This document shows, piece after piece, positions 1-64,000 of a stretch of 64,000 nt of DNA. The notes below the pieces were generated by a model that saw only the letters and a list, made by a program, of their open reading frames with translations, did no database searches and was not told the DNA's origin. How positions within the stretch are numbered: position 1 is the stretch's first letter; each line of letters starts with the position of its first letter. A program made the translations under genes and the position numbers. This DNA comes from Sphingomonadales bacterium (GTDB lineage Bacteria > Pseudomonadota > Alphaproteobacteria > Sphingomonadales > Sphingomonadaceae): NCBI GenBank assembly GCA_009995225.1, contig JAACPW010000008.1, forward strand, positions 62,001-126,000, written 5' to 3'.

Positions 1-1
1 A

Positions 2-331
2 GGGCTTGCCAGTGGCCCTGCGATCATGGCGCGCTGGGGCGCTTCGCTGTCCGAACTTCCGGCAGACCATCCCGGTCACGTGATGATCGCCGATTACATC
101 GCGCAGGCCTGCCATATGCTGTTTGCCAGTGTGGCCGTGGGGAAGATCGTCATCGGCGGCGGGGTAGCGAACACGCCGGGGCTGATCGAGACGGTCGCCC
201 GGCGCTGCCGCAGCCTTGATGCAGGCTATCTGCCGGGCGGCGCCCGCCATGCCGTGATCCGTCCGCGCCTTGGCGGCGATGCCGGGATCAGGGGCGCGAT
301 GATGCTGGCTCAGGTCGCAGCAAGGGCTTGA
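2..331 (+). CDS. ROK family sugar kinase (fructokinase-like), C-terminal part
   Basis: The gene enters from outside the window; only the last ~109 codons are visible, in a frame open to the left edge. The visible part begins with GLASGPAI, the conserved segment of ROK fructokinases/glucokinases, and continues with the GGGVANTPGLIE block, equivalent to the GGGV sugar-kinase turn, and a C-terminal LGGDAGIRGAMMLA segment typical of the family end. The expected role is ATP-dependent phosphorylation of a hexose, probably fructose, in the cytoplasm, feeding the Entner-Doudoroff genes that follow on the opposite strand. Substrate specificity cannot be fixed from this fragment. Confidence 0.8.
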   Translation, partial: GLASGPAIMARWGASLSELPADHPGHVMIADYIAQACHMLFASVAVGKIVIGGGVANTPGLIETVARRCRSLDAGYLPGGARHAVIRPRLGGDAGIRGAMMLAQVAARA

Positions 332-552
332 ACAAGCCCCGGCGCTGAGAGCCGGGTTCACGAAGGCGCCCAGCAGTCTTGTCAGTTCGGCCGGGGCGGG
401 CCCCGTCACCGCCGTGTTGGAGACACATGAGACACAGTCCAGAAACCAAAAACCTGCCGCTCCGTTCGTCTTGTCCTGACGGAGCATAGGCGGGTTGCGA
501 CGGTTCATCGGGCAAGCCTGTCAGCTTCCCGCGCAGTAGGAAAGCGTGTGCG
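332..552. other. Intergenic region, no gene seen
   Basis: A 221-bp gap between two convergent genes (ROK kinase on plus, eda on minus). I see no RNA gene and no hairpin with a T-run that would make a convincing terminator. Confidence 0.5.
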
Positions 553-1161
553 TTACCGCAGGGCGAAGGCCTCACGCGCCAGCGCCTCGATCATCGCCTT
601 ATCCGGCGCGCCCTTCGGCGAAACCCAGCTTCCGCCAACACACAGCACCGGATCAAAGGCGAGCCATTCGGCCGCATTGTCGATCGTGATGCCGCCGGTA
701 GGGCAGAACCGGCACTGGCCAAATGGCCCCGCCAACGCCTTCAGCGCCGGAAGCCCGCCCGCCGCCATCGCGGGGAAGAACTTGAAACGATCGAGGCCCA
801 GATCCAGCCCGCGCATGATATCGCCCGCATTGGCAATGCCGGGAAGGAAGGGCACACCGCTTGCAATCGCCGCTTTGCCCAGCGTCTCGGTAAGGCCGGG
901 GGAGACAATGAATTCGCTCCCCGCAGCCAGGGCCGCGTCGAGCTGATGCGGGTTGGTGACAGTGCCCGCGCCGACGATGGCGCCTTCCACCTGCTTCATC
1001 GCCGTAATGGCTTCGAGCGCCGCAGGGGTGCGCAAGGTGACTTCGAGCACGCGCAATCCGCCCGCCACCAGCGCCTCGGCCAGCGGCACGGCATGGGCGA
1101 TATCGTCAATCACGATAACCGGGATAACCGGCGCGGTGCGCATGATGGTGTCGATCGTCAT
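553..1161 (-). CDS. eda: KDPG/KHG aldolase (2-dehydro-3-deoxy-phosphogluconate aldolase)
   Basis: Cytoplasmic class I aldolase that splits 2-keto-3-deoxy-6-phosphogluconate into pyruvate and glyceraldehyde-3-phosphate, the last step of the Entner-Doudoroff pathway. At 202 residues it has normal family length. Visible signatures are LEVTLRT with the catalytic Glu, GAGTV, the Schiff-base lysine in FKFFPA, and the phosphate-binding CPTGGI segment. It starts 3 nt downstream of the edd stop, so it is the last gene of a zwf-edd-eda unit. Confidence 0.95.
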   Translation of the reverse strand: MTIDTIMRTAPVIPVIVIDDIAHAVPLAEALVAGGLRVLEVTLRTPAALEAITAMKQVEGAIVGAGTVTNPHQLDAALAAGSEFIVSPGLTETLGKAAIASGVPFLPGIANAGDIMRGLDLGLDRFKFFPAMAAGGLPALKALAGPFGQCRFCPTGGITIDNAAEWLAFDPVLCVGGSWVSPKGAPDKAMIEALAREAFALR

Positions 1162-1164
1162 CGC

Positions 1165-2979
1165 TTAGATTCCTCCGGTCGCTAACATCGCGCTGGCGCC
1201 CTGTTCGGCTCCGTCGGCAAAACGGCGCATCATGCCGAACAATTCGCGGCCCGTGCCCATGTCGGGGTGCGGATCGGTAGCGGGTTCGCGGCCTGCAAGA
1301 TCAGCCGTGGTTGAAAGCGTGCCGGTGACGGCGCAGACCCGCACAATGTCGCCATCGCGCAGCCGGGCGAGCGGGCCGCCGCCCAAAGCTTCGGGGGTGC
1401 AGTGGATTGCCGCAGGCACCTTGCCGCTCGCGCCCGACATCCGCCCGTCTGTCACCAGCGCAACCTTGAACCCGCGATCCTGAATCACACCCAGAGCCGG
1501 GGTCAGCTTGTGCAATTCGGGCATTCCGTTGGCGCGTGGGCCCTGGAACCGGACGACCACCACCACATCGCGGTCCAACTCTCCCGCCGCAAAGGCGGCG
1601 TTGACCGCGTGCTGATCCTGGAACACGCGGGCGGGCGCCTCGATGGTCCAGCGGTGTTCCTCGACCGCCGAGGTCTTGATGCAGGCGCGGCCCAGATTGC
1701 CCTGAAGCAGCCGCATCCCGCCATCGGGGCGGAACGGCGCGGCAACGGGGCGCAGCATCGTGTCATCGCCCGCCGGGCCGACATCGCGCCAGACCAGGTC
1801 TTCGCCATCAAGGCCGGGTTCGCGCGCGTAATCGCTGAAATCGCCGCCCCCAACGGTCAGGATATCACCATGCGCAAGGCCTGCTTCCAGCAGTTCGCCG
1901 ATCACGAACCCCATGCCGCCTGCCGCGTGGAACTGGTTCACATCGCCCGAACCATTGGGATAGACCTGCGCAATCAGCGGCACCGCGCCGGACAATTCGC
2001 TGAGGTCGTCCCAATCGAAGATCACGCCCGCCGCGCGCGCCATGGCGGGCAGGTGGATCGCATGATTGGTCGATCCGCCGGTCGCCAGCAGGCCGACGGC
2101 GGCGTTGATGATCGCCTTTTCATCGACGCACAGCCCCAGCGGGCGGTAATCCTCACCCTTGCGCCCCAGTGCGGCGACGCGGTGCACCGCCTCGCGGTCC
2201 AATGCCTGACGCAGCTTCGTGCCGGGCTGGATGAAGGCGCTGCCCGGAATGTGCAGGCCCATCATCTCCATCATCATCTGATTGGAATTGGCCGTACCGA
2301 AGAAGGTGCAGGTGCCGGGTGAATGGTAGCTGGCCATTTCGCTGGCGAGCAGCTCGGCGCGGTCCGCCTTGCCTTCGGCATAAAGCTGGCGGACGCGCTG
2401 CTTTTCCTTGTTCGGGATGCCGGTGGGCATCGGGCCGGAGGGCACGAAGATAGCGGGCAGGTGACCAAAGCGCAGTGCGCCCATCAACAGCCCCGGCACG
2501 ATCTTGTCGCAGATGCCCAGCATCAGCGCGCCGTCATACATCGCGTGGCTAAGCGCGACGGCGGTGCTGAGTGCGATCACGTCGCGGCTGAACAGCGACA
2601 GTTCCATGCCCACTTCGCCCTGCGTCACCCCGTCGCACATCGCAGGGGTGCCGCCGGCAACCTGCGCGGTGGCACCGATTTCGCGGGCGTAGATCTTAAG
2701 CCGATCGGGGTAGCGGCCGTACGGCTGGTGGGCCGACAGCATATCATTGTAGCTGGTGACGATACCGATGTTGGCCCCGCGTGCCGATACCAGCGCGGGC
2801 TTGTCTTCCTCCATCCCGGCATAGGCATGGGCGAGGTTGGAACAGGATACGGCGCTGCGTTCGCCCATGTTGTCGCCTTCGCGCACGATCAGGTCGAGAT
2901 AGGCGGCACGGCTGGCGCGCGAGTTTTCGATGACGCGCTGTGTGACCTTGTGAAGGGCGTCGTGAAGAGGCTTATTCAT
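1165..2979 (-). CDS. edd: Phosphogluconate dehydratase
   Basis: IlvD/Edd-family [4Fe-4S] dehydratase (604 residues, full length) converting 6-phosphogluconate to KDPG. The three cluster-associated cysteines lie in [17 protein letters not shown] and [13 protein letters not shown], all characteristic of Edd. The start codon lies 8 nt inside the end of zwf, implying translational coupling, and eda follows immediately. Confidence 0.96.
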
Positions 2980-4411
2980 GCCACGTTACTCCGTCGCGTT
3001 CGGCCAGCGCGATGGCCGCGCTCGGGCCCCAGCTGCCGGCGGTGTAGGTTTTGGGCGTGATGTCATCCGCCTTCCAGCCAGCGCGGATCGCATCGACCCA
3101 TTCCCACTGCGCTTCCACCTCGTCGCGCCGAACAAACAACGTCTGGTCGCCCTCCACCAGATCGAGCAGCAGGCGTTCATAGGCGATCCGCCGCACCGCG
3201 CCGCTGAAGGCATCGGGCATGGCGATATTGAGCGGGACCGAGCGCAGGCGGATGCCTTCGCGGTCGAGACCCGGCACCTTGGCCATCAGCGACAGGGTGA
3301 TGTTTTCTTCGGGCTGGATGCCGATCACCAGCCGGTTGGGCTGCATCGTCGCGCCCTTGCCTTCGAAGATCGAGTGCGGGACGCAAGCGAACTGGATCAC
3401 GATTTCGGTGACACGCTTGGGCATCCGCTTGCCGGTGCGCAGGTAGAAAGGCACGCCCTTCCAGCGCCAGTTATCGACATGGGCCTTGATCGCGACGAAG
3501 GTTTCGGTGTCGGAATCCTTGCCCAGCTCCTCATCGTAACCCGGCACGGCGTTGCCCTGGATCGCGCCTGCCCGGTACTGGCCGGTGACAGTCTGCGCCG
3601 GTTCGACCGGGCGCAGGGCGCGCAGCACCTTGACCTTCTCGTCACGCACGGCGGTCGCATCGAAATGCGCGGGCGGCTCCATCGCCACCAGTGCGAGCAG
3701 TTGCAGCATGTGGTTCTGCACCATGTCGCGGATCGCGCCGGCATCGTCGTAAAAGGCAACGCGCCCCTCAAGCCCGACGGTTTCGGCCACGGTGATCTGC
3801 ACGTGGTCGATGTGCGCCGCATTCCACAGCGGTTCGAACATGATGTTGGCAAAACGCAAGGCGAGCAGGTTCTGCACCGTCTCCTTGCCGAGATAATGAT
3901 CGATGCGGAAGATACGGTCTTCGGGAAAGGCGGCGGCTACCGCGTCATTGATCTCGCAGCTGGAGGCCAGATCGGTCCCGAGCGGCTTTTCGAGGCACAT
4001 CCGCACCGTTTCGCCCGTCAGGCCTGCCGATTGCAGCCCCTTGATGGTGGGGCCGAACAGGCTGGGTGCGGTCGAAAGGAAGATGGCGAGGCCGCGCTGC
4101 GGCGTGCCGACCTTGGCCGCCAGATCGTCATACCCTTCGAGCGTGGTCGCATCGAGCGGTTGGTAGCTGAGGCGGTTCAGGAACTCCGCCATGCGCCCGC
4201 GCCGGTCGGCCGGAAGATACTTCTCCAGCGCCGCCCGCGCAAAATTGCGGTACTCGCCGTCGGTCATCTGGCTGCGTGCGGTGCCAACGATCTTGAGATC
4301 GGGGGCGAGCAGCCCGTCAGCGTCGAGCGCGAAGAGGCTGGGCAGCAGCATCCGTTGCGCAAGATCGCCGGTGGCTCCGAACAGTAGCAGGCGGTCAGCG
4401 GTGAAGCTCAT
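2972..4411 (-). CDS. zwf: Glucose-6-phosphate 1-dehydrogenase
   Basis: Oxidises glucose-6-phosphate to 6-phosphogluconolactone with NAD(P)+, entering the Entner-Doudoroff pathway. The GATGDLAQR nucleotide-binding turn and the RIDHYLGKE substrate-binding block are both present, and the length of 479 residues is typical. The ATG at 4411 is preferred because GATGDLA sits ~10 residues after it, as in homologues, and a purine-rich AAGAAGGGG lies upstream; the frame could be extended by 23 codons without domain support. No separate 6-phosphogluconolactonase gene is seen nearby. The leader carries a 14-bp motif shared with glk. Confidence 0.96.
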
Positions 4412-4475
4412 GCAAGGTGGCCCCTTCTTGGCGTGCGCCTTACCTAGTCGCGCAGGCCTCCGCGTGCCACCCCGG

Positions 4476-4489
4476 CGCATACTTATTCA
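4476..4489 (-). promoter_or_regulatory. Motif shared by the zwf and glk leaders (zwf copy)
   Basis: The minus-strand sequence TGAATAAGTATGCG lies 65 nt upstream of the zwf start codon and is identical over 14 nt to a site 70 nt upstream of the glk start (10984-10997). Its AT-rich character in GC-rich DNA and its matched position before two glycolytic genes suggest a regulator or promoter element. The bound factor is unknown. Confidence 0.45.
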
Positions 4490-4504
4490 AGGGTGACGCC
4501 CTGA

Positions 4505-5920
4505 TCAGACGGGCCGCCGTGCATAGAACCCGAAGGCTGCGATGATGGCATAGCAGGCGATCGGCAGGATCATCGCGGTGCCAAGGCTGCCGCTGGCGTC
4601 GGCCAGCATCCCGGTCAGCAACGGGATCACCGCGCCGCCGAAGATCGCGATGTTGATGATCCCCGAACCGTCCGCCGCCTTGGCCCCCAGCCGCTCGCAG
4701 GCGAGGCTGAAGATCGTCGGGAACATGATCGAATTCATCAGGCCCACGGCGAGCAAGCTGTAACCCGCCGTCGTGCCGGTGGAGTTGGTGGAGAACAATA
4801 CCAGCGTGATCGCGCCAGCCGCAACGCCTGCCAGCACCAGTCCGGGACTGGCGAACCGCAGCACCGCCGAGCCGATGATCCGCCCGACCAAGGCTCCGCC
4901 CCAATACAGGAAGATAAGATCGCCCGCGCCGCGCTCGGTCAGTCCCATGACGCTGTCCTGCATCAGATAGCCGACGATGAGCGACCCGATCGCGACCTCG
5001 GCGCCCACGTAAAGGAAGATGCAAGCCGCGCCGAAGGAAAACCGCGTGCGGGCCAGCAACGGATTGCCCCACAGCCAGATGGCAGGCCCTGCGATCAGCA
5101 AGGCGATGCCGGGAAGTTCGATCCCCTGAATGACCAGCCAGCCGCCAAGGATGATCGGAACCACGCCGATGGCATAGCGCGCAGGCGTGGTGAGAGCCGC
5201 GTCCCGCGCTGCGCCGGCATCATGGGGCAACTTGTTGCGATACAGCCAGACCACCGCTGCAATCACCGCCAGCGCCACGGCCAGCCCGATATAGGTCGAA
5301 ACGATCGCGGCGCTTTCCGCGGTGCGATAGGCGTCCAGTTCGGCGCCGCTCAATTCCGCGGCCGAAACCCCGGCCAAACCGCCGAGGATCAGGCCGGAGC
5401 CGATGCGGGGAAAAACCGTGGTGCCGAGGCTGTTGAACGCCTGCGCGAAGGTAAGCCGGCTATGAACGGTTTTTTGCGGGCCGAGCAGACTGATGAGCGG
5501 ATTGGTGACCACCTGCACCACCACAACCCCGCTGGCGAGGATGAACAAAGCGCCCAGAAACAGGCCATAGGTCGCAGTCTGGCTGGCGGGAATGAAGAGC
5601 AGGCACCCGGCCATCATCGTCAACAGGCCGACCACCGCGCCGCGCATATAGCCGATCCGCTTGACCAGTTCCGCGCCGGGAATGCCGATCAGCAGATAGG
5701 CGGTGAAAAAGCAGAATTGCACCAGCATCGCTTCAGTGTAGCTGAGCGTGAACAGCTCCTGCAGCTTGGGCAGGATCACATCATTGAGGCTGGTGATGCC
5801 GCCGAAGATGAAGAACAGCGCGAAGACGAAATAGTTGAGGCCCGGCGCAACGACCTGCGGCGTGTCGTTCAGTTCGTCGCCCACAGGCGCTGCCGCGCCC
5901 ACACCCGGTGCCATGGCCAT
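4505..5920 (-). CDS. Sugar MFS transporter (FucP/GluP/NagP-like)
   Basis: Inner-membrane major facilitator with about 12 hydrophobic segments (471 residues from the chosen start). The N-terminal core (FFIFGGITSLNDVILPKLQ, then LVQFCFFTAYLLIGIPGAELVKRIGYMRG) is that of the fucose/glucose-galactose/N-acetylglucosamine permease group, suggesting proton- or sodium-coupled hexose uptake. The ATG at 5920 is chosen because GGGAG lies ~9 nt upstream; a second ATG lies 6 nt further in. It is 94 bp upstream of zwf on the same strand and divergent from a LacI-type regulator, so it likely feeds the downstream Entner-Doudoroff enzymes. The exact sugar is not decidable. Confidence 0.88.
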   Translation of the reverse strand: MAMAPGVGAAAPVGDELNDTPQVVAPGLNYFVFALFFIFGGITSLNDVILPKLQELFTLSYTEAMLVQFCFFTAYLLIGIPGAELVKRIGYMRGAVVGLLTMMAGCLLFIPASQTATYGLFLGALFILASGVVVVQVVTNPLISLLGPQKTVHSRLTFAQAFNSLGTTVFPRIGSGLILGGLAGVSAAELSGAELDAYRTAESAAIVSTYIGLAVALAVIAAVVWLYRNKLPHDAGAARDAALTTPARYAIGVVPIILGGWLVIQGIELPGIALLIAGPAIWLWGNPLLARTRFSFGAACIFLYVGAEVAIGSLIVGYLMQDSVMGLTERGAGDLIFLYWGGALVGRIIGSAVLRFASPGLVLAGVAAGAITLVLFSTNSTGTTAGYSLLAVGLMNSIMFPTIFSLACERLGAKAADGSGIINIAIFGGAVIPLLTGMLADASGSLGTAMILPIACYAIIAAFGFYARRPV

Positions 5921-5952
5921 CGTCGCTCTCTCCCAAAGCTGCGCATTTTTTC

Positions 5953-5966
5953 TGCTAACGTTCACA
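5953..5966. promoter_or_regulatory. LacI-family operator candidate
   Basis: TGCTAACGTTCACA matches the common LacI/GalR-family operator pattern TGnnAnCGnTnnCA at every fixed position, with a central CpG. It lies in the divergent gap between the sugar transporter (ATG 33 nt away, minus strand) and the LacI-type regulator gene (ATG 110 nt away, plus strand). It also overlaps a weak minus-strand promoter-like pair (TTGCAA at 5987-5992, 17-nt spacer, GATTGT at 5964-5969). Repression of the transporter and autoregulation are inferred. Confidence 0.6.
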
Positions 5967-6075
5967 ATCCGCGCACTCTTTGCGATTTGCAAGACCTGCG
6001 CGCACAAATCCAGTGCGAATAGCAATGCAGCGGCGGCTTGCGCGGGGCTACCCACAGGCCCTAGAGAATGTCGCC

Positions 6076-7098
6076 ATGAACGGGGGATCACGCAGACGGC
6101 CGACATCATTCGATGTGGCAGAGCGGGCGGGTGTGAGCCAGCCGACCGTCAGCCGCGCGCTGTCAGGATCGCCCGCGATTGCCGAGGCGACCCGGCGCAA
6201 GGTGGTCGAGGCTGCCGAAGCGCTGGGCTATTTCGTCGATGAACGCGCCGCCCGTCTGCGGCGCGGATCGACGGGCACGCTCGCGGTGGTCGTCATCTGC
6301 CGTGAAGGCGACAACGCCTCGAGCATCAATCCCTTTGCCTATGCGCTGCTGGGCAGCGTGTGCGTTGCCGCGTCGGAACGCGGGTTCGAAACGCTGGTCA
6401 GCTTTCAGGCCCGCCCCGGCGACTTCTTCGGACACTATCAGGAACAGGGCCGCGCCGATGGGCTGGTGGTGATCGGCACCACCACCAATGCGGGCGCGTG
6501 GGAGCATTTCCGCAAACTTGAAGACGAAGGACGCCGGGTCGCCTATTGGGGATCGCCCTTCGACGAGCTTGACTGGGTGCGTTCGGACAACCGCGCTGCC
6601 GGGCGGCTCGCGGTCGAACATCTGCTGGCCGCCGGATACCGCCGCCCGTGCTTTCTCGGTGCGCTGGGTACGCCGCAGGTGCAGTTTACCGAACGTTATG
6701 AAGGCTATGCCGAGGCGATGCGGGATGCGGGCCTGGAGCCGTGCCTTGCGCCGACGGTCAACGCCGCCAGTCGCGAGGAAGAGGGTCGCCGCGCGGCGCG
6801 GCGCCTGATCGAGCGCGGCGACGATATCGATGCGGTCTTCGCGGCGTGCGATGCGATGGCGCTTGGCGCGATCGAGGCCTTTGCTGCGGCCGATATCGCC
6901 GTGCCCGGTGATATGGGCGTGATGGGGTTCGATGATCTCGTCGCAGGCCGCTTCAGCCGCCCGCCGCTCACCACCATCGCTCCCGATCCGGCCGAGGCGG
7001 GGGCCGCGCTGGTCGAGGCGGTGCTGGATGAAGGCGAAGCTGCGCGGCGGCGGGTGCCGGTCAAACTGATCGCGCGGGGCAGCACGTTGCGTTGCTGA
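6076..7098 (+). CDS. LacI-family transcriptional regulator
   Basis: A 340-residue repressor with an N-terminal LacI helix-turn-helix (TSFDVAERAGVSQPTVSRAL, then a hinge near ARLRRGSTGTLAVV) and a periplasmic-binding-protein-like effector domain ending in GVMGFDDLVAGRFSRPPLTTI, the conserved LacI-family stretch. The ATG at 6076 places the HTH ~12 residues from the N terminus, as is normal; in-frame ATGs further upstream would add a tail without family support. It is divergent from the sugar MFS gene with a LacI-type operator between them, so it most likely controls sugar uptake and perhaps zwf-edd-eda. The inducer is unknown. Confidence 0.92.
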   Translation: MNGGSRRRPTSFDVAERAGVSQPTVSRALSGSPAIAEATRRKVVEAAEALGYFVDERAARLRRGSTGTLAVVVICREGDNASSINPFAYALLGSVCVAASERGFETLVSFQARPGDFFGHYQEQGRADGLVVIGTTTNAGAWEHFRKLEDEGRRVAYWGSPFDELDWVRSDNRAAGRLAVEHLLAAGYRRPCFLGALGTPQVQFTERYEGYAEAMRDAGLEPCLAPTVNAASREEEGRRAARRLIERGDDIDAVFAACDAMALGAIEAFAAADIAVPGDMGVMGFDDLVAGRFSRPPLTTIAPDPAEAGAALVEAVLDEGEAARRRVPVKLIARGSTLRC

Positions 7099-7156
7099 TT
7101 GGGAATCGCGCTGGCGCGCGATGCAGACCTCCCGCCCCGCCGAAGGTGGCCGAAAA

Positions 7157-9922
7157 CTACCCGTGCGCGCCGAATTCGTTGGCGATGGCGGTTGCAATCC
7201 GCAGGCTGAGATCATGCGACCGTGCAATCGGCGTCATGAAGTCACGCTCTATCGCGCCATAGCCTTCTTCGCCGCCATCCGGATAATCGCTCGGCTCGTC
7301 CAGCGGGAAGTCTCGCGGGCCGGGAACGCGCACCGGAAAGGCCCGGCGCAACTGGGCGAGGGCATCCTCGATGCGCAGGGTCATCACCATCTCGATCACA
7401 TCGCCGCGGCTGATATCATTGGCGCGGCTGAAGGCGGGCACGGCGACCGCTTTCAGGAACATGTGCTGAAACAGCGTCAGCCGCAGGGCCTGCAACACCC
7501 CGATGCGGCGCCGCACGTTCTCGCGCCCCGGAGCACTGGCCCCGTCAGGTGCATCGCCGGGGAGCAGATCGGTCAGCCGGTGCAGTTTGAGCGCGTCGAT
7601 CCTGAGGCGCGAGGCCAGGCGGCGGAACACCCCGGTCCGGTCATCGCCCACCAGATATTCGGCCAGTGCCGCGCAGGAACCGGCCAGATGATCCTCGGTC
7701 CCGCGATAGGTGCGGCTGGCCCAATAGGCCGAATTGAACAATTCGCCGTAAGCGGCCACCGTCTTGATGCTGGCGAGCGCATTGGCGGTGCGCAGCAGCC
7801 GCAGGATCTGCGTGCCGCGCGGGCTATCGGTGAGCAGCGCGGCGATTTCCTCGGCATTGCCATCCGCTGCGCTGCCGATTCCGGCGATGACGTTGACGGG
7901 ATAGCCGAGCTGCTGGAGGATCGCATTGTGCGGGATCGCACGGATCTGGCGCAGGCTCATCTCGCGGTCGGCGTTGATATCGCTCTGGCGGCGCGACACG
8001 CGGCTGCCCGTTGGGTTCAGCAGGCCCAGCCCGAAGGCGGTGACGGCGCGGGCATAGGTGCGGCTGGCCAGATGATCGCCTTGATGCTCCTTGATCGCGC
8101 GGTAGAAATCCAGACTGACATCGGTGCGATGATAGAACGGATCGGCGGGTGCGCCGAGGTCGGTCTCGGCCGGGCGCAGTTCGGCGATGCGGGTAAGGGT
8201 GGCCAGCGCCAGTTCTGGCGTGGCGAAGAACAGATAGCCATCGCCGCCCTGAAAGCTGACTTCGGGCTCCAGCCGAATGCCCGCCCGCGCAAACCGCCGC
8301 CGCGCCCAGGGGGAAAGCGGCCACTCCAGCCGGTCGCGGAAAGAGGCGGGGTGCGCGCCGCGGCCCATGCTTTCGCCGTGGGTGTTGAAGATCAGCGCCG
8401 CGATATCGGACAGTCCGTTGGCAGCCATGGCTTCGGCCAGACGGCCTTGCAGCCGTTCGATCGCAAGGCTGGCCGCGATCTGGCCGACAAACCGGCCTGC
8501 GTCGGAAAAGCCGGTCTGAATGGCAACGCGGCCCCGCGCACGGGCGTAGGCGCGATAGGCCGGCTCTGCCAGCAGCGCATCGAGGAACCGCCCGCCATGC
8601 TCCAGCGCGGTTTCGGTCTCGAACAGGGGGGAGACATCGACTTTGCCTTCCACGCCGAACAATCGGGCAAAATAGAGCGCGGCCAACACCGTGGCGGGCT
8701 GTTCGCATTCGGCCACCAGCATCCGGATCGGCGCGTCGGCATCGATATGCTTGAGGATCTGCGCCATCGCGATGAACTGTCGGATCGCGGTCGAGCTTTC
8801 GGTGGCCAGCGCGGCAAAATTGGTGCGCAGCGGGGTTGCCTCATCCACCATCCGCCGCAGCGTGGCGATGGCGCCCTTGCTGGCAAGATCGATCGTTTCG
8901 CCTTCGCCCAGCCGGCGCCGCACCGCGTTGTGGAGTTGCTTGGCGTTCACCCGGAAGTGGATCCAGCCCATGCCCAGCCCATCGGCCCGCATCGCTGCGG
9001 CAAGCGTGAGAAGGCGCACCGCGCGTTCCGGCGGGGCGTTGTCGGCTTCCGCTTCAAGGGCCGCGATCAGGGGCGCAAGCGACAGCAGGTTGTCGGCGCT
9101 GTGCGTGGTCAGACGGTTGGCGGCCGAAGCCAGCGCATCGGCGCTGGAAAGGTCGGCGGCGAAATCGTCGGCGCGGGCCTTGGCGAAGGCCGCCGCAGGG
9201 CGCAGGGTGCCCAGCAGCGGATGGGCGGCATCAATCGCTTCGAGGCTGGCGGTGTAGCGCGCCAGCCGCTCGGCCTTCTCGGTCAGGCGGAAGCCGATCG
9301 AGGTGTGCCAGCCGATATCGGTGCGGCCATCCATGTCATAGCCGACCCAGCTGGCGAAGCGGAAGGGCAGGGGGCGCAGGGTGCGCCAGTCCTGCGGCCA
9401 GCGGGCCTGCGCCTCGGCCAGCAGGCGGGCCACGATTCCATCGCGGGCATCCTGCGCGCCGGCCATCGCTGCCATCGCGGCGCGATGTTCGTGCACAAGT
9501 GTGACCGGGCTGCGTTCCGAAGGCACCATGCCGATGGGCGCGCCTTCGCCGGACGCTGCCGCCGCCACGGCCTCGCCTTGTTCGGGTGTCAGCAGGAAGG
9601 TGGGGTGCGCGGTGAAGACGGCGTGAAGCTGCGGGCTTTCCCAGCGGGCGCGGAAGGCGGCAAAATCGTCCTCATCCCCTGCGAAAGGCGCGAGGATCGG
9701 CGGCGGGGCGAGCAGATGGCGCAGCTTGCCCGCGCGCGCCTGCAAACCGTCACGCTCCAGTTCATCCACTAGCGTCGTCAGGTCGTCGAGCGTCAATTCG
9801 CCCCCTTCCAGCGCCCGTGACAGGTCGAGGGAAAGCTGGAAGACCGGATTGAACAGCGGGGTTTCGCGCGTCCGTTCATGCAATTCGCCCAGCCGCGTTT
9901 CGAGAGCTTCGACTGTTTTCAT
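7157..9922 (-). CDS. ppc: Phosphoenolpyruvate carboxylase family protein (divergent)
   Basis: A 921-residue PEP-carboxylase-family protein, the usual length for the enzyme that carboxylates PEP to oxaloacetate. Family landmarks are VFTAHPT with His106, TGFSDAGRF (normally GYSDSAKD), a HGESMGRGAHP loop at about 515-525, and IRAIPHNAILQQLG. Several positions deviate from the classical enzyme: the Glu after TAHPT is Phe, the glycine-rich HGRGGxxGRGG loop reads HGESMGRGA (first Arg lost), and the RAIPWxFxWTQ motif is altered. It may be a diverged PEPC subfamily or have another activity. Its ATG overlaps the glk stop (ATGA), so it is coupled to glk. Confidence 0.75.
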   Translation of the reverse strand: MKTVEALETRLGELHERTRETPLFNPVFQLSLDLSRALEGGELTLDDLTTLVDELERDGLQARAGKLRHLLAPPPILAPFAGDEDDFAAFRARWESPQLHAVFTAHPTFLLTPEQGEAVAAAASGEGAPIGMVPSERSPVTLVHEHRAAMAAMAGAQDARDGIVARLLAEAQARWPQDWRTLRPLPFRFASWVGYDMDGRTDIGWHTSIGFRLTEKAERLARYTASLEAIDAAHPLLGTLRPAAAFAKARADDFAADLSSADALASAANRLTTHSADNLLSLAPLIAALEAEADNAPPERAVRLLTLAAAMRADGLGMGWIHFRVNAKQLHNAVRRRLGEGETIDLASKGAIATLRRMVDEATPLRTNFAALATESSTAIRQFIAMAQILKHIDADAPIRMLVAECEQPATVLAALYFARLFGVEGKVDVSPLFETETALEHGGRFLDALLAEPAYRAYARARGRVAIQTGFSDAGRFVGQIAASLAIERLQGRLAEAMAANGLSDIAALIFNTHGESMGRGAHPASFRDRLEWPLSPWARRRFARAGIRLEPEVSFQGGDGYLFFATPELALATLTRIAELRPAETDLGAPADPFYHRTDVSLDFYRAIKEHQGDHLASRTYARAVTAFGLGLLNPTGSRVSRRQSDINADREMSLRQIRAIPHNAILQQLGYPVNVIAGIGSAADGNAEEIAALLTDSPRGTQILRLLRTANALASIKTVAAYGELFNSAYWASRTYRGTEDHLAGSCAALAEYLVGDDRTGVFRRLASRLRIDALKLHRLTDLLPGDAPDGASAPGRENVRRRIGVLQALRLTLFQHMFLKAVAVPAFSRANDISRGDVIEMVMTLRIEDALAQLRRAFPVRVPGPRDFPLDEPSDYPDGGEEGYGAIERDFMTPIARSHDLSLRIATAIANEFGAHG

Positions 9923-10914
9923 GATGCCGCTCCATGTTCCGATGCGAAGGCCGCCGCAGCGCCGAACAGGCCGGGCTGCGGGTGAACGATCAGCTTGACC
10001 GGGATGCCTGCCATCAGGCTTTCAAAGCGCCCCTTGGCCTTGAACCTTGCCGAAAAGCCCGAGGTGAGCAGGGTTTTGCGGATGCGGTAGCCGAGGCCCC
10101 CTGCGATCACTACGCCTGCGAACCCGCCCTGCGCCAGCGCAAGATCCCCCGCGACCGAGCCGAGCGACAGGCAGAACCGGTCGACCGCGGCGGCGGCAAG
10201 GCTGTCTTCGCCGCTGGTGCCGAGGTTCCAGATCGTGATCGCATCGCGTTCGGGCACGCTGCGCTGTTCCATCGCGGCGAGAGCCTGGTAGATGTCGACG
10301 ATCGCCGGGCCGGCGACCACCCGTTCCACCGAAACGCGGTTGTGGCGACTGCGCAACCGGGCGAGGATCGCGTCCTCGATGCTGTCCAGCGGGGCAAAGT
10401 CGATATGCCCGCCTTCGGTCGCCTGCACGCGGTATTGCTTGCCTGCGCGCCACAGGTGCGCAACGCCAAGGCCGGTTCCGGGGCCAAGCACGCTGATCGT
10501 GCCGTCGGTGCCAAGCGGCTGGTCCGGTCCGGCCAGATGCAGGAACTGGCTGTCATCGGCGCGCGCCACGGCGTGTGCGACGGCGGCGAAATCATTGACG
10601 AGGGTGTAGCGTTCCACCCCCAGCTTTTCATTGATGAGGGCGGGGCGGATGATCCACGGATTGTTGGTGAAGCGGATCACCGGATTGAGATTGCCGGGGC
10701 TGCCCACCGGCCCGGCAATCGCCATGCTGACTGCCGAGGGCAAGGTGCCGCCGCGCATCTCGCGGAAATGCTGCCATGCGGTCTGGAAGCTCGCGTGATC
10801 CGCCGTGTGGAGCGTGGCCGGTTCACCCAGCGCAATCGCGCCGTCGTCTGCGATGCTGGCAATTGCGAAGCGGGCATGGGTGCCGCCGATATCGACCACC
10901 ACGACGTCTTGCAT
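9919..10914 (-). CDS. glk: Glucokinase
   Basis: Glk-type bacterial glucokinase (331 residues) phosphorylating glucose with ATP in the cytoplasm. The N terminus VVVDIGGTHARFAIA is the phosphate-1 motif; LGPGTGLGVA, ATEGGHIDFAP and IAGGLGYRI are further Glk signatures. Two adjacent ATGs (10917 and 10914) are possible; the inner one is chosen because GGGGAG then has a 6-nt spacing. The stop overlaps the start of the PEP-carboxylase-family gene by 4 nt. The 14-bp motif shared with zwf is in its leader. Confidence 0.93.
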   Translation of the reverse strand: MQDVVVVDIGGTHARFAIASIADDGAIALGEPATLHTADHASFQTAWQHFREMRGGTLPSAVSMAIAGPVGSPGNLNPVIRFTNNPWIIRPALINEKLGVERYTLVNDFAAVAHAVARADDSQFLHLAGPDQPLGTDGTISVLGPGTGLGVAHLWRAGKQYRVQATEGGHIDFAPLDSIEDAILARLRSRHNRVSVERVVAGPAIVDIYQALAAMEQRSVPERDAITIWNLGTSGEDSLAAAAVDRFCLSLGSVAGDLALAQGGFAGVVIAGGLGYRIRKTLLTSGFSARFKAKGRFESLMAGIPVKLIVHPQPGLFGAAAAFASEHGAAS

Positions 10915-10983
10915 CATTCTCTCCCCGTCCGATTGCGCTTGTCGGAGGGGCATTAGCAGGCGGCGCGCGGAAATCCCACGCGC

Positions 10984-10997
10984 CGCATACTTATTCA
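10984..10997 (-). promoter_or_regulatory. Motif shared by the zwf and glk leaders (glk copy)
   Basis: Minus-strand TGAATAAGTATGCG, 70 nt upstream of the glk start, is identical over 14 nt to the site upstream of zwf. See the zwf copy for interpretation. Confidence 0.45.
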
Positions 10998-11016
10998 GAT
11001 TTTACCGGCTGGCGGT

Positions 11017-13155
11017 CTATTGGGCCGTGACGCCCATTTCAGCGAGCAGACGGTCTGCACCGTCGACTTTTTCCATGGTCCACAGCATGAAGCGGCTGTC
11101 GACATGGATGGTGCGGTTGATGGTGGGGTCATACATCCAGTCCGAAACAACGCCTTCGATTGTGCCGTCAAAGGCAAGGCCGACAAACTCGCCGCGCGCG
11201 TTGAGCGTCGATGAGCCCGAGTTGCCGTTGGTGATGTCCACCGTGGACAGGTAATCGACCGGCAGCGTGCCGAGTTCAGGCGACGCGTACTGGCCGTAAT
11301 CCTTGGCCTTGATCAGTTCGATCATCTTGTCAGGCGCATCGAATTCGCCGCGGCCGGTGTGCTTGGCCACGATGCCTTCGGCGGTAGTGAACGGTGTCCA
11401 CACTTGCCCGTCAACCGCCTTGCCTGTCACCTTGCCGTAGGTGAAGCGCAGCGATCCATTGGCATCGGGATACATCGTCTTGCCCTGCGACGCGGCATAG
11501 GCGAGGCGGGCCTCCATGACGGCGGAACGAGCCTTCTGGACATGGCCGGAACGCTCCTTTTCTTCCGCCTCGTTCGCCATTGCCTCGTCATAGGTGGCGA
11601 CGGCGAGCTGGATGAAAGGATCGCTGCTGGCCCGGAAGTCGGCCACCGACTTGCCCATCCATTCCATCCGCTTGGCCGTATCGCCCAGTTCGGTTGCGGC
11701 ATAGAAGCTTGCCAGATCGCGGCCTTCCATGAAGGCATCGAAGCTTTCGTTGCGCTGGTCGGCGGGCAAGGTGCGGTATTCGGCAATGCCGTCTTCCCAA
11801 AGCGCCTGGTCGATTTCGGCCACATAGCGCCGCTCGATCCGTTGCATCCCTTGCGTCATGAAGGCGCGATCACGGCCCTGGAAGCCGGGTTCGCGCTCGG
11901 CATCGGGCTTGGCCTGTTCGTTGGCCCAGCGGTAGAGGCTGCGCGCCGCACCATACATCTGGCTGCGGCCCAGCATCCCGCGCTTGGCATCGGCGAGAGC
12001 TTCGGAATTGCCTTCTGCGATCAGACGATCCAGTTCGGCCAGCGATGCGCCATACTGCGCCTCACGCTTCGGGTCAGCCTTTATCCACGCGCGGAACGCC
12101 GCTTCTTCGGCCTGCTTCTTTTCGACCAGCGAAATCGCGTCCGCGCCGGCCAGCTGACCAGCGATTTTCTTTTCGTAATTCTCGATGCCCTGCAGCGTTG
12201 CGGCATAGGCGATGGTGGCCGCCTGATTGCCTGCGGTCAGCGCGTCGATCATGTCGCCATATTCGGCCAGCATATTTTGCTGATAGGGGTAGAGCTCTTC
12301 GTAATAGAAGCGCGCTTCATCGGCCAGACGCAGGCGTTCGGTGGTGCCGGGGAAGCCTGCAACCATGATGAAGTCGCCTTCCTTCACGCCCTGCTTGGCG
12401 ATCGGCAACCAGGCCTTGGGCTTGAAGGGCACATTGTCCTTCGAAAAGTCGGCCGACGAACCATCGGGCGCGACATAGGCGCGGTAGAACGAAAAATCGC
12501 CGGTGTGGCGCGGCCACATCCAGTTATCCTTTTCGCCGCCGAAATTGCCGACGCCTGCCGCAGGTGCGTAGGCGAGGCGCACGTCCTTGATTTCAAGCTG
12601 CTGCTGCAACCAATACTGCTGCCCACCGAAATAGGCGCGCACATCGCAGCGGCGGTTGGCCTGCTGTTCGCACGCTTCGATCAACGCGGTGCGGTTGGCC
12701 TGAAGCCGGTCGTAGCGCGCACGGCCTTCCAGCGTGTCCGCGCCTTCCATCATCGCGGCGCTAACGTCGCGCAAGTCTTCGATCACATAAACGCGGCTGC
12801 CGGGAGCGGCGGGGATTTCATCGCCAAGCGACTTTGCAAGGAAGCCGTTGGTGAGATAGTCGTTTTCGGGCGAGGAGTTGTACTGGAGCGATCCGGCGAC
12901 GCAGTGGTGGTTGGTGGCAACCAGACCCTGCGGCGAAAGGAATGCCGCCGAACAGCCGCCGAGCGAGGCGATGGCGGTCAGCGGCGGACGCTGGAGGTCG
13001 CCCAGCGTTGCAGCGTCGAGTTCAAGTCCCGCAGCCTTCATATCTTCGGCAATCGCGCCGGTCTGGCTGGGCAACCACATGCCTTCATCGGCCTGCACGG
13101 CGGCGGTGGTGGACAGCATCGCGATGCTGGCACCGGCCAGCAAAAAGTTCTTCAT
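11017..13155 (-). CDS. S46 family dipeptidyl peptidase, secreted (DPP7-like)
   Basis: Exported serine peptidase (712 residues, family-typical length) that removes N-terminal dipeptides from oligopeptides in the periplasm. A signal peptide (MKNFLLAGASIAMLSTTAAV..QA) is followed by a chymotrypsin-like fold: catalytic His in LVATNHHCV (83-84), the DNWMWPRHTGDF block carrying the Asp, and Ser646 in GNSGSSTLNARG. The residue 18 positions after the catalytic Ser is Gly (LAFDG). In characterised S46 enzymes Gly here goes with DPP7-type hydrophobic P1 preference, while Arg marks the acidic-residue-preferring DPP11. AGGGAA lies ~8 nt before the start. No operon partner is seen. Confidence 0.92.
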   Translation of the reverse strand: MKNFLLAGASIAMLSTTAAVQADEGMWLPSQTGAIAEDMKAAGLELDAATLGDLQRPPLTAIASLGGCSAAFLSPQGLVATNHHCVAGSLQYNSSPENDYLTNGFLAKSLGDEIPAAPGSRVYVIEDLRDVSAAMMEGADTLEGRARYDRLQANRTALIEACEQQANRRCDVRAYFGGQQYWLQQQLEIKDVRLAYAPAAGVGNFGGEKDNWMWPRHTGDFSFYRAYVAPDGSSADFSKDNVPFKPKAWLPIAKQGVKEGDFIMVAGFPGTTERLRLADEARFYYEELYPYQQNMLAEYGDMIDALTAGNQAATIAYAATLQGIENYEKKIAGQLAGADAISLVEKKQAEEAAFRAWIKADPKREAQYGASLAELDRLIAEGNSEALADAKRGMLGRSQMYGAARSLYRWANEQAKPDAEREPGFQGRDRAFMTQGMQRIERRYVAEIDQALWEDGIAEYRTLPADQRNESFDAFMEGRDLASFYAATELGDTAKRMEWMGKSVADFRASSDPFIQLAVATYDEAMANEAEEKERSGHVQKARSAVMEARLAYAASQGKTMYPDANGSLRFTYGKVTGKAVDGQVWTPFTTAEGIVAKHTGRGEFDAPDKMIELIKAKDYGQYASPELGTLPVDYLSTVDITNGNSGSSTLNARGEFVGLAFDGTIEGVVSDWMYDPTINRTIHVDSRFMLWTMEKVDGADRLLAEMGVTAQ

Positions 13156-13432
13156 GGCTTGCGTTCCCTAGGTGTTGTGCCGCGCGGGTGATCGCTGTGC
13201 GGCGAAAGATGGCTATGCCCACACGGACAAGGGGGCGTTGTTATGCACTTGGCTGCCGTCTGGAAAGACCCAATCGCCTGCATCGACCAACCGCCGCATT
13301 TGTTCGGCAAGCGTCGTTGCAGACCAGCCCTTGCAAGGCGGTTCTTGCAAAACGGCTCTTGCGAACCATTATCATCTCGGCCATGGCAGTGGTCAGCAAT
13401 GTTGCCAAATTACCCGAAGGACGTCTTTACCG
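13156..13432. other. Divergent intergenic region
   Basis: This 277-bp region separates the S46 peptidase (minus) from the lipoprotein gene (plus). It should hold both promoters, but I see no clear -35/-10 pair, RNA gene or strong hairpin. The near-repeat TTGCAAGGCGGTTCTTGCAA and its neighbour CTTGCGAACC sit around 13331-13367. Confidence 0.4.
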
Positions 13433-14296
13433 ATGAAAAGCACCCTCAAACTCTGGACCCAGCTCGGCCTTGGCACGATGGTGGCGGGCGGATTGCTGGC
13501 CGCGTGCGGCGGTGAAGCGGGTGAAGGTGCGGCGAACGGTGAAGCGGGCGCTGCGGGAACAGCGGCAACCGCGGGCGAGGGCGAAGGGGGCGAATCCGCA
13601 GGCGGAGAAGGTGAAGGCGGCGCGACGGCGGGCGGCGAGGGCGAGGGCGGCGTGGCCGTAGCCGATGCGGCGACCGACCCGGTTGCCTACGGAACGGCGC
13701 TTGCGGTGGCCGAAGCCCATGTTGTTGCGGCGCGCGATGCCTATGCTGCCGGACAAAAAGAGGCCGCGGCAGAAATGTTTGCCCACCCGGTCAGCGAAGT
13801 GCTGCTTGAGATGGACCCAACCTTTACCCAGCTTGGCGTGGCCGATTTCAAGCCGCTGTTTACCGCCGCTTCGGATGCTGCGCTGGCCGGCAAGCCTGCC
13901 GCCGAGGTGAACAAGGCCTATGACGCGATCATCGCCGCGCTGCGCGGCGCGGCGGGCAAGGCGCCGAAGTCCGACGCCAGCGCTGCCATGGTCGCGACGG
14001 GCGTCATCGCCGACCAGATTGAACGCGCGAGCGCGATGTATCGCCAATTGCCCAAGAACACCGCCTACGAGCCGTATCTTGACGGCTATGGCTTTGCGAA
14101 GGTGGCTGCATCGGCCTTCGCCACCTCCGGCGCTGCGATCAAGGCGGAGAACCCGGCGGCCCATGCCCGCATTACCGAGGCGCTCGGTGTGCTGGGTCAG
14201 GCCTATCCCGGCGCTGCCCGTCCGGCCACGCTGCCGATGGAGCCGGGCGCGGTATCGGGAGCTTCGGCCAAGGTGATGCTCGCTACGACCAACTGA
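13433..14296 (+). CDS. Lipoprotein with Gly/Glu-rich linker, unknown function
   Basis: A 287-residue protein. The start follows GAAGGA by ~12 nt and gives a lipoprotein signal peptide with lipobox LLAAC (Cys25). Residues 26-75 are low-complexity Gly/Glu/Ala including three GGEGEGG-like units, probably a flexible tether. Residues 80-287 look alpha-helical and soluble (VAYGTALAVAEAHVVAARDAY onward) and match no family I can name; the helix-rich arrangement with AAEMFAHPVSEV is loosely reminiscent of imelysin-like periplasmic proteins, but this is a guess. It precedes the two-partner-secretion cassette by 205 bp on the same strand. Confidence 0.8.
   Translation: MKSTLKLWTQLGLGTMVAGGLLAACGGEAGEGAANGEAGAAGTAATAGEGEGGESAGGEGEGGATAGGEGEGGVAVADAATDPVAYGTALAVAEAHVVAARDAYAAGQKEAAAEMFAHPVSEVLLEMDPTFTQLGVADFKPLFTAASDAALAGKPAAEVNKAYDAIIAALRGAAGKAPKSDASAAMVATGVIADQIERASAMYRQLPKNTAYEPYLDGYGFAKVAASAFATSGAAIKAENPAAHARITEALGVLGQAYPGAARPATLPMEPGAVSGASAKVMLATTN
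13574..13651 (+). repeat. Imperfect Gly/Glu coding repeat in lipoprotein
   Basis: Three imperfect copies of a unit encoding GEGEGG followed by a short Ala/Ser/Thr spacer, at residues 48-73 of the lipoprotein. It is in frame, so copy-number change would alter linker length only. Confidence 0.6.
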
Positions 14297-14501
14297 GCGG
14301 CCGCCGGGCCTCTCCCAGCCACGGTACGATCCAGCACAAGTTGTGCCTTTCGCGCAGCGATGGCCTTTGCGTGCTTGTTTTTGCAACTCATAGGAGTAAT
14401 CTGCCTGTCAGGGGTCGTAGGGTCAGATCGGAATTGGCGCGAATGCGCTGGCCGAGTCGTACCGACAAAGAAGAGCGCACTGATCGGCTGCGCGGTGGGC
14501 G

Positions 14502-16397
14502 TTGGCCGAATGGGCGCTGTCTGGGGGGACATTGCTGCTACGACATACGAGCTCGCGCGGAGCGAAGGCCGCATTGCTGTCTGTGGACTGTCAGGCCGGT
14601 TTGTGCGTGCGCAGCTGGCTGCGGCTTGGCTCCGCTCTGGCAATCGCGGCAGGGCTGGGCAGCGCGGTTGCCGCACCCGCTAACGCTCAAGCGGCGCAGA
14701 TCACTCCGCCCAACCGCAGCGATCTGATCCCGCCCGAATTGCGCCGCGACGATAACGATGTCACCCTGAAGGTCGATGGCGATTTCGAGCGTGCCCCGTG
14801 CGCGCTTGACCGGGCCGAATTCGCGGCCATCCGCTTCACCATCGCCGGTGCACAATTCAACGGGCTGGACCGCGTGCCGGGCCTTTCGCTCGAAGGCGCC
14901 TATGCCGGCTATCTCGGGCGTGAATTGCCGGTATCGGTGCTGTGCGACATCCGGGCCGAGGCCAATGCGATCCTGCGTCGCCAGGGCTATCTCGCCACGG
15001 TCGAAATACCCGAACAGTCGCTGGCTGATAACATCCCCGATTTCAACGTGGTGTTCGGGCGGCTGACAGCGGTGCGGGTGCGCGGCGATGCGGGCCCATC
15101 GGAAAAGCTGGTGGCGGGCTACCTTGAAAAGCTGACGCAGGCAGACGTGTTCAACACCAATGCGGCCGAACGCTACCTGCTGCTGGCTGACGATCTGCCA
15201 GGGCTGGACGTGCGCCTGTCGTTGCGCCCGGCCGCAGGCGGCGCGCCGGGTGATCTGGTGGGCGAGATCGCGGTGCTGCGGCAGCGCGCCACGCTCGACG
15301 TCAATGTCCAGAACTACGGATCCAGAGCGATCGGACGGTTCGGCGGGACTTTGCGCGGCGAGATTTATGACCTGACGGGCTTGGGTGACCGGACCACCGT
15401 GGCGCTGTTCAGCACGCTGGAGTTCACCGAACAGCAGACCGTGCAGATCGGCCACGATTTCCGGGTCGGCAGCGAAGGCCTGCGGCTGGGCGGTCAGTTT
15501 ACGTACAGCACATCAAACCCGTCGGTCGGCCTGGCCGGGTTTGACGTGGAATCCGAAACCATCTTCGCCAGCGTCTTCGCCAGCTATCCACTGCAACGCA
15601 CGCGCAGGCACAGCCTGTTTGCTGATATCGGTGTCGATTATGCCGATCAGGACGTAACGCTCAACAACCTTGGTTTGACCGAAGACCGGGTGCGCATGGC
15701 CTACGCAAGGCTGGCGGGTGAGTGGACCGATCAGAGATCCGTGCTGCGCGCCGATGGCTATTCCCCTTACGAGCCAAAGCTGAGGCTGCGTTACGGGCTG
15801 GAGGTTCGGCAGGGTGTCGATGTGTTCGACGCCAGCCCCGATTGCCGCCCCAATCTGCTGGGCTGCCTTATTGGCGGCGCGATCCCGCCAAGCCGGATCG
15901 AGGCGGATCCCACGCCGCTGCTGCTGCGCGCCAATGCCGATTTCGAATACCGCCCGGTGCCGAGCATCACCTTCGCGCTCGATACGCAGACGCAGATCAC
16001 CGGCGATGCCTTGCCCGCCTTTGAGGAATTGGCGGCTGGCAGTTTCTCGATCGGGCGGGGCTATGATCCGGGGGCAGTGCTGGGTGATAGCGGTATCATG
16101 AGCGCGTTCGAGCTGCGCTATGGCTCACTGGCACCCAAAACCGCGAGCGGGCTGGCGTTCCAACCCTATCTGTTCACCGATGTCGCCTTCGTCTGGAACG
16201 AAGATCCGAGCCGGTCGCCCACCAACCCCGACCGGCTATGGTCGGCAGGCGGCGGTGTGCGGGTCAATTGGGCGTCCGGTATCCGGAGCGATTTTATGGT
16301 CGCCGTCCCGCTTGAGCGTCCCGATCTTGCCGCAACCCGCGGCGATGTGCGCTTCCTGTTCACTCTGACAGCCCGCCTGCTTCCGTGGAGATATTGA
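14502..16397 (+). CDS. TpsB: ShlB/FhaC/HecB-type two-partner secretion transporter
   Basis: Outer-membrane Omp85-superfamily transporter that exports the adjacent TpsA protein. After a hydrophobic signal segment (SALAIAAGLGSAVAAPANA) comes a POTRA-like part (AEANAILRRQGYLATVEIPEQ, then VVFGRLTAVRVRGDAG), then a C-terminal barrel with alternating strands. The start is uncertain: ATG at 14502 gives 631 residues but a long N-terminal tail before the signal peptide, whereas TTG at 14574 follows GAAGG by 5 nt and gives a normal signal peptide. Its stop is 1 nt before the TpsA start. Typical length for the family is 550-600 residues. Confidence 0.85.
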   Translation: MAEWALSGGTLLLRHTSSRGAKAALLSVDCQAGLCVRSWLRLGSALAIAAGLGSAVAAPANAQAAQITPPNRSDLIPPELRRDDNDVTLKVDGDFERAPCALDRAEFAAIRFTIAGAQFNGLDRVPGLSLEGAYAGYLGRELPVSVLCDIRAEANAILRRQGYLATVEIPEQSLADNIPDFNVVFGRLTAVRVRGDAGPSEKLVAGYLEKLTQADVFNTNAAERYLLLADDLPGLDVRLSLRPAAGGAPGDLVGEIAVLRQRATLDVNVQNYGSRAIGRFGGTLRGEIYDLTGLGDRTTVALFSTLEFTEQQTVQIGHDFRVGSEGLRLGGQFTYSTSNPSVGLAGFDVESETIFASVFASYPLQRTRRHSLFADIGVDYADQDVTLNNLGLTEDRVRMAYARLAGEWTDQRSVLRADGYSPYEPKLRLRYGLEVRQGVDVFDASPDCRPNLLGCLIGGAIPPSRIEADPTPLLLRANADFEYRPVPSITFALDTQTQITGDALPAFEELAAGSFSIGRGYDPGAVLGDSGIMSAFELRYGSLAPKTASGLAFQPYLFTDVAFVWNEDPSRSPTNPDRLWSAGGGVRVNWASGIRSDFMVAVPLERPDLAATRGDVRFLFTLTARLLPWRY

Positions 16398-16398
16398 G

Positions 16399-19300
16399 AT
16401 GACCTGTTCGACCCGGAATCGCACGCGTCTGCTCGGCTGCGCTGCCAGCACGGCGGTGGCCCTGGCCCTGACGCTTGCGCCGAACCGCGCCGAAGCGCAG
16501 GCCATCCAGGCGAACGGCATGGTGCAGACCGGGGCGGCGGAGATTGACCAGTCGGTTGCCAATACAACGACCATCGAAGTCGGCGCGGCCAATACCGTCA
16601 TCGATTGGCAGCCGTTTGAAGACGGGTCGGGCAATGCGCTCGATTTCCTCCCAACCGGCACCACTGCGCAGTTCCAGAATACGGCAGGGCAGGGCCAGTT
16701 CGCAGTGCTCAATCGCATCCTGCCTGCTGCCAATGGCAACGTCGCGGTTATCAACGGCAATGTCATATCGCGCCTGATCGACTCGTCGGGCATCGAAAGC
16801 CCCGGCGGCTTCATTGCCTTCTATTCGCCCACCGGCATTCTGGTCGGTAGCACGGCCAGTTTCGATGTTGGGCAGCTGATGCTTACCACCCTCGACGTCT
16901 CGCCCTCCGATTTTGAGAACTTCGCCAATTTTGTCGGCGGCAACATGACGCTGACCGGCGCAGCCGGTTCCACAGCGCGGATCCAGGTCGCACCCGGCGC
17001 ACAGATCCTGGCCTCCCCTGAAAATGCCTTTTTCGCGGTGGTCGCTGCCGATATCCAGATGCGGGGCAGCGCGCAGGTCAACGGCAGCCATGCCTATATC
17101 GCGGGCGAGGTGGTGAACCTCAGCTTCTCCAACGGCCTGTTCAATATTTTCGTTGACGTGGGCACAGGCGCAAGCGGCACGGTTCTCGACCTTGGCGGCA
17201 CCATCGGGGGACCCTCCAGCAACGGCGCAGGCGACAATCACATGATCTACGGCGTGGCCCGCGCCGCCGCCGATCCGATCAGTATGTTGTTCAGCGGCAA
17301 TCTGGGCTTCGATGAGGCGCAGAATGCGAGCATCATCAACGGCGAAATCATCCTGTCCGGCAATTACGACGTGTTCGGACGGTTTGTGAGCGGCGATTCG
17401 ATCAGCAGCGGGATCGGCGCGGTGTTCGACAGCTTTTCGCAGCCCGGCCCAGGGACGGGGGCAGCCGAAATCTCCGTGGCAAACATAACGGCCAGCAGCG
17501 GCCTGTTGGCGATCAGCGATCAGCGGGTCAGTGTAGCGGCCAATAGCGGCCCAAGCATGGTTGACGGCAATCTCATGTTGGTGGCGACGGGCCGCCGGGG
17601 TGTCGCGGGCGGAACTGCGGGACTGAGCGCGGTCGGTTCGTCCATAACCGTGACGGGCGATCTGCTGGTTTCGGCCCAGCATTTTGGCGCGAACAGCTCC
17701 AGCCTGCAATCGCTTGACGAGATCAACGCGCAAGGCGGCGTTGCAACTGTCACCGCAAATGCGGGCGGCGAAATTACCGTTAACGGCAGTGCACTGGTTA
17801 CCGCCGATGCCCAAAGCAGCACGGGAGGGTTCGACGGCGCTGCCGGAACGGCGTTCGGCGGCGAGGCGCTTGTTCGTGCGCTTGGCGGCACGCTGACCAT
17901 TGATGGCAGCGCCACCATCACCGCCACCGCGCAAGGGCCCACATTCTCGAACGTTCAGACCGGCGCCGAGGCTCGCGGCGGAACGGCGGAACTCTCTGCC
18001 GATCTGGGCGGCGGCATCACGATCGGACAAGACGTGTCTCTGCTTGCCGATGCGAATGCGGCGCAAGGGTCGCTGTTTGACACCTCGACCGTGTCGAACG
18101 CTTATGGTGGCCGCGCTTTCATGCGGATTTCTCCCGGTGGCGGGACGCTGACGGTCAATGGCGCGGCGATGCTCAGCGCCAATGCGACAGGCGGCTCAGC
18201 CAACACCGCCGGGGCAGGCTCCATCGGCGATGCGGGCGAGGCGACTGTCATTGTCGATGCGTCCGGGGTGATCACCATTGGCGGATCGCTGTTTCTCGAA
18301 GCGCAAGGCACAGGTGGGGAAAATGCCGGCGGAACCGGCGGTGCCGGTCTTGGTGGCCGGGCGTCGGCAGCGACATTCGGCGGCGGCACGATCACTATCG
18401 ATACCGTGACGGACAGCATCGCCCAGACCGATGCGCGCGGCGTTGGCGGAAACGGGCAAACCGGGGGCGACGGGTTCGGGGGGATCGCCGGGGTGATTGC
18501 CGAAATCGGTACAATCACGGTCGCCGGTTTCGCCGATGTCATCAGTGACGGCACGGGCGGCGATGCGACCTCCGGGTTTGGCGGCAATGGCGGCGTTGGT
18601 CAGGGCGGCAATGCCTTTCTGCAAGCCAACGGCACACTCACCCAGGTCGCCACGTTGACAGTCGGCGGTGGCGCCAGTGTCTATGCGCAAGGCAACGGTG
18701 GTGACGGCGGCCAAAGCGACGGCGTAACGATTCCCGCCGGACAGGGCGGCGATGGCTATGGCGGGGATTTTGCGCTCCCCAATCAGGCGGATTCCGCGTT
18801 CAACAGCGGCGCATTTATCCTGGGCGGGGGCGATAACGGCAGGATTACGATCAGCGGAAACGCAATTCTGGTTGCAGAAGGTTACGGGGGCCTCGGCGGG
18901 TTCGGCGGGTCCGTTTTCGATGGCGGGACTGGCGGCAATGGTTTCGGCGGGCTTGCGCAGTTCGGTCAAGGCCTGTTTGAGCAGGATGGCTCGGTGGGGC
19001 TTGGGACGGTCTCTTTCGCCGACGTCATCGCGCTGGCCGGCGGCTTTGGCGGGCGCGGTGGTTTTTCGGGCTTTGATTTTCCGACCGGCGACGGGGGCGA
19101 TGGCACCGGCGGCTTTGCCGCGCTGACGATACGGGCGGGCACGGTTGCGGCCAATCGGGTGACGCTCGGTGCCTTGGGCCGCGGCGGCGATGGCCGCATA
19201 GCCGGGCTAGGCACGGGCGGCGCAGCGGTGGTGCAGGGCAGCCTTGGCGGCGCGCTTACGCTGGGACGTTACAGCGCCTTTGCCAATGGGTTCGGTGGAT

Positions 19301-22300
19301 CGAGCGCCTTTGCTGCCAGTGGGTTGGGACAGGGGGGTGAAGCCGGCATCGAATTGCAGGGCATTGACGTCACGGTCAGCGGCGACACGGCGATCGAAGC
19401 GAACGGCTTTGGCGGATCGGCCGATGGCGGCACAGCCGGTAACGGTGCGGGCGGCACCGCCTTTGTCGGGGTAACCGGCAGCGCGCAAGGCAGCGGGACA
19501 TTCCTGGGCAACACCGCGATCGTCGCCAATGGATTTGGCGGCCTCCCCAGTTTCGATGGCTCCGGCGGGAACGGCACCGGCGGAGTTGCTTTTGTTGAGG
19601 CTCAATCGGGCAGCACGGTGCAGTTCAACACGCTTCAGGTCACCGCCAGCGGGCGCGGGGCCGACAGCGAGGATATCCAGACGCCCTATGCCGGCGGCAC
19701 AGGAACGGGCGGCAGCGCCGAATTGCGCAGCTTCGGATCAGGATCGAACATCGTCATCCAGCGCAACTTCGATACCTCGATCTACGGCAACGAAATGAAC
19801 GACGGTGGCATGATCGCCGCGATCGGCATCGGCGGACTGACCACAGGCGGCAGCGGTATCGGCGGCGAAGGGCGAGGCGGATCGATCGTGCTGCGCGCGG
19901 CGCTGGGCGGGGCGATTGACCTGCCAACCGACCCGCTCAACGATCCGGGCAGCGACGGCCCGATCGGACTTCTCGCGCGCGGCTATGGAGGAAGCTCGCT
20001 GGTCGAAGGCGGCCGGGGCGGCACCGGACGCGGGGGGGAAGGCCTGATCGAGGTGGATGGCGGCACCATGATCATGGGCACAACCTTGTATTCGGTCTTC
20101 GGGAAAGGCGGGACCAGCCTCAACCCATCGTTGAATATCGCAGGCGGAGACGCCTTCGGCGGCACCCGCCGCATTCGTGTCCTGAACGGTGCGGAAGCAA
20201 CGCTGCAATTGGCAAGAGCGATCTCGGGCGGGATCGGCGGCGATGGCTCGGGGACGGGTAATGGCGGCGTGGCCTTCGGCAGCCGGCATTCTGTCGAGGT
20301 GAACTTCAGCACGCTCAATATCATCGGCGAAATGGCGGTGGCCGACCAGACCACCGGCGGCGCTGGCCTGATCGGCGGCGATGCTTTCAGTGACGGCGAA
20401 GGCGGCGGCCTCAGCCTGACCCTGAGCGACTCGACCATCAATCTGTTGCCCGATGCCAACGGCACGGGGCGGATTGTCATCGATGGCACCACACAGGGCG
20501 GCACAGGGATAATCACAGGTGGGCTTGCCCGGTCCGCAATCGTGGCGGCCAGCTTCAACAACATCTCGGTCAACGGACAACTGATCGAGATTGCGTCTGT
20601 TGCGCAGGGCGGCGCGGCCACCGGCCCCGATGGCGTCGGGGGCAATGCCATATCCGGGCAAGTTGGGGTCCAGCTTACCAACGCCGCGATTGATATCGGA
20701 TCGGTTCTGGTCGCCTCGGACGCGATCGGTGGCGACGGCGGCGCGGGCGCGGGCGTTGGCGGCGATGCGCAGAGCGGCACCGTCGATGTGCGGTTGACCG
20801 GTTCTTCGCTGACCGACTCGCTCGATCAGTACCTTGGGGTGGAGGTACGCTCGCAAGGATCGGGAGGCGGCGGCGCAACGGGAGGCAACGCCGCAGCCCG
20901 GCAGAGCACGCTTACCCTTATCGACACAGCGATGACGGGCGTCGGCAACCTGTTTGTCAACGCTTCCGCTGTCGCCAATCGCGGCGGCGGGGGTGTCGCG
21001 ATTGCCGGCACTGCCGGAATTAACATTTCCGGCACCGGCGGGGTGACCGCCACCGACGCGATCGAGGTAAACGCCATCGCAACGGTGATCGAATCGTCGA
21101 AGGCCGGTCCTGGAACGGCGACGTTCTCGATCGGAAGCGACAGCACGGCAGCGGTCAATGCAGGTGGCCTGTCGCTCAACGCGGACGCACAGTCCGAGAC
21201 TTTCGATTTTATTCCAGGGCAGCAAAACGGTTACGGGCAGTTTGTCGTCGATGTTCTCGGCGGCAGCGTGAATGTCGAATTCTTCAATGCCTTCGCCAAC
21301 GGCGCCGGAGGCGAACCGCGAACCTCGCAGATTGTCGCCGATGGCGGGAACCTCAACGTCTCGCAGTTCATGGAAGCCTATTCCTTCCGTGACCTGAACG
21401 TGCGCACGGGGTCGGGAAACATCATTGGCAACGCCGCACTTTCCGAAAATGACACTGCAATCAGTCTGGAAAGCGGATACGCCGTCCAGATCACCAGCGA
21501 TGGGAGCGCAGGCTCCGGGATTTTCGGCCGGACGATCAGCGTGGATGCGGGCGACAGGATCTTGCTGGAAGGCAATCTCACCGCGCGCAACGGCCCGATC
21601 TCTCTGCTCGCCAGGGGCTTCGGGCCGGTTTCCGACCGATTCATCACCATGGCGCCAGGCGCTAGCATCAACGCCGGCACCGGAACGGTCACAATCCGCA
21701 ACGCCGACGGGCCAATCACACTCGCCAACATAAGCGCGGGCCGCATCGATGCGCGCACACTGGGGGCGAGTCCCGGAAGCGACATAACGGTGCTTGGCTC
21801 CGGCGTGCTGACCGCGTCAGGCAGCGGGCGGGCGATCGATCTGGCATCGGTCAACGGCGAGGTTCTGAACCTCGCGGGCGACGCCGGCCTGATCCTGACC
21901 GGCGGGGGGCATTATGGCATCTTTGCCGCGACACCCACGGGATCGCTGATCGGTTCCCCGACGAATTATGCGCGGCGCTACAACGTGCCGGACAGCGAAT
22001 TCTATGACGAGCTGAACCCGGGCGGCAACTTCGCGGCGTTCCGCATTGCTCCTTTGCTGACAGTGACAGCCGATGATCTCAGCCGTTTCTATGGCGATAC
22101 CAATCCTGTGCTGACGGCCAGCTTTGCCGGTTTCCTTCCGGGAGACGGGGTCGCAGACCTTTCCGGAACGGCGCTTCTAATGGCCGAGGCGAACGCAACG
22201 TCGAGCGTGGATGCCTATACGATCAGCGCGGAGCAAGGATCGCTGCTGAGCGAGCAGGGCTATCAGTTCACCTTCAACTCCGGCGAGCTGACCGTCACCC

Positions 22301-23763
22301 CCAGGCCGATTACGCTGGCGGCGGACAATCTGACCCGCGTCTATGGCAACGCCAATCCCGCGCTGACCGTGACAGTCGGGGGAGCGGGGCTGGTGAATGG
22401 CGACCAACTGAGCGGCGCGGTGACGACCACTGCGGGCGTCACCACCGGGGTTGGCAATGTGGCGATCACACAAGGCACGCTGGCGGCCGATTCCAACTAT
22501 GCGGTCAGCTTCATCGAAGGCCAGCTCACGATCACGCCGCGCCCGATCACGATTGCGGCGGACAATGCTAGCCGTATCTATGGCAATGCCAACCCGGCGC
22601 TGACCTTCCGCTTTGATGAAGCAAGCCTGGTGAACGGCGACCAGTTGAGCGGTGCGCTGGCGACCAGTGCGGGGGCGACCACGGGTGTCGGCGCCGCTCC
22701 CATCACGCAAGGCACGCTTTCGGCCGGCGCCAATTATGCGGTGAGCTTCACCAACGGCCAATTGACGATTACCCCGCGCCCGATCACCGTCACGGCAGCC
22801 GATGTCACCCGGATTTATGGCAACGCCAATCCGGCGCTACCCTTTACCGTGGGGGGATTGGGGCTGGTGAACGGCGATCAATTGACCGGCGCGTTGGCGA
22901 CGAATGCAGGGGTCACCACCGGAGTCGGTACCGCGCCGATCACGCAAGGCACGCTATCGGGCGGTTCCAACTATGCCGTAAGCTTTGCCAATGGTGTGCT
23001 GACGATCGCCCCGCGCCCGATCACGGTGACGGCGGACAATCTGACCCGGGTGTACGGCAATGCCAATCCGGCGCTGACCTTTACGGTTGGCGGTGCGGGG
23101 CTGGTCAACGGCGATCAGCTCAGCGGCGCGCTGGCGACCACCGCGGGGGCCGCGAACGCAGTGGGCTCTGCGCCGATCACGCAAGGCACGCTTTCGGCCA
23201 GTCCCAACTATGCGGTCAGCTTTGCCAATGGCGTGCTGACCATCACGCCGCGCCCGATTACCATCAGCGCGGATGATCTGGAAAAGCTCGTGGGTGAGCC
23301 TGATCCGGAGCTCACCTTCACCATCGGCGGGGCCGGCCTTGTCAACAATGACACCTTGACGGGCAGCCTTACGCGCGATCCGGGAGAGGGCAGCGGCGTC
23401 TTCGTGATCCGGCAAGGCACGCTTGTTGCTACGCCGAATTATGTGACTACCTTTGCACCCGGCGCCCTGACCGTGGACGCACCGCCGCCGTCGCCGCCTG
23501 AAACCTCGCCGACCCCGCCTGAACTCTACAACCCCACCCGCTTCGAAGCGCTGCAAGCCATTGACCAGTCTTCGTCCACCCTCACCAGAGATGAAGACGA
23601 ACAGCGATTCGGGATCGACTTCCCCGTGAAGGCCGAAACGCCGTTGATCGCGGAAGACCCGCTGCTTGATGAACCCGTGACCAGCGGCGGCGATGCGTCG
23701 CTTTATGGTGATGGTCAGCCACCGTCCGGCACCGGCCAGACACCGCCCGCAGGAGGTCAGTGA
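16399..23763 (+). CDS. TpsA: large filamentous-haemagglutinin-type exoprotein with MBG repeats
   Basis: A 2454-residue secreted protein. A signal peptide ending near AEAQA is followed by a TPS (haemagg_act) domain, about residues 40-300, with the family-typical segments AVLNRI and GNVAVINGNVI. Residues ~350-1850 are Gly/Asn-rich repetitive sequence (many GGxGxGG turns) consistent with a long right-handed beta-helix. The C-terminal third carries six MBG-type domains, four nearly identical, then a Pro-rich stretch and an acidic tail. Export through the adjacent TpsB is expected, leaving it surface-bound or released. GGAG lies 8 nt before the start. The ligand is unknown; adhesin or matrix roles fit. 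Confidence 0.9.
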   Translation: MTCSTRNRTRLLGCAASTAVALALTLAPNRAEAQAIQANGMVQTGAAEIDQSVANTTTIEVGAANTVIDWQPFEDGSGNALDFLPTGTTAQFQNTAGQGQFAVLNRILPAANGNVAVINGNVISRLIDSSGIESPGGFIAFYSPTGILVGSTASFDVGQLMLTTLDVSPSDFENFANFVGGNMTLTGAAGSTARIQVAPGAQILASPENAFFAVVAADIQMRGSAQVNGSHAYIAGEVVNLSFSNGLFNIFVDVGTGASGTVLDLGGTIGGPSSNGAGDNHMIYGVARAAADPISMLFSGNLGFDEAQNASIINGEIILSGNYDVFGRFVSGDSISSGIGAVFDSFSQPGPGTGAAEISVANITASSGLLAISDQRVSVAANSGPSMVDGNLMLVATGRRGVAGGTAGLSAVGSSITVTGDLLVSAQHFGANSSSLQSLDEINAQGGVATVTANAGGEITVNGSALVTADAQSSTGGFDGAAGTAFGGEALVRALGGTLTIDGSATITATAQGPTFSNVQTGAEARGGTAELSADLGGGITIGQDVSLLADANAAQGSLFDTSTVSNAYGGRAFMRISPGGGTLTVNGAAMLSANATGGSANTAGAGSIGDAGEATVIVDASGVITIGGSLFLEAQGTGGENAGGTGGAGLGGRASAATFGGGTITIDTVTDSIAQTDARGVGGNGQTGGDGFGGIAGVIAEIGTITVAGFADVISDGTGGDATSGFGGNGGVGQGGNAFLQANGTLTQVATLTVGGGASVYAQGNGGDGGQSDGVTIPAGQGGDGYGGDFALPNQADSAFNSGAFILGGGDNGRITISGNAILVAEGYGGLGGFGGSVFDGGTGGNGFGGLAQFGQGLFEQDGSVGLGTVSFADVIALAGGFGGRGGFSGFDFPTGDGGDGTGGFAALTIRAGTVAANRVTLGALGRGGDGRIAGLGTGGAAVVQGSLGGALTLGRYSAFANGFGGSSAFAASGLGQGGEAGIELQGIDVTVSGDTAIEANGFGGSADGGTAGNGAGGTAFVGVTGSAQGSGTFLGNTAIVANGFGGLPSFDGSGGNGTGGVAFVEAQSGSTVQFNTLQVTASGRGADSEDIQTPYAGGTGTGGSAELRSFGSGSNIVIQRNFDTSIYGNEMNDGGMIAAIGIGGLTTGGSGIGGEGRGGSIVLRAALGGAIDLPTDPLNDPGSDGPIGLLARGYGGSSLVEGGRGGTGRGGEGLIEVDGGTMIMGTTLYSVFGKGGTSLNPSLNIAGGDAFGGTRRIRVLNGAEATLQLARAISGGIGGDGSGTGNGGVAFGSRHSVEVNFSTLNIIGEMAVADQTTGGAGLIGGDAFSDGEGGGLSLTLSDSTINLLPDANGTGRIVIDGTTQGGTGIITGGLARSAIVAASFNNISVNGQLIEIASVAQGGAATGPDGVGGNAISGQVGVQLTNAAIDIGSVLVASDAIGGDGGAGAGVGGDAQSGTVDVRLTGSSLTDSLDQYLGVEVRSQGSGGGGATGGNAAARQSTLTLIDTAMTGVGNLFVNASAVANRGGGGVAIAGTAGINISGTGGVTATDAIEVNAIATVIESSKAGPGTATFSIGSDSTAAVNAGGLSLNADAQSETFDFIPGQQNGYGQFVVDVLGGSVNVEFFNAFANGAGGEPRTSQIVADGGNLNVSQFMEAYSFRDLNVRTGSGNIIGNAALSENDTAISLESGYAVQITSDGSAGSGIFGRTISVDAGDRILLEGNLTARNGPISLLARGFGPVSDRFITMAPGASINAGTGTVTIRNADGPITLANISAGRIDARTLGASPGSDITVLGSGVLTASGSGRAIDLASVNGEVLNLAGDAGLILTGGGHYGIFAATPTGSLIGSPTNYARRYNVPDSEFYDELNPGGNFAAFRIAPLLTVTADDLSRFYGDTNPVLTASFAGFLPGDGVADLSGTALLMAEANATSSVDAYTISAEQGSLLSEQGYQFTFNSGELTVTPRPITLAADNLTRVYGNANPALTVTVGGAGLVNGDQLSGAVTTTAGVTTGVGNVAITQGTLAADSNYAVSFIEGQLTITPRPITIAADNASRIYGNANPALTFRFDEASLVNGDQLSGALATSAGATTGVGAAPITQGTLSAGANYAVSFTNGQLTITPRPITVTAADVTRIYGNANPALPFTVGGLGLVNGDQLTGALATNAGVTTGVGTAPITQGTLSGGSNYAVSFANGVLTIAPRPITVTADNLTRVYGNANPALTFTVGGAGLVNGDQLSGALATTAGAANAVGSAPITQGTLSASPNYAVSFANGVLTITPRPITISADDLEKLVGEPDPELTFTIGGAGLVNNDTLTGSLTRDPGEGSGVFVIRQGTLVATPNYVTTFAPGALTVDAPPPSPPETSPTPPELYNPTRFEALQAIDQSSSTLTRDEDEQRFGIDFPVKAETPLIAEDPLLDEPVTSGGDASLYGDGQPPSGTGQTPPAGGQ
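22309..23256 (+). repeat. Four tandem 237-bp MBG-domain repeats
   Basis: Four consecutive 79-codon units with exactly 237-bp spacing, seen at the recurring YGNANPAL codons (positions 22341, 22578, 22815 and 23052). Each begins with IT[LIV] and ends with an LTI.PRP-type junction. More divergent units flank them at about 22057-22308 and 23257-23486. The repeats are in frame, so recombination would lengthen or shorten the TpsA stalk. Confidence 0.9.
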
Positions 23764-23764
23764 G

Positions 23765-26700
23765 ATGCGCCAGCACAGCGGCAATCCCCGCCTGATACGT
23801 TCTGCGCTTGCGGCGATTATGTTGATCGCATTGGCCGCCAACGGCCCCGTCGCGGCGCGTGAGCCGGCCACCGCCAGCCTTAGCCTGCGCGATACCTTCC
23901 CGATCGGCTCCAATGGCCTGTGCGAGGCGCAGATTCTGTCGCCGGAGCCGGGCGGGAACATGTTTGACCGGCGTTATTCGATCATTTGCCGCGATGCCGC
24001 CGCGCCGGTGGGCACGCTTTGGGTGGTCACATCACGCGATGCGGGCCTTGAGCGTTTTGCGGGCGATGCAGCGCGCTGCACCAGTGACGCGCAAGGCGGG
24101 GACGCCGTGCCCGGATTGGCCGCGATGCAGCGGCTTTCGTGCGCGCGCGATGGCAGCATCCTGCGGACCGATGTGCTGATGGGCACCCGCAAGGGACGCA
24201 CTTATGCGGCGCAAGGATTGTCGGCCTATGCCAAGGCGCTGGAGCTTGGCCTGGCGTCGCTCGCCAGTGACGCCATTGTTCCGGGCATTGTCGAAATCCC
24301 GCTTACCAGTTCCACCGATGCAATCGCTTTTGCCCGCCAGCAAGCCGAAGCCATCGCCGCCGACCAGGCGCTTGTCGAAGCCTATCGCCGCAGCAATGCA
24401 GGCAATTTTGCAGAAGCAGCCGAGTTTTTTGCCGTGTCCTCCGCCGCGCTGGCGGGTCCGGGTGCGGTCGAGGCGCAGCTCAACGCGGCGCTCCAGCAAT
24501 CCAATCTTGGCAATTATGCCGAAAGCCGCCGCCGATTGGCCCAACTGCGCCGTGCCAGCGCAACCAGCCCCCTGCTGGCACGCTTGCTGCGCAATTACGA
24601 GGCGATGGATGCGCTCAATCAAAGGCAGTCGGCGCGCGCGCTTGCGGTGCTCGATGCGCCACTGGTGATCGAATTCGCCGATAGCGAGGCGCTGCGCAGT
24701 TTGCAGATCGGCCCCGCACTGGCGGGGCAGCTGGCAAGCGAAAGCGGACGGATCACCGGTGATTATTCGCTCAGCCTGAGCCCGCTCGAACGTGCGGCGC
24801 TGCTCGACGGGCAGCACGCTTATCTCAAGGCCACGGCGCTTCGGCAGCTGGGCCGGACCGATGAAGCCGCCGCTGTGCTGGGCTCTGCTGAAGCGGCGTT
24901 CAGCGGTGTGCGCGGCGGGCGCGTGGTCTCGGTTGCATGGCTGCGCGCGCAGGTGCTGGGCGAGCTTGCCGAACTTGCCGAACGGTCGGGCGATGCGGCC
25001 AGGGCAGAAGGCTTGCATCAGCAGGGGATCACCCTGCTTGAAGCGACCTATCCCGGTTCGCCCGCGCTTGGCAGTGCCCGTGCCCAGCTGGCGGGGTTTT
25101 ATGCTCGCAGCGGACGCCGTGACGATGCGATGACCCTTTACAGGGCGATCATTGCCGATGCCGAAGGCCGCGCGCTGCCCTCGCTGCGCGGGTTGATGAC
25201 ACCTTACTTCGGTCTGTTGCTTGCCGAAGGGCCCCAAGGACACGGCGCTGCGGACGCAGCGGCCGATATGTTCGCGGCGAGCCAACTGCTCCAGCGGCCA
25301 GGTCTTGCGCAAACGCAGGCGGCGCTCGCGCGGGAGCTTTCGGGCGGCAGCGACGAAGCCTCGCAGCTGTTCCGCACCGCCACCAATCTTGGACGCGGGA
25401 TCGAACAGTTGCGCACGGCGCTTCTGGAACTGGAAACCATGCCCGAAGCCGGCGCCCGGCAGGCCGCCCTGATTGCGGAACGCGCCGCGCGGCTCGAACT
25501 GTTGCAGCAGCAGCAGGCCGAAGTGCTGGGGCAGTTGGCCGCTTACCCGCGCTACCGCGCTGTCACCGAACAGGCGATCACACTTGCCGATCTGCAAGCC
25601 ACGCTTGTGGAAGGCGAGGCCTATGTGAAGCTGGTGACGCTCGATAGCGATGCTTACGTCATCTATGCCACCCGCGAAGCCGCGTCGGCATGGCGGGCAG
25701 ACGCCACGCCCGCGCAACTCGATCGGCTGGTCAGCCAGATCCGTGAAAGCATCGCCGTGGTCGAAGGCGGGCAGGTGCTGACCTATCCTTTCGACCTTGC
25801 CCGAGCGCGTGAGCTTTATGTCCGCCTGTTCACCCCGGTCGCCGATCAATTGCCCAAGGCCCGCCATATCGTGTTCGAACCCGATGGCGCCTTGCTGAAG
25901 CTGCCGATCAACTTGCTGGTAACAGACGATGCCAGCGTTGAAGCCTACGAAGCGCGCAAGAGCGTGGCCGGCGCGGACGAATATGATTTCCGCGGCACCC
26001 GGTGGCTCGGGCGCACGGCGCAGATCAGCACCTCGGTGGCGGCCTCGGCGTTCCGCGATGTGCGCGCCGCACCGCCTTCGGATGGCAAGCGCGCCTATCT
26101 CGGCCTTGGCGAGAACGCGCCGATCGGTGCTGCCTCGCCCGGTGCAGCGCGCACCCGTGCCGCGCTGGCGGCTGGCGAGACGTGCCAGTGGTCACCGAAT
26201 ATCTGGGCCAATCCGATCAAGGCCGATGAATTGCGCACCGTCGCCTCGCGTTTCGCCGGGTCGTCCGAAGTGCTGACCGGCGCGGCATTCACCGACAACG
26301 CCATCATGGAGATGGGCGATCTTGCCGAATACCGCATCCTGCACTTTGCCACGCACGGGCTCGTGACCGCTCCGCAACCTGAATGCCCACCGCGCCCGGC
26401 ATTGCTGACCAGTTTCGGTTCCGGCGAAGGCTCGGATGGATTGCTGAGCTTTGCCGAGATTTTCGGCCTGCGTATCGACGCTGATCTGGTGATTCTGTCA
26501 GCCTGCGACACCGCGGGCAGTGCCACGGTGGGTGCGACCCGCGAGGCCGGCGTCACCAGCGGGGGCGAATTCGCGCTCGACGGGCTGGTGCGCGCCTTTG
26601 TGGGAGCGGGTGGGCGCACCGTATTGGCAAGCCATTGGCCCGTGCCGGATGATTTCGACGCGACCGGCCGCCTGATTTCGGGCCTGTTCGCCGAGGACGG

Positions 26701-26827
26701 GCGCGCCACCGCTGGCGCCCTCAAGGCCTCGCAGGAAACGCTGATGGACGAAGCCGAAACCTCGCATCCCTTCTACTGGTCTGCCTTTGCCGTGGTGGGT
26801 GACGGGGCCGCGCGCCTCGTGCGCTGA
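23765..26827 (+). CDS. Exported CHAT-domain protein (putative caspase-like protease)
   Basis: A 1020-residue protein with a signal peptide, a helical TPR-like middle region (about 220-620) and a C-terminal CHAT domain. The clan CD catalytic pair is visible: His864 in HFATHGL and Cys914 in LSACDTA, followed by GLVRAFVGAGGRTVLASHWPV, a standard CHAT signature. The start follows AGGAGG by 7 nt and lies directly after the TpsA stop. CHAT domains are caspase-like proteases of the separase/gingipain clan. Here the export signal and position suggest it processes TpsA or another envelope protein; this is inference. Confidence 0.87.
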   Translation: MRQHSGNPRLIRSALAAIMLIALAANGPVAAREPATASLSLRDTFPIGSNGLCEAQILSPEPGGNMFDRRYSIICRDAAAPVGTLWVVTSRDAGLERFAGDAARCTSDAQGGDAVPGLAAMQRLSCARDGSILRTDVLMGTRKGRTYAAQGLSAYAKALELGLASLASDAIVPGIVEIPLTSSTDAIAFARQQAEAIAADQALVEAYRRSNAGNFAEAAEFFAVSSAALAGPGAVEAQLNAALQQSNLGNYAESRRRLAQLRRASATSPLLARLLRNYEAMDALNQRQSARALAVLDAPLVIEFADSEALRSLQIGPALAGQLASESGRITGDYSLSLSPLERAALLDGQHAYLKATALRQLGRTDEAAAVLGSAEAAFSGVRGGRVVSVAWLRAQVLGELAELAERSGDAARAEGLHQQGITLLEATYPGSPALGSARAQLAGFYARSGRRDDAMTLYRAIIADAEGRALPSLRGLMTPYFGLLLAEGPQGHGAADAAADMFAASQLLQRPGLAQTQAALARELSGGSDEASQLFRTATNLGRGIEQLRTALLELETMPEAGARQAALIAERAARLELLQQQQAEVLGQLAAYPRYRAVTEQAITLADLQATLVEGEAYVKLVTLDSDAYVIYATREAASAWRADATPAQLDRLVSQIRESIAVVEGGQVLTYPFDLARARELYVRLFTPVADQLPKARHIVFEPDGALLKLPINLLVTDDASVEAYEARKSVAGADEYDFRGTRWLGRTAQISTSVAASAFRDVRAAPPSDGKRAYLGLGENAPIGAASPGAARTRAALAAGETCQWSPNIWANPIKADELRTVASRFAGSSEVLTGAAFTDNAIMEMGDLAEYRILHFATHGLVTAPQPECPPRPALLTSFGSGEGSDGLLSFAEIFGLRIDADLVILSACDTAGSATVGATREAGVTSGGEFALDGLVRAFVGAGGRTVLASHWPVPDDFDATGRLISGLFAEDGRATAGALKASQETLMDEAETSHPFYWSAFAVVGDGAARLVR

Positions 26828-26856
26828 GCGCGCTGACGGAGGGCGCGAACGGCACC

Positions 26857-28914
26857 ATGAGCGATCCGCAAACCCCTTCACCCGCGCGTCTCGGCTGGAT
26901 CAGGCGCGGCTGGCGCAATGTGCGCGAAGCGGGCGGCGTGCAGCTTGCCGCGACGCTGGTGGTGCTGTGTGCGGCACTGTTTATTGCCCGCTTCAGCTGG
27001 GTGCTGCCCGATGGCAACATTCCCACACCGCTGACCGGCGAGGCCGAGCGCGCGTTGTATGACCTGCGCGCCTATTATGCCGCCGATCTGGTCGGGCAGG
27101 ACGAGCGGATCGTCATGGTCGTTTACACCGATCAAACCCTAATCGCCGCCCGCAAACGATCACCGCTGGATCGTGGCCTGCTGGCGCGCACCTTGCAAAC
27201 GCTGGACGGGATGGGGGCCAAGGCGATCGGCATCGATATCCTGTTCGACCAGCCTCAGGACGAGGACGATCAACTGATCGCGGCCCTGCGCGGGATGCAG
27301 ACTCCGGTGGCGGTCGCCTATGCCAATGTCGCCACCAACAGGGACGACGTGGTCTATGAGCAACAGCAATATCTGGAGAGCTTTCAGGCGCAACTGGCGG
27401 GAACACGTGCACGGCCGGCGAGCATCCGGCTCGACAATACCTTTGGCGCAACGCGGGTGTGGCCCACAATCGTTCCCGGCCTGCCGCCCTTGCTGGGGCG
27501 CGCCATGCTGGAAGACAGTGATGCAAACCCCACCCGGTTTGCAGGCTATGAAGGCGCCCTCGATTACCGGCGCGCGCGCTTCGTCGACGAGCCGCTGTTC
27601 GCCTCGCTCCAGATCGATCTTCTGGCTGATCCCGATCCCGAGGTTGTGCCCTTTCTTGCCGAACAGATTGTCGGCAAATATGTGCTGATCGGCGGCGATA
27701 TCGTCGACTATGACCGGGTCGAAACCACTTTCACCTCGATCACCGGAGAGCTTCCGCCCGGGCTTGCCGTCCATGCCGAGATCATTGCCCAGATGCTCGA
27801 TGATCGGGCGCTCTCGCCAATTCCGGCGTGGATCGTGTGGGTGATGGCCGTGCTGGTGGTGCTGAGCGCCGCGTTGACCGCGTTGCTGGAATGGCCGGCG
27901 CGGCGCCTTGCCCCTTTCATGCTGGCGCTGTTCGCCGGTTTCATCGGCATTCCGGTGGTGCTGCAACTGGCCAATGTCGACACTTATGGCCTTCCGGCGG
28001 TCGGCTGGCTGGTGGGCTGGATCATCGCCTTTGCCGCAGTGACCGCCGCAGCGCGTGCATCGGGCGCGGTGCAGCGCAATTTTGCCGCGGGCGCGCTTGG
28101 CAAATATATCCCGCGCGACATTGCCCAGGCGATTATCGACAAGCCGGAATTGCTGTCGCTGGGCGGGGAAAAGCGCGAAATCTTCGTGCTGTTCAGCGAT
28201 CTGGAAGGCTTCACCAAGATGAGCCATGCGATCGCACCGGAAATGGTGGCGAAGCTGCTCAACCGCTACCTTGATCTGCTCAGCCAGGTGGTGCTCGATC
28301 ACGGCGGGGTGATCGACAAGTTCGTGGGCGATGCGGTGGTGGCGTTCTGGGGCGCGCCGATTGCGCGGCCCGATGATGGAATGCGCGCTGCCCGCGCAGG
28401 CTACGCGATGTGGCAGGTAGGCGAAGCCTTCCGGCGTGAGGTCGCAGACATGGATGCCAGCCTTCCGGCGATCGGCAAGACCCGCGTGGGCCTGCATTAC
28501 GGCGAGGCGGTGATTGGCAACTTTGGCGGGGCGACCCGAATCCAGTATACTGCGCTGGGCGACTCGATGAACACCGCAGCCCGGCTGGAAGCGGCCAACA
28601 AGGGACTGGATTCCTCGGTCATGGCGAGCCGCGAGTTTGCCGAGGCATCAGGGCTGGAATGGTGGCGGCCAATGGGCCGTGTGGTGCTTCGTGGCCGGGC
28701 GCGGCCGGTCGACCTGTTCGAGCCTGCGCCGGATTTTCCGGCGGAAGACATAGCCATTCTGGCGCAGGCGCTGGCGATGGTGACAATCGATCGGGAGGGT
28801 GCGGTTCGGCTCGCGCAAGCCGTGGCCAGCCGCCACCCGCAGGATGCAGCGCTGGGCAATCTTGTGCAGCGCATCACAGGTTTGGACGAGGGAGGGACTT
28901 ATGTTCTGGGATAA
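26857..28914 (+). CDS. CHASE2-domain adenylate/guanylate cyclase
   Basis: A 685-residue inner-membrane class III nucleotide cyclase: an N-terminal membrane segment (~25-45), a periplasmic CHASE2 sensor (~60-320), three membrane segments (~325-400) and a cytoplasmic catalytic domain (~440-620). Catalytic residues are present: metal-binding Asp448 (FSDLEGF) and Asp492 (FVGDAVVAFWG), Lys488 that favours ATP in this class, and the NTAAR pair of transition-state Asn/Arg. It is therefore expected to be active, more likely making cAMP. GGAGGG lies upstream. It is 29 bp after the CHAT gene and overlaps the next gene by 14 nt. Confidence 0.92.
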   Translation: MSDPQTPSPARLGWIRRGWRNVREAGGVQLAATLVVLCAALFIARFSWVLPDGNIPTPLTGEAERALYDLRAYYAADLVGQDERIVMVVYTDQTLIAARKRSPLDRGLLARTLQTLDGMGAKAIGIDILFDQPQDEDDQLIAALRGMQTPVAVAYANVATNRDDVVYEQQQYLESFQAQLAGTRARPASIRLDNTFGATRVWPTIVPGLPPLLGRAMLEDSDANPTRFAGYEGALDYRRARFVDEPLFASLQIDLLADPDPEVVPFLAEQIVGKYVLIGGDIVDYDRVETTFTSITGELPPGLAVHAEIIAQMLDDRALSPIPAWIVWVMAVLVVLSAALTALLEWPARRLAPFMLALFAGFIGIPVVLQLANVDTYGLPAVGWLVGWIIAFAAVTAAARASGAVQRNFAAGALGKYIPRDIAQAIIDKPELLSLGGEKREIFVLFSDLEGFTKMSHAIAPEMVAKLLNRYLDLLSQVVLDHGGVIDKFVGDAVVAFWGAPIARPDDGMRAARAGYAMWQVGEAFRREVADMDASLPAIGKTRVGLHYGEAVIGNFGGATRIQYTALGDSMNTAARLEAANKGLDSSVMASREFAEASGLEWWRPMGRVVLRGRARPVDLFEPAPDFPAEDIAILAQALAMVTIDREGAVRLAQAVASRHPQDAALGNLVQRITGLDEGGTYVLG

Positions 28915-29647
28915 TGTGAAATCGAAGGCGACGGCGCTGGCCGTTGCGGGCGCGGCATTGGCGCTGCCGGTTACGGCGATGGCGGGGGTGGTGGTCAAAT
29001 CCACCGGCCCTTCGGCCACACGCTACCCGGTCGGCACCAAGCTTGACGATAATGCCGCGATCACGCTGAAGGGCGGCGATGTGGTGACGGTGCTCACGGC
29101 GGAAGGCACCCGCGTCATCAAGGGCGCCGGCACTTTCCGGGTGGGCGACCGCCCGCAGGTCGCCGCCGATCGCTTTGCCTCGCTGACGCGCAAGCGTGCG
29201 GCCACCCGCGTGCGCACCGGAGCCGTGCGCGGCGATACGGACGAGACCGCCACAAATCCCAGCCTTTGGTATGTCGATGTCACGCGATCAGGCACGATCT
29301 GCCTCTATGACCTTGCGACCGTGCGGCTCTGGCGTCCGGGCACACAGGGCACGAGCACCTATCGTATCGCAGATCAGGCAGGGGCAACCCAGGCCGAGGT
29401 GACGTTCGATGACACCGTGACCGTCGCCGCGCTCGATCCGGCGCGCCTGCCGATCTCGGAAACCGGCGATTACATGATCACCGCCCCCGATGGCGCGGCA
29501 ACCGCACAGATCAACTTCGTGCTGCTGGGTGAGGATTATGCCGCACCCGATGCCTTGGCCGAGGCTCTGATCGCCAAAGGCTGCACCGTGCAGCTGGAAA
29601 CGCTCGCCTCCAGCCTTGAGGCATCTGCGGATGCGGCGGGCGGCTGA
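28901..29647 (+). CDS. Exported protein of unknown function (TPS/CHAT cassette)
   Basis: A 248-residue protein with a clear signal peptide (cleavage near VTAMAG). The ATG at 28901 follows GAGGGAGGG and overlaps the cyclase end. After the signal comes a beta-rich stretch (GGDVVTVLTAEGTRVIKGAG) faintly like FecR or SH3-like periplasmic domains, then a region with paired cysteines (GTICLYDL and KGCTVQL). I do not recognise the family. Its position as the last gene after TpsB-TpsA-CHAT-cyclase suggests a periplasmic accessory or a ligand for the CHASE2 sensor. Confidence 0.75.
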   Translation: MFWDNVKSKATALAVAGAALALPVTAMAGVVVKSTGPSATRYPVGTKLDDNAAITLKGGDVVTVLTAEGTRVIKGAGTFRVGDRPQVAADRFASLTRKRAATRVRTGAVRGDTDETATNPSLWYVDVTRSGTICLYDLATVRLWRPGTQGTSTYRIADQAGATQAEVTFDDTVTVAALDPARLPISETGDYMITAPDGAATAQINFVLLGEDYAAPDALAEALIAKGCTVQLETLASSLEASADAAGG

Positions 29648-29863
29648 TCAGGCTGCGCCGGTGCAGCGTCACCTGTAAATCGGGATTGGCTGTTGCATCG
29701 TGCGCGTAAGCTTGGGACAAGGGCGTGGGCCGGGCAAGATGGGGGAATCGGACAGCGAAACGCAGTTGATCACGCAACGCTGAACGCATCGCAGAAGGAG
29801 CGGTGCGAGCCTGCCTTGCGGTCTGCAAACGCTGCGCTGACGCGCATCTCGGGGGGAGATGGG
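29648..29863. other. Intergenic leader of the multiheme operon
   Basis: A 216-bp gap between the TPS/CHAT cassette and the multiheme cytochrome operon on the same strand. It contains GTTG-N6-CAAC around 29765-29778, a possible weak dyad, but no convincing FNR or CRP site, terminator or RNA gene. Confidence 0.4.
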
Positions 29864-31249
29864 ATGAGGCAACTTGGGGCAAAGAGGATCGCTGACCTGC
29901 TGTGCGGGCGCGCTGGCTTGCGCTTGGCGGCCGTGCTTGCACTGGCCGCGCTCTACCCTGCGTCCAGCGCGATAGGTAATGCTACCTTCGAAGGCGTGGC
30001 CAGCTGCGCGGGATCGACCTGCCATGGCCGGGCCGAGGGCAATGGCGCAGTTGTCCGGCAGGACGAGATCGCCACCTGGCAGGAGCCTTCCTCCCCCGGC
30101 GGCGCCCATTCCCGCGCCTATGCCGTGCTGGGCGGACGGCGCGGCCAGCAGATCGCCGCGAGCCTTGGCCTTGGCAATGCGCAGTCGGCCCCGGCCTGCC
30201 TCGGCTGCCATGCGACCAATGCGCCCACGGGGCAGCGCGGGGCGAAGTTCACGCTGACTGACGGTGTGGGCTGCGAAAGCTGTCACGGCGCGTCGGGCGG
30301 CGGGTGGCTGGCCGAACATTATGCGTTGCCCGCGACCCATGCCTCGAACATCGCGGCCGGGCTGACCCCGCTGGATAATCCCAAGGCGCGGGCGAACGTC
30401 TGCCTCGATTGCCATTATGGCTCGTCCAAGCCGGGGCAATTTGTCACCCATTCCATGATGGCGGCAGGCCATCCGCGGGTATCGTTCGAGCTTGACCTGT
30501 TCAGCGCGCTTCAGCAGCACCACAATATCGACGGCGATTATACCGCGCGCAAGGGCGCGGCCAATTCGGTGCGGTTCTGGGCGGTGGGTCAGGCCGAGGC
30601 GGTGCGCCGGGCAACCAGCCTGTTTGCCCAGCCCAAATTCGCATACGCGGGCGCATTCCCGCAATTCTATTTCTACGATTGCCATTCGTGCCACCGGACC
30701 ATCGCCGATGGGCCGCAGCGCAGGCTGACGCATGAAGGCAACCCGGGCCGCCCGATCCCCTTCGGCAATCCGCCGTTCAATGACGAGAACATCATCATGC
30801 TGTCCGCCGTGGCCGGCGCGCTGGTGCCGGGCGAGGCGGGGGCGTTCCAGACCGCCAGCCGTGACTTCCACAAGGCGATGGGTTCGGGGCCGGAGCAAAC
30901 GCGCGCTGCCGCACAGGCGCTTTCGGCGCGGGCAGGCGCATTGTCGGATGCGCTTTCGGGCCGCACCTATGCCGGCGCCGACGCCTTCAAGGTGATCGCG
31001 ATCATCGCGGGCGAAGCCACCGCGCCGCGCTTCACCGACTATGCCGGATCGGTGCAGGCGGTGATGGCGGTGGACACGCTGCTCAACGCACTGGTGCGCG
31101 AAGGGCGGGTGACGCAGGGCGCAGCGACGGGCATTCGCGGCGATATCGCACGGGCTTACAAGGCGGTGGACGAACCCAATGCCTATCGCCCGGCCGATTT
31201 CCGTGTGGCGCTGAAAGCGGCGGCAGGCGCCATCGGCAGGCTGCAATAG
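29864..31249 (+). CDS. Periplasmic multiheme c-type cytochrome (c554-like, five heme motifs)
   Basis: A 461-residue exported protein with an N-terminal signal (LRLAAVLALAALYPASSA) and five heme-attachment motifs: an unusual CX4CH (CAGSTCH, 48-54) and four CXXCH (112-116, 137-141, 180-184, 273-277). The spacing resembles the cytochrome c554/hydroxylamine-oxidoreductase-related electron carriers. All motifs lie in the first 280 residues; the remainder is helical. The ATG at 29864 follows a GGGGGGAGA ribosome-binding site by ~5 nt; a longer frame exists but would bury the signal peptide. First gene of a four-gene plus-strand operon. Expected role: periplasmic electron shuttling; the partner is inferred. 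Confidence 0.87.
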   Translation: MRQLGAKRIADLLCGRAGLRLAAVLALAALYPASSAIGNATFEGVASCAGSTCHGRAEGNGAVVRQDEIATWQEPSSPGGAHSRAYAVLGGRRGQQIAASLGLGNAQSAPACLGCHATNAPTGQRGAKFTLTDGVGCESCHGASGGGWLAEHYALPATHASNIAAGLTPLDNPKARANVCLDCHYGSSKPGQFVTHSMMAAGHPRVSFELDLFSALQQHHNIDGDYTARKGAANSVRFWAVGQAEAVRRATSLFAQPKFAYAGAFPQFYFYDCHSCHRTIADGPQRRLTHEGNPGRPIPFGNPPFNDENIIMLSAVAGALVPGEAGAFQTASRDFHKAMGSGPEQTRAAAQALSARAGALSDALSGRTYAGADAFKVIAIIAGEATAPRFTDYAGSVQAVMAVDTLLNALVREGRVTQGAATGIRGDIARAYKAVDEPNAYRPADFRVALKAAAGAIGRLQ

Positions 31250-31251
31250 CG

Positions 31252-33204
31252 ATGCGCAAGCGGGGGACATTCTGGATCGCAGCAACGGCGCTAATCCTTG
31301 CCTCCTGCGGCGGGGAGGATAGCCCGTCCAGCAATGGCGGAGCGACAGGCGGCGGACCCGCGCCCGCGCCCGTGCTCCCGCCCACCGGTCAGGTGTTCAG
31401 CGTTCCCGCGGCCGAAAGTCTGTCCAGCGCCGAGGTCGGAACGGTCATCGCCCAGGCCGCGGCCGAGGCGCGGGCACGCAATGTGGCAGCGACCATCGCG
31501 GTAACCGACAGGGTCGGCAATGTGCTGGGCGTGTTCGCCATGCCTGGCGCAGCGCCGCTGGCCCGTATTCCATCGGCGCCCGATGGCAGCAATCGCGATG
31601 CGCAAGGCCTCGACATTCCCAGTGCAGGCGCCGCCATCGCCAAGGCGATCACCGGCGCCTACCTGTCGAGCAGCGGCAATGCCTTTTCCAGCCGCACGGC
31701 CAGCTTCATCGTGCAGGAGCATTTCCCCCCGGCACCGACCACCGCAGGGCTGGAAAGCGGTCCGCTGTTCGGCGTGCAGTTTAGCCAATTGCCGTGTTCC
31801 GACCTTGCCGCAAGGGCAAGCGACGGCTTCATCGGCCCCAAGCGTTCGCCGCTCGGTCTGGCCGCCGATCCCGGCGGCTTCCCGCTCTACCAGAACGGCG
31901 TGGTGGTGGGCGGGGTTGGGGTCATCGCAGACGCCAGCTATGGCTTCGACCCCAATGTGCTCGACCGCGATGCGGATGTGGACGAAGCGATTGCCTTGGC
32001 GGGCACGGTGGGTTTTGAAGCCCCCGTCAGCATCCGCGCGGACCGCATCACCGCTGATGGCACATCGCTGCGCTACACCGACGTCGAATATCCGCAGATC
32101 GGTAATATCGCGAATGCAAGTTTCGCCGGGACGGCGGGTGCGCTGGTGCCGGTGGCGGGCTATTACGTGGGGACCGCCCTGCTGCCGGGCGCGGCTTACG
32201 GCACCGAAGCATCGGGCATCCGCGCGTCGTCATCTGCCGAATTTGCCAACCGCGATGCCTTCGTGCTGACCAATGGCGCGGGCGCGAACCGCTTTCCGGT
32301 GCGCGGGGCGACCGATGCGGGCGATATCGCCGCGCCGCTCACCGCCGCCGAAGCCCGCGTCATCCTGGAAGAAGCCTTCACCGTGATGAGCCGTGCGCGC
32401 GCGCAAATCCGCCAACCGCTCGATAGCCGCGCGCAGGTGACGATCAGCCTGGTCGACACACGAGGGGCCGTGCTGGGCCTCGTCCGGTCGCCCGATGCGC
32501 CGATTTTCGGGATCGACGTGAGCTTGCAGAAGGCGCGCACCGCCAATTTCTTCTCGGGAGGCTTTGCGGCCAGTGAATTGCTGGCAGCAAGTGGAGAAGT
32601 GCCGCAATTCGTTGCCCGCACCCGCACCTTTCTTGACGATCCCAATGCTTTGACAGGAGCCTTTGCTTTTTCCGACCGCGCCGGCGGCAACCTGTCGCGG
32701 CCCTATTTCCCCGATGGGGAGGTGGGGCAGCCCAATGGCCCACTGTCGCGCCCGATCGCGCAGTTCAATCCGTTTTCGACCGGGCTGCAATCGGCGCTGA
32801 TCGTTGGCAATCTGGCTGAGCATCTTGCGTTTGTGACCGGGCAGAGCGCGCAGGATACGCCGCGCAACTGTTCCACGCTGCCGCAGATCGCAGGCGGCAT
32901 TTCGCGGCTCGCCAACGGGATCCAGATCTTTCCCGGATCGGTCCCGGTCTATCGCGGCAATGTTCTGGTGGGCGGCATCGGGGTGTCGGGCGACGGGATC
33001 GATCAGGACGATATGATCAGCTTCCTTGGCCTTCACAACGGCACGAAGCGCGCTGGCGGAGGGCTGGGCAATGCGCCTGCCGCCATCCGTGCCGACCGGA
33101 TCGTGGTGGCGGTCGGGAACCGGCAGGTGCGCCTGCGCTACGTCAATTGCCCCTTTGCGCCGTTCCTCGATACGGCAGCGCAAAACGTGTGCGAGGGGCT
33201 GTAA
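31252..33204 (+). CDS. GlcG/HbpS-like lipoprotein, duplicated domain
   Basis: A 650-residue protein with a lipoprotein signal and lipobox LASC (Cys19). Two GlcG/HbpS (DUF336)-type modules are recognisable by the segments ARARNVAATIAVTDRVGNVLGV and ARAQIRQPLDSRAQVTISLV, each followed by an SxxxxxAxxKA-like part and a late GGIGVSGDG / GGVGVIAD strand typical of this fold. HbpS relatives bind heme or act as sensors; here heme binding is only a family expectation. It starts 2 nt after the pentaheme cytochrome stop and ends 1 nt before the barrel gene, so it belongs to the electron-transfer operon. Confidence 0.78.
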   Translation: MRKRGTFWIAATALILASCGGEDSPSSNGGATGGGPAPAPVLPPTGQVFSVPAAESLSSAEVGTVIAQAAAEARARNVAATIAVTDRVGNVLGVFAMPGAAPLARIPSAPDGSNRDAQGLDIPSAGAAIAKAITGAYLSSSGNAFSSRTASFIVQEHFPPAPTTAGLESGPLFGVQFSQLPCSDLAARASDGFIGPKRSPLGLAADPGGFPLYQNGVVVGGVGVIADASYGFDPNVLDRDADVDEAIALAGTVGFEAPVSIRADRITADGTSLRYTDVEYPQIGNIANASFAGTAGALVPVAGYYVGTALLPGAAYGTEASGIRASSSAEFANRDAFVLTNGAGANRFPVRGATDAGDIAAPLTAAEARVILEEAFTVMSRARAQIRQPLDSRAQVTISLVDTRGAVLGLVRSPDAPIFGIDVSLQKARTANFFSGGFAASELLAASGEVPQFVARTRTFLDDPNALTGAFAFSDRAGGNLSRPYFPDGEVGQPNGPLSRPIAQFNPFSTGLQSALIVGNLAEHLAFVTGQSAQDTPRNCSTLPQIAGGISRLANGIQIFPGSVPVYRGNVLVGGIGVSGDGIDQDDMISFLGLHNGTKRAGGGLGNAPAAIRADRIVVAVGNRQVRLRYVNCPFAPFLDTAAQNVCEGL

Positions 33205-33205
33205 G

Positions 33206-35059
33206 GTGGCGGCGCTGCTCCCCGCCCTGTTACTGCTGCAACCCGCGCCGCCGCCTGAAGCGGTGCAGCCGCTGCCAGCCCCTCCCGGTGAGGACGCACC
33301 GAAGGACTGGGAGCAGGATATTCCTCCCGTCGATCCCGATATCATCGAAGGTCGCCAGCGCCCCGGCTACACCGCGCCGCTGCCCGAGCGGATCGAACAG
33401 CGTAACGATGGCGCCGTCCGCGCCCCGCCGCCCGAAGCCTTCCCGACAGACCAACTCCCCATCCCCGATCGCTGGCGATTGATCGAAAGCCTCGGCCTTG
33501 TGAAAGAGAGCCTGTTCGATCCCTATAACCAGAACACCTACAAGGGGGATCGCCCGATCAACCGCGCCAAGGTGCCGTGGCTGCCGATCAAGGAGGACGA
33601 CTGGTTTGTCGTCGCCAACCTGATCTCGGACAGCGTTTACGAACCGCGTACCTTTCCCATCCCGGTCGGCGTGCAGACCACCGAAGACCCTGACCGGATC
33701 GACGTGTTCGGGAACGATTTCAGCCAGGTTTTCAGCCAGACCTTCATCGCCGGTTTTGCGCTGCTGAAGGGTTCGACCACCTTCAAGCCGCCGAGCATCG
33801 AATACCGCGTCACGCTGGCTTACAACGTCAACTACGTCGATGTGCCCGAACGCCGCGTGCTGTTCGTCGAACCGTCACGCCCCTCGCACCGGCTTGACCA
33901 GTTTCTGGGCGTGCAGGAAGCCTTCGTCGACTACCACTTCAGCCAGTTCGACAATGACCGGTTCGATTTCATCTCGATCCGGGCGGGTATCCAGCCGTTC
34001 CAGTCGGACTTCCGCGGGTTCCTGTTCAATGATCAGCAGTTGGGCGTGCGGCTGTTCGGATCGCGCGACAACAACCGTTTCCAATTCAATCTGGGCGCGT
34101 TCTGGCGGCTGGAAAAGGACACCAACAGCGGCCTCAACGCGATCCTGCGCAGTCCCCGCGATGATTTCGTGTTCGTCGCCAATGCCTACCGGCAGGATTT
34201 CCTGATCCCCGCGCTGACCAGCCAGATCACCGTGGTCTACAACATGAACCGCGAGGCGGACGATATCCAGATCGACACCAACGGCTTCCCGGTGCGCCCG
34301 GCGCTGCTCGGCACACTGCGGGGCCGGGAATATGACGTGGTCTATCTCGGCTACAACATGGACGGCCGCGTGGGCCGCGTGAATCTGACGGGGAGTTTCT
34401 ACTGGGCGCTGGGCGAGGATCGGAACAGCTTCTTCACCGACCGTCCGGCCAACATCAACGCGCAATTCGCCGCGGTGGAAGCGAGCTATGATCGCAACTG
34501 GATGCGCTTCCGCCTGTCGGGGGCCTATGCCAGCGGCGACTCCGATCCCTACGACGACACCGAAGGCGGCTTCGATGCGATCTTCGAAAACCCGGTGTTT
34601 GCGGGCGCGGACACCTCGTACTGGATCCGCCAGACGATCCCCTTTGCAGGCGGAGGCCGCGCGATTGCGGTCAATGGCCGAAACGGCATCCTCAATTCGC
34701 TGCGAAGCTCGAAGGAGCAGGGGCAGAGCAATTTCAACAACCCCGGCCTGATCCTTGCAGGGGTCGGCGCGGATTTCGATCTGACGCCGCAGTTCCGCCT
34801 GTCGGCCAACGCCAATCACCTGTGGTTCGAGAATACTGCGACCCTGCAGGTGCTGCGCAACGAAGGCTCGATCCCGCGCGAGATCGGCTTTGACCTTTCG
34901 GCTGCCGCGATCTGGCGGCCCAAGGCGAACCAGAACCTTGTGTTCCGTCTGTCCGCCGCCACGCTGCTGGCAGGCAATGGCTTCCGCGACCTGTTCACCG
35001 CGCGCGGCGGCGGACAGGAATTCGTCTCGATCCTCGCCAATGTGGTGCTGACCTACTGA
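33206..35059 (+). CDS. Outer-membrane beta-barrel protein (porin partner candidate)
   Basis: A 617-residue protein from a GTG start at 33206, preferred because GAGGGG precedes it by 8 nt and no in-frame ATG lies after the upstream stop. A short hydrophobic signal (AALLPALLLLQPA) lacks the usual positive residues, then a Pro-rich linker. From residue ~130 onward, alternating amphipathic strands (for example RDNNRFQFNLGAFWRLE and GRVGRVNLTGSFYWALGE) run to the C-terminal NVVLTY, ending in an aromatic residue as outer-membrane barrels do. Its stop overlaps the start of the decaheme gene by 1 nt. Barrel size would suit a porin sheath for a cytochrome, by analogy with MtrB/PioB; no sequence homology is claimed. 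Confidence 0.75.
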   Translation: MAALLPALLLLQPAPPPEAVQPLPAPPGEDAPKDWEQDIPPVDPDIIEGRQRPGYTAPLPERIEQRNDGAVRAPPPEAFPTDQLPIPDRWRLIESLGLVKESLFDPYNQNTYKGDRPINRAKVPWLPIKEDDWFVVANLISDSVYEPRTFPIPVGVQTTEDPDRIDVFGNDFSQVFSQTFIAGFALLKGSTTFKPPSIEYRVTLAYNVNYVDVPERRVLFVEPSRPSHRLDQFLGVQEAFVDYHFSQFDNDRFDFISIRAGIQPFQSDFRGFLFNDQQLGVRLFGSRDNNRFQFNLGAFWRLEKDTNSGLNAILRSPRDDFVFVANAYRQDFLIPALTSQITVVYNMNREADDIQIDTNGFPVRPALLGTLRGREYDVVYLGYNMDGRVGRVNLTGSFYWALGEDRNSFFTDRPANINAQFAAVEASYDRNWMRFRLSGAYASGDSDPYDDTEGGFDAIFENPVFAGADTSYWIRQTIPFAGGGRAIAVNGRNGILNSLRSSKEQGQSNFNNPGLILAGVGADFDLTPQFRLSANANHLWFENTATLQVLRNEGSIPREIGFDLSAAAIWRPKANQNLVFRLSAATLLAGNGFRDLFTARGGGQEFVSILANVVLTY

Positions 35060-38000
35060 TGTTGAAGCTTGGCCAATCCCTCACCCGCCAAATCGCGCTG
35101 CTGGCAGCGGCGCTGGTGCTTGCCGTCGGCCTGTTCGCGGGCGTGCCAATGGCGGCGGACAAGGAGAAGCCGGTCAAGCGTGATTACACCGCCGTTTTCG
35201 CTCCGCCCGCGCCGCAGAACCAATCGGTCGCGGAGATGGAGGCCAAGTCGGCAGGTTGCCTCACCTGCCACATCAAGACCGATGCGCCGACCATGCATGT
35301 CTCGCCCGCGGTGCGGCTGGGCTGCACCGATTGCCACGGCGGCAACCCTTCGGTGCAAGGCAATTCGGACCTTCCGCACAATCACCCCGATTACGTCGGA
35401 GCGCGGGATACCGCGCATGTGCTGCCCAAATATCCGAACAGCTGGCACTTTCCCTCGTCCGCCAATCCGAAGCGATCCTATGCGCTGCTGAATACGGAAT
35501 CGCCCGAATTCGTGAAATTCATCAACCCCAGCGATTACCGCGTCGCGCGCGAGGCTTGCGGATCATGCCATATCGGCGCGATCGAGGCGGCGGAGCGTTC
35601 GATCATGGCGTCGGGCGCGATGCTGTGGGGCGGGGCGAGCTACAATAACGGGATTCTGCCATTCAAGAATTACCTGTTGGGTGAGGCCTACACCCGCGAC
35701 GGCCTGCCCGCGAAGATCACCTCGCCCGGCGCAGGCCCCGGCGGCGTGCTGTCGGAAGATCAGGTTGCGCGCGGGGTGCTGGCAGAGATGTACCCGCTGC
35801 CCACCTGGCAGGTGATCCCGCCAGGCGACGTGTTCCGCGTGTTCGAACGCGGCGGGAGGACCATCAATTCGCAGTTCCCGGAAATCGGCCTGCCCAACCC
35901 GTCAGGCGCGATCCAGCGACTCGAAGAACCGGGGCGGCCCGATCTCAAGCAATCCAACCGCGGCCCCGGCACCGGCCTCCGGGTGGCGATCCCGGCGCTC
36001 AACATCCACAAGACGCGCCTCAACGATCCCTTCACCTGGTTCATGGGCACCAATGATCAGCCGGGCGATTACCGCCATTCGGGCTGCGCGAGTTGCCACG
36101 TGGTCTATGCCAACGACCGCGAACCGCGCCATTCGCTGACCTATGCGCAATATGGCCGCGACGGGCAGACGATCACTGTTGATCCCACCATCGCGGGCAA
36201 GATCGAGCACGCGGCAGGCTATGACGAGAAGATGCATGGTGCGGTGAAGCAGCCGGGGTATGATGATCACGCCGACCACAAGGACGACGGCGCGCTTACC
36301 ACCCCAGATGGCAAGGTGAAGGAAAAGGGCCATCCGCTGAGCCACGTCTTCACCCGCGCGATCCCGACAGCACAGTGCATGAACTGCCACATGCACCAGC
36401 CCAATATCTTCCTGAATTCCTTCCTTGGCTACACCATGTGGGATTACGAAAGCGATGCGCCCTCGATGTGGCCCAAACAGCAGAAATACCCCACCGCCGA
36501 AGAAGTGCGCGCCATCAACGAGCGCAATCCCGAAGCCGCCGCCGCGCGCGGCAACTGGGGCGATCTCGATTTCCTGCGCAACGTCTATGATCTGAACCCG
36601 ACTCTCAAGGACACGCAGTTTGCCGATTACCACGGCCACGGCTGGAATTTCCGCGCGATCTTCAAGCGCGACCGTGAAGGCAATCTGCTCGACGCCGACG
36701 GCGCTATCGTCGACAACGATGATCCGGAAAAATGGCGCAAGGAAGGCGAAGGCAAGTTCGTCCCCGCTGGCACCAATCCCGGCAAGGCGGTCCACATGAT
36801 GGACATCCACGCCGAAATCGGGATGCAATGCGCTGATTGCCACTTCGAACAGGACAGCCACGGCAACGGCCTCATCTACGGCGAAGTCGCCAACGCGATC
36901 GAGATCACTTGCAAGGACTGCCACGGCACGCCCGACGCCTATCCCACGCTGCGCACCAGCGGCCCCGCCGCGCCGCCGGAAGGCCACAACCTTGCCCTGC
37001 TGCGCAATCCCGACGGCCAGCGCCGGTTTGAATGGATCGAGGGCGAGGATGGCAGGCGCAAGCTGATCCAGCGTTCCATCGTCGATCCCAAGCTCGAATG
37101 GGAGATGAGCCTCGTCAAGGATTCGGTCGATCCCGCTACGCCGACCTTCAACGCCAAGGCCGCGCGGGCGAAGCTGGTCAGCCGTTACGGCGCGGAAACC
37201 GGCAATTTCGAATTTGGCACCGGCATCGGCATTGACGACCGTGCCCACCGCGATCCCGAAATAGCGTGCTTCACCTGCCACCTTTCTTGGACGACGTCCT
37301 GCGGCGGGTGTCACTTGCCCATCGAAGCCAACTGGAAGACCAAAAGCCACAAATACGAAGGCGGCGAGACGCGCAATTTCGCGACCTACAACCCGCAGGT
37401 CGCGCGCGACGAGATGTTCCAGCTGGGCAAGCACCAGACCACCAAGGGCAATCAGGTCGCGCCGGTGCGCTCGTCCTCGGCGCTGGTGCTGTCCTCCACC
37501 AACATCAACCGTGAACGGATCTATGTGCAGCAGCCGCCGATCAGCAGCATCGGCTTTTCCAGTCAGGCCTTCGCGCCGCACTTCCCGCATACGGTGAGGA
37601 AGACCGAGACCAAGACCTGCACCGACTGTCACCTGTCCGCCAAGGACGATAACAACGCGATCATAGCGCAGCTTTTCCTGCTGGGCACCAATTACGTCAA
37701 CTTCGTCGGCCTGAACGCATGGACCGGCCTTGAAGGCGGGTTCCAGGCCACACGCGTCACCGAATATGACGAGCCGCAGGCGGTGATCGGTTCCTACCTC
37801 CACCGCTATGCCTATCCCGATTACTGGGGCCTTCATGTGGACCAGAACGGCCGCGAGCTGAAAAACTGGGTGCGGGGCAAGACCTTCGACAAGAACCTCA
37901 GCGGAGAAACCCAGCCGTTCGAGGAATTCGTCAATATCCACGAAGGCACGTCCGGCCGCGTCGGCTGCCTGCAATTGCGCGGCGAATATATGTTCGTGGC

Positions 38001-39156
38001 GGGCGGCAAGGGCGGGTTTACCGCCTATGACGTGGCGAGCATCGCCAACAAGGGTACGTCCGAGCGCATCCTGAAGGGTCCGTTCTCGCCGCTTGGGCAT
38101 GATACCAACGTCAGAACCACCAATGCTACCTGCATGGCGCTGCCCACCAACCAGCCGATTGCGCCCACCCGCAGCACGCCGGATATGCGCACCATCAATC
38201 AGGAACAGGCATTCCTGCCGATCTACAGCTATGCGGTGGTGACAGATGCAGTCGAAGGTCTGATCCTTGTCAACGTCAACACGCTGGCGGACGGCGAATT
38301 CCGCAACAACAAGCTGACCCGCAAGATCTTTGCGGGCGGCGCCGATGCCTGGAATCCCGATGGCGTACTGACGGGGGCGCGGCACGTCGTGCTGGCGGGC
38401 GAGATCGCCTACATCACCGCCGACAAGGGTCTGGTGGTGGCCGATCTGGCTGATCCCGGCGCGCCAAAGGTCGCGGCGGTGCAGCCCTTGCGCGATGCCC
38501 GCGCATCGGCGGTGCAGTTCCGTTACCTGTGGGTGACGGATGCCGAGGGGGTGAAGCTGTTCGATGTCACCAACCTGCGTGCGCCGGTGGCCTTGCCTGA
38601 AGGCACCGTGCCGCTCGCCAATGCGCAGCGGATGTATATCGCGCGGACCTATGCCTATGTCGCGGCCAAGGGGGATGGGCTGGTGATCCTCGATGTGAAG
38701 AACCCGCGCCGCCCCCGCGTCGCCCAGAAGGTGACTCTGGATGGCACGCTGAACGATGCGGAAGACGTGATCGTCGGCACCACCAACGCCTCGCTGTTCG
38801 CCTATGTGGCGGACGGGCGCAACGGGATGAAGGTGCTGCAATTGACCAGCCCGGACAGCCAGCGCAATTTCTATGGGTTCAGCCCTGCGCCGGTGCCGGA
38901 GATGATCGCCTGGGCGCGGACGCCATCGCCGGCAATCGCGCTGTCCAAGGGCCTCGACCGTGACCGCGCGGTGGACGAGACCGGCGGTCAGATGGCGGTG
39001 TTCGGTCGGCTCGGATCGCGGCCCTTTACAAGGCCCGAAATGGAGCGTCTGTTCATGACCCGCAGCGGTGTGCCGTGGAAAGTCTCGGACGAGATCGACA
39101 TGAACCGCTGGGTCGGCATCGCGCCGCAAGGGCCGCTGCGGGCCGCGCGGCGCTAA
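35059..39156 (+). CDS. Decaheme cytochrome fused to LVIVD-repeat propeller
   Basis: A 1365-residue exported protein (signal peptide to about MAADKEK). Ten CXXCH motifs lie at about residues 67, 89, 167, 343, 440, 591, 619, 738, 748 and 855, followed from ~950 by at least five LVIVD-type blades (such as YAYVAAKGDGLVILDVKNP and YLWVTDAEGVKLFDVTN), predicting a C-terminal beta-propeller. This combination of multiheme wire and propeller is uncommon. The propeller could bind the outer-membrane partner or an extracellular substrate. It is the last gene of the plus operon, and its stop is 3 nt from the stop of the convergent phosphodiesterase gene. Confidence 0.88.
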   Translation: MLKLGQSLTRQIALLAAALVLAVGLFAGVPMAADKEKPVKRDYTAVFAPPAPQNQSVAEMEAKSAGCLTCHIKTDAPTMHVSPAVRLGCTDCHGGNPSVQGNSDLPHNHPDYVGARDTAHVLPKYPNSWHFPSSANPKRSYALLNTESPEFVKFINPSDYRVAREACGSCHIGAIEAAERSIMASGAMLWGGASYNNGILPFKNYLLGEAYTRDGLPAKITSPGAGPGGVLSEDQVARGVLAEMYPLPTWQVIPPGDVFRVFERGGRTINSQFPEIGLPNPSGAIQRLEEPGRPDLKQSNRGPGTGLRVAIPALNIHKTRLNDPFTWFMGTNDQPGDYRHSGCASCHVVYANDREPRHSLTYAQYGRDGQTITVDPTIAGKIEHAAGYDEKMHGAVKQPGYDDHADHKDDGALTTPDGKVKEKGHPLSHVFTRAIPTAQCMNCHMHQPNIFLNSFLGYTMWDYESDAPSMWPKQQKYPTAEEVRAINERNPEAAAARGNWGDLDFLRNVYDLNPTLKDTQFADYHGHGWNFRAIFKRDREGNLLDADGAIVDNDDPEKWRKEGEGKFVPAGTNPGKAVHMMDIHAEIGMQCADCHFEQDSHGNGLIYGEVANAIEITCKDCHGTPDAYPTLRTSGPAAPPEGHNLALLRNPDGQRRFEWIEGEDGRRKLIQRSIVDPKLEWEMSLVKDSVDPATPTFNAKAARAKLVSRYGAETGNFEFGTGIGIDDRAHRDPEIACFTCHLSWTTSCGGCHLPIEANWKTKSHKYEGGETRNFATYNPQVARDEMFQLGKHQTTKGNQVAPVRSSSALVLSSTNINRERIYVQQPPISSIGFSSQAFAPHFPHTVRKTETKTCTDCHLSAKDDNNAIIAQLFLLGTNYVNFVGLNAWTGLEGGFQATRVTEYDEPQAVIGSYLHRYAYPDYWGLHVDQNGRELKNWVRGKTFDKNLSGETQPFEEFVNIHEGTSGRVGCLQLRGEYMFVAGGKGGFTAYDVASIANKGTSERILKGPFSPLGHDTNVRTTNATCMALPTNQPIAPTRSTPDMRTINQEQAFLPIYSYAVVTDAVEGLILVNVNTLADGEFRNNKLTRKIFAGGADAWNPDGVLTGARHVVLAGEIAYITADKGLVVADLADPGAPKVAAVQPLRDARASAVQFRYLWVTDAEGVKLFDVTNLRAPVALPEGTVPLANAQRMYIARTYAYVAAKGDGLVILDVKNPRRPRVAQKVTLDGTLNDAEDVIVGTTNASLFAYVADGRNGMKVLQLTSPDSQRNFYGFSPAPVPEMIAWARTPSPAIALSKGLDRDRAVDETGGQMAVFGRLGSRPFTRPEMERLFMTRSGVPWKVSDEIDMNRWVGIAPQGPLRAARR

Positions 39157-39159
39157 GCG

Positions 39160-40044
39160 TCAGTCCCGCTCGGCGAACATCCCTTCGATCATCGGCTGCA
39201 ACGCTGGGGTAAAGCGCGCCAGCACCTGCCAATCGCCCACGCGTTCGTAATGCGACACAAGGCTGCGCCCGTCCCAGCGGTGCAAAGCATAGGTTGGCGG
39301 TTCGGTGGTGATCAGTTCGCGGTTGTCGGGCGCGTGCTTGTCGATCGGGGTCAGGTCCATAGCCACCAGCGGCGCGACCGAAGGCGTGACGCCCAGCGGA
39401 ATGCCCGCAAAGCGCGTGGTGATCGGGCGGTGGAGGTGCCCGCAATGGATCGCCTGCACCTGATGCTGGCCCTTCAACACGCGGTATAACCGTTCGATCC
39501 ACGGCTCGCCCGGCGCCGGGTCCATCCAGTCGATCCCGGAACCAACCGGGGGGTGATGCATGAAGATCAGCGTCGGCTGACCCGGAGCCTCGGCCAGCTG
39601 GGCCGCCAGCCACGCGGCGCGCGCTTCGCAGAACGCGCCGCCGTGGCGCCCCTCTTCCAGCGTATCGAGGCAGATGATGCGCAGGCCCAGCGGCGCTTCG
39701 ACCGCATAGTGCAGGAACCCGCCCTCGGCAGGCATAACCTGCGGGAATGCGCTCAGCAGCCCCGCGCGGCTATCATGATTGCCGACCAATGGCAGGATCG
39801 GGATGGGGCAATCAGCCAGCAAAGCTGCGGTCTTGGCGAAACTTTGGACATCACCGTGATCGGTGATGTCGCCGGACAGAACCAGCAGTTCGGGCCGGTT
39901 GGGGCCATCGAGCAGCCGGGCCAGCGTGGCGCGGAAGCGGGTGAGGTTCAGCTCTTCGGGTTGTTCATCGGGCGCGAAGCCGACGTGGATGTCAGTGATC
40001 TGGGCGATCAGCACAGCGCGCGAGGGTACCAGATCGAGCCTCAT
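39160..40044 (-). CDS. cpdA: CpdA-type class III cyclic-nucleotide phosphodiesterase
   Basis: A 294-residue cytoplasmic metallophosphoesterase with the complete class III cyclic-nucleotide PDE motif series: TDIH, SGDITDHGD, GNHD, HHPPVGSG and HCGHLH. Expected reaction: hydrolysis of 3',5'-cAMP (or related cyclic nucleotide) to the 5'-monophosphate. Its ATG overlaps the end of the FHA-decaheme gene by 4 nt, so it is the last gene of the minus operon whose first gene contains two cyclic-nucleotide-binding domains; a local role in resetting that signal is inferred. Confidence 0.88.
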   Translation of the reverse strand: MRLDLVPSRAVLIAQITDIHVGFAPDEQPEELNLTRFRATLARLLDGPNRPELLVLSGDITDHGDVQSFAKTAALLADCPIPILPLVGNHDSRAGLLSAFPQVMPAEGGFLHYAVEAPLGLRIICLDTLEEGRHGGAFCEARAAWLAAQLAEAPGQPTLIFMHHPPVGSGIDWMDPAPGEPWIERLYRVLKGQHQVQAIHCGHLHRPITTRFAGIPLGVTPSVAPLVAMDLTPIDKHAPDNRELITTEPPTYALHRWDGRSLVSHYERVGDWQVLARFTPALQPMIEGMFAERD

Positions 40045-41840
40045 GGCTTCAGTCCCGCCGGGCCGGCAAGCGATGCTATGGCCGCCTTGTCAGGGACAGG
40101 CCGATAATGCGGTTTGGGCCCCTTGGTGGCCCATTGTCCGGCGGGCAGGTGATAGGCGTGGCACATCGCGCAATCGGACGGCACAACTTTTTTGGTCTTC
40201 ACCGCCGTCGCGCCCAGATGGCAATCGCGGCAGCTTTTCAGATCGGGGATCAGCAGATCGCTGGCAACCTTCGATGTGTCGGCGGCATGGCAATCGGTGC
40301 ATTCTTCCTTTTTGTGCGCTTCATGGTTGAAGTAACCGCTGCTCAGGAAGCGGTCGGGCAGGTTGACCGGCATGAGATCGGCCTGCCCGGTGGGGCCACG
40401 GGTGGGCAGGTGACATTCGGTGCAGACACCGCCGACAGACAGCGCATTTGAAAGCCCGATGTAAGCGCGCACCGGACGCCCGAAATCGGCTGCGTAGGCG
40501 GGCGAGGCGCTGCCGATCTGTACGGGGCGCTGGCGCACCGGGCCGACACGCCGGCGCGGGCCGGAGGAGATGCGGGCAAGGTCTTCGGCCAGATCCTTCA
40601 CATCGCCGTGGCGCAGCTTGCTGAAGCCGCCGCCGGCGGTGCGCCCGGACACGAGGCTGTGACAGCCTTCGCAGGACTCCTCCATTTTCACCTCCTTGAA
40701 CGCCAGCTTGTCGGGCGTGAGCGCGTGGCAGTCGCCGCATTCGAGCGGTTTGCCATATTGCCGCAGCGAAAGTGCCATGCGTGCAGCCCCGCCGCGCGCG
40801 TCCATGTGGACGTCATGCGGGAAGACAAGGCCCGATCGTTCGACAGGCTTCGTTCCCGGCTTGGCGCGCACCGGCTTGGCCGCGCCAAAGCTGGCGAAAT
40901 AGACCGGGCGGAACTGCGGGTGCCCTTTGCCAAAGTCGTGTGCATTGGCGAGGCTGGTGTCGGTCAGACGGGTATCGAGCTTGTCGTGGCAGTCCGAACA
41001 GAACGCCTCTCCGCCCGCAGGCTGGCGCACCGGGCCTTCGTGTTCCGAATGGCAGGAGACACAGCCCAGCGGCCCTTCCTTGCCAAAGCCTTCCGCAATC
41101 CGCCATTGCAGCGCATCGCCGGGAGAGAGCGCGGGGGCACCCCCGGCGAGCCGCGGCATGGGGGCGTGGTTCCCGGTATCCTCGTGGCAGGAAATACAGG
41201 TTTCATCCTGCACGCTTTTGAAGGCAGCGACGTGGCAGCTTTCGCAATTGTCCTTCAGACTGTGGTGCTTCACCGACAATTCGCCGCTGCTCCATGCACT
41301 GTCGAGCAGCACGGCGCCGGGAGTCTTGCCGGTAGGGTCGGGTTTGGTGGGCGTGCGCAGCAAGTGGCTGGCGACGGGCACCATCAGCAGCAACAGCAGG
41401 ATGGTGCCTGCCAACACCCAGCTCATCGCCCGCTTCGACGGCAGCACGCTGGCGAGCGCGAAGCCGCGCAGGGCATCGGTCTTGCCCTCTTCGGCAGCGA
41501 TCTGGCGGATGGTGATCGCGATGCTGCCGTCGGCTTCCGCCGCAATGGCCAGCCGCGCCGCGCCCAGCGCGATTTCCCCTCCGGTGCGCGGGTCGATGGT
41601 GCCTTGCATGACCATCCGGCCATCCAGCGCAAAGCCCAATGTGCCAAGCGCCGACGCGTGGAGCATCCCGTCTCCGGCACGCTCGATCCGCACATGGTGC
41701 TGTTCCACCGCAAGATCGGGCAGGTGAATGTCGTTTTCAGCCGCGCGGCCCACGGTGAGGCTGGTCTGCTCGGCGATCCGGTCACGGATGATTTCACGCC
41801 CGGCGGCGGTGAAATCGATGGTGCGGATCAGGAACGCCAT
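40041..41840 (-). CDS. FHA domain - transmembrane - decaheme cytochrome
   Basis: A 599-residue protein with no signal peptide at the extreme N terminus. Residues ~25-105 form an FHA-like phosphothreonine-reading domain (LTVGRAAENDIHLPDLAVEQHHVRI), residues ~139-160 one membrane helix, and the rest is periplasmic with ten CXXCH motifs (about 199, 215, 260, 281, 368, 390, 473, 514, 537 and 557). Topology predicts cytoplasmic FHA and periplasmic hemes. It starts 10 nt after the membrane cytochrome b gene and overlaps cpdA. A role as quinol-to-periplasm electron relay controlled by a cytoplasmic phosphoprotein is inferred. Confidence 0.85.
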   Translation of the reverse strand: MAFLIRTIDFTAAGREIIRDRIAEQTSLTVGRAAENDIHLPDLAVEQHHVRIERAGDGMLHASALGTLGFALDGRMVMQGTIDPRTGGEIALGAARLAIAAEADGSIAITIRQIAAEEGKTDALRGFALASVLPSKRAMSWVLAGTILLLLLMVPVASHLLRTPTKPDPTGKTPGAVLLDSAWSSGELSVKHHSLKDNCESCHVAAFKSVQDETCISCHEDTGNHAPMPRLAGGAPALSPGDALQWRIAEGFGKEGPLGCVSCHSEHEGPVRQPAGGEAFCSDCHDKLDTRLTDTSLANAHDFGKGHPQFRPVYFASFGAAKPVRAKPGTKPVERSGLVFPHDVHMDARGGAARMALSLRQYGKPLECGDCHALTPDKLAFKEVKMEESCEGCHSLVSGRTAGGGFSKLRHGDVKDLAEDLARISSGPRRRVGPVRQRPVQIGSASPAYAADFGRPVRAYIGLSNALSVGGVCTECHLPTRGPTGQADLMPVNLPDRFLSSGYFNHEAHKKEECTDCHAADTSKVASDLLIPDLKSCRDCHLGATAVKTKKVVPSDCAMCHAYHLPAGQWATKGPKPHYRPVPDKAAIASLAGPAGLKP

Positions 41841-41850
41841 GCCTGCACCC

Positions 41851-42732
41851 TCACCAATAGTAGAACACGGAGATCACGTGCGCGGTGAGCGCGGCGATCA
41901 GGGCGATGGTCAGCGGGATATGGATGAACAGCCAGATTTCCAGCATGGCCCGGATGCGCAATGCGCCCCGGATCTGGGCTAGCTGATCGCGGCGACGCTC
42001 CAGCAGCGATCCCACCCGCGCCGTCTCTTCTGAATTGCCGCCCATCCTTTTCAACGCGCGGGACGTGGCACAGCCGGGATAGCGTCCGGTCAGGCGCGCC
42101 AGAGGTCCGCCGTAAAAGACGTCCTGCGCCAGCGCGGCTATCACCAGATCCGCCTCGGCCCGGCCCAGCGGTTGGGCGGCGCTTTCCAGCTGGCGGTCGA
42201 TCGCGGTCAGCGCGTCCAGCATTTGCGCGCGGGTCATCTCCTTGCGGTTGGAAGAAAGACTGGCGGGCAACGTGGCATAGACAACCACGCCGTAAATCCC
42301 GGTGACGATCACCAGCAGCATCAGGACATAGGCGAGCGTGTGGACATTCCAGCCCATCTGGAAACCGGTGTGCAGCGTTCCGACAACCGCCAGCGACAGG
42401 CCGAGATAGACATGCGCCGATGTCCACGCCTTGAGGCTCCAGGCACCCGGATTGATCCGCCGCTTGCGCACACCCAGCAGCGAAAGCCACAGGATGAGGC
42501 CAAAGCCGATGGTGCCCAGCGTATAGCCGTACCACGTCCCGCCATTGGGGCGCGGCTCCTGATCGATCAGCACATAGCCCGCGATGCTTGCCGCACTCAG
42601 CGCGAGGGCAATCCACAGCCAGCGAAAGCCGCGGTGTTTCAGAAAGCTGACATGATCGGAATCGCGCCGCTTTTCATCCTGCGTGAAGCGTCCCGTGCCA
42701 CCTTTCGTCTGGGCCGCCTTGGTCGCCATCAT
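41851..42732 (-). CDS. Membrane b-type cytochrome-like protein
   Basis: A 293-residue integral membrane protein with about five hydrophobic helices (starting near residues 36, 66, 104, 133 and 262). Membrane histidines His107, His121, His131, His271 and His285 could ligate two b hemes. The ATG pair overlaps the stop of the upstream FAD/Fe-S gene (ATGATGA context), and GAGG sits ~7 nt before. Between helices 4 and 5 is a soluble helical loop (~160-255). It probably links the cytoplasmic Fe-S protein and the quinone pool to the decaheme protein; I do not recognise a named family. Confidence 0.72.
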   Translation of the reverse strand: MMATKAAQTKGGTGRFTQDEKRRDSDHVSFLKHRGFRWLWIALALSAASIAGYVLIDQEPRPNGGTWYGYTLGTIGFGLILWLSLLGVRKRRINPGAWSLKAWTSAHVYLGLSLAVVGTLHTGFQMGWNVHTLAYVLMLLVIVTGIYGVVVYATLPASLSSNRKEMTRAQMLDALTAIDRQLESAAQPLGRAEADLVIAALAQDVFYGGPLARLTGRYPGCATSRALKRMGGNSEETARVGSLLERRRDQLAQIRGALRIRAMLEIWLFIHIPLTIALIAALTAHVISVFYYW

Positions 42733-45266
42733 TCGGCATCCTCGGTCAACTTGGTGAAGGTCAGGAACTTGTCGGGGCTGACGCGGATCGCAGCGCCGGT
42801 GGGGCAGGCGCGCACGCAGGCCGGGCCGCCGTCGATGCCGGAGCACATGTCGCACTTGATGGCCTGCTTGGCCTTGGGCGTGCCGTCCTTTGCAGCCGCC
42901 TTCTTGCGCCAGTTGTAGGACGCTTCGCCCGGCCCCGGCCCCCTGCCGAACAGCATCCACTGGAGGAGGCTGGGCTTCTTCGGAGGCTTCGCGTCCATGC
43001 GGATCACGCCGTAAGGGCAATTGCGCTGGCAATTGCCGCAGCCGATGCAGGTGTCGTCGATGAACACTTCGCCATCAGGCCCGCGCTTGATCGCATTGGG
43101 CGGGCAATCGGCCATGCAGTGCGGGTGTTCGCAGTGGCGGCATGACGTCGGCACGTGGAGGTGCGCGTAGGTGCGCCCCGCTTCCCGGTCGAGCCGGGTC
43201 AGGCCATCATGGCTGTCAGCGCAGGCCTTTTCGCAATTGTCGCAGCCGATGCACAGTTTTTCGTCGATCAGCAGCACATCGGTTGCTTCCCCGATGCCGT
43301 TGTCGACCAGGAACTGCGCGGTTTCGGAATAGAGATCGACCGCGCCGCCAAAGCTGTCCTTGCGGCTTTCGATGAAGGCGTTGGTGGCGCGGCGGCCCGC
43401 CATGTCCTTCATCGCCTTTTCGCGCAGGGCGGGGTTCTTTTCGAGCAGCGCGAGGAAACCCTCGCCCGGCAAGCGGATCACTTCGGACTTGATCGCCGCC
43501 TTCACTGTTGCGGTGCGCAGGCTACCGTCGATCACCGCCATTTCCCCGAAATAGCTTCCGGCGGGGAGGTAGGAGAGGAACACCGGACGCTCGCCAATCG
43601 CCTTTTCGACGATCATCGACCCGCGCCGGATGATGAACACGTCCTTGTCATCCGCGCCCTCGGCCACGACTACTTCGCCTGCACGCTTTTCCTCGACCCT
43701 CGCGGCTTCCACCAGCGCGGCGACGTCTTCGCGTTTGAGGCCCGATCCGAACATCTGAAGCAATTGCCGCTCGATCGAGATGCGCTGGATCGCGGCCTTG
43801 GCCGTAGGCACCTGCGATTGCAGCTTGAGCGCGGCGAGGCGCGAGATTTCGACCACGATGGTGTCTTCGGCAGCGCGAATGGTCGCGCCCCGGCGGCGGC
43901 CGGAGATCAAGCCGACTTCGCCAAAGATCGAACCGGCTTCGATAGGGATGGTGATGGAAGGATCGGCCGGGTTGACCTCGACCGCCACAGACCCGCTGGC
44001 AATCCCGAACAGCGATGATCCGGGTGCGTTGCGTTCAAAGATCACTTCGCTGGGGCCGAAGAAGCGCGCTTCGGAATCAAGCATGAATTCGCGCATCTGA
44101 AGCGGGTTCATGCCGTTCAGGATCGACACATTGGTGCGCAGGAATTCCAGCCATTCGCCGGTGCTGCGGTTGCCGGGAAGGCTGGCGAACTTGGCGGCGA
44201 TGATAGGCTCGTCCGCAGGCTTCAACTCGGTATTGCCGTTGATGAACTCGATGACATCGTGGCCCTGGTTCATGCAGTGCTTGATCAGCGGATAGCCTGC
44301 CAGCGCGCCGATCACGAAAATGCCGGGCGCGGTGCTTTCAAACACGGGGGAGAGCTTGGGAAAGGCGCTGCGGTCCTCGCTCGAGAACTCGATCCCGCAT
44401 TCCTCGACGAATGCACGCGGCGGGGCCGAGCCGATGCGGGCGATGATCCGGTCGCACGGGATGCGCAATTCGCCGTCGCGAGTGGTGAGCGTGATGAACC
44501 CCGGCTCGATGGATGCGGTTTCGCTCTCGGTGCGGATCATCAGCTTGCCGGCTTCGTGATCCGCCATCAACGCCTTGACATTGGCGTCCTTGGCGGTGGG
44601 GAATTCGGTCCCACGGTTGAGGATCGACACGGTGTTGCGCTGCGCCGGGTCTTCGGCCAGCCCGCGCGCATTCTCGATGCCCGCATCGCCGGTGCCGACG
44701 ATGACGATATGCTCGTCGACATATTCGGCCGGGTCATCCAGCTGATACTGCACATGCGGCAGGTCTGCACCGGGGCAGCGCATCCGGTTGGGATTGCCTT
44801 GCGTGCCGATGGCGAGGATGACGTTTTGTGCCATTACCGTCTCGCCATTGGCCAGCTCGATGGCATAGGGCGGGGCGTGGCGCTGGATGTCGCGCACGGA
44901 CTTTGTGCCGTCCCGCGCACGGGTGACGAGTTGCTGCACAGAGCCGGGGATCGCATCGCCGGTGCCGCGGATCGCCCTGGCCTCGGCGTGGTATTTCACA
45001 TGGACCTTGTGGCCCGCGATCTGTTCGTCCCACAGCCCAAGGATCACCTCGCGCTTGCCCGCCTCGAAGTCGATGTCGCTGCGCAGCACCAGATTGGCAG
45101 GGGTTGCCATCACGTGCTTGCCCTTTTGGTATTTGTAGATCGTGTCCGACAGGTGATCGGTTTTTTCCAGCAGCACATGGCTCAGCCCGAGCGCCGCCGC
45201 ACGCGCAGCCGCGCTCAGCCCTGCCGGGCCTGAACCGATGATCGCAACCGTGTAAATCTCGCCCAA
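42729..45266 (-). CDS. FAD oxidoreductase fused to two cNMP-binding domains and four [4Fe-4S] motifs
   Basis: An 845-residue cytoplasmic fusion. Residues 1-345 form a thioredoxin-reductase-like flavoprotein (GSGPAG at 11-16, NAD(P)-binding GTGDAG at 191-196). Residues ~400-490 and ~520-610 are two Crp-like cyclic-nucleotide-binding domains; both keep the phosphate-cassette Gly-Glu and Arg (IFGEVGLISGRRRGATI; YFGEMAVIDGSLRTATV). Residues 665-830 carry four cysteine motifs of the DmsB/NrfC type (672-682, 709-721, 740-750, 805-821). Electrons from NAD(P)H or a dithiol could pass via FAD and Fe-S clusters to the membrane cytochrome encoded next, with flow gated by cAMP/cGMP. First gene of the minus operon. 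Confidence 0.9.
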   Translation of the reverse strand: MGEIYTVAIIGSGPAGLSAAARAAALGLSHVLLEKTDHLSDTIYKYQKGKHVMATPANLVLRSDIDFEAGKREVILGLWDEQIAGHKVHVKYHAEARAIRGTGDAIPGSVQQLVTRARDGTKSVRDIQRHAPPYAIELANGETVMAQNVILAIGTQGNPNRMRCPGADLPHVQYQLDDPAEYVDEHIVIVGTGDAGIENARGLAEDPAQRNTVSILNRGTEFPTAKDANVKALMADHEAGKLMIRTESETASIEPGFITLTTRDGELRIPCDRIIARIGSAPPRAFVEECGIEFSSEDRSAFPKLSPVFESTAPGIFVIGALAGYPLIKHCMNQGHDVIEFINGNTELKPADEPIIAAKFASLPGNRSTGEWLEFLRTNVSILNGMNPLQMREFMLDSEARFFGPSEVIFERNAPGSSLFGIASGSVAVEVNPADPSITIPIEAGSIFGEVGLISGRRRGATIRAAEDTIVVEISRLAALKLQSQVPTAKAAIQRISIERQLLQMFGSGLKREDVAALVEAARVEEKRAGEVVVAEGADDKDVFIIRRGSMIVEKAIGERPVFLSYLPAGSYFGEMAVIDGSLRTATVKAAIKSEVIRLPGEGFLALLEKNPALREKAMKDMAGRRATNAFIESRKDSFGGAVDLYSETAQFLVDNGIGEATDVLLIDEKLCIGCDNCEKACADSHDGLTRLDREAGRTYAHLHVPTSCRHCEHPHCMADCPPNAIKRGPDGEVFIDDTCIGCGNCQRNCPYGVIRMDAKPPKKPSLLQWMLFGRGPGPGEASYNWRKKAAAKDGTPKAKQAIKCDMCSGIDGGPACVRACPTGAAIRVSPDKFLTFTKLTEDAE

Positions 45267-45375
45267 CTATCCTCCCCTCTCGGATAGAGTGCACCCCGGA
45301 TCGCAGCATACCCAAATCGGGCTTCGATGCCAGAGCGAATTGCCCCGTAGGGCGGGCGGTGCTAGCGGTTTGTCC
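45267..45375. other. Divergent promoter region of the minus electron-transfer operon
   Basis: A 109-bp gap between the FAD/cNMP/Fe-S gene (minus) and the CcmI-like gene (plus). Both promoters must lie here or inside flanking genes. I see no FNR-type TTGAT-N4-ATCAA or CRP-type TGTGA-N6-TCACA palindrome. Confidence 0.4.
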
Positions 45376-46326
45376 ATGGGAACAGGGGATCAATCGCCCG
45401 GCGGCGGTGCATCGAAAGCGGGATGGGTTTTGCTGGGGGCAGCCTTGTTGCTGGCGGCAGGCTCAATCGGGTTCAACATCTATCAGGGTTCGGGCGGTCA
45501 AAGCGCAGCGCAGGCCCCCACCGATGGCTCTGCGACAATCGAACAATTGCGCGCTGCGGCCGAGGCATCCTCCAATGATGCGAGGCCGTGGGGCGATCTT
45601 GCCTATGCCCATTTCGGGCAAGGGCAATATGCCGAAGCCGCAGCCGCCTATCGCCGCGCACTCGAAATCGCCCCGGATGAGGCCGTGTTGTGGTCGGCAC
45701 TCGGCGAAACGCTGGTGCTGGGAAGCGAACGCGATCCGATGCCGCCCGAGGCCTTGGAGGCGTTCCGTAAAGCCGTTGCGCTCGATGCGTCCGATCCGCG
45801 CGCGCGCTATTTCCTCGCAGCCAAGAAGGACTTGGACAAGGATCACCAAGGCGCCCTGGCCGCGTGGCTCGATCTGCTGGCCGACAGCCCGCAAGGCGCG
45901 CCGTGGGAGGCCGATCTGGTTCGCACCATCGAACAGGTGGGGCAGATCAACCAGATTGATGTCGCCCCCCGCATCGCCCAGGCGCAATCGAGCCGCACCC
46001 CTGCGTTGCTGGCGCCGGGATCGGGCAGCTTGGCGGGTGATGCCGCATCGAACAACCTGCGCGGCCCCAGCGCGGCGGAGGTTGCAGCGGCGGGTGCGAT
46101 GAAGCCGTCCGAACAGCGCGACATGGCCGAAGGGATGGTCGCACAACTCGAAGCGCGGCTGCGGCAGGAGCCCGGCAATGTCGATGGCTGGGTGATGCTG
46201 ATGCGGAGCCGCATGACGCTGGGCGAACCGGCCAAGGCCAAGGCCGCCCTGGATGCGGCGGTGAAGGCCAACCCGGCGCAGGCGGCGCAATTGCGTGCGC
46301 AGGCAGCGGGGCTGGGGGTGGAGTAG
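45376..46326 (+). CDS. TPR protein, CcmI/CycH-like (cytochrome c maturation)
   Basis: A 316-residue protein with one N-terminal membrane anchor (GWVLLGAALLLAAGSIGFNIY) and periplasmic TPR repeats (for example GDLAYAHFGQGQYAEAAAAYRRALEI and ALEAFRKAVALDASDPRARYFLA), plus a C-terminal TPR-like MLMRSRMTLGEPAKAKAALDAA. This arrangement matches the C-terminal half of CcmI/CycH or NrfG, which present apocytochrome c to the heme ligase. Its placement beside 25 heme-attachment motifs supports a dedicated apocytochrome chaperone. The ATG at 45376 has no strong ribosome-binding site, so the start is tentative. Confidence 0.75.
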   Translation: MGTGDQSPGGGASKAGWVLLGAALLLAAGSIGFNIYQGSGGQSAAQAPTDGSATIEQLRAAAEASSNDARPWGDLAYAHFGQGQYAEAAAAYRRALEIAPDEAVLWSALGETLVLGSERDPMPPEALEAFRKAVALDASDPRARYFLAAKKDLDKDHQGALAAWLDLLADSPQGAPWEADLVRTIEQVGQINQIDVAPRIAQAQSSRTPALLAPGSGSLAGDAASNNLRGPSAAEVAAAGAMKPSEQRDMAEGMVAQLEARLRQEPGNVDGWVMLMRSRMTLGEPAKAKAALDAAVKANPAQAAQLRAQAAGLGVE

Positions 46327-46400
46327 CCCCGCGTTCAGGCGCTGGCCTGGGATCGAAATCTTGTCACCATCCCAAATCGCAGCATCGCAATTACGTCTGT

Positions 46401-46436
46401 TGCACGGGGGCGACGGCATGCCGCCGCCCCCGTGCA
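46401..46436. terminator. 36-nt near-perfect palindrome between convergent genes
   Basis: Arms TGCACGGGGGCG (46401-46412) and CGCCCCCGTGCA (46425-46436) enclose CGGCATGCCG, itself palindromic, giving a very stable hairpin with one mismatch. It sits between the CcmI-like gene (plus) and the barrel gene (minus), whose stop is 10 nt away, so bidirectional termination is likely although neither side has a T-run. Confidence 0.6.
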
Positions 46437-46445
46437 GACGGGTTA

Positions 46446-47255
46446 TCAGAAGCGATAGGTGGCCACCGCCTTGACGGACTGCAGATTGAAATCGTCATTT
46501 GCGCGCAGGAAATCCACGCCGCCTGCAAGGACAAACGGGTTGGTCGCAGGCGCCGTGCCCTGGCCGACGCGGATCAACGTCTCATCGTCATTGTAACCGG
46601 TATAGAGATATTCGATACCGAGCGCAAAATTGCTGCCGATTGTCTGTTCCAGTCCTGCGCCAATCTGGAAGCCACAGGCGTTGTCATCGGCAATCACGGT
46701 GAAGCTGTTGGCGGTGTTGCTGGACTCGAACGACTGATCGAGCTTGGCATAGGCGATCCCGCCTGTGGCGTAGAGCAAGGTCGTTTCGGTCACGGTGTAA
46801 CCGGCGCGCAGGCGGAGCGCCGCGGTGTAATCAATGCTGCGTTTCATGTAGTAAAACGCCGGTGTGGTGCTGAACGCCGAAACAACGTCGGTAACATCGG
46901 CCGTGCCGATTTCGCCCACGACACCCAGAACCACCTTACCCATCTGGTAGTCATATCCGGCCCGCGCTGCAAAGCTCAGCCCGTCGGAATCAGGAGTGCA
47001 GTTCGCGTTCTGCGGTGACGTGGCTTCGCCTCCGCAAAAGCCGGGCGAAAAAGCATTGGCGCCCGCAGCGGTTGTCACGGTTTCACCAAAGCTGCCGTTC
47101 GAGCCACGGTCGAAGGTGATGGTTTCATCGCTGTCGCCGGCCTGGAAATCGTAGCCAATCGAAACGCCTGCGTAAAAACCGTCGAATTCATCTTGTGCGT
47201 GGGCAGGGGTGGCCAACAGGGTGCCTGCGGCGATGGCAACTGCAAATGTTCTCAT
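46446..47255 (-). CDS. Small outer-membrane beta-barrel (OmpA-like/opacity family)
   Basis: A 269-residue exported protein: signal peptide ending in PAHAQ, first strand DGFYAGVSIGYDF typical of 8-stranded OmpA/Opa-like barrels, repeated GYDYQMGKVVLGVVGEIG and LALGIEYLYTGYND-like hairpins, and a C-terminal YRF as expected for BAM insertion. The ATG at 47255 places the signal peptide at the N terminus. The ribosome-binding site is weak (GGATT). Function is likely structural or porin-like; no operon partner. Confidence 0.85.
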   Translation of the reverse strand: MRTFAVAIAAGTLLATPAHAQDEFDGFYAGVSIGYDFQAGDSDETITFDRGSNGSFGETVTTAAGANAFSPGFCGGEATSPQNANCTPDSDGLSFAARAGYDYQMGKVVLGVVGEIGTADVTDVVSAFSTTPAFYYMKRSIDYTAALRLRAGYTVTETTLLYATGGIAYAKLDQSFESSNTANSFTVIADDNACGFQIGAGLEQTIGSNFALGIEYLYTGYNDDETLIRVGQGTAPATNPFVLAGGVDFLRANDDFNLQSVKAVATYRF

Positions 47256-47275
47256 CGAAAAAATCCAAAAAAAAA

Positions 47276-47304
47276 TATATATTTGTGACATCGCTGTCGC
47301 CCAA
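47276..47304 (-). promoter_or_regulatory. Promoter candidate for the small barrel gene
   Basis: On the minus strand TTGGGC (47299-47304) is separated by 17 nt from TATATA (47276-47281), ending ~20 nt before the start codon. The surrounding run of A/T bases is conspicuous in this GC-rich DNA. Confidence 0.45.
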
Positions 47305-47864
47305 AAGGTCCGGGCGTTGACCAGCGCACATGCTGTTGAGACGCCGTTCACGCTTGCGTTGATGATCTGGCCCGGCAGGCGACGCTTCCCCGGCGTTGAT
47401 CGCACAAACAAACGGCGTCCCGGCAGGTGTGCAGGGCCCGCCGGGCGTCCCGTTCAGCCCTACGTCGGCCAGCAGGCGTTAATTTGGAGCGGGAAAATTT
47501 TTTCCGGGGCGATCCGCGTCCGGGCAGAGGCGATTAGCAACGAAGCCGCTATCGGCCGTGAAATGCGAGCCCCACCCCTCTGTCGTAAGCGCCGAGCCTG
47601 ACAGTCAGGCGTCTATGGATGTTGGAGGACGGTAACGGGCGCACATCGTGACGCCACTCCGAACGCCAACGCCTCACCGCTGAGACTGTTTTGAGAAGCA
47701 AGCGGGCGAACGGCCGTGACCGATGCTAGGCGGGAAGGCGTATTAAAACTTCGGGGTCGTTTGCTGAAATTCCGCTTTTGGGATTGTGCCCGGGCGCGGC
47801 GAGTGACCGGAAGTGGGTGGATTCCGGCCTTGCAGCTTCAGGTTTATGACTCTATTTTTCCAGC
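47305..47864. other. ~560-bp stretch without a recognisable gene
   Basis: No frame here has the codon bias of neighbouring genes and base composition is more mixed than in the coding DNA. I looked for tRNA arms and mobile-element ends and saw none. It may hold an unrecognised small RNA or be a degraded insertion; nothing in it can be called. Confidence 0.4.
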
Positions 47865-48242
47865 ATGAAATTGCATGGTCAACGTTGGCTCTACCGTGTC
47901 GGAAACGCCGAGGTGATCGTTGATAACGCCTTCAGCTGGTGGGGCTGGGGACAAGAGCGATGGTTGATCAACGGTGAAGTCATTCGTGAAACCGGCGGAT
48001 GGTTTGAAATCCGGCGCGCATTTGACGAGTCTTGGCTAACCCCGCTCGGCGATGGGATACTCGCCGTCGAACTGCGATCGAGACTCACCGGGGTGGATTG
48101 TTCGGTGACGCTCGACGGAGAGGCGCTCAAGCACGATGCGCTTTTCGAGGCCAGCTGGCGAGGCAAAAGAAGCTGGCCTGCGGCTGACGACTGGAAAGAA
48201 GTCGTCGATTTTTCTATCTTTAACGTCCTGAGACAACCCTGA
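47865..48242 (+). CDS. Hypothetical protein, 125 residues
   Basis: A compact soluble protein with many tryptophans (WWGWGQERWLINGEV near residues 25-40, FEASWRGKRSWP near 95-105) and no signal peptide or membrane segment. The beta-hairpin-like pattern and the GDGILAVELRSRLTG segment suggest a real folded protein. I do not recognise the family. Codon use is less GC-biased than the neighbours, hinting at a recent arrival. It stands alone after the gene-free region; the ribosome-binding site is weak. Confidence 0.6.
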   Translation: MKLHGQRWLYRVGNAEVIVDNAFSWWGWGQERWLINGEVIRETGGWFEIRRAFDESWLTPLGDGILAVELRSRLTGVDCSVTLDGEALKHDALFEASWRGKRSWPAADDWKEVVDFSIFNVLRQP

Positions 48243-48345
48243 GGCGGGCACCCGGGTGCGCTGCCACAATGTCTGCAATGGGGTCGCTAGCGGAACGTCC
48301 GCTTTCTCCGCCCAGCACGGCAAACTTGCCCCTTGCCCAAACACA

Positions 48346-48380
48346 AAAGCCCCCGCGCCCAGATCCGGCGCGGGGGCTTT
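48346..48380 (-). terminator. Rho-independent terminator of gdhA
   Basis: A perfect 14-bp stem: AAAGCCCCCGCGCC (48346-48359) pairs with GGCGCGGGGGCTTT (48367-48380) across a 7-nt loop. It lies 20 bp beyond the gdhA stop. Read on the minus strand it ends in TTTTG, a classic intrinsic terminator. Confidence 0.85.
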
Positions 48381-48399
48381 GCAGTCATTGGGTCAGACG

Positions 48400-49755
48400 T
48401 CACACCACGCCGAAGGCCAGCATCGCGTCCGCCACCTTCTTGAAGCCCGCGATGTTCGCGCCCTTCACATAGTCGATGTAGCCATCCCCCTGGTCGCCGT
48501 AGCGTGTGCAGCGATCATGGATGCCAGCCATGATGTCTTTGAGCATCTGCTGCAGCTCATCTTCCTTCCACGACCGGCGTTCGGAGTTCTGGCTCATTTC
48601 CAGACCAGACACCGAAACCCCGCCCGCGTTGGAGGCCTTGCCCGGCGCGTAGAGGATCTTGGCGTCCTTGAAGATGTGCACCCCTTCCAGATCGGTCGGC
48701 ATGTTCGCACCTTCGGACACGGCGCGGCAGCCGTTCTTCACCAGCGTTTTCGCATCATCGCCCAGCAGTTCGTTCTGCGTGGCGCAGGGCAGGGCCATAT
48801 CGCACGGCACGCCCCACGGGGTCTTGCCTTCGTGAAAGGTGGCGTTCGGATATTCGGTGACATAATCCTCGATCCTGCCGCGGCGGTAGGTCTTGTGCTT
48901 TTTCACCCAGTCGATCTTGTCCTGATCGATACCGTCGGGATCGTGGATGAAGCCGCCCGAATCCGACAAGGTCAACACCTTGCCGCCCAGTTGCACGAGC
49001 TTTTCGGCGGCATGGGTGGCGACATTGCCGCTGCCCGAAATGACGGCCGTCTTGCCTTCAAGGTTTTCGTCCTTGGTCTTGAACATGTTTTCGAGGAAAT
49101 AGACCGCGCCATACCCCGTCGCCTCGGGCCGGATCAGGCTGCCGCCATATTCCAGCCCCTTGCCCGTCAACACCCCGTTCCAGTGATTTGTGATGCGCTT
49201 GTACTGGCCGAACATATAGCCGATTTCGCGCCCGCCCACGCCGATATCGCCCGCCGGCACGTCCACATCGGGGCCGATATGGCGGTAAAGCTCGGTCATG
49301 AAGGATTGGCAGAAACGCATGATTTCGCGCACGCTTTTGCCCTTGGGATTGAAGTTGGAACCACCCTTGCCACCGCCCATCGGCAGGCCGGTGAGCGCGT
49401 TCTTGAAGGTCTGTTCGAAGGCGAGGAACTTCAGCACGCTTTCGTTCACGCTGGAATGGAAGCGGATGCCGCCCTTGTAGGGGCCGATGGCATTGTTGTT
49501 CTGCACCCGCCAGCCGCGTTGGACGCGGACATTGCCGGCGTCATCTTCCCAACACACACGAAAGGAGACGACCCGGTCAGGCTCTGCAATGCGGCGCAGG
49601 ATCTGCTGGGCGTGGTATTCTTCCTTGTCCTCCATGAATTCGAAGATGTCTTGTGCCACTTCCTGCACGGCCTGGACGAATTCCGGCTGGTGCGGGTTGC
49701 GCTTTTTGACGCCTTCCATGAACTGGTTAAGGTCGACGTGATCGGTAACGGCCAT
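48400..49755 (-). CDS. gdhA: NADP-specific glutamate dehydrogenase
   Basis: A 451-residue cytoplasmic enzyme of the hexameric GdhA group, aminating 2-oxoglutarate with ammonia and NADPH. The catalytic lysine segment LPMGGGKGGSNFNPKG, the GVGGREIGYMFGQYKR block and the nucleotide-binding SGSGNVATHAAEK turn are clear. The ATG at 49755 is chosen because GGGGGG lies 7 nt upstream; another ATG 15 nt further upstream overlaps that ribosome-binding site. Stands alone, followed by a strong terminator. Confidence 0.96.
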   Translation of the reverse strand: MAVTDHVDLNQFMEGVKKRNPHQPEFVQAVQEVAQDIFEFMEDKEEYHAQQILRRIAEPDRVVSFRVCWEDDAGNVRVQRGWRVQNNNAIGPYKGGIRFHSSVNESVLKFLAFEQTFKNALTGLPMGGGKGGSNFNPKGKSVREIMRFCQSFMTELYRHIGPDVDVPAGDIGVGGREIGYMFGQYKRITNHWNGVLTGKGLEYGGSLIRPEATGYGAVYFLENMFKTKDENLEGKTAVISGSGNVATHAAEKLVQLGGKVLTLSDSGGFIHDPDGIDQDKIDWVKKHKTYRRGRIEDYVTEYPNATFHEGKTPWGVPCDMALPCATQNELLGDDAKTLVKNGCRAVSEGANMPTDLEGVHIFKDAKILYAPGKASNAGGVSVSGLEMSQNSERRSWKEDELQQMLKDIMAGIHDRCTRYGDQGDGYIDYVKGANIAGFKKVADAMLAFGVV

Positions 49756-49880
49756 CTCAATTCCCCCCAAATGTTGACATCTGCGACCGATAGAGCCCGC
49801 GCATCTTGTGTGCCTTGGGGGGAACTATCCGCCCAAAGGGCGCGTGTGGCAAGTCGGATGACGCCAGCGTCGGGAAGGGG

Positions 49881-51191
49881 TCAGATTGCCGAACTGAACC
49901 GGCGCGGGGCGAAGGCGCGGTAGCGGTCGAACAGGGCGGCGATGATGCGGGCATAGGGCAGGCCACCGGACAGGATGGTCAGCCGGTCGCCCTCCAGCGT
50001 GGCTAGCCCGGCATCGGCAAAGGGCGCCAGCCGGTCGCCCATATCGGCCAGCAGATCGCCGGGAACCTGGCTTGCGCCCTTGCACAGCAGCGCCTCGATC
50101 ACGTCCCCCCGGCGCCGGTCTTCGGGGCTGCGCACAACGCCGTGGCTGGCGGACAGGCGCCCTTCGCCCGACAGCGTGCGGTAGCTTGCGGTGTGCTTGT
50201 CATTCTGCGCCAGAAGGGCGGGAAAGCTGCTGATGGCTGACGCGCCGAGCCCGATCAGCACGTCGGACGGATCATCGGTGAACCCCTGGAAATTGCGCCG
50301 CAGCGTGCCTGACCGCGCTGCGCGGGCCATCGGATCGTGCGGCAGGGCGAAGTGATCGAACCCGATCGCCTCGTAACCTTGCGACGTAAGCATGGCATGC
50401 GCCTCGCTCGCCATGATGAAGCGCGCGGCGGCGCCGGGCAGGGCGTCTTCCGGGATCATCGCCTGGCGCGGCACCAGATGCGGGACGTGGGCATAGCCGA
50501 ACACCGCAACCCGATCCGCGCCCAGCTTGCGCGTATATTCAAGGCTGTCTTCCAGATCGGCCCCGCTCTGGTGCGGCAGGCCATACATCAGATCGAAGTT
50601 CAGCGATGTCACCCCGGCCTGCCGCAGCATATCGACGCTGCGGCAGATCAGGGTCAGCGATTGTTCGCGCCCGATCGCCTTCTGGCAATGCGCGGCAAAC
50701 GTCTGCACGCCCATGCTGGCGCGGGTTATGCCGACACTGCCGATCATTTCGCACCATTCCGGGGTCAGACTGCGCGGATCAAGCTCGATCGACCACCGGC
50801 AGGCGTAGAGCGGGAAATGGGCGTGGATGGCATCGACGAGCGCGAGAAAGTCGGTCGGATCGATCGCGTTGGGGCTGCCGCCACCAAACGCGACGCGCCG
50901 CACCCGCGTGCCTTCCGGCAGCAGACTGGCAACGGTGGCGATTTCCTGATGCAGCGCCGCAAGGTAGCGTTCCACCCGCGCAAGCTTGCCCGAGGTGGCG
51001 GTGTTGCAGCCGCAATAATAGCAGATCTTTTCGCAAAACGGGATGTGGAGATAGAGCGAGATATCGCCGGTCGCTCCGGCAATGGCGCGCTCGATCATGC
51101 CATCCTCCAGCGGGCCGAAATCGGCAGCGGTGGGGTAGCTGGTGTAACGCGGCACAGGCGTTGCGAGGAGGTTGGGGTGATAGGTCCACAT
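49881..51191 (-). CDS. hemN: Oxygen-independent coproporphyrinogen III oxidase
   Basis: Radical SAM enzyme (436 residues) that decarboxylates coproporphyrinogen III to protoporphyrinogen IX without oxygen. The CX3CX2C cluster motif is in IPFCEKICYYCGC, with HemN-typical PVPRYTSYPTA at the N terminus and FGGGSPNAI after. The ATG at 51191 is chosen since homologues begin just before the YTSYPTA motif. It follows the cco genes and has an FNR-like box ~35 nt upstream, fitting microaerobic heme supply to the cbb3 oxidase. Confidence 0.95.
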   Translation of the reverse strand: MWTYHPNLLATPVPRYTSYPTAADFGPLEDGMIERAIAGATGDISLYLHIPFCEKICYYCGCNTATSGKLARVERYLAALHQEIATVASLLPEGTRVRRVAFGGGSPNAIDPTDFLALVDAIHAHFPLYACRWSIELDPRSLTPEWCEMIGSVGITRASMGVQTFAAHCQKAIGREQSLTLICRSVDMLRQAGVTSLNFDLMYGLPHQSGADLEDSLEYTRKLGADRVAVFGYAHVPHLVPRQAMIPEDALPGAAARFIMASEAHAMLTSQGYEAIGFDHFALPHDPMARAARSGTLRRNFQGFTDDPSDVLIGLGASAISSFPALLAQNDKHTASYRTLSGEGRLSASHGVVRSPEDRRRGDVIEALLCKGASQVPGDLLADMGDRLAPFADAGLATLEGDRLTILSGGLPYARIIAALFDRYRAFAPRRFSSAI

Positions 51192-51225
51192 GGGGCGCTT
51201 AAAGCGCACCCCAGCGCCCCCGTCT

Positions 51226-51239
51226 TTGCGCGAGATCAA
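51226..51239 (-). promoter_or_regulatory. FNR-type box upstream of hemN
   Basis: TTGCG-CGAG-ATCAA matches the FNR consensus TTGAT-N4-ATCAA at 8 of 10 positions, 35 nt before the hemN start and overlapping the last codon and stop of the preceding small gene. It shares the CGAG spacer with the ccoN box. Confidence 0.55.
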
Positions 51240-51463
51240 ATCGTCGGCTTTGGACCTTTCGGTTCGGTCTTGGCACGGCAGGTTCCGGCGTGGCACGCCT
51301 TTGGGTGGCACGGCCCGTCCTGAGCTGGCGCAGAGTTGCCCAGCGGGATCGTGATCGTGCCGCCATTGCACAAAGCGGCGGTGATCGACCTCTGCTCTGC
51401 CGGCAGCGGTCCGACGATGACCGGGAGCAAGGCCGCAAGCGCAAGGGGCAGGGCGGCGGTCAT
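51236..51463 (-). CDS. Small exported Cys/His-rich protein between ccoS and hemN
   Basis: A 75-residue protein whose ATG overlaps the ccoS stop (ATGA), so it is in the cco operon. An N-terminal signal-like segment (LPLALAALLPVIVGPLPA) is followed by CNGG and a C-terminal CHPKACHAGTCR cluster with three Cys and two His, suggesting metal (copper or zinc) binding in the periplasm. I do not recognise a named family. A role in copper handling for cbb3 assembly is inferred from context. Confidence 0.7.
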   Translation of the reverse strand: MTAALPLALAALLPVIVGPLPAEQRSITAALCNGGTITIPLGNSAPAQDGPCHPKACHAGTCRAKTEPKGPKPTI

Positions 51464-51612
51464 GCCGGCTCGTCCTCGTCTTCGATCAGGATGCGATTGG
51501 CCGCGCCGTCCATGTCGTCATACTGCCCGTCGCGCATTGACCACAGGAAGGCGACAAGGCCGAGCAGACCCATGCCCAGCGCAATCGGGATGAGAATGGC
51601 AAGCCCGGTCAT
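51460..51612 (-). CDS. ccoS: cbb3 oxidase assembly protein CcoS
   Basis: A 50-residue single-pass membrane protein: MTGLAILIPIALGMG.. helix, then LWSMRDGQYDDMDGAANRIL, the highly conserved CcoS signature, and an acidic tail. It is required for cofactor insertion into CcoN in other bacteria. It overlaps ccoI and the following small gene by 4 nt each. Confidence 0.93.
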   Translation of the reverse strand: MTGLAILIPIALGMGLLGLVAFLWSMRDGQYDDMDGAANRILIEDEDEPA

Positions 51613-53732
51613 TGCGCGCTTCGTGCCAGCCGCAGCGAATTGGCGACCACCACCAGCGAGCTGACCGACATCGCAATCGCGGCCACCAGCGGGGTGACGA
51701 CACCCAGCAACGCCAGCGGAACGGCGAGCAGATTGTAGACAATCGAAAAACCGAAGTTCTGCCGCACAATCCGCATCGTGGCTCTGGCCACCCGCACCGC
51801 CAGCGCGACCGGCATCAGCCCGTCCCCGATGAACACGGCATCGGCAGCCTGCTGGCTGGCATCGGAGGCGGTGCCGGGCGCGATCGAGGCGTGGGCGGCG
51901 GCCAGCGCGGGGCCATCATTGAGGCCATCGCCCACCATCAGCGGACGGCGGCCTTGCGCCTTCAGGCTTTCCAGCACGGCCAGCTTGGTCTGCGGGCTGG
52001 CTTCGGCCTGCGCCAAAATGCCGAGCGTTCGGGCCACGGCGTCAACCGGGCCTGCGCGGTCGCCCGACAGGATGCTGGCGTCGATCCCCTCGGCCTGCAA
52101 AGCGGCGATGGTCGCGGCGGCATCGCTGCGCAAGGGATCGGCAAAGGTGATGGTGTGCGCTGTGTCTGCGATGCGAAGAGCCACAGCAAGGCTTTGTGCG
52201 GCATCCCTTGGCCGTTGAAGCGCCACGGTCAGACCCTGCCACTGTCCGATGAGGCCTTGTCCGCCCACTTCGGCAATGTCGCTGACCACGGCGGGCCGCA
52301 CGCCCTCGCGCAGCAGGGACGCTGCAAGGCCACGGCTCAGCGGATGGCGGCTCGCCTGCGCGAGGCCCAGCGCGATGGCGCGGGCATCGGGGGCAAGGTC
52401 GTCGATATCGGCGCGCGGTTCGCCCAATGTCAGCGTGCCGGTCTTGTCGAGCAGCGCGATATCGCATTCCGCCAGACGTTCGAGCGCGCTGCCGTCCTTC
52501 ACCAGCAGGCCCCGGCGCAGCAGCGCGCCGCTGGCCACCACCTGCGCCGCCGGAACCGCAAGGCCCATCGCGCAGGGGCAGGTGATGATCAGCACCGCAA
52601 TCGCGATGGTCAGCGACTGGTGCACGCCCGCGCCTGCGATCATCCAGCCCACGAAGGCCAACGCCGCCAGGCTATGCACCACCGGCGCATAAAGCTGCGA
52701 AGCGCGGTCGGCGATGCGGACGTAAGTGCTGCGCGATTGCCCAGCCTCGTCCATCAACCGCGCGATTTCGGCAATCGCGGTGTCTTCGGCCACGCGGGTC
52801 AGGTGCACCCGGATCGGGGCCGACAGGTTCACCGCGCCCGCATGAACGGGGCTGTCCAGCCCGACCGGTTCAGGTGCGCTTTCGCCGGTCAGCATCGCGT
52901 TGTCGATCGCGCTGACGCCTTCGATCACATCGCCATCGGCGGCCAGCGCCTCGCCCGCGGCGACCAGCACCACCATGCCGGGTTCAAGATCGGCGGCGGC
53001 CACGCGGCGGGTGGTGCCGTCCGGCGCAATCACGCTGGCGCTTTTGCCCATCCGCCCGAGCAACGCGCCGATCCCGGTGCGTGTGCGGTCCCGCATCACC
53101 GCATCGAGCACGCGCCCGGCCAGCAGGAAGAACAGCAGCATCACGGCAGAATCGAAGAAAGCGTGTGCGCCGCCGGTGATCGTTTCATACAGCGACAGCA
53201 GTGTCGCCAGGATCACGCCGATGCTGATCGGCACGTCCATGTTGGTGCGGCGGTGGCTCAGGGCCATCCACGCCGAAGCAAAGAAGGGCCGCCCCGAATA
53301 GGCGATCACCGGCAGCGCAATCAGCGCCGAAAGCCAGTGGAACAGTTCCCGCGTCGCACCGTCCGCGCCCGACCAGACGCTGACCGACAGCAGCATCACA
53401 TTCATCATCCCGAAGCCGGCCACCCCCAGCGCGCGGGTCAGGCGCTTCCTTTCGCCGTCCTCTACCCCCATGGGATTGTCCGCGACCGGCTGCGCTTCGA
53501 AGCCGAGGCCCAGCAGCGCCGCCGTCAGCGCGTCTTCGCCCAGCGCAGGGTCATGGCTGATCGCCACCCGCTTGGCCGAAAAGTTCGCCCGTGCGGCGGC
53601 GATGCCTTGCAGCTTGGGCAATTCCCGCTCGATTGTGCCGATGCAGCCTGCGCATTTCATCCCCGGCACGGTGAACCGCGTGGTGACGAACGGTGCGGCG
53701 CCATCGGCAGCAAGAGCGGCGGGCGCGTTCAT
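51609..53732 (-). CDS. ccoI: Copper-translocating P1B-type ATPase CcoI/FixI
   Basis: A 707-residue P-type ATPase exporting copper to the periplasm for cbb3 oxidase assembly. It has an N-terminal HMA domain (PGMKCAGCIG), about eight membrane helices, the CPC metal motif (ITCPCAMGLAVP), the phosphorylation site DKTGTLT and the hinge GDGLNDGPALA. The ATG at 53732 overlaps the ccoH stop (ATGA); a longer start 24 nt upstream has no context support. Confidence 0.94.
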   Translation of the reverse strand: MNAPAALAADGAAPFVTTRFTVPGMKCAGCIGTIERELPKLQGIAAARANFSAKRVAISHDPALGEDALTAALLGLGFEAQPVADNPMGVEDGERKRLTRALGVAGFGMMNVMLLSVSVWSGADGATRELFHWLSALIALPVIAYSGRPFFASAWMALSHRRTNMDVPISIGVILATLLSLYETITGGAHAFFDSAVMLLFFLLAGRVLDAVMRDRTRTGIGALLGRMGKSASVIAPDGTTRRVAAADLEPGMVVLVAAGEALAADGDVIEGVSAIDNAMLTGESAPEPVGLDSPVHAGAVNLSAPIRVHLTRVAEDTAIAEIARLMDEAGQSRSTYVRIADRASQLYAPVVHSLAALAFVGWMIAGAGVHQSLTIAIAVLIITCPCAMGLAVPAAQVVASGALLRRGLLVKDGSALERLAECDIALLDKTGTLTLGEPRADIDDLAPDARAIALGLAQASRHPLSRGLAASLLREGVRPAVVSDIAEVGGQGLIGQWQGLTVALQRPRDAAQSLAVALRIADTAHTITFADPLRSDAAATIAALQAEGIDASILSGDRAGPVDAVARTLGILAQAEASPQTKLAVLESLKAQGRRPLMVGDGLNDGPALAAAHASIAPGTASDASQQAADAVFIGDGLMPVALAVRVARATMRIVRQNFGFSIVYNLLAVPLALLGVVTPLVAAIAMSVSSLVVVANSLRLARSAQ

Positions 53733-54187
53733 TGCACTTCGGCCTCGCCTGCCCATTGCGCACCCGGCGCACGGATGGCCATGCGCACCTGCCAGCGGCC
53801 TGCCGCAAGGGTTTCGGTCGAAAGCCAGCGGCCCTGACCTTCCGGCGCGAACGTCAACGCGATCGTTTCGCGCTGACCCAAGGGCCGTTCCGCCTCGGCA
53901 GTGATGACTGCGCCTTCGGGCAGGCCGAGCGTTTCCAGCACCACGCGCCCGTCAGCGCGCCTTTCGGGGATCACCTGCCAGCCGAGCGCCTCTGACGCTG
54001 CGGCCTTGGCCAGCCAGCCGTTGTATTTCTGGCTGGCGACGTAGGAATTATCGACCACCGTGCCGTGAAACCCGCCCACCGCGTTGTAAGCCATGAACAG
54101 GTTGACTGCGATCACGATGCCGAAGCCGCCGACGAAGACCGCCGCCATGTGCCTGCCGGTAAAGGGCTTGGCTTTGTTCGTCATCAT
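53729..54187 (-). CDS. ccoH: cbb3 oxidase assembly protein CcoH/FixH
   Basis: A 152-residue FixH-family membrane protein: one N-terminal helix (HMAAVFVGGFGIVIAVNLFMAYNAV), the conserved FHGTVVDNSYVASQKYN segment and a periplasmic beta domain. It takes part in cbb3 assembly with CcoG, CcoI and CcoS. It overlaps ccoG by 4 nt. Confidence 0.93.
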   Translation of the reverse strand: MMTNKAKPFTGRHMAAVFVGGFGIVIAVNLFMAYNAVGGFHGTVVDNSYVASQKYNGWLAKAAASEALGWQVIPERRADGRVVLETLGLPEGAVITAEAERPLGQRETIALTFAPEGQGRWLSTETLAAGRWQVRMAIRAPGAQWAGEAEVQ

Positions 54188-55728
54188 TCGGTCCCCGGCA
54201 TGGCAAAGGTGGTTTCGGTCACGTCCTGCTCGCCCTGTTCGTCAAGGCTGGTAAGGCGGAAGGCAAAGGCATCGGCGCTTTTGTCCGGCGGCAACATCAC
54301 ATAGACGCGTACCAGTTTGGTCGCATTGGCGGGCACATCGATGACCTGTGCCGGCGCAGCATTTTCGAGGCTGACAGCATCGGTCCACATCACCGTTCCT
54401 GCAGGCATCCCGGCCATGGCCACTTCCATGGCGCGCGGGCGAGATTCCATGTTGCGCAGGCGCAAGGTGTAGGCGTTGCGCACCGATCCGTCCTTCAGCA
54501 GCATGAACGGCGGGTTGCGATCATGCTCGACAGTCAGATCGGTATGGGTGCGCGTGCCGAGTGCGAACAGCAGGCCGGCGCCCATCAAGGCCCAGACACC
54601 GAGATAAAGAAACAGCCGCGGACGGAGCAGCGCCTTCCATGCCGGCGTGGCAGGCGCGCCCGCAGCCTCGGCCTTGCACTGGTCCAGCGTGGCGTAATCG
54701 ATCAGCCCGCGCGGGCGGCCGATGTCGGCCATCACCTTGTCGCAGGCGTCGATGCACAGCCCGCAGGTGATGCAGCCGATCTGCTGGCCTTCGCGAATGT
54801 CGATCCCGGTGGGGCACACCGCAACGCATTGCAGGCAATCGATGCAGTCGCCATAGGCCTCGGGATCTTTGGCGGCTTTCTTCAGGCTGCCGCGCTGTTC
54901 GCCGCGCCAATCCTTGTAGGTGACGATCAGGCTCTTTTCATCGAGCATCGCGGTCTGGATGCGCGGCCAGGGGCACATGTAGATGCACACCTGTTCGCGC
55001 ATGAACCCGCCAAGCCAGAAGGTCGTGCCGGTGAGGATCGCCACCGTGGCATAGGCGACTGGCGCTGCCTCTGCGCTGAAGAATGCGCGTGCCAGCGTTG
55101 GCGCGTCGGCGAAATAGAGGATCCACGCCCCGCCGGTCAGCAGGCTTATGGCGACATAAACGCTCCATTTGGCTCCGCGCCGCGCGATCTTGGCTGGCCC
55201 CCACGGCGCCTTGTCGAGCCGCGCGCGTGCGTTGCGGTCGCCGTCGAACAGGCGGTCGACGTGCTGGAACAGATCGGTCCACACCGTCTGTGGGCAGGCA
55301 TAGCCGCACCAGGCCCGGCCAACCGCAGACGTGACAAGGAACAGGCCGATCCCCGCCATGATCAGCAGCCCGGCGACAAAGTAGAACTCGTGCGGCCAGA
55401 TCTCGATATCGAACATGTAGAAACGGCGATTGGCGAGATCGATCAGCACCGCCTGATCGGGCGCGTAAGGTCCGCGGTCCCAGCGCAGCCATGGCGTGAC
55501 ATAATAGATCGCCAGCGTCACCAGCATCACCAACCACTTGAACCGCCGGAACGGGCCGTCGATCCGCTTGTTGTGGACCGTCTTGCCCTTTTCATAAAGC
55601 GCGCTGCCCATGAGGCCGACATCGCTTTCGGGGGCAGCCGCAGGGGAGGCGGACCCGAGCGCACCTGCCCAATCGCGCGTTGGCGCAAGGGGCGGGGCAG
55701 GGCGCTTAAGGTCCTTGGGATCAGCCAT
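54184..55728 (-). CDS. ccoG: CcoG/FixG ferredoxin-like cbb3 assembly (cupric reductase) protein
   Basis: A 514-residue membrane protein with several helices and two [4Fe-4S] motifs (CIDCLQCVAVCPTGIDIR; CITCGLCIDACDKVM), plus the family's VCIYMCPWPRIQTAM and a C-terminal immunoglobulin-like periplasmic domain. CcoG proteins reduce Cu(II) for cbb3 copper-site assembly. The ATG at 55728 lies 8 nt inside the ccoP end; an in-frame upstream extension lies wholly within ccoP and is rejected. Confidence 0.94.
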   Translation of the reverse strand: MADPKDLKRPAPPLAPTRDWAGALGSASPAAAPESDVGLMGSALYEKGKTVHNKRIDGPFRRFKWLVMLVTLAIYYVTPWLRWDRGPYAPDQAVLIDLANRRFYMFDIEIWPHEFYFVAGLLIMAGIGLFLVTSAVGRAWCGYACPQTVWTDLFQHVDRLFDGDRNARARLDKAPWGPAKIARRGAKWSVYVAISLLTGGAWILYFADAPTLARAFFSAEAAPVAYATVAILTGTTFWLGGFMREQVCIYMCPWPRIQTAMLDEKSLIVTYKDWRGEQRGSLKKAAKDPEAYGDCIDCLQCVAVCPTGIDIREGQQIGCITCGLCIDACDKVMADIGRPRGLIDYATLDQCKAEAAGAPATPAWKALLRPRLFLYLGVWALMGAGLLFALGTRTHTDLTVEHDRNPPFMLLKDGSVRNAYTLRLRNMESRPRAMEVAMAGMPAGTVMWTDAVSLENAAPAQVIDVPANATKLVRVYVMLPPDKSADAFAFRLTSLDEQGEQDVTETTFAMPGTE

Positions 55729-56647
55729 CGGTTTTGGCCTTATCGGGGGTTTGAGCCACGTCGGTTTCGATTTGAGCTGGCGCGGCCTTCTGCCCGCCGC
55801 CGCGCGAGTGCACGTAAGCCGCCAGCATCTTGATCGTGACGGGATCGAGCCTGCCACTCCACGCGGGCATGACGCCGTGACGCGGGGCGAGGATCTGCTT
55901 CGTCACCGCTGCGGCGGTGCCGCCATACAGCCAGATCGCATCATTCAGCGCAGGCGCGCCCAGTTCCGGGCTCCCACCACCCGCCGGACCATGGCAGGCT
56001 GCGCAATTCTCGGAGAAGAGCTGCGCGCCAGCGGGATTGGGCTGCGCCTTGCCGCTGAGGGACAGCACGTGACCCGTCACCGCGCTGACCTGTGCTTTGT
56101 CAAACACGCCTTCGAAGGCGGGCATGTAATTCACGCGGGTCTGTTCGGCTGCGTCCCAGCGGATGCCGTGTTGCAGGGTGTATTCGATGTCGGTCAGGGT
56201 GCCGCCCCAGATCCAGTCATCGTCGTTGAGATTGGGGTAGCCGAATTCCTGATACCCCGCCGCGCCCGCGCCGTGGCACTGGACGCAATTGACCTTGAAC
56301 GCCGCCGCGCCGCCCGAGATCGCGGCCTGCATGAGATCAGGGCTGCCGGGGAGCTTTTCGATATCGGTCGCCGCGATCTGCTGGAATACGCCCTGACGGG
56401 CCATGTTGGCCGCGCTCATTTCCTTGGCGAGATCACCCCGGCTCGACCAGCCCAGCGTGCCCGCGGTCGCCTTGTCGATCAGCGGCCAAGCGGGGTAGAG
56501 CACGACATAGACCGCGCTGAACACGATGCAGGCATAGAATGTGTAAAGCCACCAGCGCGGCAGGGGGGTGTTCAATTCCTCGATGCCGTCCCATTCATGG
56601 CCGACGGTTTCGGTGCCGGTCGGCTCGTCGATGCGCCTATTCACCAT
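55721..56647 (-). CDS. ccoP: cbb3 cytochrome c oxidase subunit III, diheme
   Basis: A 308-residue membrane-anchored diheme cytochrome c. The N-terminal LNTPLPRWWLYTFYACIVF helix is typical of CcoP, and the two heme motifs are CVQCHGAG and CAACHGPAG. It passes electrons from soluble cytochrome c to CcoO. The ATG at 56647 follows AAGGA by 8 nt and overlaps ccoQ by 11 nt. Confidence 0.96.
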   Translation of the reverse strand: MVNRRIDEPTGTETVGHEWDGIEELNTPLPRWWLYTFYACIVFSAVYVVLYPAWPLIDKATAGTLGWSSRGDLAKEMSAANMARQGVFQQIAATDIEKLPGSPDLMQAAISGGAAAFKVNCVQCHGAGAAGYQEFGYPNLNDDDWIWGGTLTDIEYTLQHGIRWDAAEQTRVNYMPAFEGVFDKAQVSAVTGHVLSLSGKAQPNPAGAQLFSENCAACHGPAGGGSPELGAPALNDAIWLYGGTAAAVTKQILAPRHGVMPAWSGRLDPVTIKMLAAYVHSRGGGQKAAPAQIETDVAQTPDKAKTDG

Positions 56648-56801
56648 CGGTCTGATCCTTGAAAATCGAGTTCTTGGCAGCGTCCACATGAGGGCTTGCG
56701 CCGGGGCGGAAATGCCACAGGCACAGCGTCAGATAGAGCGCGACGATCACTGCCAGCCCGTAAGAGTCGGCAAAATGGCGCAGGTTTTCGTAAACGCTCA
56801 T
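56637..56801 (-). CDS. ccoQ: cbb3 oxidase subunit CcoQ
   Basis: A 54-residue single-helix protein ([15 protein letters not shown], then [20 protein letters not shown]). Size, position between ccoO and ccoP, and the YGLxxxxxxFLxxxxWxFRP-like pattern identify CcoQ, which stabilises the oxidase. Its start overlaps the ccoO stop by 4 nt. Confidence 0.93.
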
Positions 56802-57565
56802 CGACCCACCTCCCTGGTCAGCTGTTCCTGCGCGGCGGCGCTATTCACATCGACCAGGGTGCCAAGCATCTGGAGATAGGCGACCAGCGCATCCATTTCG
56901 GTCACGCGCGTCGGATCGCCGTCGTAATCGCGGATCTGCGACTTGGGGTAGCGTGCGGCGAGATCGCCCGCGTCGGCTTGCGGATCGGCCTGCGCGTAAA
57001 GATCGGCCTTGGCCTGCGCGATGTCGGTATCCGAATAGGGCACGCCCACGCGGCGAAGCGCCGTCAGGTTCGCCCCCGGATCGGGAACATTCACCATGGT
57101 ATCGGCCAGAAAGCTGTAGTTGGGCATGATGCTTTCAGGCACCACAGAACGCGGCGCCTTCAGGTGCCGGACGTGCCAGTCATCCGAATACTTGCCTCCG
57201 ACGCGGGCCAGATCCGGCCCGGTGCGCTTCGATCCCCATTGGAACGGGTGGTCATACATCGATTCCGCCGCCAGACTGTAATGGCCATAGCGTTCGACCT
57301 CGTCGCGGAAGGGCCGGATCATCTGACTGTGGCACAGGTAGCACCCTTCGCGCACATAGATATCGCGCCCCACCTGCTCGAGCGGGGTGTAGGGCCGCAT
57401 CCCTTCGACCTTCTCGATCGTGTTATCGATCCAGAACAGCGGAGCGATTTCCACGATCCCGCCAATGGCGACCACCACAAAGGTTGCCACCGCCAGCAGC
57501 GTGACGCTTTTTTCCAGCCGTTTGTGGCTTTCGAAGACATCGGAGTGTTTTGCATTCTTGCTCAT
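56798..57565 (-). CDS. ccoO: cbb3 cytochrome c oxidase subunit II, monoheme
   Basis: A 255-residue monoheme membrane cytochrome c. The single heme motif [15 protein letters not shown] and the following [34 protein letters not shown] block are diagnostic of CcoO/FixO. The ATG at 57565 has AAGGAA 9 nt upstream. It lies 22 bp after ccoN. Confidence 0.97.
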
Positions 57566-57587
57566 GGTTTTGCGTTCCTTGGCGCAG

Positions 57588-59255
57588 CTATTCGGCGGGC
57601 TGGGCGTGCGGAGGGGAGACAATCGGGCGGTCGGCGGCCGCATCATGCGCGGTGTCGCCCATCGGGGCTTCGACCCGCAGGTGGCCCGCGATGGTCATCC
57701 ATATGTTGTAGGCCATGATGATCGCACCGCTGAGATACATCAGCCCGCCCACCATGCGCAGAACGTACATCGGGTGCAGCGCCGCGACGGTGTCGACGAA
57801 GCTGTTCACCAGGTAGCCGTCGGCCCCGTACTCGCGCCACATCAGGCCCTGCGTGATCCCGGCGACCCACATCGACGAGGCGTAGAAAACGATCCCCAGC
57901 GTCGCGAGCCAGAAGTGCCAGTTGATCATGCGCAGCGAATAGAGCCGGTCCTTCTGCCACAGGCGCGGCACGAGATAGTAGACGCAGGCGAAGGTGATCA
58001 TCCCGTTCCACCCCAGCGCGCCGGAATGGACGTGGCCGATGGTCCAGTCGGTGTAGTGGCTCAGCGAGTTCACCGCCTTGATCGACAGCATCGGGCCTTC
58101 AAACGTGCTCATCCCGTAAAAGGCGAGCGCCATCACCATCATGCGGATGATCGGATCGGTGCGGACCTTGTCCCATGCGCCGTTGAGCGTCATCAGACCG
58201 TTGATCATGCCGCCCCATGACGGCATCCACAGCATCACCGAAAACACCATGCCCAGCGTCTGCGCCCAATCGGGCAGGGCGGTGTAGTGCAAGTGGTGTG
58301 GGCCGGCCCAGATGTAGAGGAAGATCAACGACCAGAAGTGGATGATCGACAGCCGGTAGGAATAGACCGGCCGCCCGGCCTGCTTGGGCACGAAGTAATA
58401 CATCATCGCGAGGAAGCCTGCGGTCAGGAAGAACCCGACAGCGTTGTGGCCATACCACCACTGCGTCAGCGCATCCTGCACGCCCGCAAAGGCCGAGTAG
58501 GATTTGCTGCCGAGGAAGCTGACCGGGATCGCCAGATTGTTGACCACGTGCAGCATCGCAATGGTGACGATGAAGGCGAGGTAGAACCAGTTGGCGACAT
58601 AGATATGCGGTTCATGCCGCCGCACCAGCGTGCCGACGAACACGGCGAGATAGCAAAGCCACACCACCGTCAGCCACAGATCGACATACCATTCGGGTTC
58701 GGCATATTCCTTCGATTGCGTGATGCCGAGCAGGTATCCGGTCGCGGCCAGCACGATGAACAGCTGATACCCCCAGAACACGAAGCGCGCCATCTGCGGG
58801 AAGGCCAGTGTGGTGCGGCAGGTGCGCTGCACCACGTAGAAACTGGTCGCGATCAGGGCATTGCCGCCGAAGGCGAAAATCACCGCGCTGGTGTGCAGCG
58901 GGCGCAGGCGTCCGAAATTGAGGTAGGGTTCAAGGTTAAGCCACGGAAACGCGAGCTGTCCGGCGATGACCACGCCCACCAGCAAGCCTGCCAGACCCCA
59001 GAACATCGTCGCGATCACGCCCCAGCGGATCACGTCATCATCATAGCGGCTCGGCCCCGGAGGCATTTTGAAGATGCCCTGGGCGCGCGCCATCGGATCA
59101 TAGCGGGTAACTGTGGCCACGATGAGGATCACCGCAACCAGCGCCACGATGCCCATGTGAACGGCAAACCCGCTGTCGGGCGTGAGCGCGATAGCGGCAA
59201 TGGCTGCGAGCAGGACCAACGCCCAGACCCCCAGCCGCTTTACGACTGCTTCCAT
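57588..59255 (-). CDS. ccoN: cbb3 cytochrome c oxidase subunit I
   Basis: The 555-residue catalytic heme-copper subunit with about 12-14 membrane helices, reducing O2 to water at the low-spin b / high-spin b3-CuB site. CcoN-specific segments include [52 protein letters not shown] and [17 protein letters not shown], carrying the metal-ligand histidines. High affinity for O2 is typical of the class. First gene of the ccoNOQPGHIS operon, with an FNR box upstream. Confidence 0.98.
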
Positions 59256-59311
59256 TTTTGAAATATCCCTTCCGTCAGCGCGCTTGTACCGCGCCGCGAC
59301 AGTGCTTGTGT

Positions 59312-59325
59312 TTGACCGAGATCAA
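59312..59325 (-). promoter_or_regulatory. FNR-type box upstream of ccoN
   Basis: TTGAC-CGAG-ATCAA matches the FNR consensus TTGAT-N4-ATCAA at 9 of 10 positions, 57-70 nt upstream of ccoN, the usual position for an activated class II site with a short leader. Confidence 0.75.
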
Positions 59326-59340
59326 TTCCGGCGGGTTTAT

Positions 59341-60084
59341 TCAGCTGCCCCTCTGCCGTCCGGCCAATTGGGCCAGCGCCGCCACGTCGGACAGGCACAC
59401 CCTTGACCGGCCTTCCGTCGCCACAAGCCCGGCTTCGCGAAGTTCTGTCAGCTGCCTGCTGACGGTTTCGATGGTGAGGCCCAGACTGTCGCCAATATCC
59501 CGGCGGCTCATCGGCAGCGCGATTTCGCAGGGGCCGGCGGTGCAATCCGCAAGCCGTTCGGCCATCGAGACGAGGAAATCGGCGATACGCGCGTTTGCCG
59601 ACTTGTGCCCCATCTGCATCATCCGCGAGCGGCTGCGGTGGAGCGCCTGAAGGGATCGGGCGAGGACCGAGCGCAGCACGGCCGGGTCGCCTTGCGCGAT
59701 GTCGAGGAAGCGGTCGGAAGGGAAGATGACGAGATCGCATGGCGTCAGCGCCGCCAGCCGGAAATCACCGTCGCCCTGGCGCAGCACCGAAATCATGTCC
59801 CCGCCAAAATGGAATGCCAGCACTTGCCCCGAAGGCGCATCGGCCACGGGCCGGGCGGCCAGTTTGGCTGACCCGCGGGCGATGAACACCAGCCGGTCAT
59901 CATGCGGGTCGGGCGCGAGTTCGCTGCCCTTGCCAAGATGCAGGCAATAGCCGATCGCGCACAGCCGGTCGGCGGTCGGCGCAGCGCCAGTGCCCGTGCC
60001 CGTGCCAGTGCCAGCGCCGAGCGGCAGGGCCTCACGGAAAGCCGCCATGCATTCCTGCCCGAAAGATGTGCTGATTGATGCCAT
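59341..60084 (-). CDS. Crp/Fnr-family transcriptional regulator (FNR-like)
   Basis: A 247-residue regulator with a Crp-like sensory domain and a C-terminal winged helix whose recognition helix LTIETVSRQLTELREAGL carries the E-x-x-SR pattern of FNR/FixK proteins, matching the TTGAT-type boxes around it. A C-terminal-side Cys (LTPCDLVIF) corresponds to the fourth cluster ligand of FNR, but the N-terminal cysteines (ECMAAF, then LCAIGYC) do not form the usual CxxC-x7-C array, so O2-sensitive [4Fe-4S] binding is uncertain. A perfect FNR box precedes it, suggesting autoregulation. The ATG at 60084 is tentative. It contains a (Gly-Thr)n hexamer repeat. Confidence 0.88.
   Translation of the reverse strand: MASISTSFGQECMAAFREALPLGAGTGTGTGTGAAPTADRLCAIGYCLHLGKGSELAPDPHDDRLVFIARGSAKLAARPVADAPSGQVLAFHFGGDMISVLRQGDGDFRLAALTPCDLVIFPSDRFLDIAQGDPAVLRSVLARSLQALHRSRSRMMQMGHKSANARIADFLVSMAERLADCTAGPCEIALPMSRRDIGDSLGLTIETVSRQLTELREAGLVATEGRSRVCLSDVAALAQLAGRQRGS
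59986..60015 (-). repeat. Hexanucleotide tandem repeat within the FNR-like gene
   Basis: Five consecutive 6-bp units of the type GCCAGT/GCCCGT encode alternating Gly-Thr (GAGTGTGTGTG) between the N-terminal helix and the sensory domain. Changes in copy number would stay in frame. Confidence 0.7.
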
Positions 60085-60121
60085 GACAATGCGGCAATGG
60101 CCCGGGCCTGCGCAAAGGTCT

Positions 60122-60135
60122 TTGATCCGGATCAA
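60122..60135. promoter_or_regulatory. Perfect FNR box between fnr-like gene and ompW
   Basis: TTGATCCGGATCAA matches the consensus TTGAT-N4-ATCAA at all 10 positions. It is 38 nt from the regulator start (minus) and 97 nt from the ompW start (plus), so it may serve both genes. Confidence 0.85.
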
Positions 60136-60231
60136 TGAGCAAGGGGCCATCAAGGTTCTATCGGACCTTCACAGGCAGCAACAATCCTGGACCGCGCATG
60201 GCGGCCACTGCTGCCGATGAGGACGGGAATA

Positions 60232-60939
60232 ATGAAAATCTTTTGGATGCTTGCCAGCACTGCTTTGGGCAGTGCTGCTCTGGCGCTTGGTGCAACGCCT
60301 GCAATGGCGCAGGACCAGACGGATCGGGCAGGCGACGTGCAGATCAAGCTGCTCGGCACGCTGGTCGCGCCCGATGGCAAGATCACCGATATCAGCGTTA
60401 ACCTGCCGGGCCTGCCAGCGACCACGCAGACCAAGGCCAGCGACAATGTGACGCCGACCATCGCCGTGGAATACTTCGTCACGCACAACATCTCGATCGA
60501 GACGATTGCGGGCCTTACCCAGCACGATGTCGATGCCACCGCAGGCCTGCCGGTGGGCGCCGAACTGGTGTCCAACGCCAAGCTGATCCCGGCGACGGTG
60601 ACGGCGAAGTATCACTTCGATCTTGGCCCGAAGCTTGGAAACGTCAAACCCTATCTCGGCGCAGGTCCCGCCTATTTCCTGTGGGTCGCCGATGATCCGG
60701 GCGCGGCGACGCTGCCGCTGGGCGTGACCGATACCGATCTGTCGAACGAGCTGGGCCTTGCGCTGCAAGCCGGCTTCGATGTGCCGGTGAACGACACGGG
60801 CCTCGGCCTCAGCGTGGATGTGAAGCGGTATTTCATCGACACCACGGCGCGCTGGTTTGTCGGCAACACGCTGGCGATTGAGACGACACACAAGCTGGAT
60901 CCGTGGGTGATCAGCGCAGGAGTATCCTATTGGTTCTGA
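60232..60939 (+). CDS. ompW: OmpW family outer-membrane protein
   Basis: A 235-residue small barrel with a signal peptide (ending PAMAQDQ) and OmpW signatures: NVTPTIAVEYFVTHNISIE, KLIPATVTAKYHF, KPYLGAGPAYFLW and the C-terminal VSYWF ending in Phe. OmpW proteins form 8-stranded channels for small hydrophobic solutes. GAGGA precedes the ATG at 60232 by 8 nt. A perfect FNR box lies upstream, in line with FNR control of ompW known in enterobacteria. Confidence 0.93.
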   Translation: MKIFWMLASTALGSAALALGATPAMAQDQTDRAGDVQIKLLGTLVAPDGKITDISVNLPGLPATTQTKASDNVTPTIAVEYFVTHNISIETIAGLTQHDVDATAGLPVGAELVSNAKLIPATVTAKYHFDLGPKLGNVKPYLGAGPAYFLWVADDPGAATLPLGVTDTDLSNELGLALQAGFDVPVNDTGLGLSVDVKRYFIDTTARWFVGNTLAIETTHKLDPWVISAGVSYWF

Positions 60940-61021
60940 TGGCCTGGCCCTTGGCGCAGGCAAGGCTTAGCCCGCGCCAGGGGTGGCTTAGGGTCCGGCT
61001 AGCCTCACACAATAAGAGCTG

Positions 61022-61055
61022 ATCTGGCAATGTTTCACGTGAAACATTGCCAGAT
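61022..61055. other. Centromere-like parS site inside a 34-bp perfect palindrome
   Basis: TGTTTCACGTGAAACA (61031-61046) is the consensus ParB-binding parS sequence with no mismatch. Its flanks (ATCTGGCAA on the left and its complement on the right) extend the symmetry to 34 bp. It lies in the acs leader, 127 nt before the chosen acs start. parAB are not in the window. parS sites usually cluster near the replication origin. Confidence 0.85.
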
Positions 61056-61181
61056 TGGTTAAAGGAACAGTCCATCGCTTTCCCGGTGGTGGGCAGGGGC
61101 TGGGTGATCGTAAGACCCTTGTCTGGAAGGGCAGGCGGTGTAGCCTGCGGAAAAGACCATATCAGACCAGGGAGAGTCGCA

Positions 61182-63119
61182 TTGATCCACGCCGTAAAAC
61201 GGCCCGAGAGTCCGGCAGGAACGCCGACCCATTGCACACCCGAACAATATGATGAGATGTATCGCCGTTCGGTCGAAAGCCCGGATGCCTTCTGGCTGGG
61301 ACAGGCGCAGCGGCTCGATTGGGCCAAGGCGCCGACTGTGGGTGGGGAGTGGTCGTATGATCCCGTGGGCATCACTTGGTTCGCGGACGGCACGCTCAAT
61401 CTGTGCCACAACGCGGTCGACCGACACCTTCCCGAACACGCCGACCGCGCGGCATTGATCTTTGAACCGGACGATCCCGCTTCGGCAGGCCGCACGCTCA
61501 CCTACGGCGAACTTCACACCGAAGTGGTGCGTATGGCCAATGCGCTCAAAACGCTCGGCGTTGCCAGGGGTGACCGGGTGACGGTCTACATGCCGATGAT
61601 CCTTGAAGGGATCATTGCCATGCTCGCCTGCGCGCGGCTGGGCGCGGTGCATTCGGTGGTGTTCGGCGGCTTCTCGCCCGAGGCGCTGGCCGGCCGGATC
61701 GAGGATTGCGGCAGCCGCTTTGTCATCACCGCCGATGAAGGCCTGCGCGGGGGCAAGCATGTGCCGCTGAAGGCCAATGTCGATGCGGCGCTAAGCCTTG
61801 CCGCGCACGCGATGGAGGTCACAGGCGTCATGGTGATCCGCCACACCGGCGGCGATGTCGCGATGGTCGAAGGCCGCGATCACTGGTTTCAGGACATTGC
61901 CAGTGATGATGACTGCCGCTGCGAGGTGATGGGCGCGGAGGACCCGCTGTTCATCCTCTACACGAGCGGTTCCACCGGCAAGCCCAAGGGCGTGCTTCAC
62001 ACCACCGGCGGCTACGGCGTGTGGACGGCGACGACCTTCCACTACATCTTCGACTACCGACAAGGCGAGGTATTCTGGTGCACCGCCGATATCGGCTGGG
62101 TCACGGGACACTCTTACGTCGTCTACGGCCCGCTGTTCAACGCGGCGACGGCGGTAGTGTTCGAAGGCGTGCCGAATTACCCCGATCACGGGCGCTTCTG
62201 GGATGTGGTCGACAAGCATCAGGTCAACATCATCTACACCGCGCCGACCGCGATCCGGGCGTTGATGCGCGAAGGCGACGGGCACGTCACCAGCCGCAGC
62301 CGCGCCTCGCTGCGGCTGCTGGGCAGCGTCGGCGAGCCGATCAATCCCGAGGCCTGGCGCTGGTATTTCGACACAGTCGGGGAGGGTCGCTGCCCGATCA
62401 TCGACACCTGGTGGCAGACCGAAACCGGCGGCTGCATGATCACGACCTTGCCCGGCGCGCACGACATGAAGCCGGGCAGCGCCGGCCTGCCGTTCTTCGG
62501 CATCCGCCCGCAATTGGTCGACAGCGAAGGCGGCGTGATCGACGGTGCGGCCGAGGGCAATCTGTGCATCACGCACTCATGGCCGGGTCAGGCGCGCAGC
62601 ATCTATGGCGATCACGAAAGGTTCGGCCAGACCTATTTCAGCACCTATCCCGGCAAGTACTTCACCGGCGACGGGTGCAAGCGCGATGCTGACGGCTACT
62701 ACTGGATCACGGGGCGCGTCGATGACGTCATCAACGTCTCCGGACACCGCATGGGCACCGCCGAGGTCGAAAGCGCGCTGGTGCTCCACCCCAAGGTCGC
62801 GGAAGCCGCCGTGGTCGGGTATCCGCACGATATCAAGGGGCAGGGGATCTATTGCTACGTCACGCTGAACGCAGGCGAGGAAGGCAGTGATGCATTGCTG
62901 GCGGAACTGAAGGCCCATGTGCGCAAGGAAATCGGGCCGATTGCAACGCCCGATATTCTCCACTTCACCGATGGCCTTCCCAAGACCCGTTCAGGCAAGA
63001 TCATGCGCCGCATCCTGCGCAAGATCGCCGAGAATGATTTCGGATCGCTGGGCGATACGTCAACGCTGGCTGATCCCTCGCTGGTCGAGCGGCTGATCGA
63101 GGGGCGGCAGAACGGGTGA
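61182..63119 (+). CDS. acs: Acetyl-CoA synthetase
   Basis: AMP-forming acetyl-CoA synthetase (645 residues), activating acetate to acetyl-CoA. The adenylation signatures are [35 protein letters not shown] and [10 protein letters not shown]; the C-terminal [20 protein letters not shown] hinge and [11 protein letters not shown] with the regulatory acetylatable Lys are present. I choose the TTG at 61182 because GGGAGAG lies 6 nt upstream and the length then matches the family; the ATG at 61047 would add 45 residues that overlap the vicinity of parS and lack domain similarity. Confidence 0.95.
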
Positions 63120-63139
63120 GGCCTTTCGTTTGCCGGAAT

Positions 63140-63165
63140 GCTCCGGCGCGCTAGGTCGCCGGAGC
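63140..63165 (+). terminator. GC-rich hairpin downstream of acs
   Basis: Perfect 9-bp stem GCTCCGGCG / CGCCGGAGC with an 8-nt loop, 20 bp after the acs stop and overlapping the end of the convergent META gene. It lacks a T-run, so it is only a probable terminator. Confidence 0.4.
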
Positions 63166-63585
63166 GAAGGTGTAGCGCAGCGTTGGCGTTTCGATCGCCA
63201 GCTGGCGTCCATCGAGCGTCCGGGTGTAGCGGGTCGCCTCTGATAGGCGCGCAAGGTCAGTGCCAAAGCTTGGTTCAGGGCAGGCCATGCGGGTGCTGGC
63301 GACCGGGCCAATGGCGATGGTGCCCGCGCCGTTCATGGCCTGTCCCGCCGTCCAGGTTGACTGGCCACGATTGCAATCGAGCTGGAGCGTCATTTCGCCG
63401 TCCTTGCCGAAGCTGACCGTGTGCCGTTGTTGCAGCGACGCGGTGAGCGTGGTGGTGCTGCCACTTGTGTCCATGGCGACCAGCGTCCATTCGGTGCCGG
63501 TCAGCGGGTGCGAGGCGGTCATCGTCGCGCATCCGGACAGCGCGAGCGTTGCGGCGGTGGCGGCCAAGGCGGTACGAAAGGTCAT
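63151..63585 (-). CDS. META-domain lipoprotein (HslJ-like)
   Basis: A 144-residue protein with a lipoprotein signal (lipobox LSGC) and a META domain (LTGTEWTLVAMD, FGKDGEMTLQLDCNRGQ, IGPVASTRMACPEP), as in heat-inducible HslJ and lipoproteins of unknown function. The ATG at 63585 gives the correct signal peptide; a longer frame adds a tail without similarity. Role in envelope stress is a family guess. Convergent with acs. Confidence 0.87.
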   Translation of the reverse strand: MTFRTALAATAATLALSGCATMTASHPLTGTEWTLVAMDTSGSTTTLTASLQQRHTVSFGKDGEMTLQLDCNRGQSTWTAGQAMNGAGTIAIGPVASTRMACPEPSFGTDLARLSEATRYTRTLDGRQLAIETPTLRYTFAPAT

Positions 63586-63659
63586 TCCTGAAACTCCCCG
63601 AACATGGTGTTCATTACATAGCCCGCTCACCTGAACGCAGCCAGTCTGACGGGAATACA

Positions 63660-63695
63660 AAAAAGCCGCCGGAGCGCGAACGCCGGCGGCTTTTT
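63660..63695. terminator. Bidirectional intrinsic terminator
   Basis: AAAAAGCCGCCGG (63660-63672) pairs with CCGGCGGCTTTTT (63683-63695) across a 10-nt loop. The T-run on both strands makes it a terminator for the downstream minus-strand gene ending at 63715 and possibly for plus-strand transcripts. Confidence 0.85.
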
Positions 63696-63714
63696 GGTGA
63701 CGGTGTCGAAGCGA

Positions 63715-64000
63715 TCAGGCTTCGCGCGTGCCCGAAAGCGGCATCGCGCCGAAGGCACCGGCGTTGACCGAACCGGTCAGGTTGTCGCCATCGATGGTCG
63801 CTTCGCAATCGAGCGTCATCGGCATGGGCACGACCATGTTCATCTTCCACTTGATGGTGTCGCCTTCGACAGTGCCGTCATTGATGTCCATCGAGCCGAG
63901 GCTGCCGACCAGCGAGCCTGTGAAGCTGTCGCCATTGGGCACAACGGTGAGGGTGCCGGTCTGATCGCCCATCGGGCTTTTCACGATGGTCTTGTAGGTT
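63715..64000 (-). CDS. Conserved hypothetical protein, C-terminal part
   Basis: The frame runs off the right edge; at least 95 codons are visible. The sequence (YKTIVKSPMGDQTGTLTVV, then GSMDINDGTVEGDTIKWKMNM and AFGAMPLSGTR) is a repetitive beta pattern seen in small bacterial proteins of unknown function that occur near sugar or lipid genes. No signal peptide or catalytic motif is visible in this part. A strong terminator follows the stop. Confidence 0.75.
   Translation of the reverse strand, partial: TYKTIVKSPMGDQTGTLTVVPNGDSFTGSLVGSLGSMDINDGTVEGDTIKWKMNMVVPMPMTLDCEATIDGDNLTGSVNAGAFGAMPLSGTREA

Follow-up and report, generated by a model that had tools for sequence, protein, structure and literature searches.

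Background

The closest published relative of the locus described here is the putative porin-cytochrome cluster 4 (PCC4) of He et al. 2017 (PMC5566968). Its inner-membrane protein (IMP) has two WX3HX13H motifs, an SGXXG motif and five transmembrane helices; its periplasmic cytochromes carry 4, 5 and 10 heme sites, and in subgroup II a pfam13247 Fe-S protein is encoded upstream of the IMP. He et al. likened the WX3HX13H pairs to ferric reductase and NAD(P)H oxidase, and modelled PCC4, which is found in Fe(II) oxidisers, as a route of electron uptake. A PCC3 cluster occurs in a Mn(II)-oxidising Erythrobacter, and PCC3 cytochromes have a median of 34 and 21 hemes, at 22 to 39 amino acids per heme. 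The same paper quotes 28 transmembrane regions for MtrB; the term 'cyclic nucleotide' is absent from its main text, and the PCC4 domain architectures are given in its Supplementary Figure 4. In Geobacter, according to PMC5877670, the porin-like ExtI is encoded in a cytochrome-rich cluster and is needed for selenite and tellurite conversion.

Gene content of the locus

The DNA analysed, here called the window, is a stretch of 64,000 nucleotides from a Sphingomonadales genome. An initial annotation had described positions 29864 to 46326 as eight adjacent genes. The region holds nine open reading frames, designated A to I; its multiheme, FAD, Fe-S and barrel content was as described. A possible signal source upstream of A is listed with them.

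26857 to 28914, + strand: CHASE2-guanylate/adenylate cyclase, non-core
29864 to 31249, + strand: A, c554-type multiheme cytochrome (four CxxCH and one CX4CH)
31252 to 33204, + strand: B, predicted lipoprotein of the outer membrane, containing HbpS-like domains (PF03928, 71.9 bits; lipobox in the sequence)
about 33206 to 35059, + strand: C, predicted AlgE-like outer-membrane barrel (18 strands by model; start codon assumed)
35059 to 39156, + strand: D, decaheme cytochrome (ten CxxCH) with a C-terminal LVIVD propeller region (LVIVD repeats)
39160 to 40044, - strand: E, predicted cyclic-nucleotide phosphodiesterase (metallophosphoesterase), neighbour within the family, non-core
40041 to 41840, - strand: F, FHA-like domain, membrane helix and periplasmic decaheme part (ten CxxCH)
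41851 to 42732, - strand: G, inner-membrane b-type cytochrome (two WX3HX13H, [S/T]GxxG)
42729 to 45266, - strand: H, FAD/NAD(P) domain, two cNMP domains and a [4Fe-4S] ferredoxin part
45289 to 46326, + strand: I, CcmI/NrfG-like TPR protein (TPR_CcmH_CycH, PF23914), neighbour, non-core

The reading frame of C, which has no Pfam match, opens upstream at 33026, and the likely ATG start of I is at 45376. The count of 25 heme motifs was exact: 24 CxxCH and one CX4CH, distributed over A, D and F. The numbers are nearly constant among homologues, which speaks against chance. The fusion of FAD, two cNMP and [4Fe-4S] parts, the membrane protein of di-heme b type and the barrel were all found, as was the beta-propeller decaheme, D combining its ten CxxCH with LVIVD repeats. 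The two operons converge with 3 nt between the end of D (39156) and the stop of E (39160).

Comparison with described systems

The initial annotation knew of no named system with this set. With PCC4 there is, however, a published relative. For the comparison we used three clusters, L256 to L258, which fit the PCC4 description and were picked by architecture, not by published accessions; their cytochromes have 5, 4 and 10 hemes in L257, 4 and 10 in L256, and 3 and 10 in L258. The likeness extends to an IMP with two WX3HX13H and SGXXG, a pfam13247 Fe-S protein upstream of it, a tetraheme cytochrome of c554 type, a decaheme cytochrome, and a barrel. The PCC4-like Fe-S protein with two cNMP domains matches the C-terminal half of H (E 2.5e-50, 429 columns), the PCC4-like IMP matches G (E 2.1e-17 over 218 columns, profile), and the PCC4-like tetraheme matches A (1.8e-8 to 2.0e-12). 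Differences are found at both ends of the system. In H a FAD/NAD(P) domain is fused, whereas L257 has a separate Fer2/FAD_6/NAD_1 reductase, of another family; the PCC4-like clusters have neither the propeller decaheme D nor the HbpS lipoprotein B; and the heme numbers here are 4+1, 10 and 10, kept in the homologues, against 4, 5 and 10. The porins could not be aligned: comparison of 34 C proteins with two PCC4-like porins, assigned by position only, gave an hhalign probability of 0.4. Judged from these matches, the set is a relative of PCC4 with a different outer-membrane part and a flavin/cNMP entry protein.

Other systems share fewer traits. With PCC3 the locus has in common a porin, outer and inner cytochromes and an IMP with the same motif pair, but here no cytochrome has more than 10 hemes, at 60 (F), 92 (A) and 137 (D) amino acids per heme. 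MtrCAB, PioAB and MtoAB resemble it as a concept, a barrel and a decaheme across the outer membrane; however, C is modelled with 18 strands and AlgE as best match, D is a 1365-residue protein with a propeller, and the inner-membrane input is flavin, Fe-S and b heme, not CymA. Geobacter extHIJKLMNOPQS likewise combines a porin-like protein, several multiheme cytochromes and a b cytochrome, and D has a short similarity to ExtM, whereas the inner part of ext is of Rieske/b type, with neither cNMP nor flavin protein in the accessible part of PMC5877670. Ferric reductases and NADPH oxidases also join cytosolic NAD(P)H and FAD to two b hemes on HX13H pairs and to an outside acceptor. This likeness is an analogy, drawn for the IMP by He et al., and not based on sequence: here four Fe-S clusters and cNMP domains stand between flavin and b hemes, and the electrons would go to a decaheme.

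None of the nine proteins reached the cut-off of a curated model for a known nitrite, sulfite or tetrathionate system (for H, among the best 25 of 99 families). A search of open-access journal articles found no description of the seven-gene block; in the literature searched, no paper combined 'multiheme' with 'cyclic nucleotide-binding' or with 'FHA domain'.

Conservation as one unit

The seven-gene block recurs in alpha-, beta- and gammaproteobacteria, and elsewhere it forms one operon in the order H-G-F-B-C-D-A. Of the named loci, 61 include 9 kb or more of sequence upstream of D, and H, G and F were all present at 59 of these. In the order to which the window belongs, 296 genomes were compared, and those with H and those with D were the identical 75. 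Because relatedness among the genomes keeps the two sets from being independent draws, no weight is given to a nominal figure of '1 in 3e71'. At least five genera hold both states, presence and absence, and H and D agree in each. Outside the family, three genomes, of which one belongs to another class, also had the whole set, except that B was not seen in one of them. At least 578 confirmed stretches carry the set; their record titles name mostly heterotrophs, and the named carriers include many organisms known for this way of life.

In 34 of the 75 genomes of the order, H and D are separated by more than 20 kb or sit on different contigs, as would be expected if H-G-F and A-B-C-D were two unrelated modules brought together by chance in the window. 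The same occurrence across 296 genomes despite this separation, and the single operon in other orders and classes, make such a reading extremely improbable. Where A-B-C-D is away from H, the block was intact in 20 of 20 fetched loci, and no further same-strand gene family was common to all 20. Conservation of the genes together, and with it a single electron-transfer system having inner-membrane, periplasmic and outer-membrane parts, is supported.

The remaining genes behave differently. E lies next to F at 71 of the 74 loci of the family and was found at none of the 80 named loci; it scores 129 bits with SpdA (cut-off 400) and 72.8 with CpdA (cut-off 225). I was matched in 56 of 74 family loci. 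The proposal of a CcmI-like helper holds for the protein itself, which is above the TPR_CcmH_CycH cut-off (47.2 bits against 42), but not for a place in the operon elsewhere. We conclude that E and I are neighbours in the window's family, without an operon place at the named loci. The cyclase, too, has no place in the operon elsewhere; a homologous match was present at 17 of the 74 loci of the family and at 3 of the 80 named ones. After the operon come PP2C genes at 23 of 69 usable named loci and FHA genes also at 23 of 69.

A scan with FNR, CRP and Fur consensus sequences upstream of H and A revealed no good site in the window itself. Upstream of H in the family, sites with one mismatch were found at 3 of 74 loci for FNR and 3 of 74 for CRP (1.3 and 0.4 in shuffles that keep base composition only), and sites with two mismatches at 26 (14.7 in shuffles) and 15 (5.7), respectively. 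The excess of FNR and CRP sites is mild.

Properties of the individual proteins

H lies directly upstream of G and matches PF13247 with 42.2 bits (cut-off 26.2). In an alignment of 133 H proteins, all 16 cluster cysteines are kept in every sequence, the FAD and NAD(P) glycine motifs are invariant, and the second NAD strand ends with a conserved Asn-Arg. The first cNMP domain keeps its Glu in 132 and its Arg in 133 sequences, the second in 116 and 133; these are the phosphate-contact residues. G matches PF01292 below cut-off. It has two WX3HX13H motifs in 73 of 74 family loci (three in the remaining one) and in 60 of 62 named loci, the two misses being mis-called ORFs of 3 and 37 amino acids; [S/T]GxxG was present in the nine G sequences inspected. 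Four of 15 strong matches to G lacked D: two at contig ends, two in one genus with fused H-G.

F has ten CxxCH in 74 of 74 family loci and in 61 of 63 complete ORFs at named loci, the other two having nine and one CX4CH. Ten heme His and ten further His are conserved in at least 90% of 138 sequences, which points to a bis-His wire. Against solved structures (PDB sequence search) F gave only weak c7 and FHA matches. Of the F sequences, 7 of 75 in the family and 5 of 63 from named loci have the phosphothreonine signature GR..S..H; its Ser is missing from the other 68 and 58, respectively, so that direct phosphoprotein binding is doubtful. Of the control by cyclic nucleotide and phosphoprotein originally put forward, the cyclic-nucleotide part therefore agrees with the Glu and Arg kept in nearly all H proteins, while the phosphoprotein part is doubtful, even though PP2C and FHA genes each come after the operon at about a third of the named loci. 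A has 4+1 hemes in 40 of 40 fetched neighbours and in 57 of 57 complete ORFs at named loci, with five heme His and seven further His conserved at 90% or more.

In the outer-membrane part, B was found at 71 of 80 named loci. In its structure model, C is a narrow barrel of AlgE/OprD type built from 18 long strands, with AlgE as best fold match; MtrB is absent among the best 50 matches listed, which was not taken as exclusion. Since C models as an AlgE-like channel and not as a large cytochrome sheath, the 'porin-cytochrome' wiring of the initial annotation is unproven. D has ten hemes in 40 of 40 fetched neighbours and in 78 of 79 complete ORFs at named loci (one has 8). It is the most conserved member, with a median identity of 57.0% over 79 loci and 422 of 1365 positions conserved at 95% or more in 120 sequences; F is the least conserved, at 28%. 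This differs from extracellular-transfer multiheme cytochromes, reported as poorly conserved (PMC12977616), and was counted in favour of D acting on a specific substrate; the strong conservation could also stem from tight packing with B and C. Sixteen His of D beyond those of CxxCH are conserved at 90% or more, enough for ten bis-His hemes, and a wire therefore fits equally well. D had no match to PDB sequences at E 0.1, and its predicted structure is of low confidence (mean pLDDT 50.0, pTM 0.37), so a catalytic site gets no structural support.

Proposed electron path and alternatives

The reading we favour, at a little less than an even chance, is that H, G, F, B, C, D and A form one system that carries NAD(P)H electrons outward to D and is likely gated by a cyclic nucleotide at H. 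Cytosolic NAD(P)H would reduce FAD, and electrons would cross four [4Fe-4S] clusters within H to the two b hemes of G and the ten bis-His hemes of membrane-anchored F; from there they would pass by way of pentaheme A to D. B and C would keep D in place at the outer membrane and supply it with one particular soluble substrate; D would then be the terminal oxidoreductase and no unspecific outlet. The flux would be gated by the binding of cyclic nucleotide to H. Outward flow is favoured electrically, as negative charge leaves a negative cytosol; counting against it, the related PCC4 was modelled by He et al. as electron uptake, and TrxR-type flavin domains can also reduce NADP+. A more definite form is possible but doubtful, namely that cyclic nucleotide on H acts as a valve, sending NAD(P)H electrons by way of the b hemes and of 25 c hemes to D, that D is a decaheme oxidoreductase of a new kind at the outer membrane, served by a channel and a heme-binding lipoprotein of its own, and that the whole serves aerobic heterotrophs of three classes.

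Flow in the opposite direction, as He et al. proposed for PCC4, would let D accept electrons outside the cell, with Fe(II), Mn(II) or reduced humics as possible donors; A, F and G would hand them on to quinone, or H to NAD(P)+. This seems to us rather unlikely: reducing NAD(P)+ against the membrane potential would require a donor of low potential, B, C and D form an outer part that differs from that of PCC4, and many carriers are known as heterotrophs. Uptake gains from the core held in common with PCC4-like clusters, and from the presence of PCC4 in Fe(II) oxidisers and of a PCC3 cluster in Mn(II)-oxidising Erythrobacter (PMC5566968). A barrel and a lipoprotein beside two to three multiheme cytochromes, and the invariant bis-His sets of F, would also suit an Mtr-like unspecific export, from D or A through or around C to minerals, humics or electrodes. 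We consider this unlikely, given the 18 strands and AlgE/OprD-like fold of C against the 28 regions of MtrB, the strong conservation of D, and a spacing of hemes in F, A and D far from the wire-like 22 to 39 residues of PCC3. Finally, the favoured explanation has a special case in which the substrate is named: like Geobacter ext with selenite and tellurite, the system would reduce one specific oxyanion or metal(loid). Residues 581 to 632 of D match the ExtM model (2.2e-15), and ExtI is porin-like and needed for selenite/tellurite conversion (PMC5877670); the ExtM match, however, covers these 52 residues only and falls below cut-off (56 bits against 800), and neither a Rieske protein nor a rhodanese is among the nine proteins, which leaves this case very unlikely.

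Significance

Most work on porin-cytochrome systems has dealt with bacteria that respire metals or oxidise iron; the related system described here occurs, by record title, in mostly heterotrophs (at least 578 stretches). If the proposed gating is true, second-messenger signalling would be joined directly to envelope electron flux. Should D be an enzyme, conservation this extreme predicts a redox reaction of the envelope that has gone unrecognised and would be common in oxic waters and soils.

Organization of the locus

Nine ORFs take up 29864-46326:

Gene layout, from the ORF map
Part of 29864-46326, + strand: A (c554-type cytochrome, 29864-31249), B (HbpS-like lipoprotein), C (predicted outer-membrane barrel), D (decaheme with an LVIVD propeller)
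Part of 29864-46326, - strand: E (predicted phosphodiesterase), F (FHA-like domain plus decaheme), G (inner-membrane b-type cytochrome), H (FAD/two-cNMP/[4Fe-4S] fusion)
Divergent from H: I (CcmI-like TPR protein)

A recount gave the 25 heme motifs of the initial annotation, whose observation is confirmed: ten in D, ten in F, and four CxxCH plus one CX4CH in A. This fifth site of A was retained in 40/40 and 57/57 homologues. The sequence of H combines a TrxR/YpdA-like FAD-NAD(P) domain with two cNMP domains, plus a ferredoxin part.

Near H-G-F, 49881-59255 is an adjoining low-oxygen respiration island, with a hemN-like gene (324.9 bits against a cut-off of 324.95), a copper P-type ATPase, FixH, CcoG and a cbb3 oxidase (ccoN, ccoO, FixP-type). 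Consecutive genes at 14502-28914 encode a ShlB-like transporter, a 2454-aa MBG-domain protein, a CHAT/TPR protein and a CHASE2 cyclase; the first two, being adjacent, look like a two-partner secretion pair.

Conservation and core of the system

Named relatives put the window close to Erythrobacter/Porphyrobacter, and its order is accordingly taken to be Sphingomonadales. Among 296 genomes of this order, H (E <= 1e-100) and D (E <= 1e-40) were each present in 75, and the two sets were identical. At least five genera (g1, g16, g17, g19 and g20) contain both states, H and D being concordant in each. The two genes lay within 20 kb in 41 of the 75 genomes, further apart on the same contig in 15 (up to 2.2 Mb, just 21-93 kb in four), and on separate contigs in 19, to which draft assembly may contribute. 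Around H (74 neighbourhoods), F and G were always found, E in 71 and I in 56, while A, B, C and D were all-or-none, each in 40; where A-B-C-D was remote from H, its order was intact in 20/20 loci.

In the phylum sample, eleven of 398 genomes gave a D match (E <= 1e-15); eight belong to the window's family, two to different families in its class and one to another class. The three outside the family all have H too, with the remaining genes no more than about 30 kb away, save for B, which gave no match in one of them. In genomes with organism names, at least 578 stretches encode a D relative. The best 80 of these, ranked by likeness to a distant D heading the query, were analysed; by title they are Alpha-, Beta- and Gammaproteobacteria, including Colwellia, Thalassotalea, Parahaliea, Steroidobacter, Duganella and Dokdonella. 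Two are titled as 'Bordetella parapertussis' and 'Candidatus Marinimicrobia' MAGs (L208 and L219); their D is about 60% like proteobacterial ones, so that the labels are likely wrong or the bins mixed.

Many of these 80 stretches are cut by contig ends. Within them D was present in 80, C in 79, B in 71, F in 65, H and G in 63 each and A in 61; all seven genes occurred in 45, and the exact one-strand order H-G-F-B-C-D-A in 34. For the 61 of the best 80 with at least 9 kb of sequence upstream of D, the order H-G-F-B-C-D was found in 53; H was last in four, B had no match in two, and B-C-D stood alone in two. At the threshold used, E had no match in the best 80, and the cyclase matched in three. 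From this survey, the core of the system is seven genes. The interpretation first given to the locus is partly supported: the unit is real and widespread, but the predicted phosphodiesterase (E adjoins F in 71/74 loci of the window's family) and the CcmI-like gene are family-level neighbours outside the core.

Relation to PCC4

According to He et al. 2017 (PMC5566968), the putative porin-cytochrome cluster PCC4 combines a porin with cytochromes bearing 4, 5 and 10 heme sites. It also encodes an Fe-S (pfam13247) protein, further redox proteins and an inner membrane protein (IMP) carrying two WX3HX13H and SGXXG, exactly the motif set of G. A G profile gave 28 matches at 1e-4 in 398 genomes. Fifteen were strong (<1e-60), eleven with D and four without: one has B and C up to the contig end (G464), one contig ends just after F (G315), and two genomes of one genus (G463 and G347) have a fused H-G (1123 aa, L252:3052-6423; 1118 aa, L253:11850-15206), then a 9-CxxCH F, with no B-C-D adjoining.

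Three contigs among the weak matches (L256-L258) fit the PCC4 description in their architecture; L257 encodes a pentaheme, a putative porin, an FAD/NAD(P)-Fer2 reductase, a tetraheme, a two-cNMP Fe-S protein, an IMP and a decaheme. On these contigs the cNMP-Fe-S protein aligns with H (429 columns, E 2.5e-50), the IMP with G (E 2.1e-17), and the tetraheme matches A. The match of F to their decaheme is confined to heme-motif parts (4.5e-6 to 3.3e-9), D has no counterpart there (just 36 columns around heme motifs align), and neither has C when porins are compared. On these homologies we interpret the system in the window as a sister to PCC4 that shares its inner-membrane core but differs in flavin entry and outer-membrane part.

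Direction of electron flow and control

The predicted cytosolic NAD(P)H flavin-Fe-S fusion, feeding two b hemes, is an outward-directed reductase layout, in which electrons would pass from NAD(P)H through flavin and Fe-S clusters to the b hemes. Membrane potential favours this direction. Cofactor-site residues are conserved in H: the 16 cluster Cys and the FAD and NAD(P) glycines in 133/133 sequences, and an Asn-Arg pair ending the second NAD strand (Asn 131/133, Arg 132/133) that, by comparison with known folds, leans towards NADP(H). The main rival is electron uptake, as in the PCC4 model of He et al.

Since the cNMP domains of H lie between flavin and clusters, electron flow may be gated, in that a bound cyclic nucleotide could switch it on or off. 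Phosphate-contact residues are kept in the first (Glu 132/133, Arg 133/133) and second domain (Glu 116/133, Arg 133/133). Besides heme His, histidines conserved at >=90% number exactly ten in F (138 sequences; ten heme His), seven in A (five) and sixteen in D (ten).

The FHA-like domain of F retains Gly-Arg (Arg 114/135) but not the Ser of the phosphothreonine signature. Among 69 usable named loci, a PP2C phosphatase gene lies 3' of the operon in 23, an FHA gene in 23 and both in 20, so that a Ser/Thr phosphorylation link is possible in these lineages. At L148:14985-17135 the two genes immediately follow the conduit operon; such an arrangement recalls the threonine-phosphorylation control of other envelope machines.

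No description of the system was found in the literature searched. We conclude that it is real, widespread, and related to yet distinct from PCC4.
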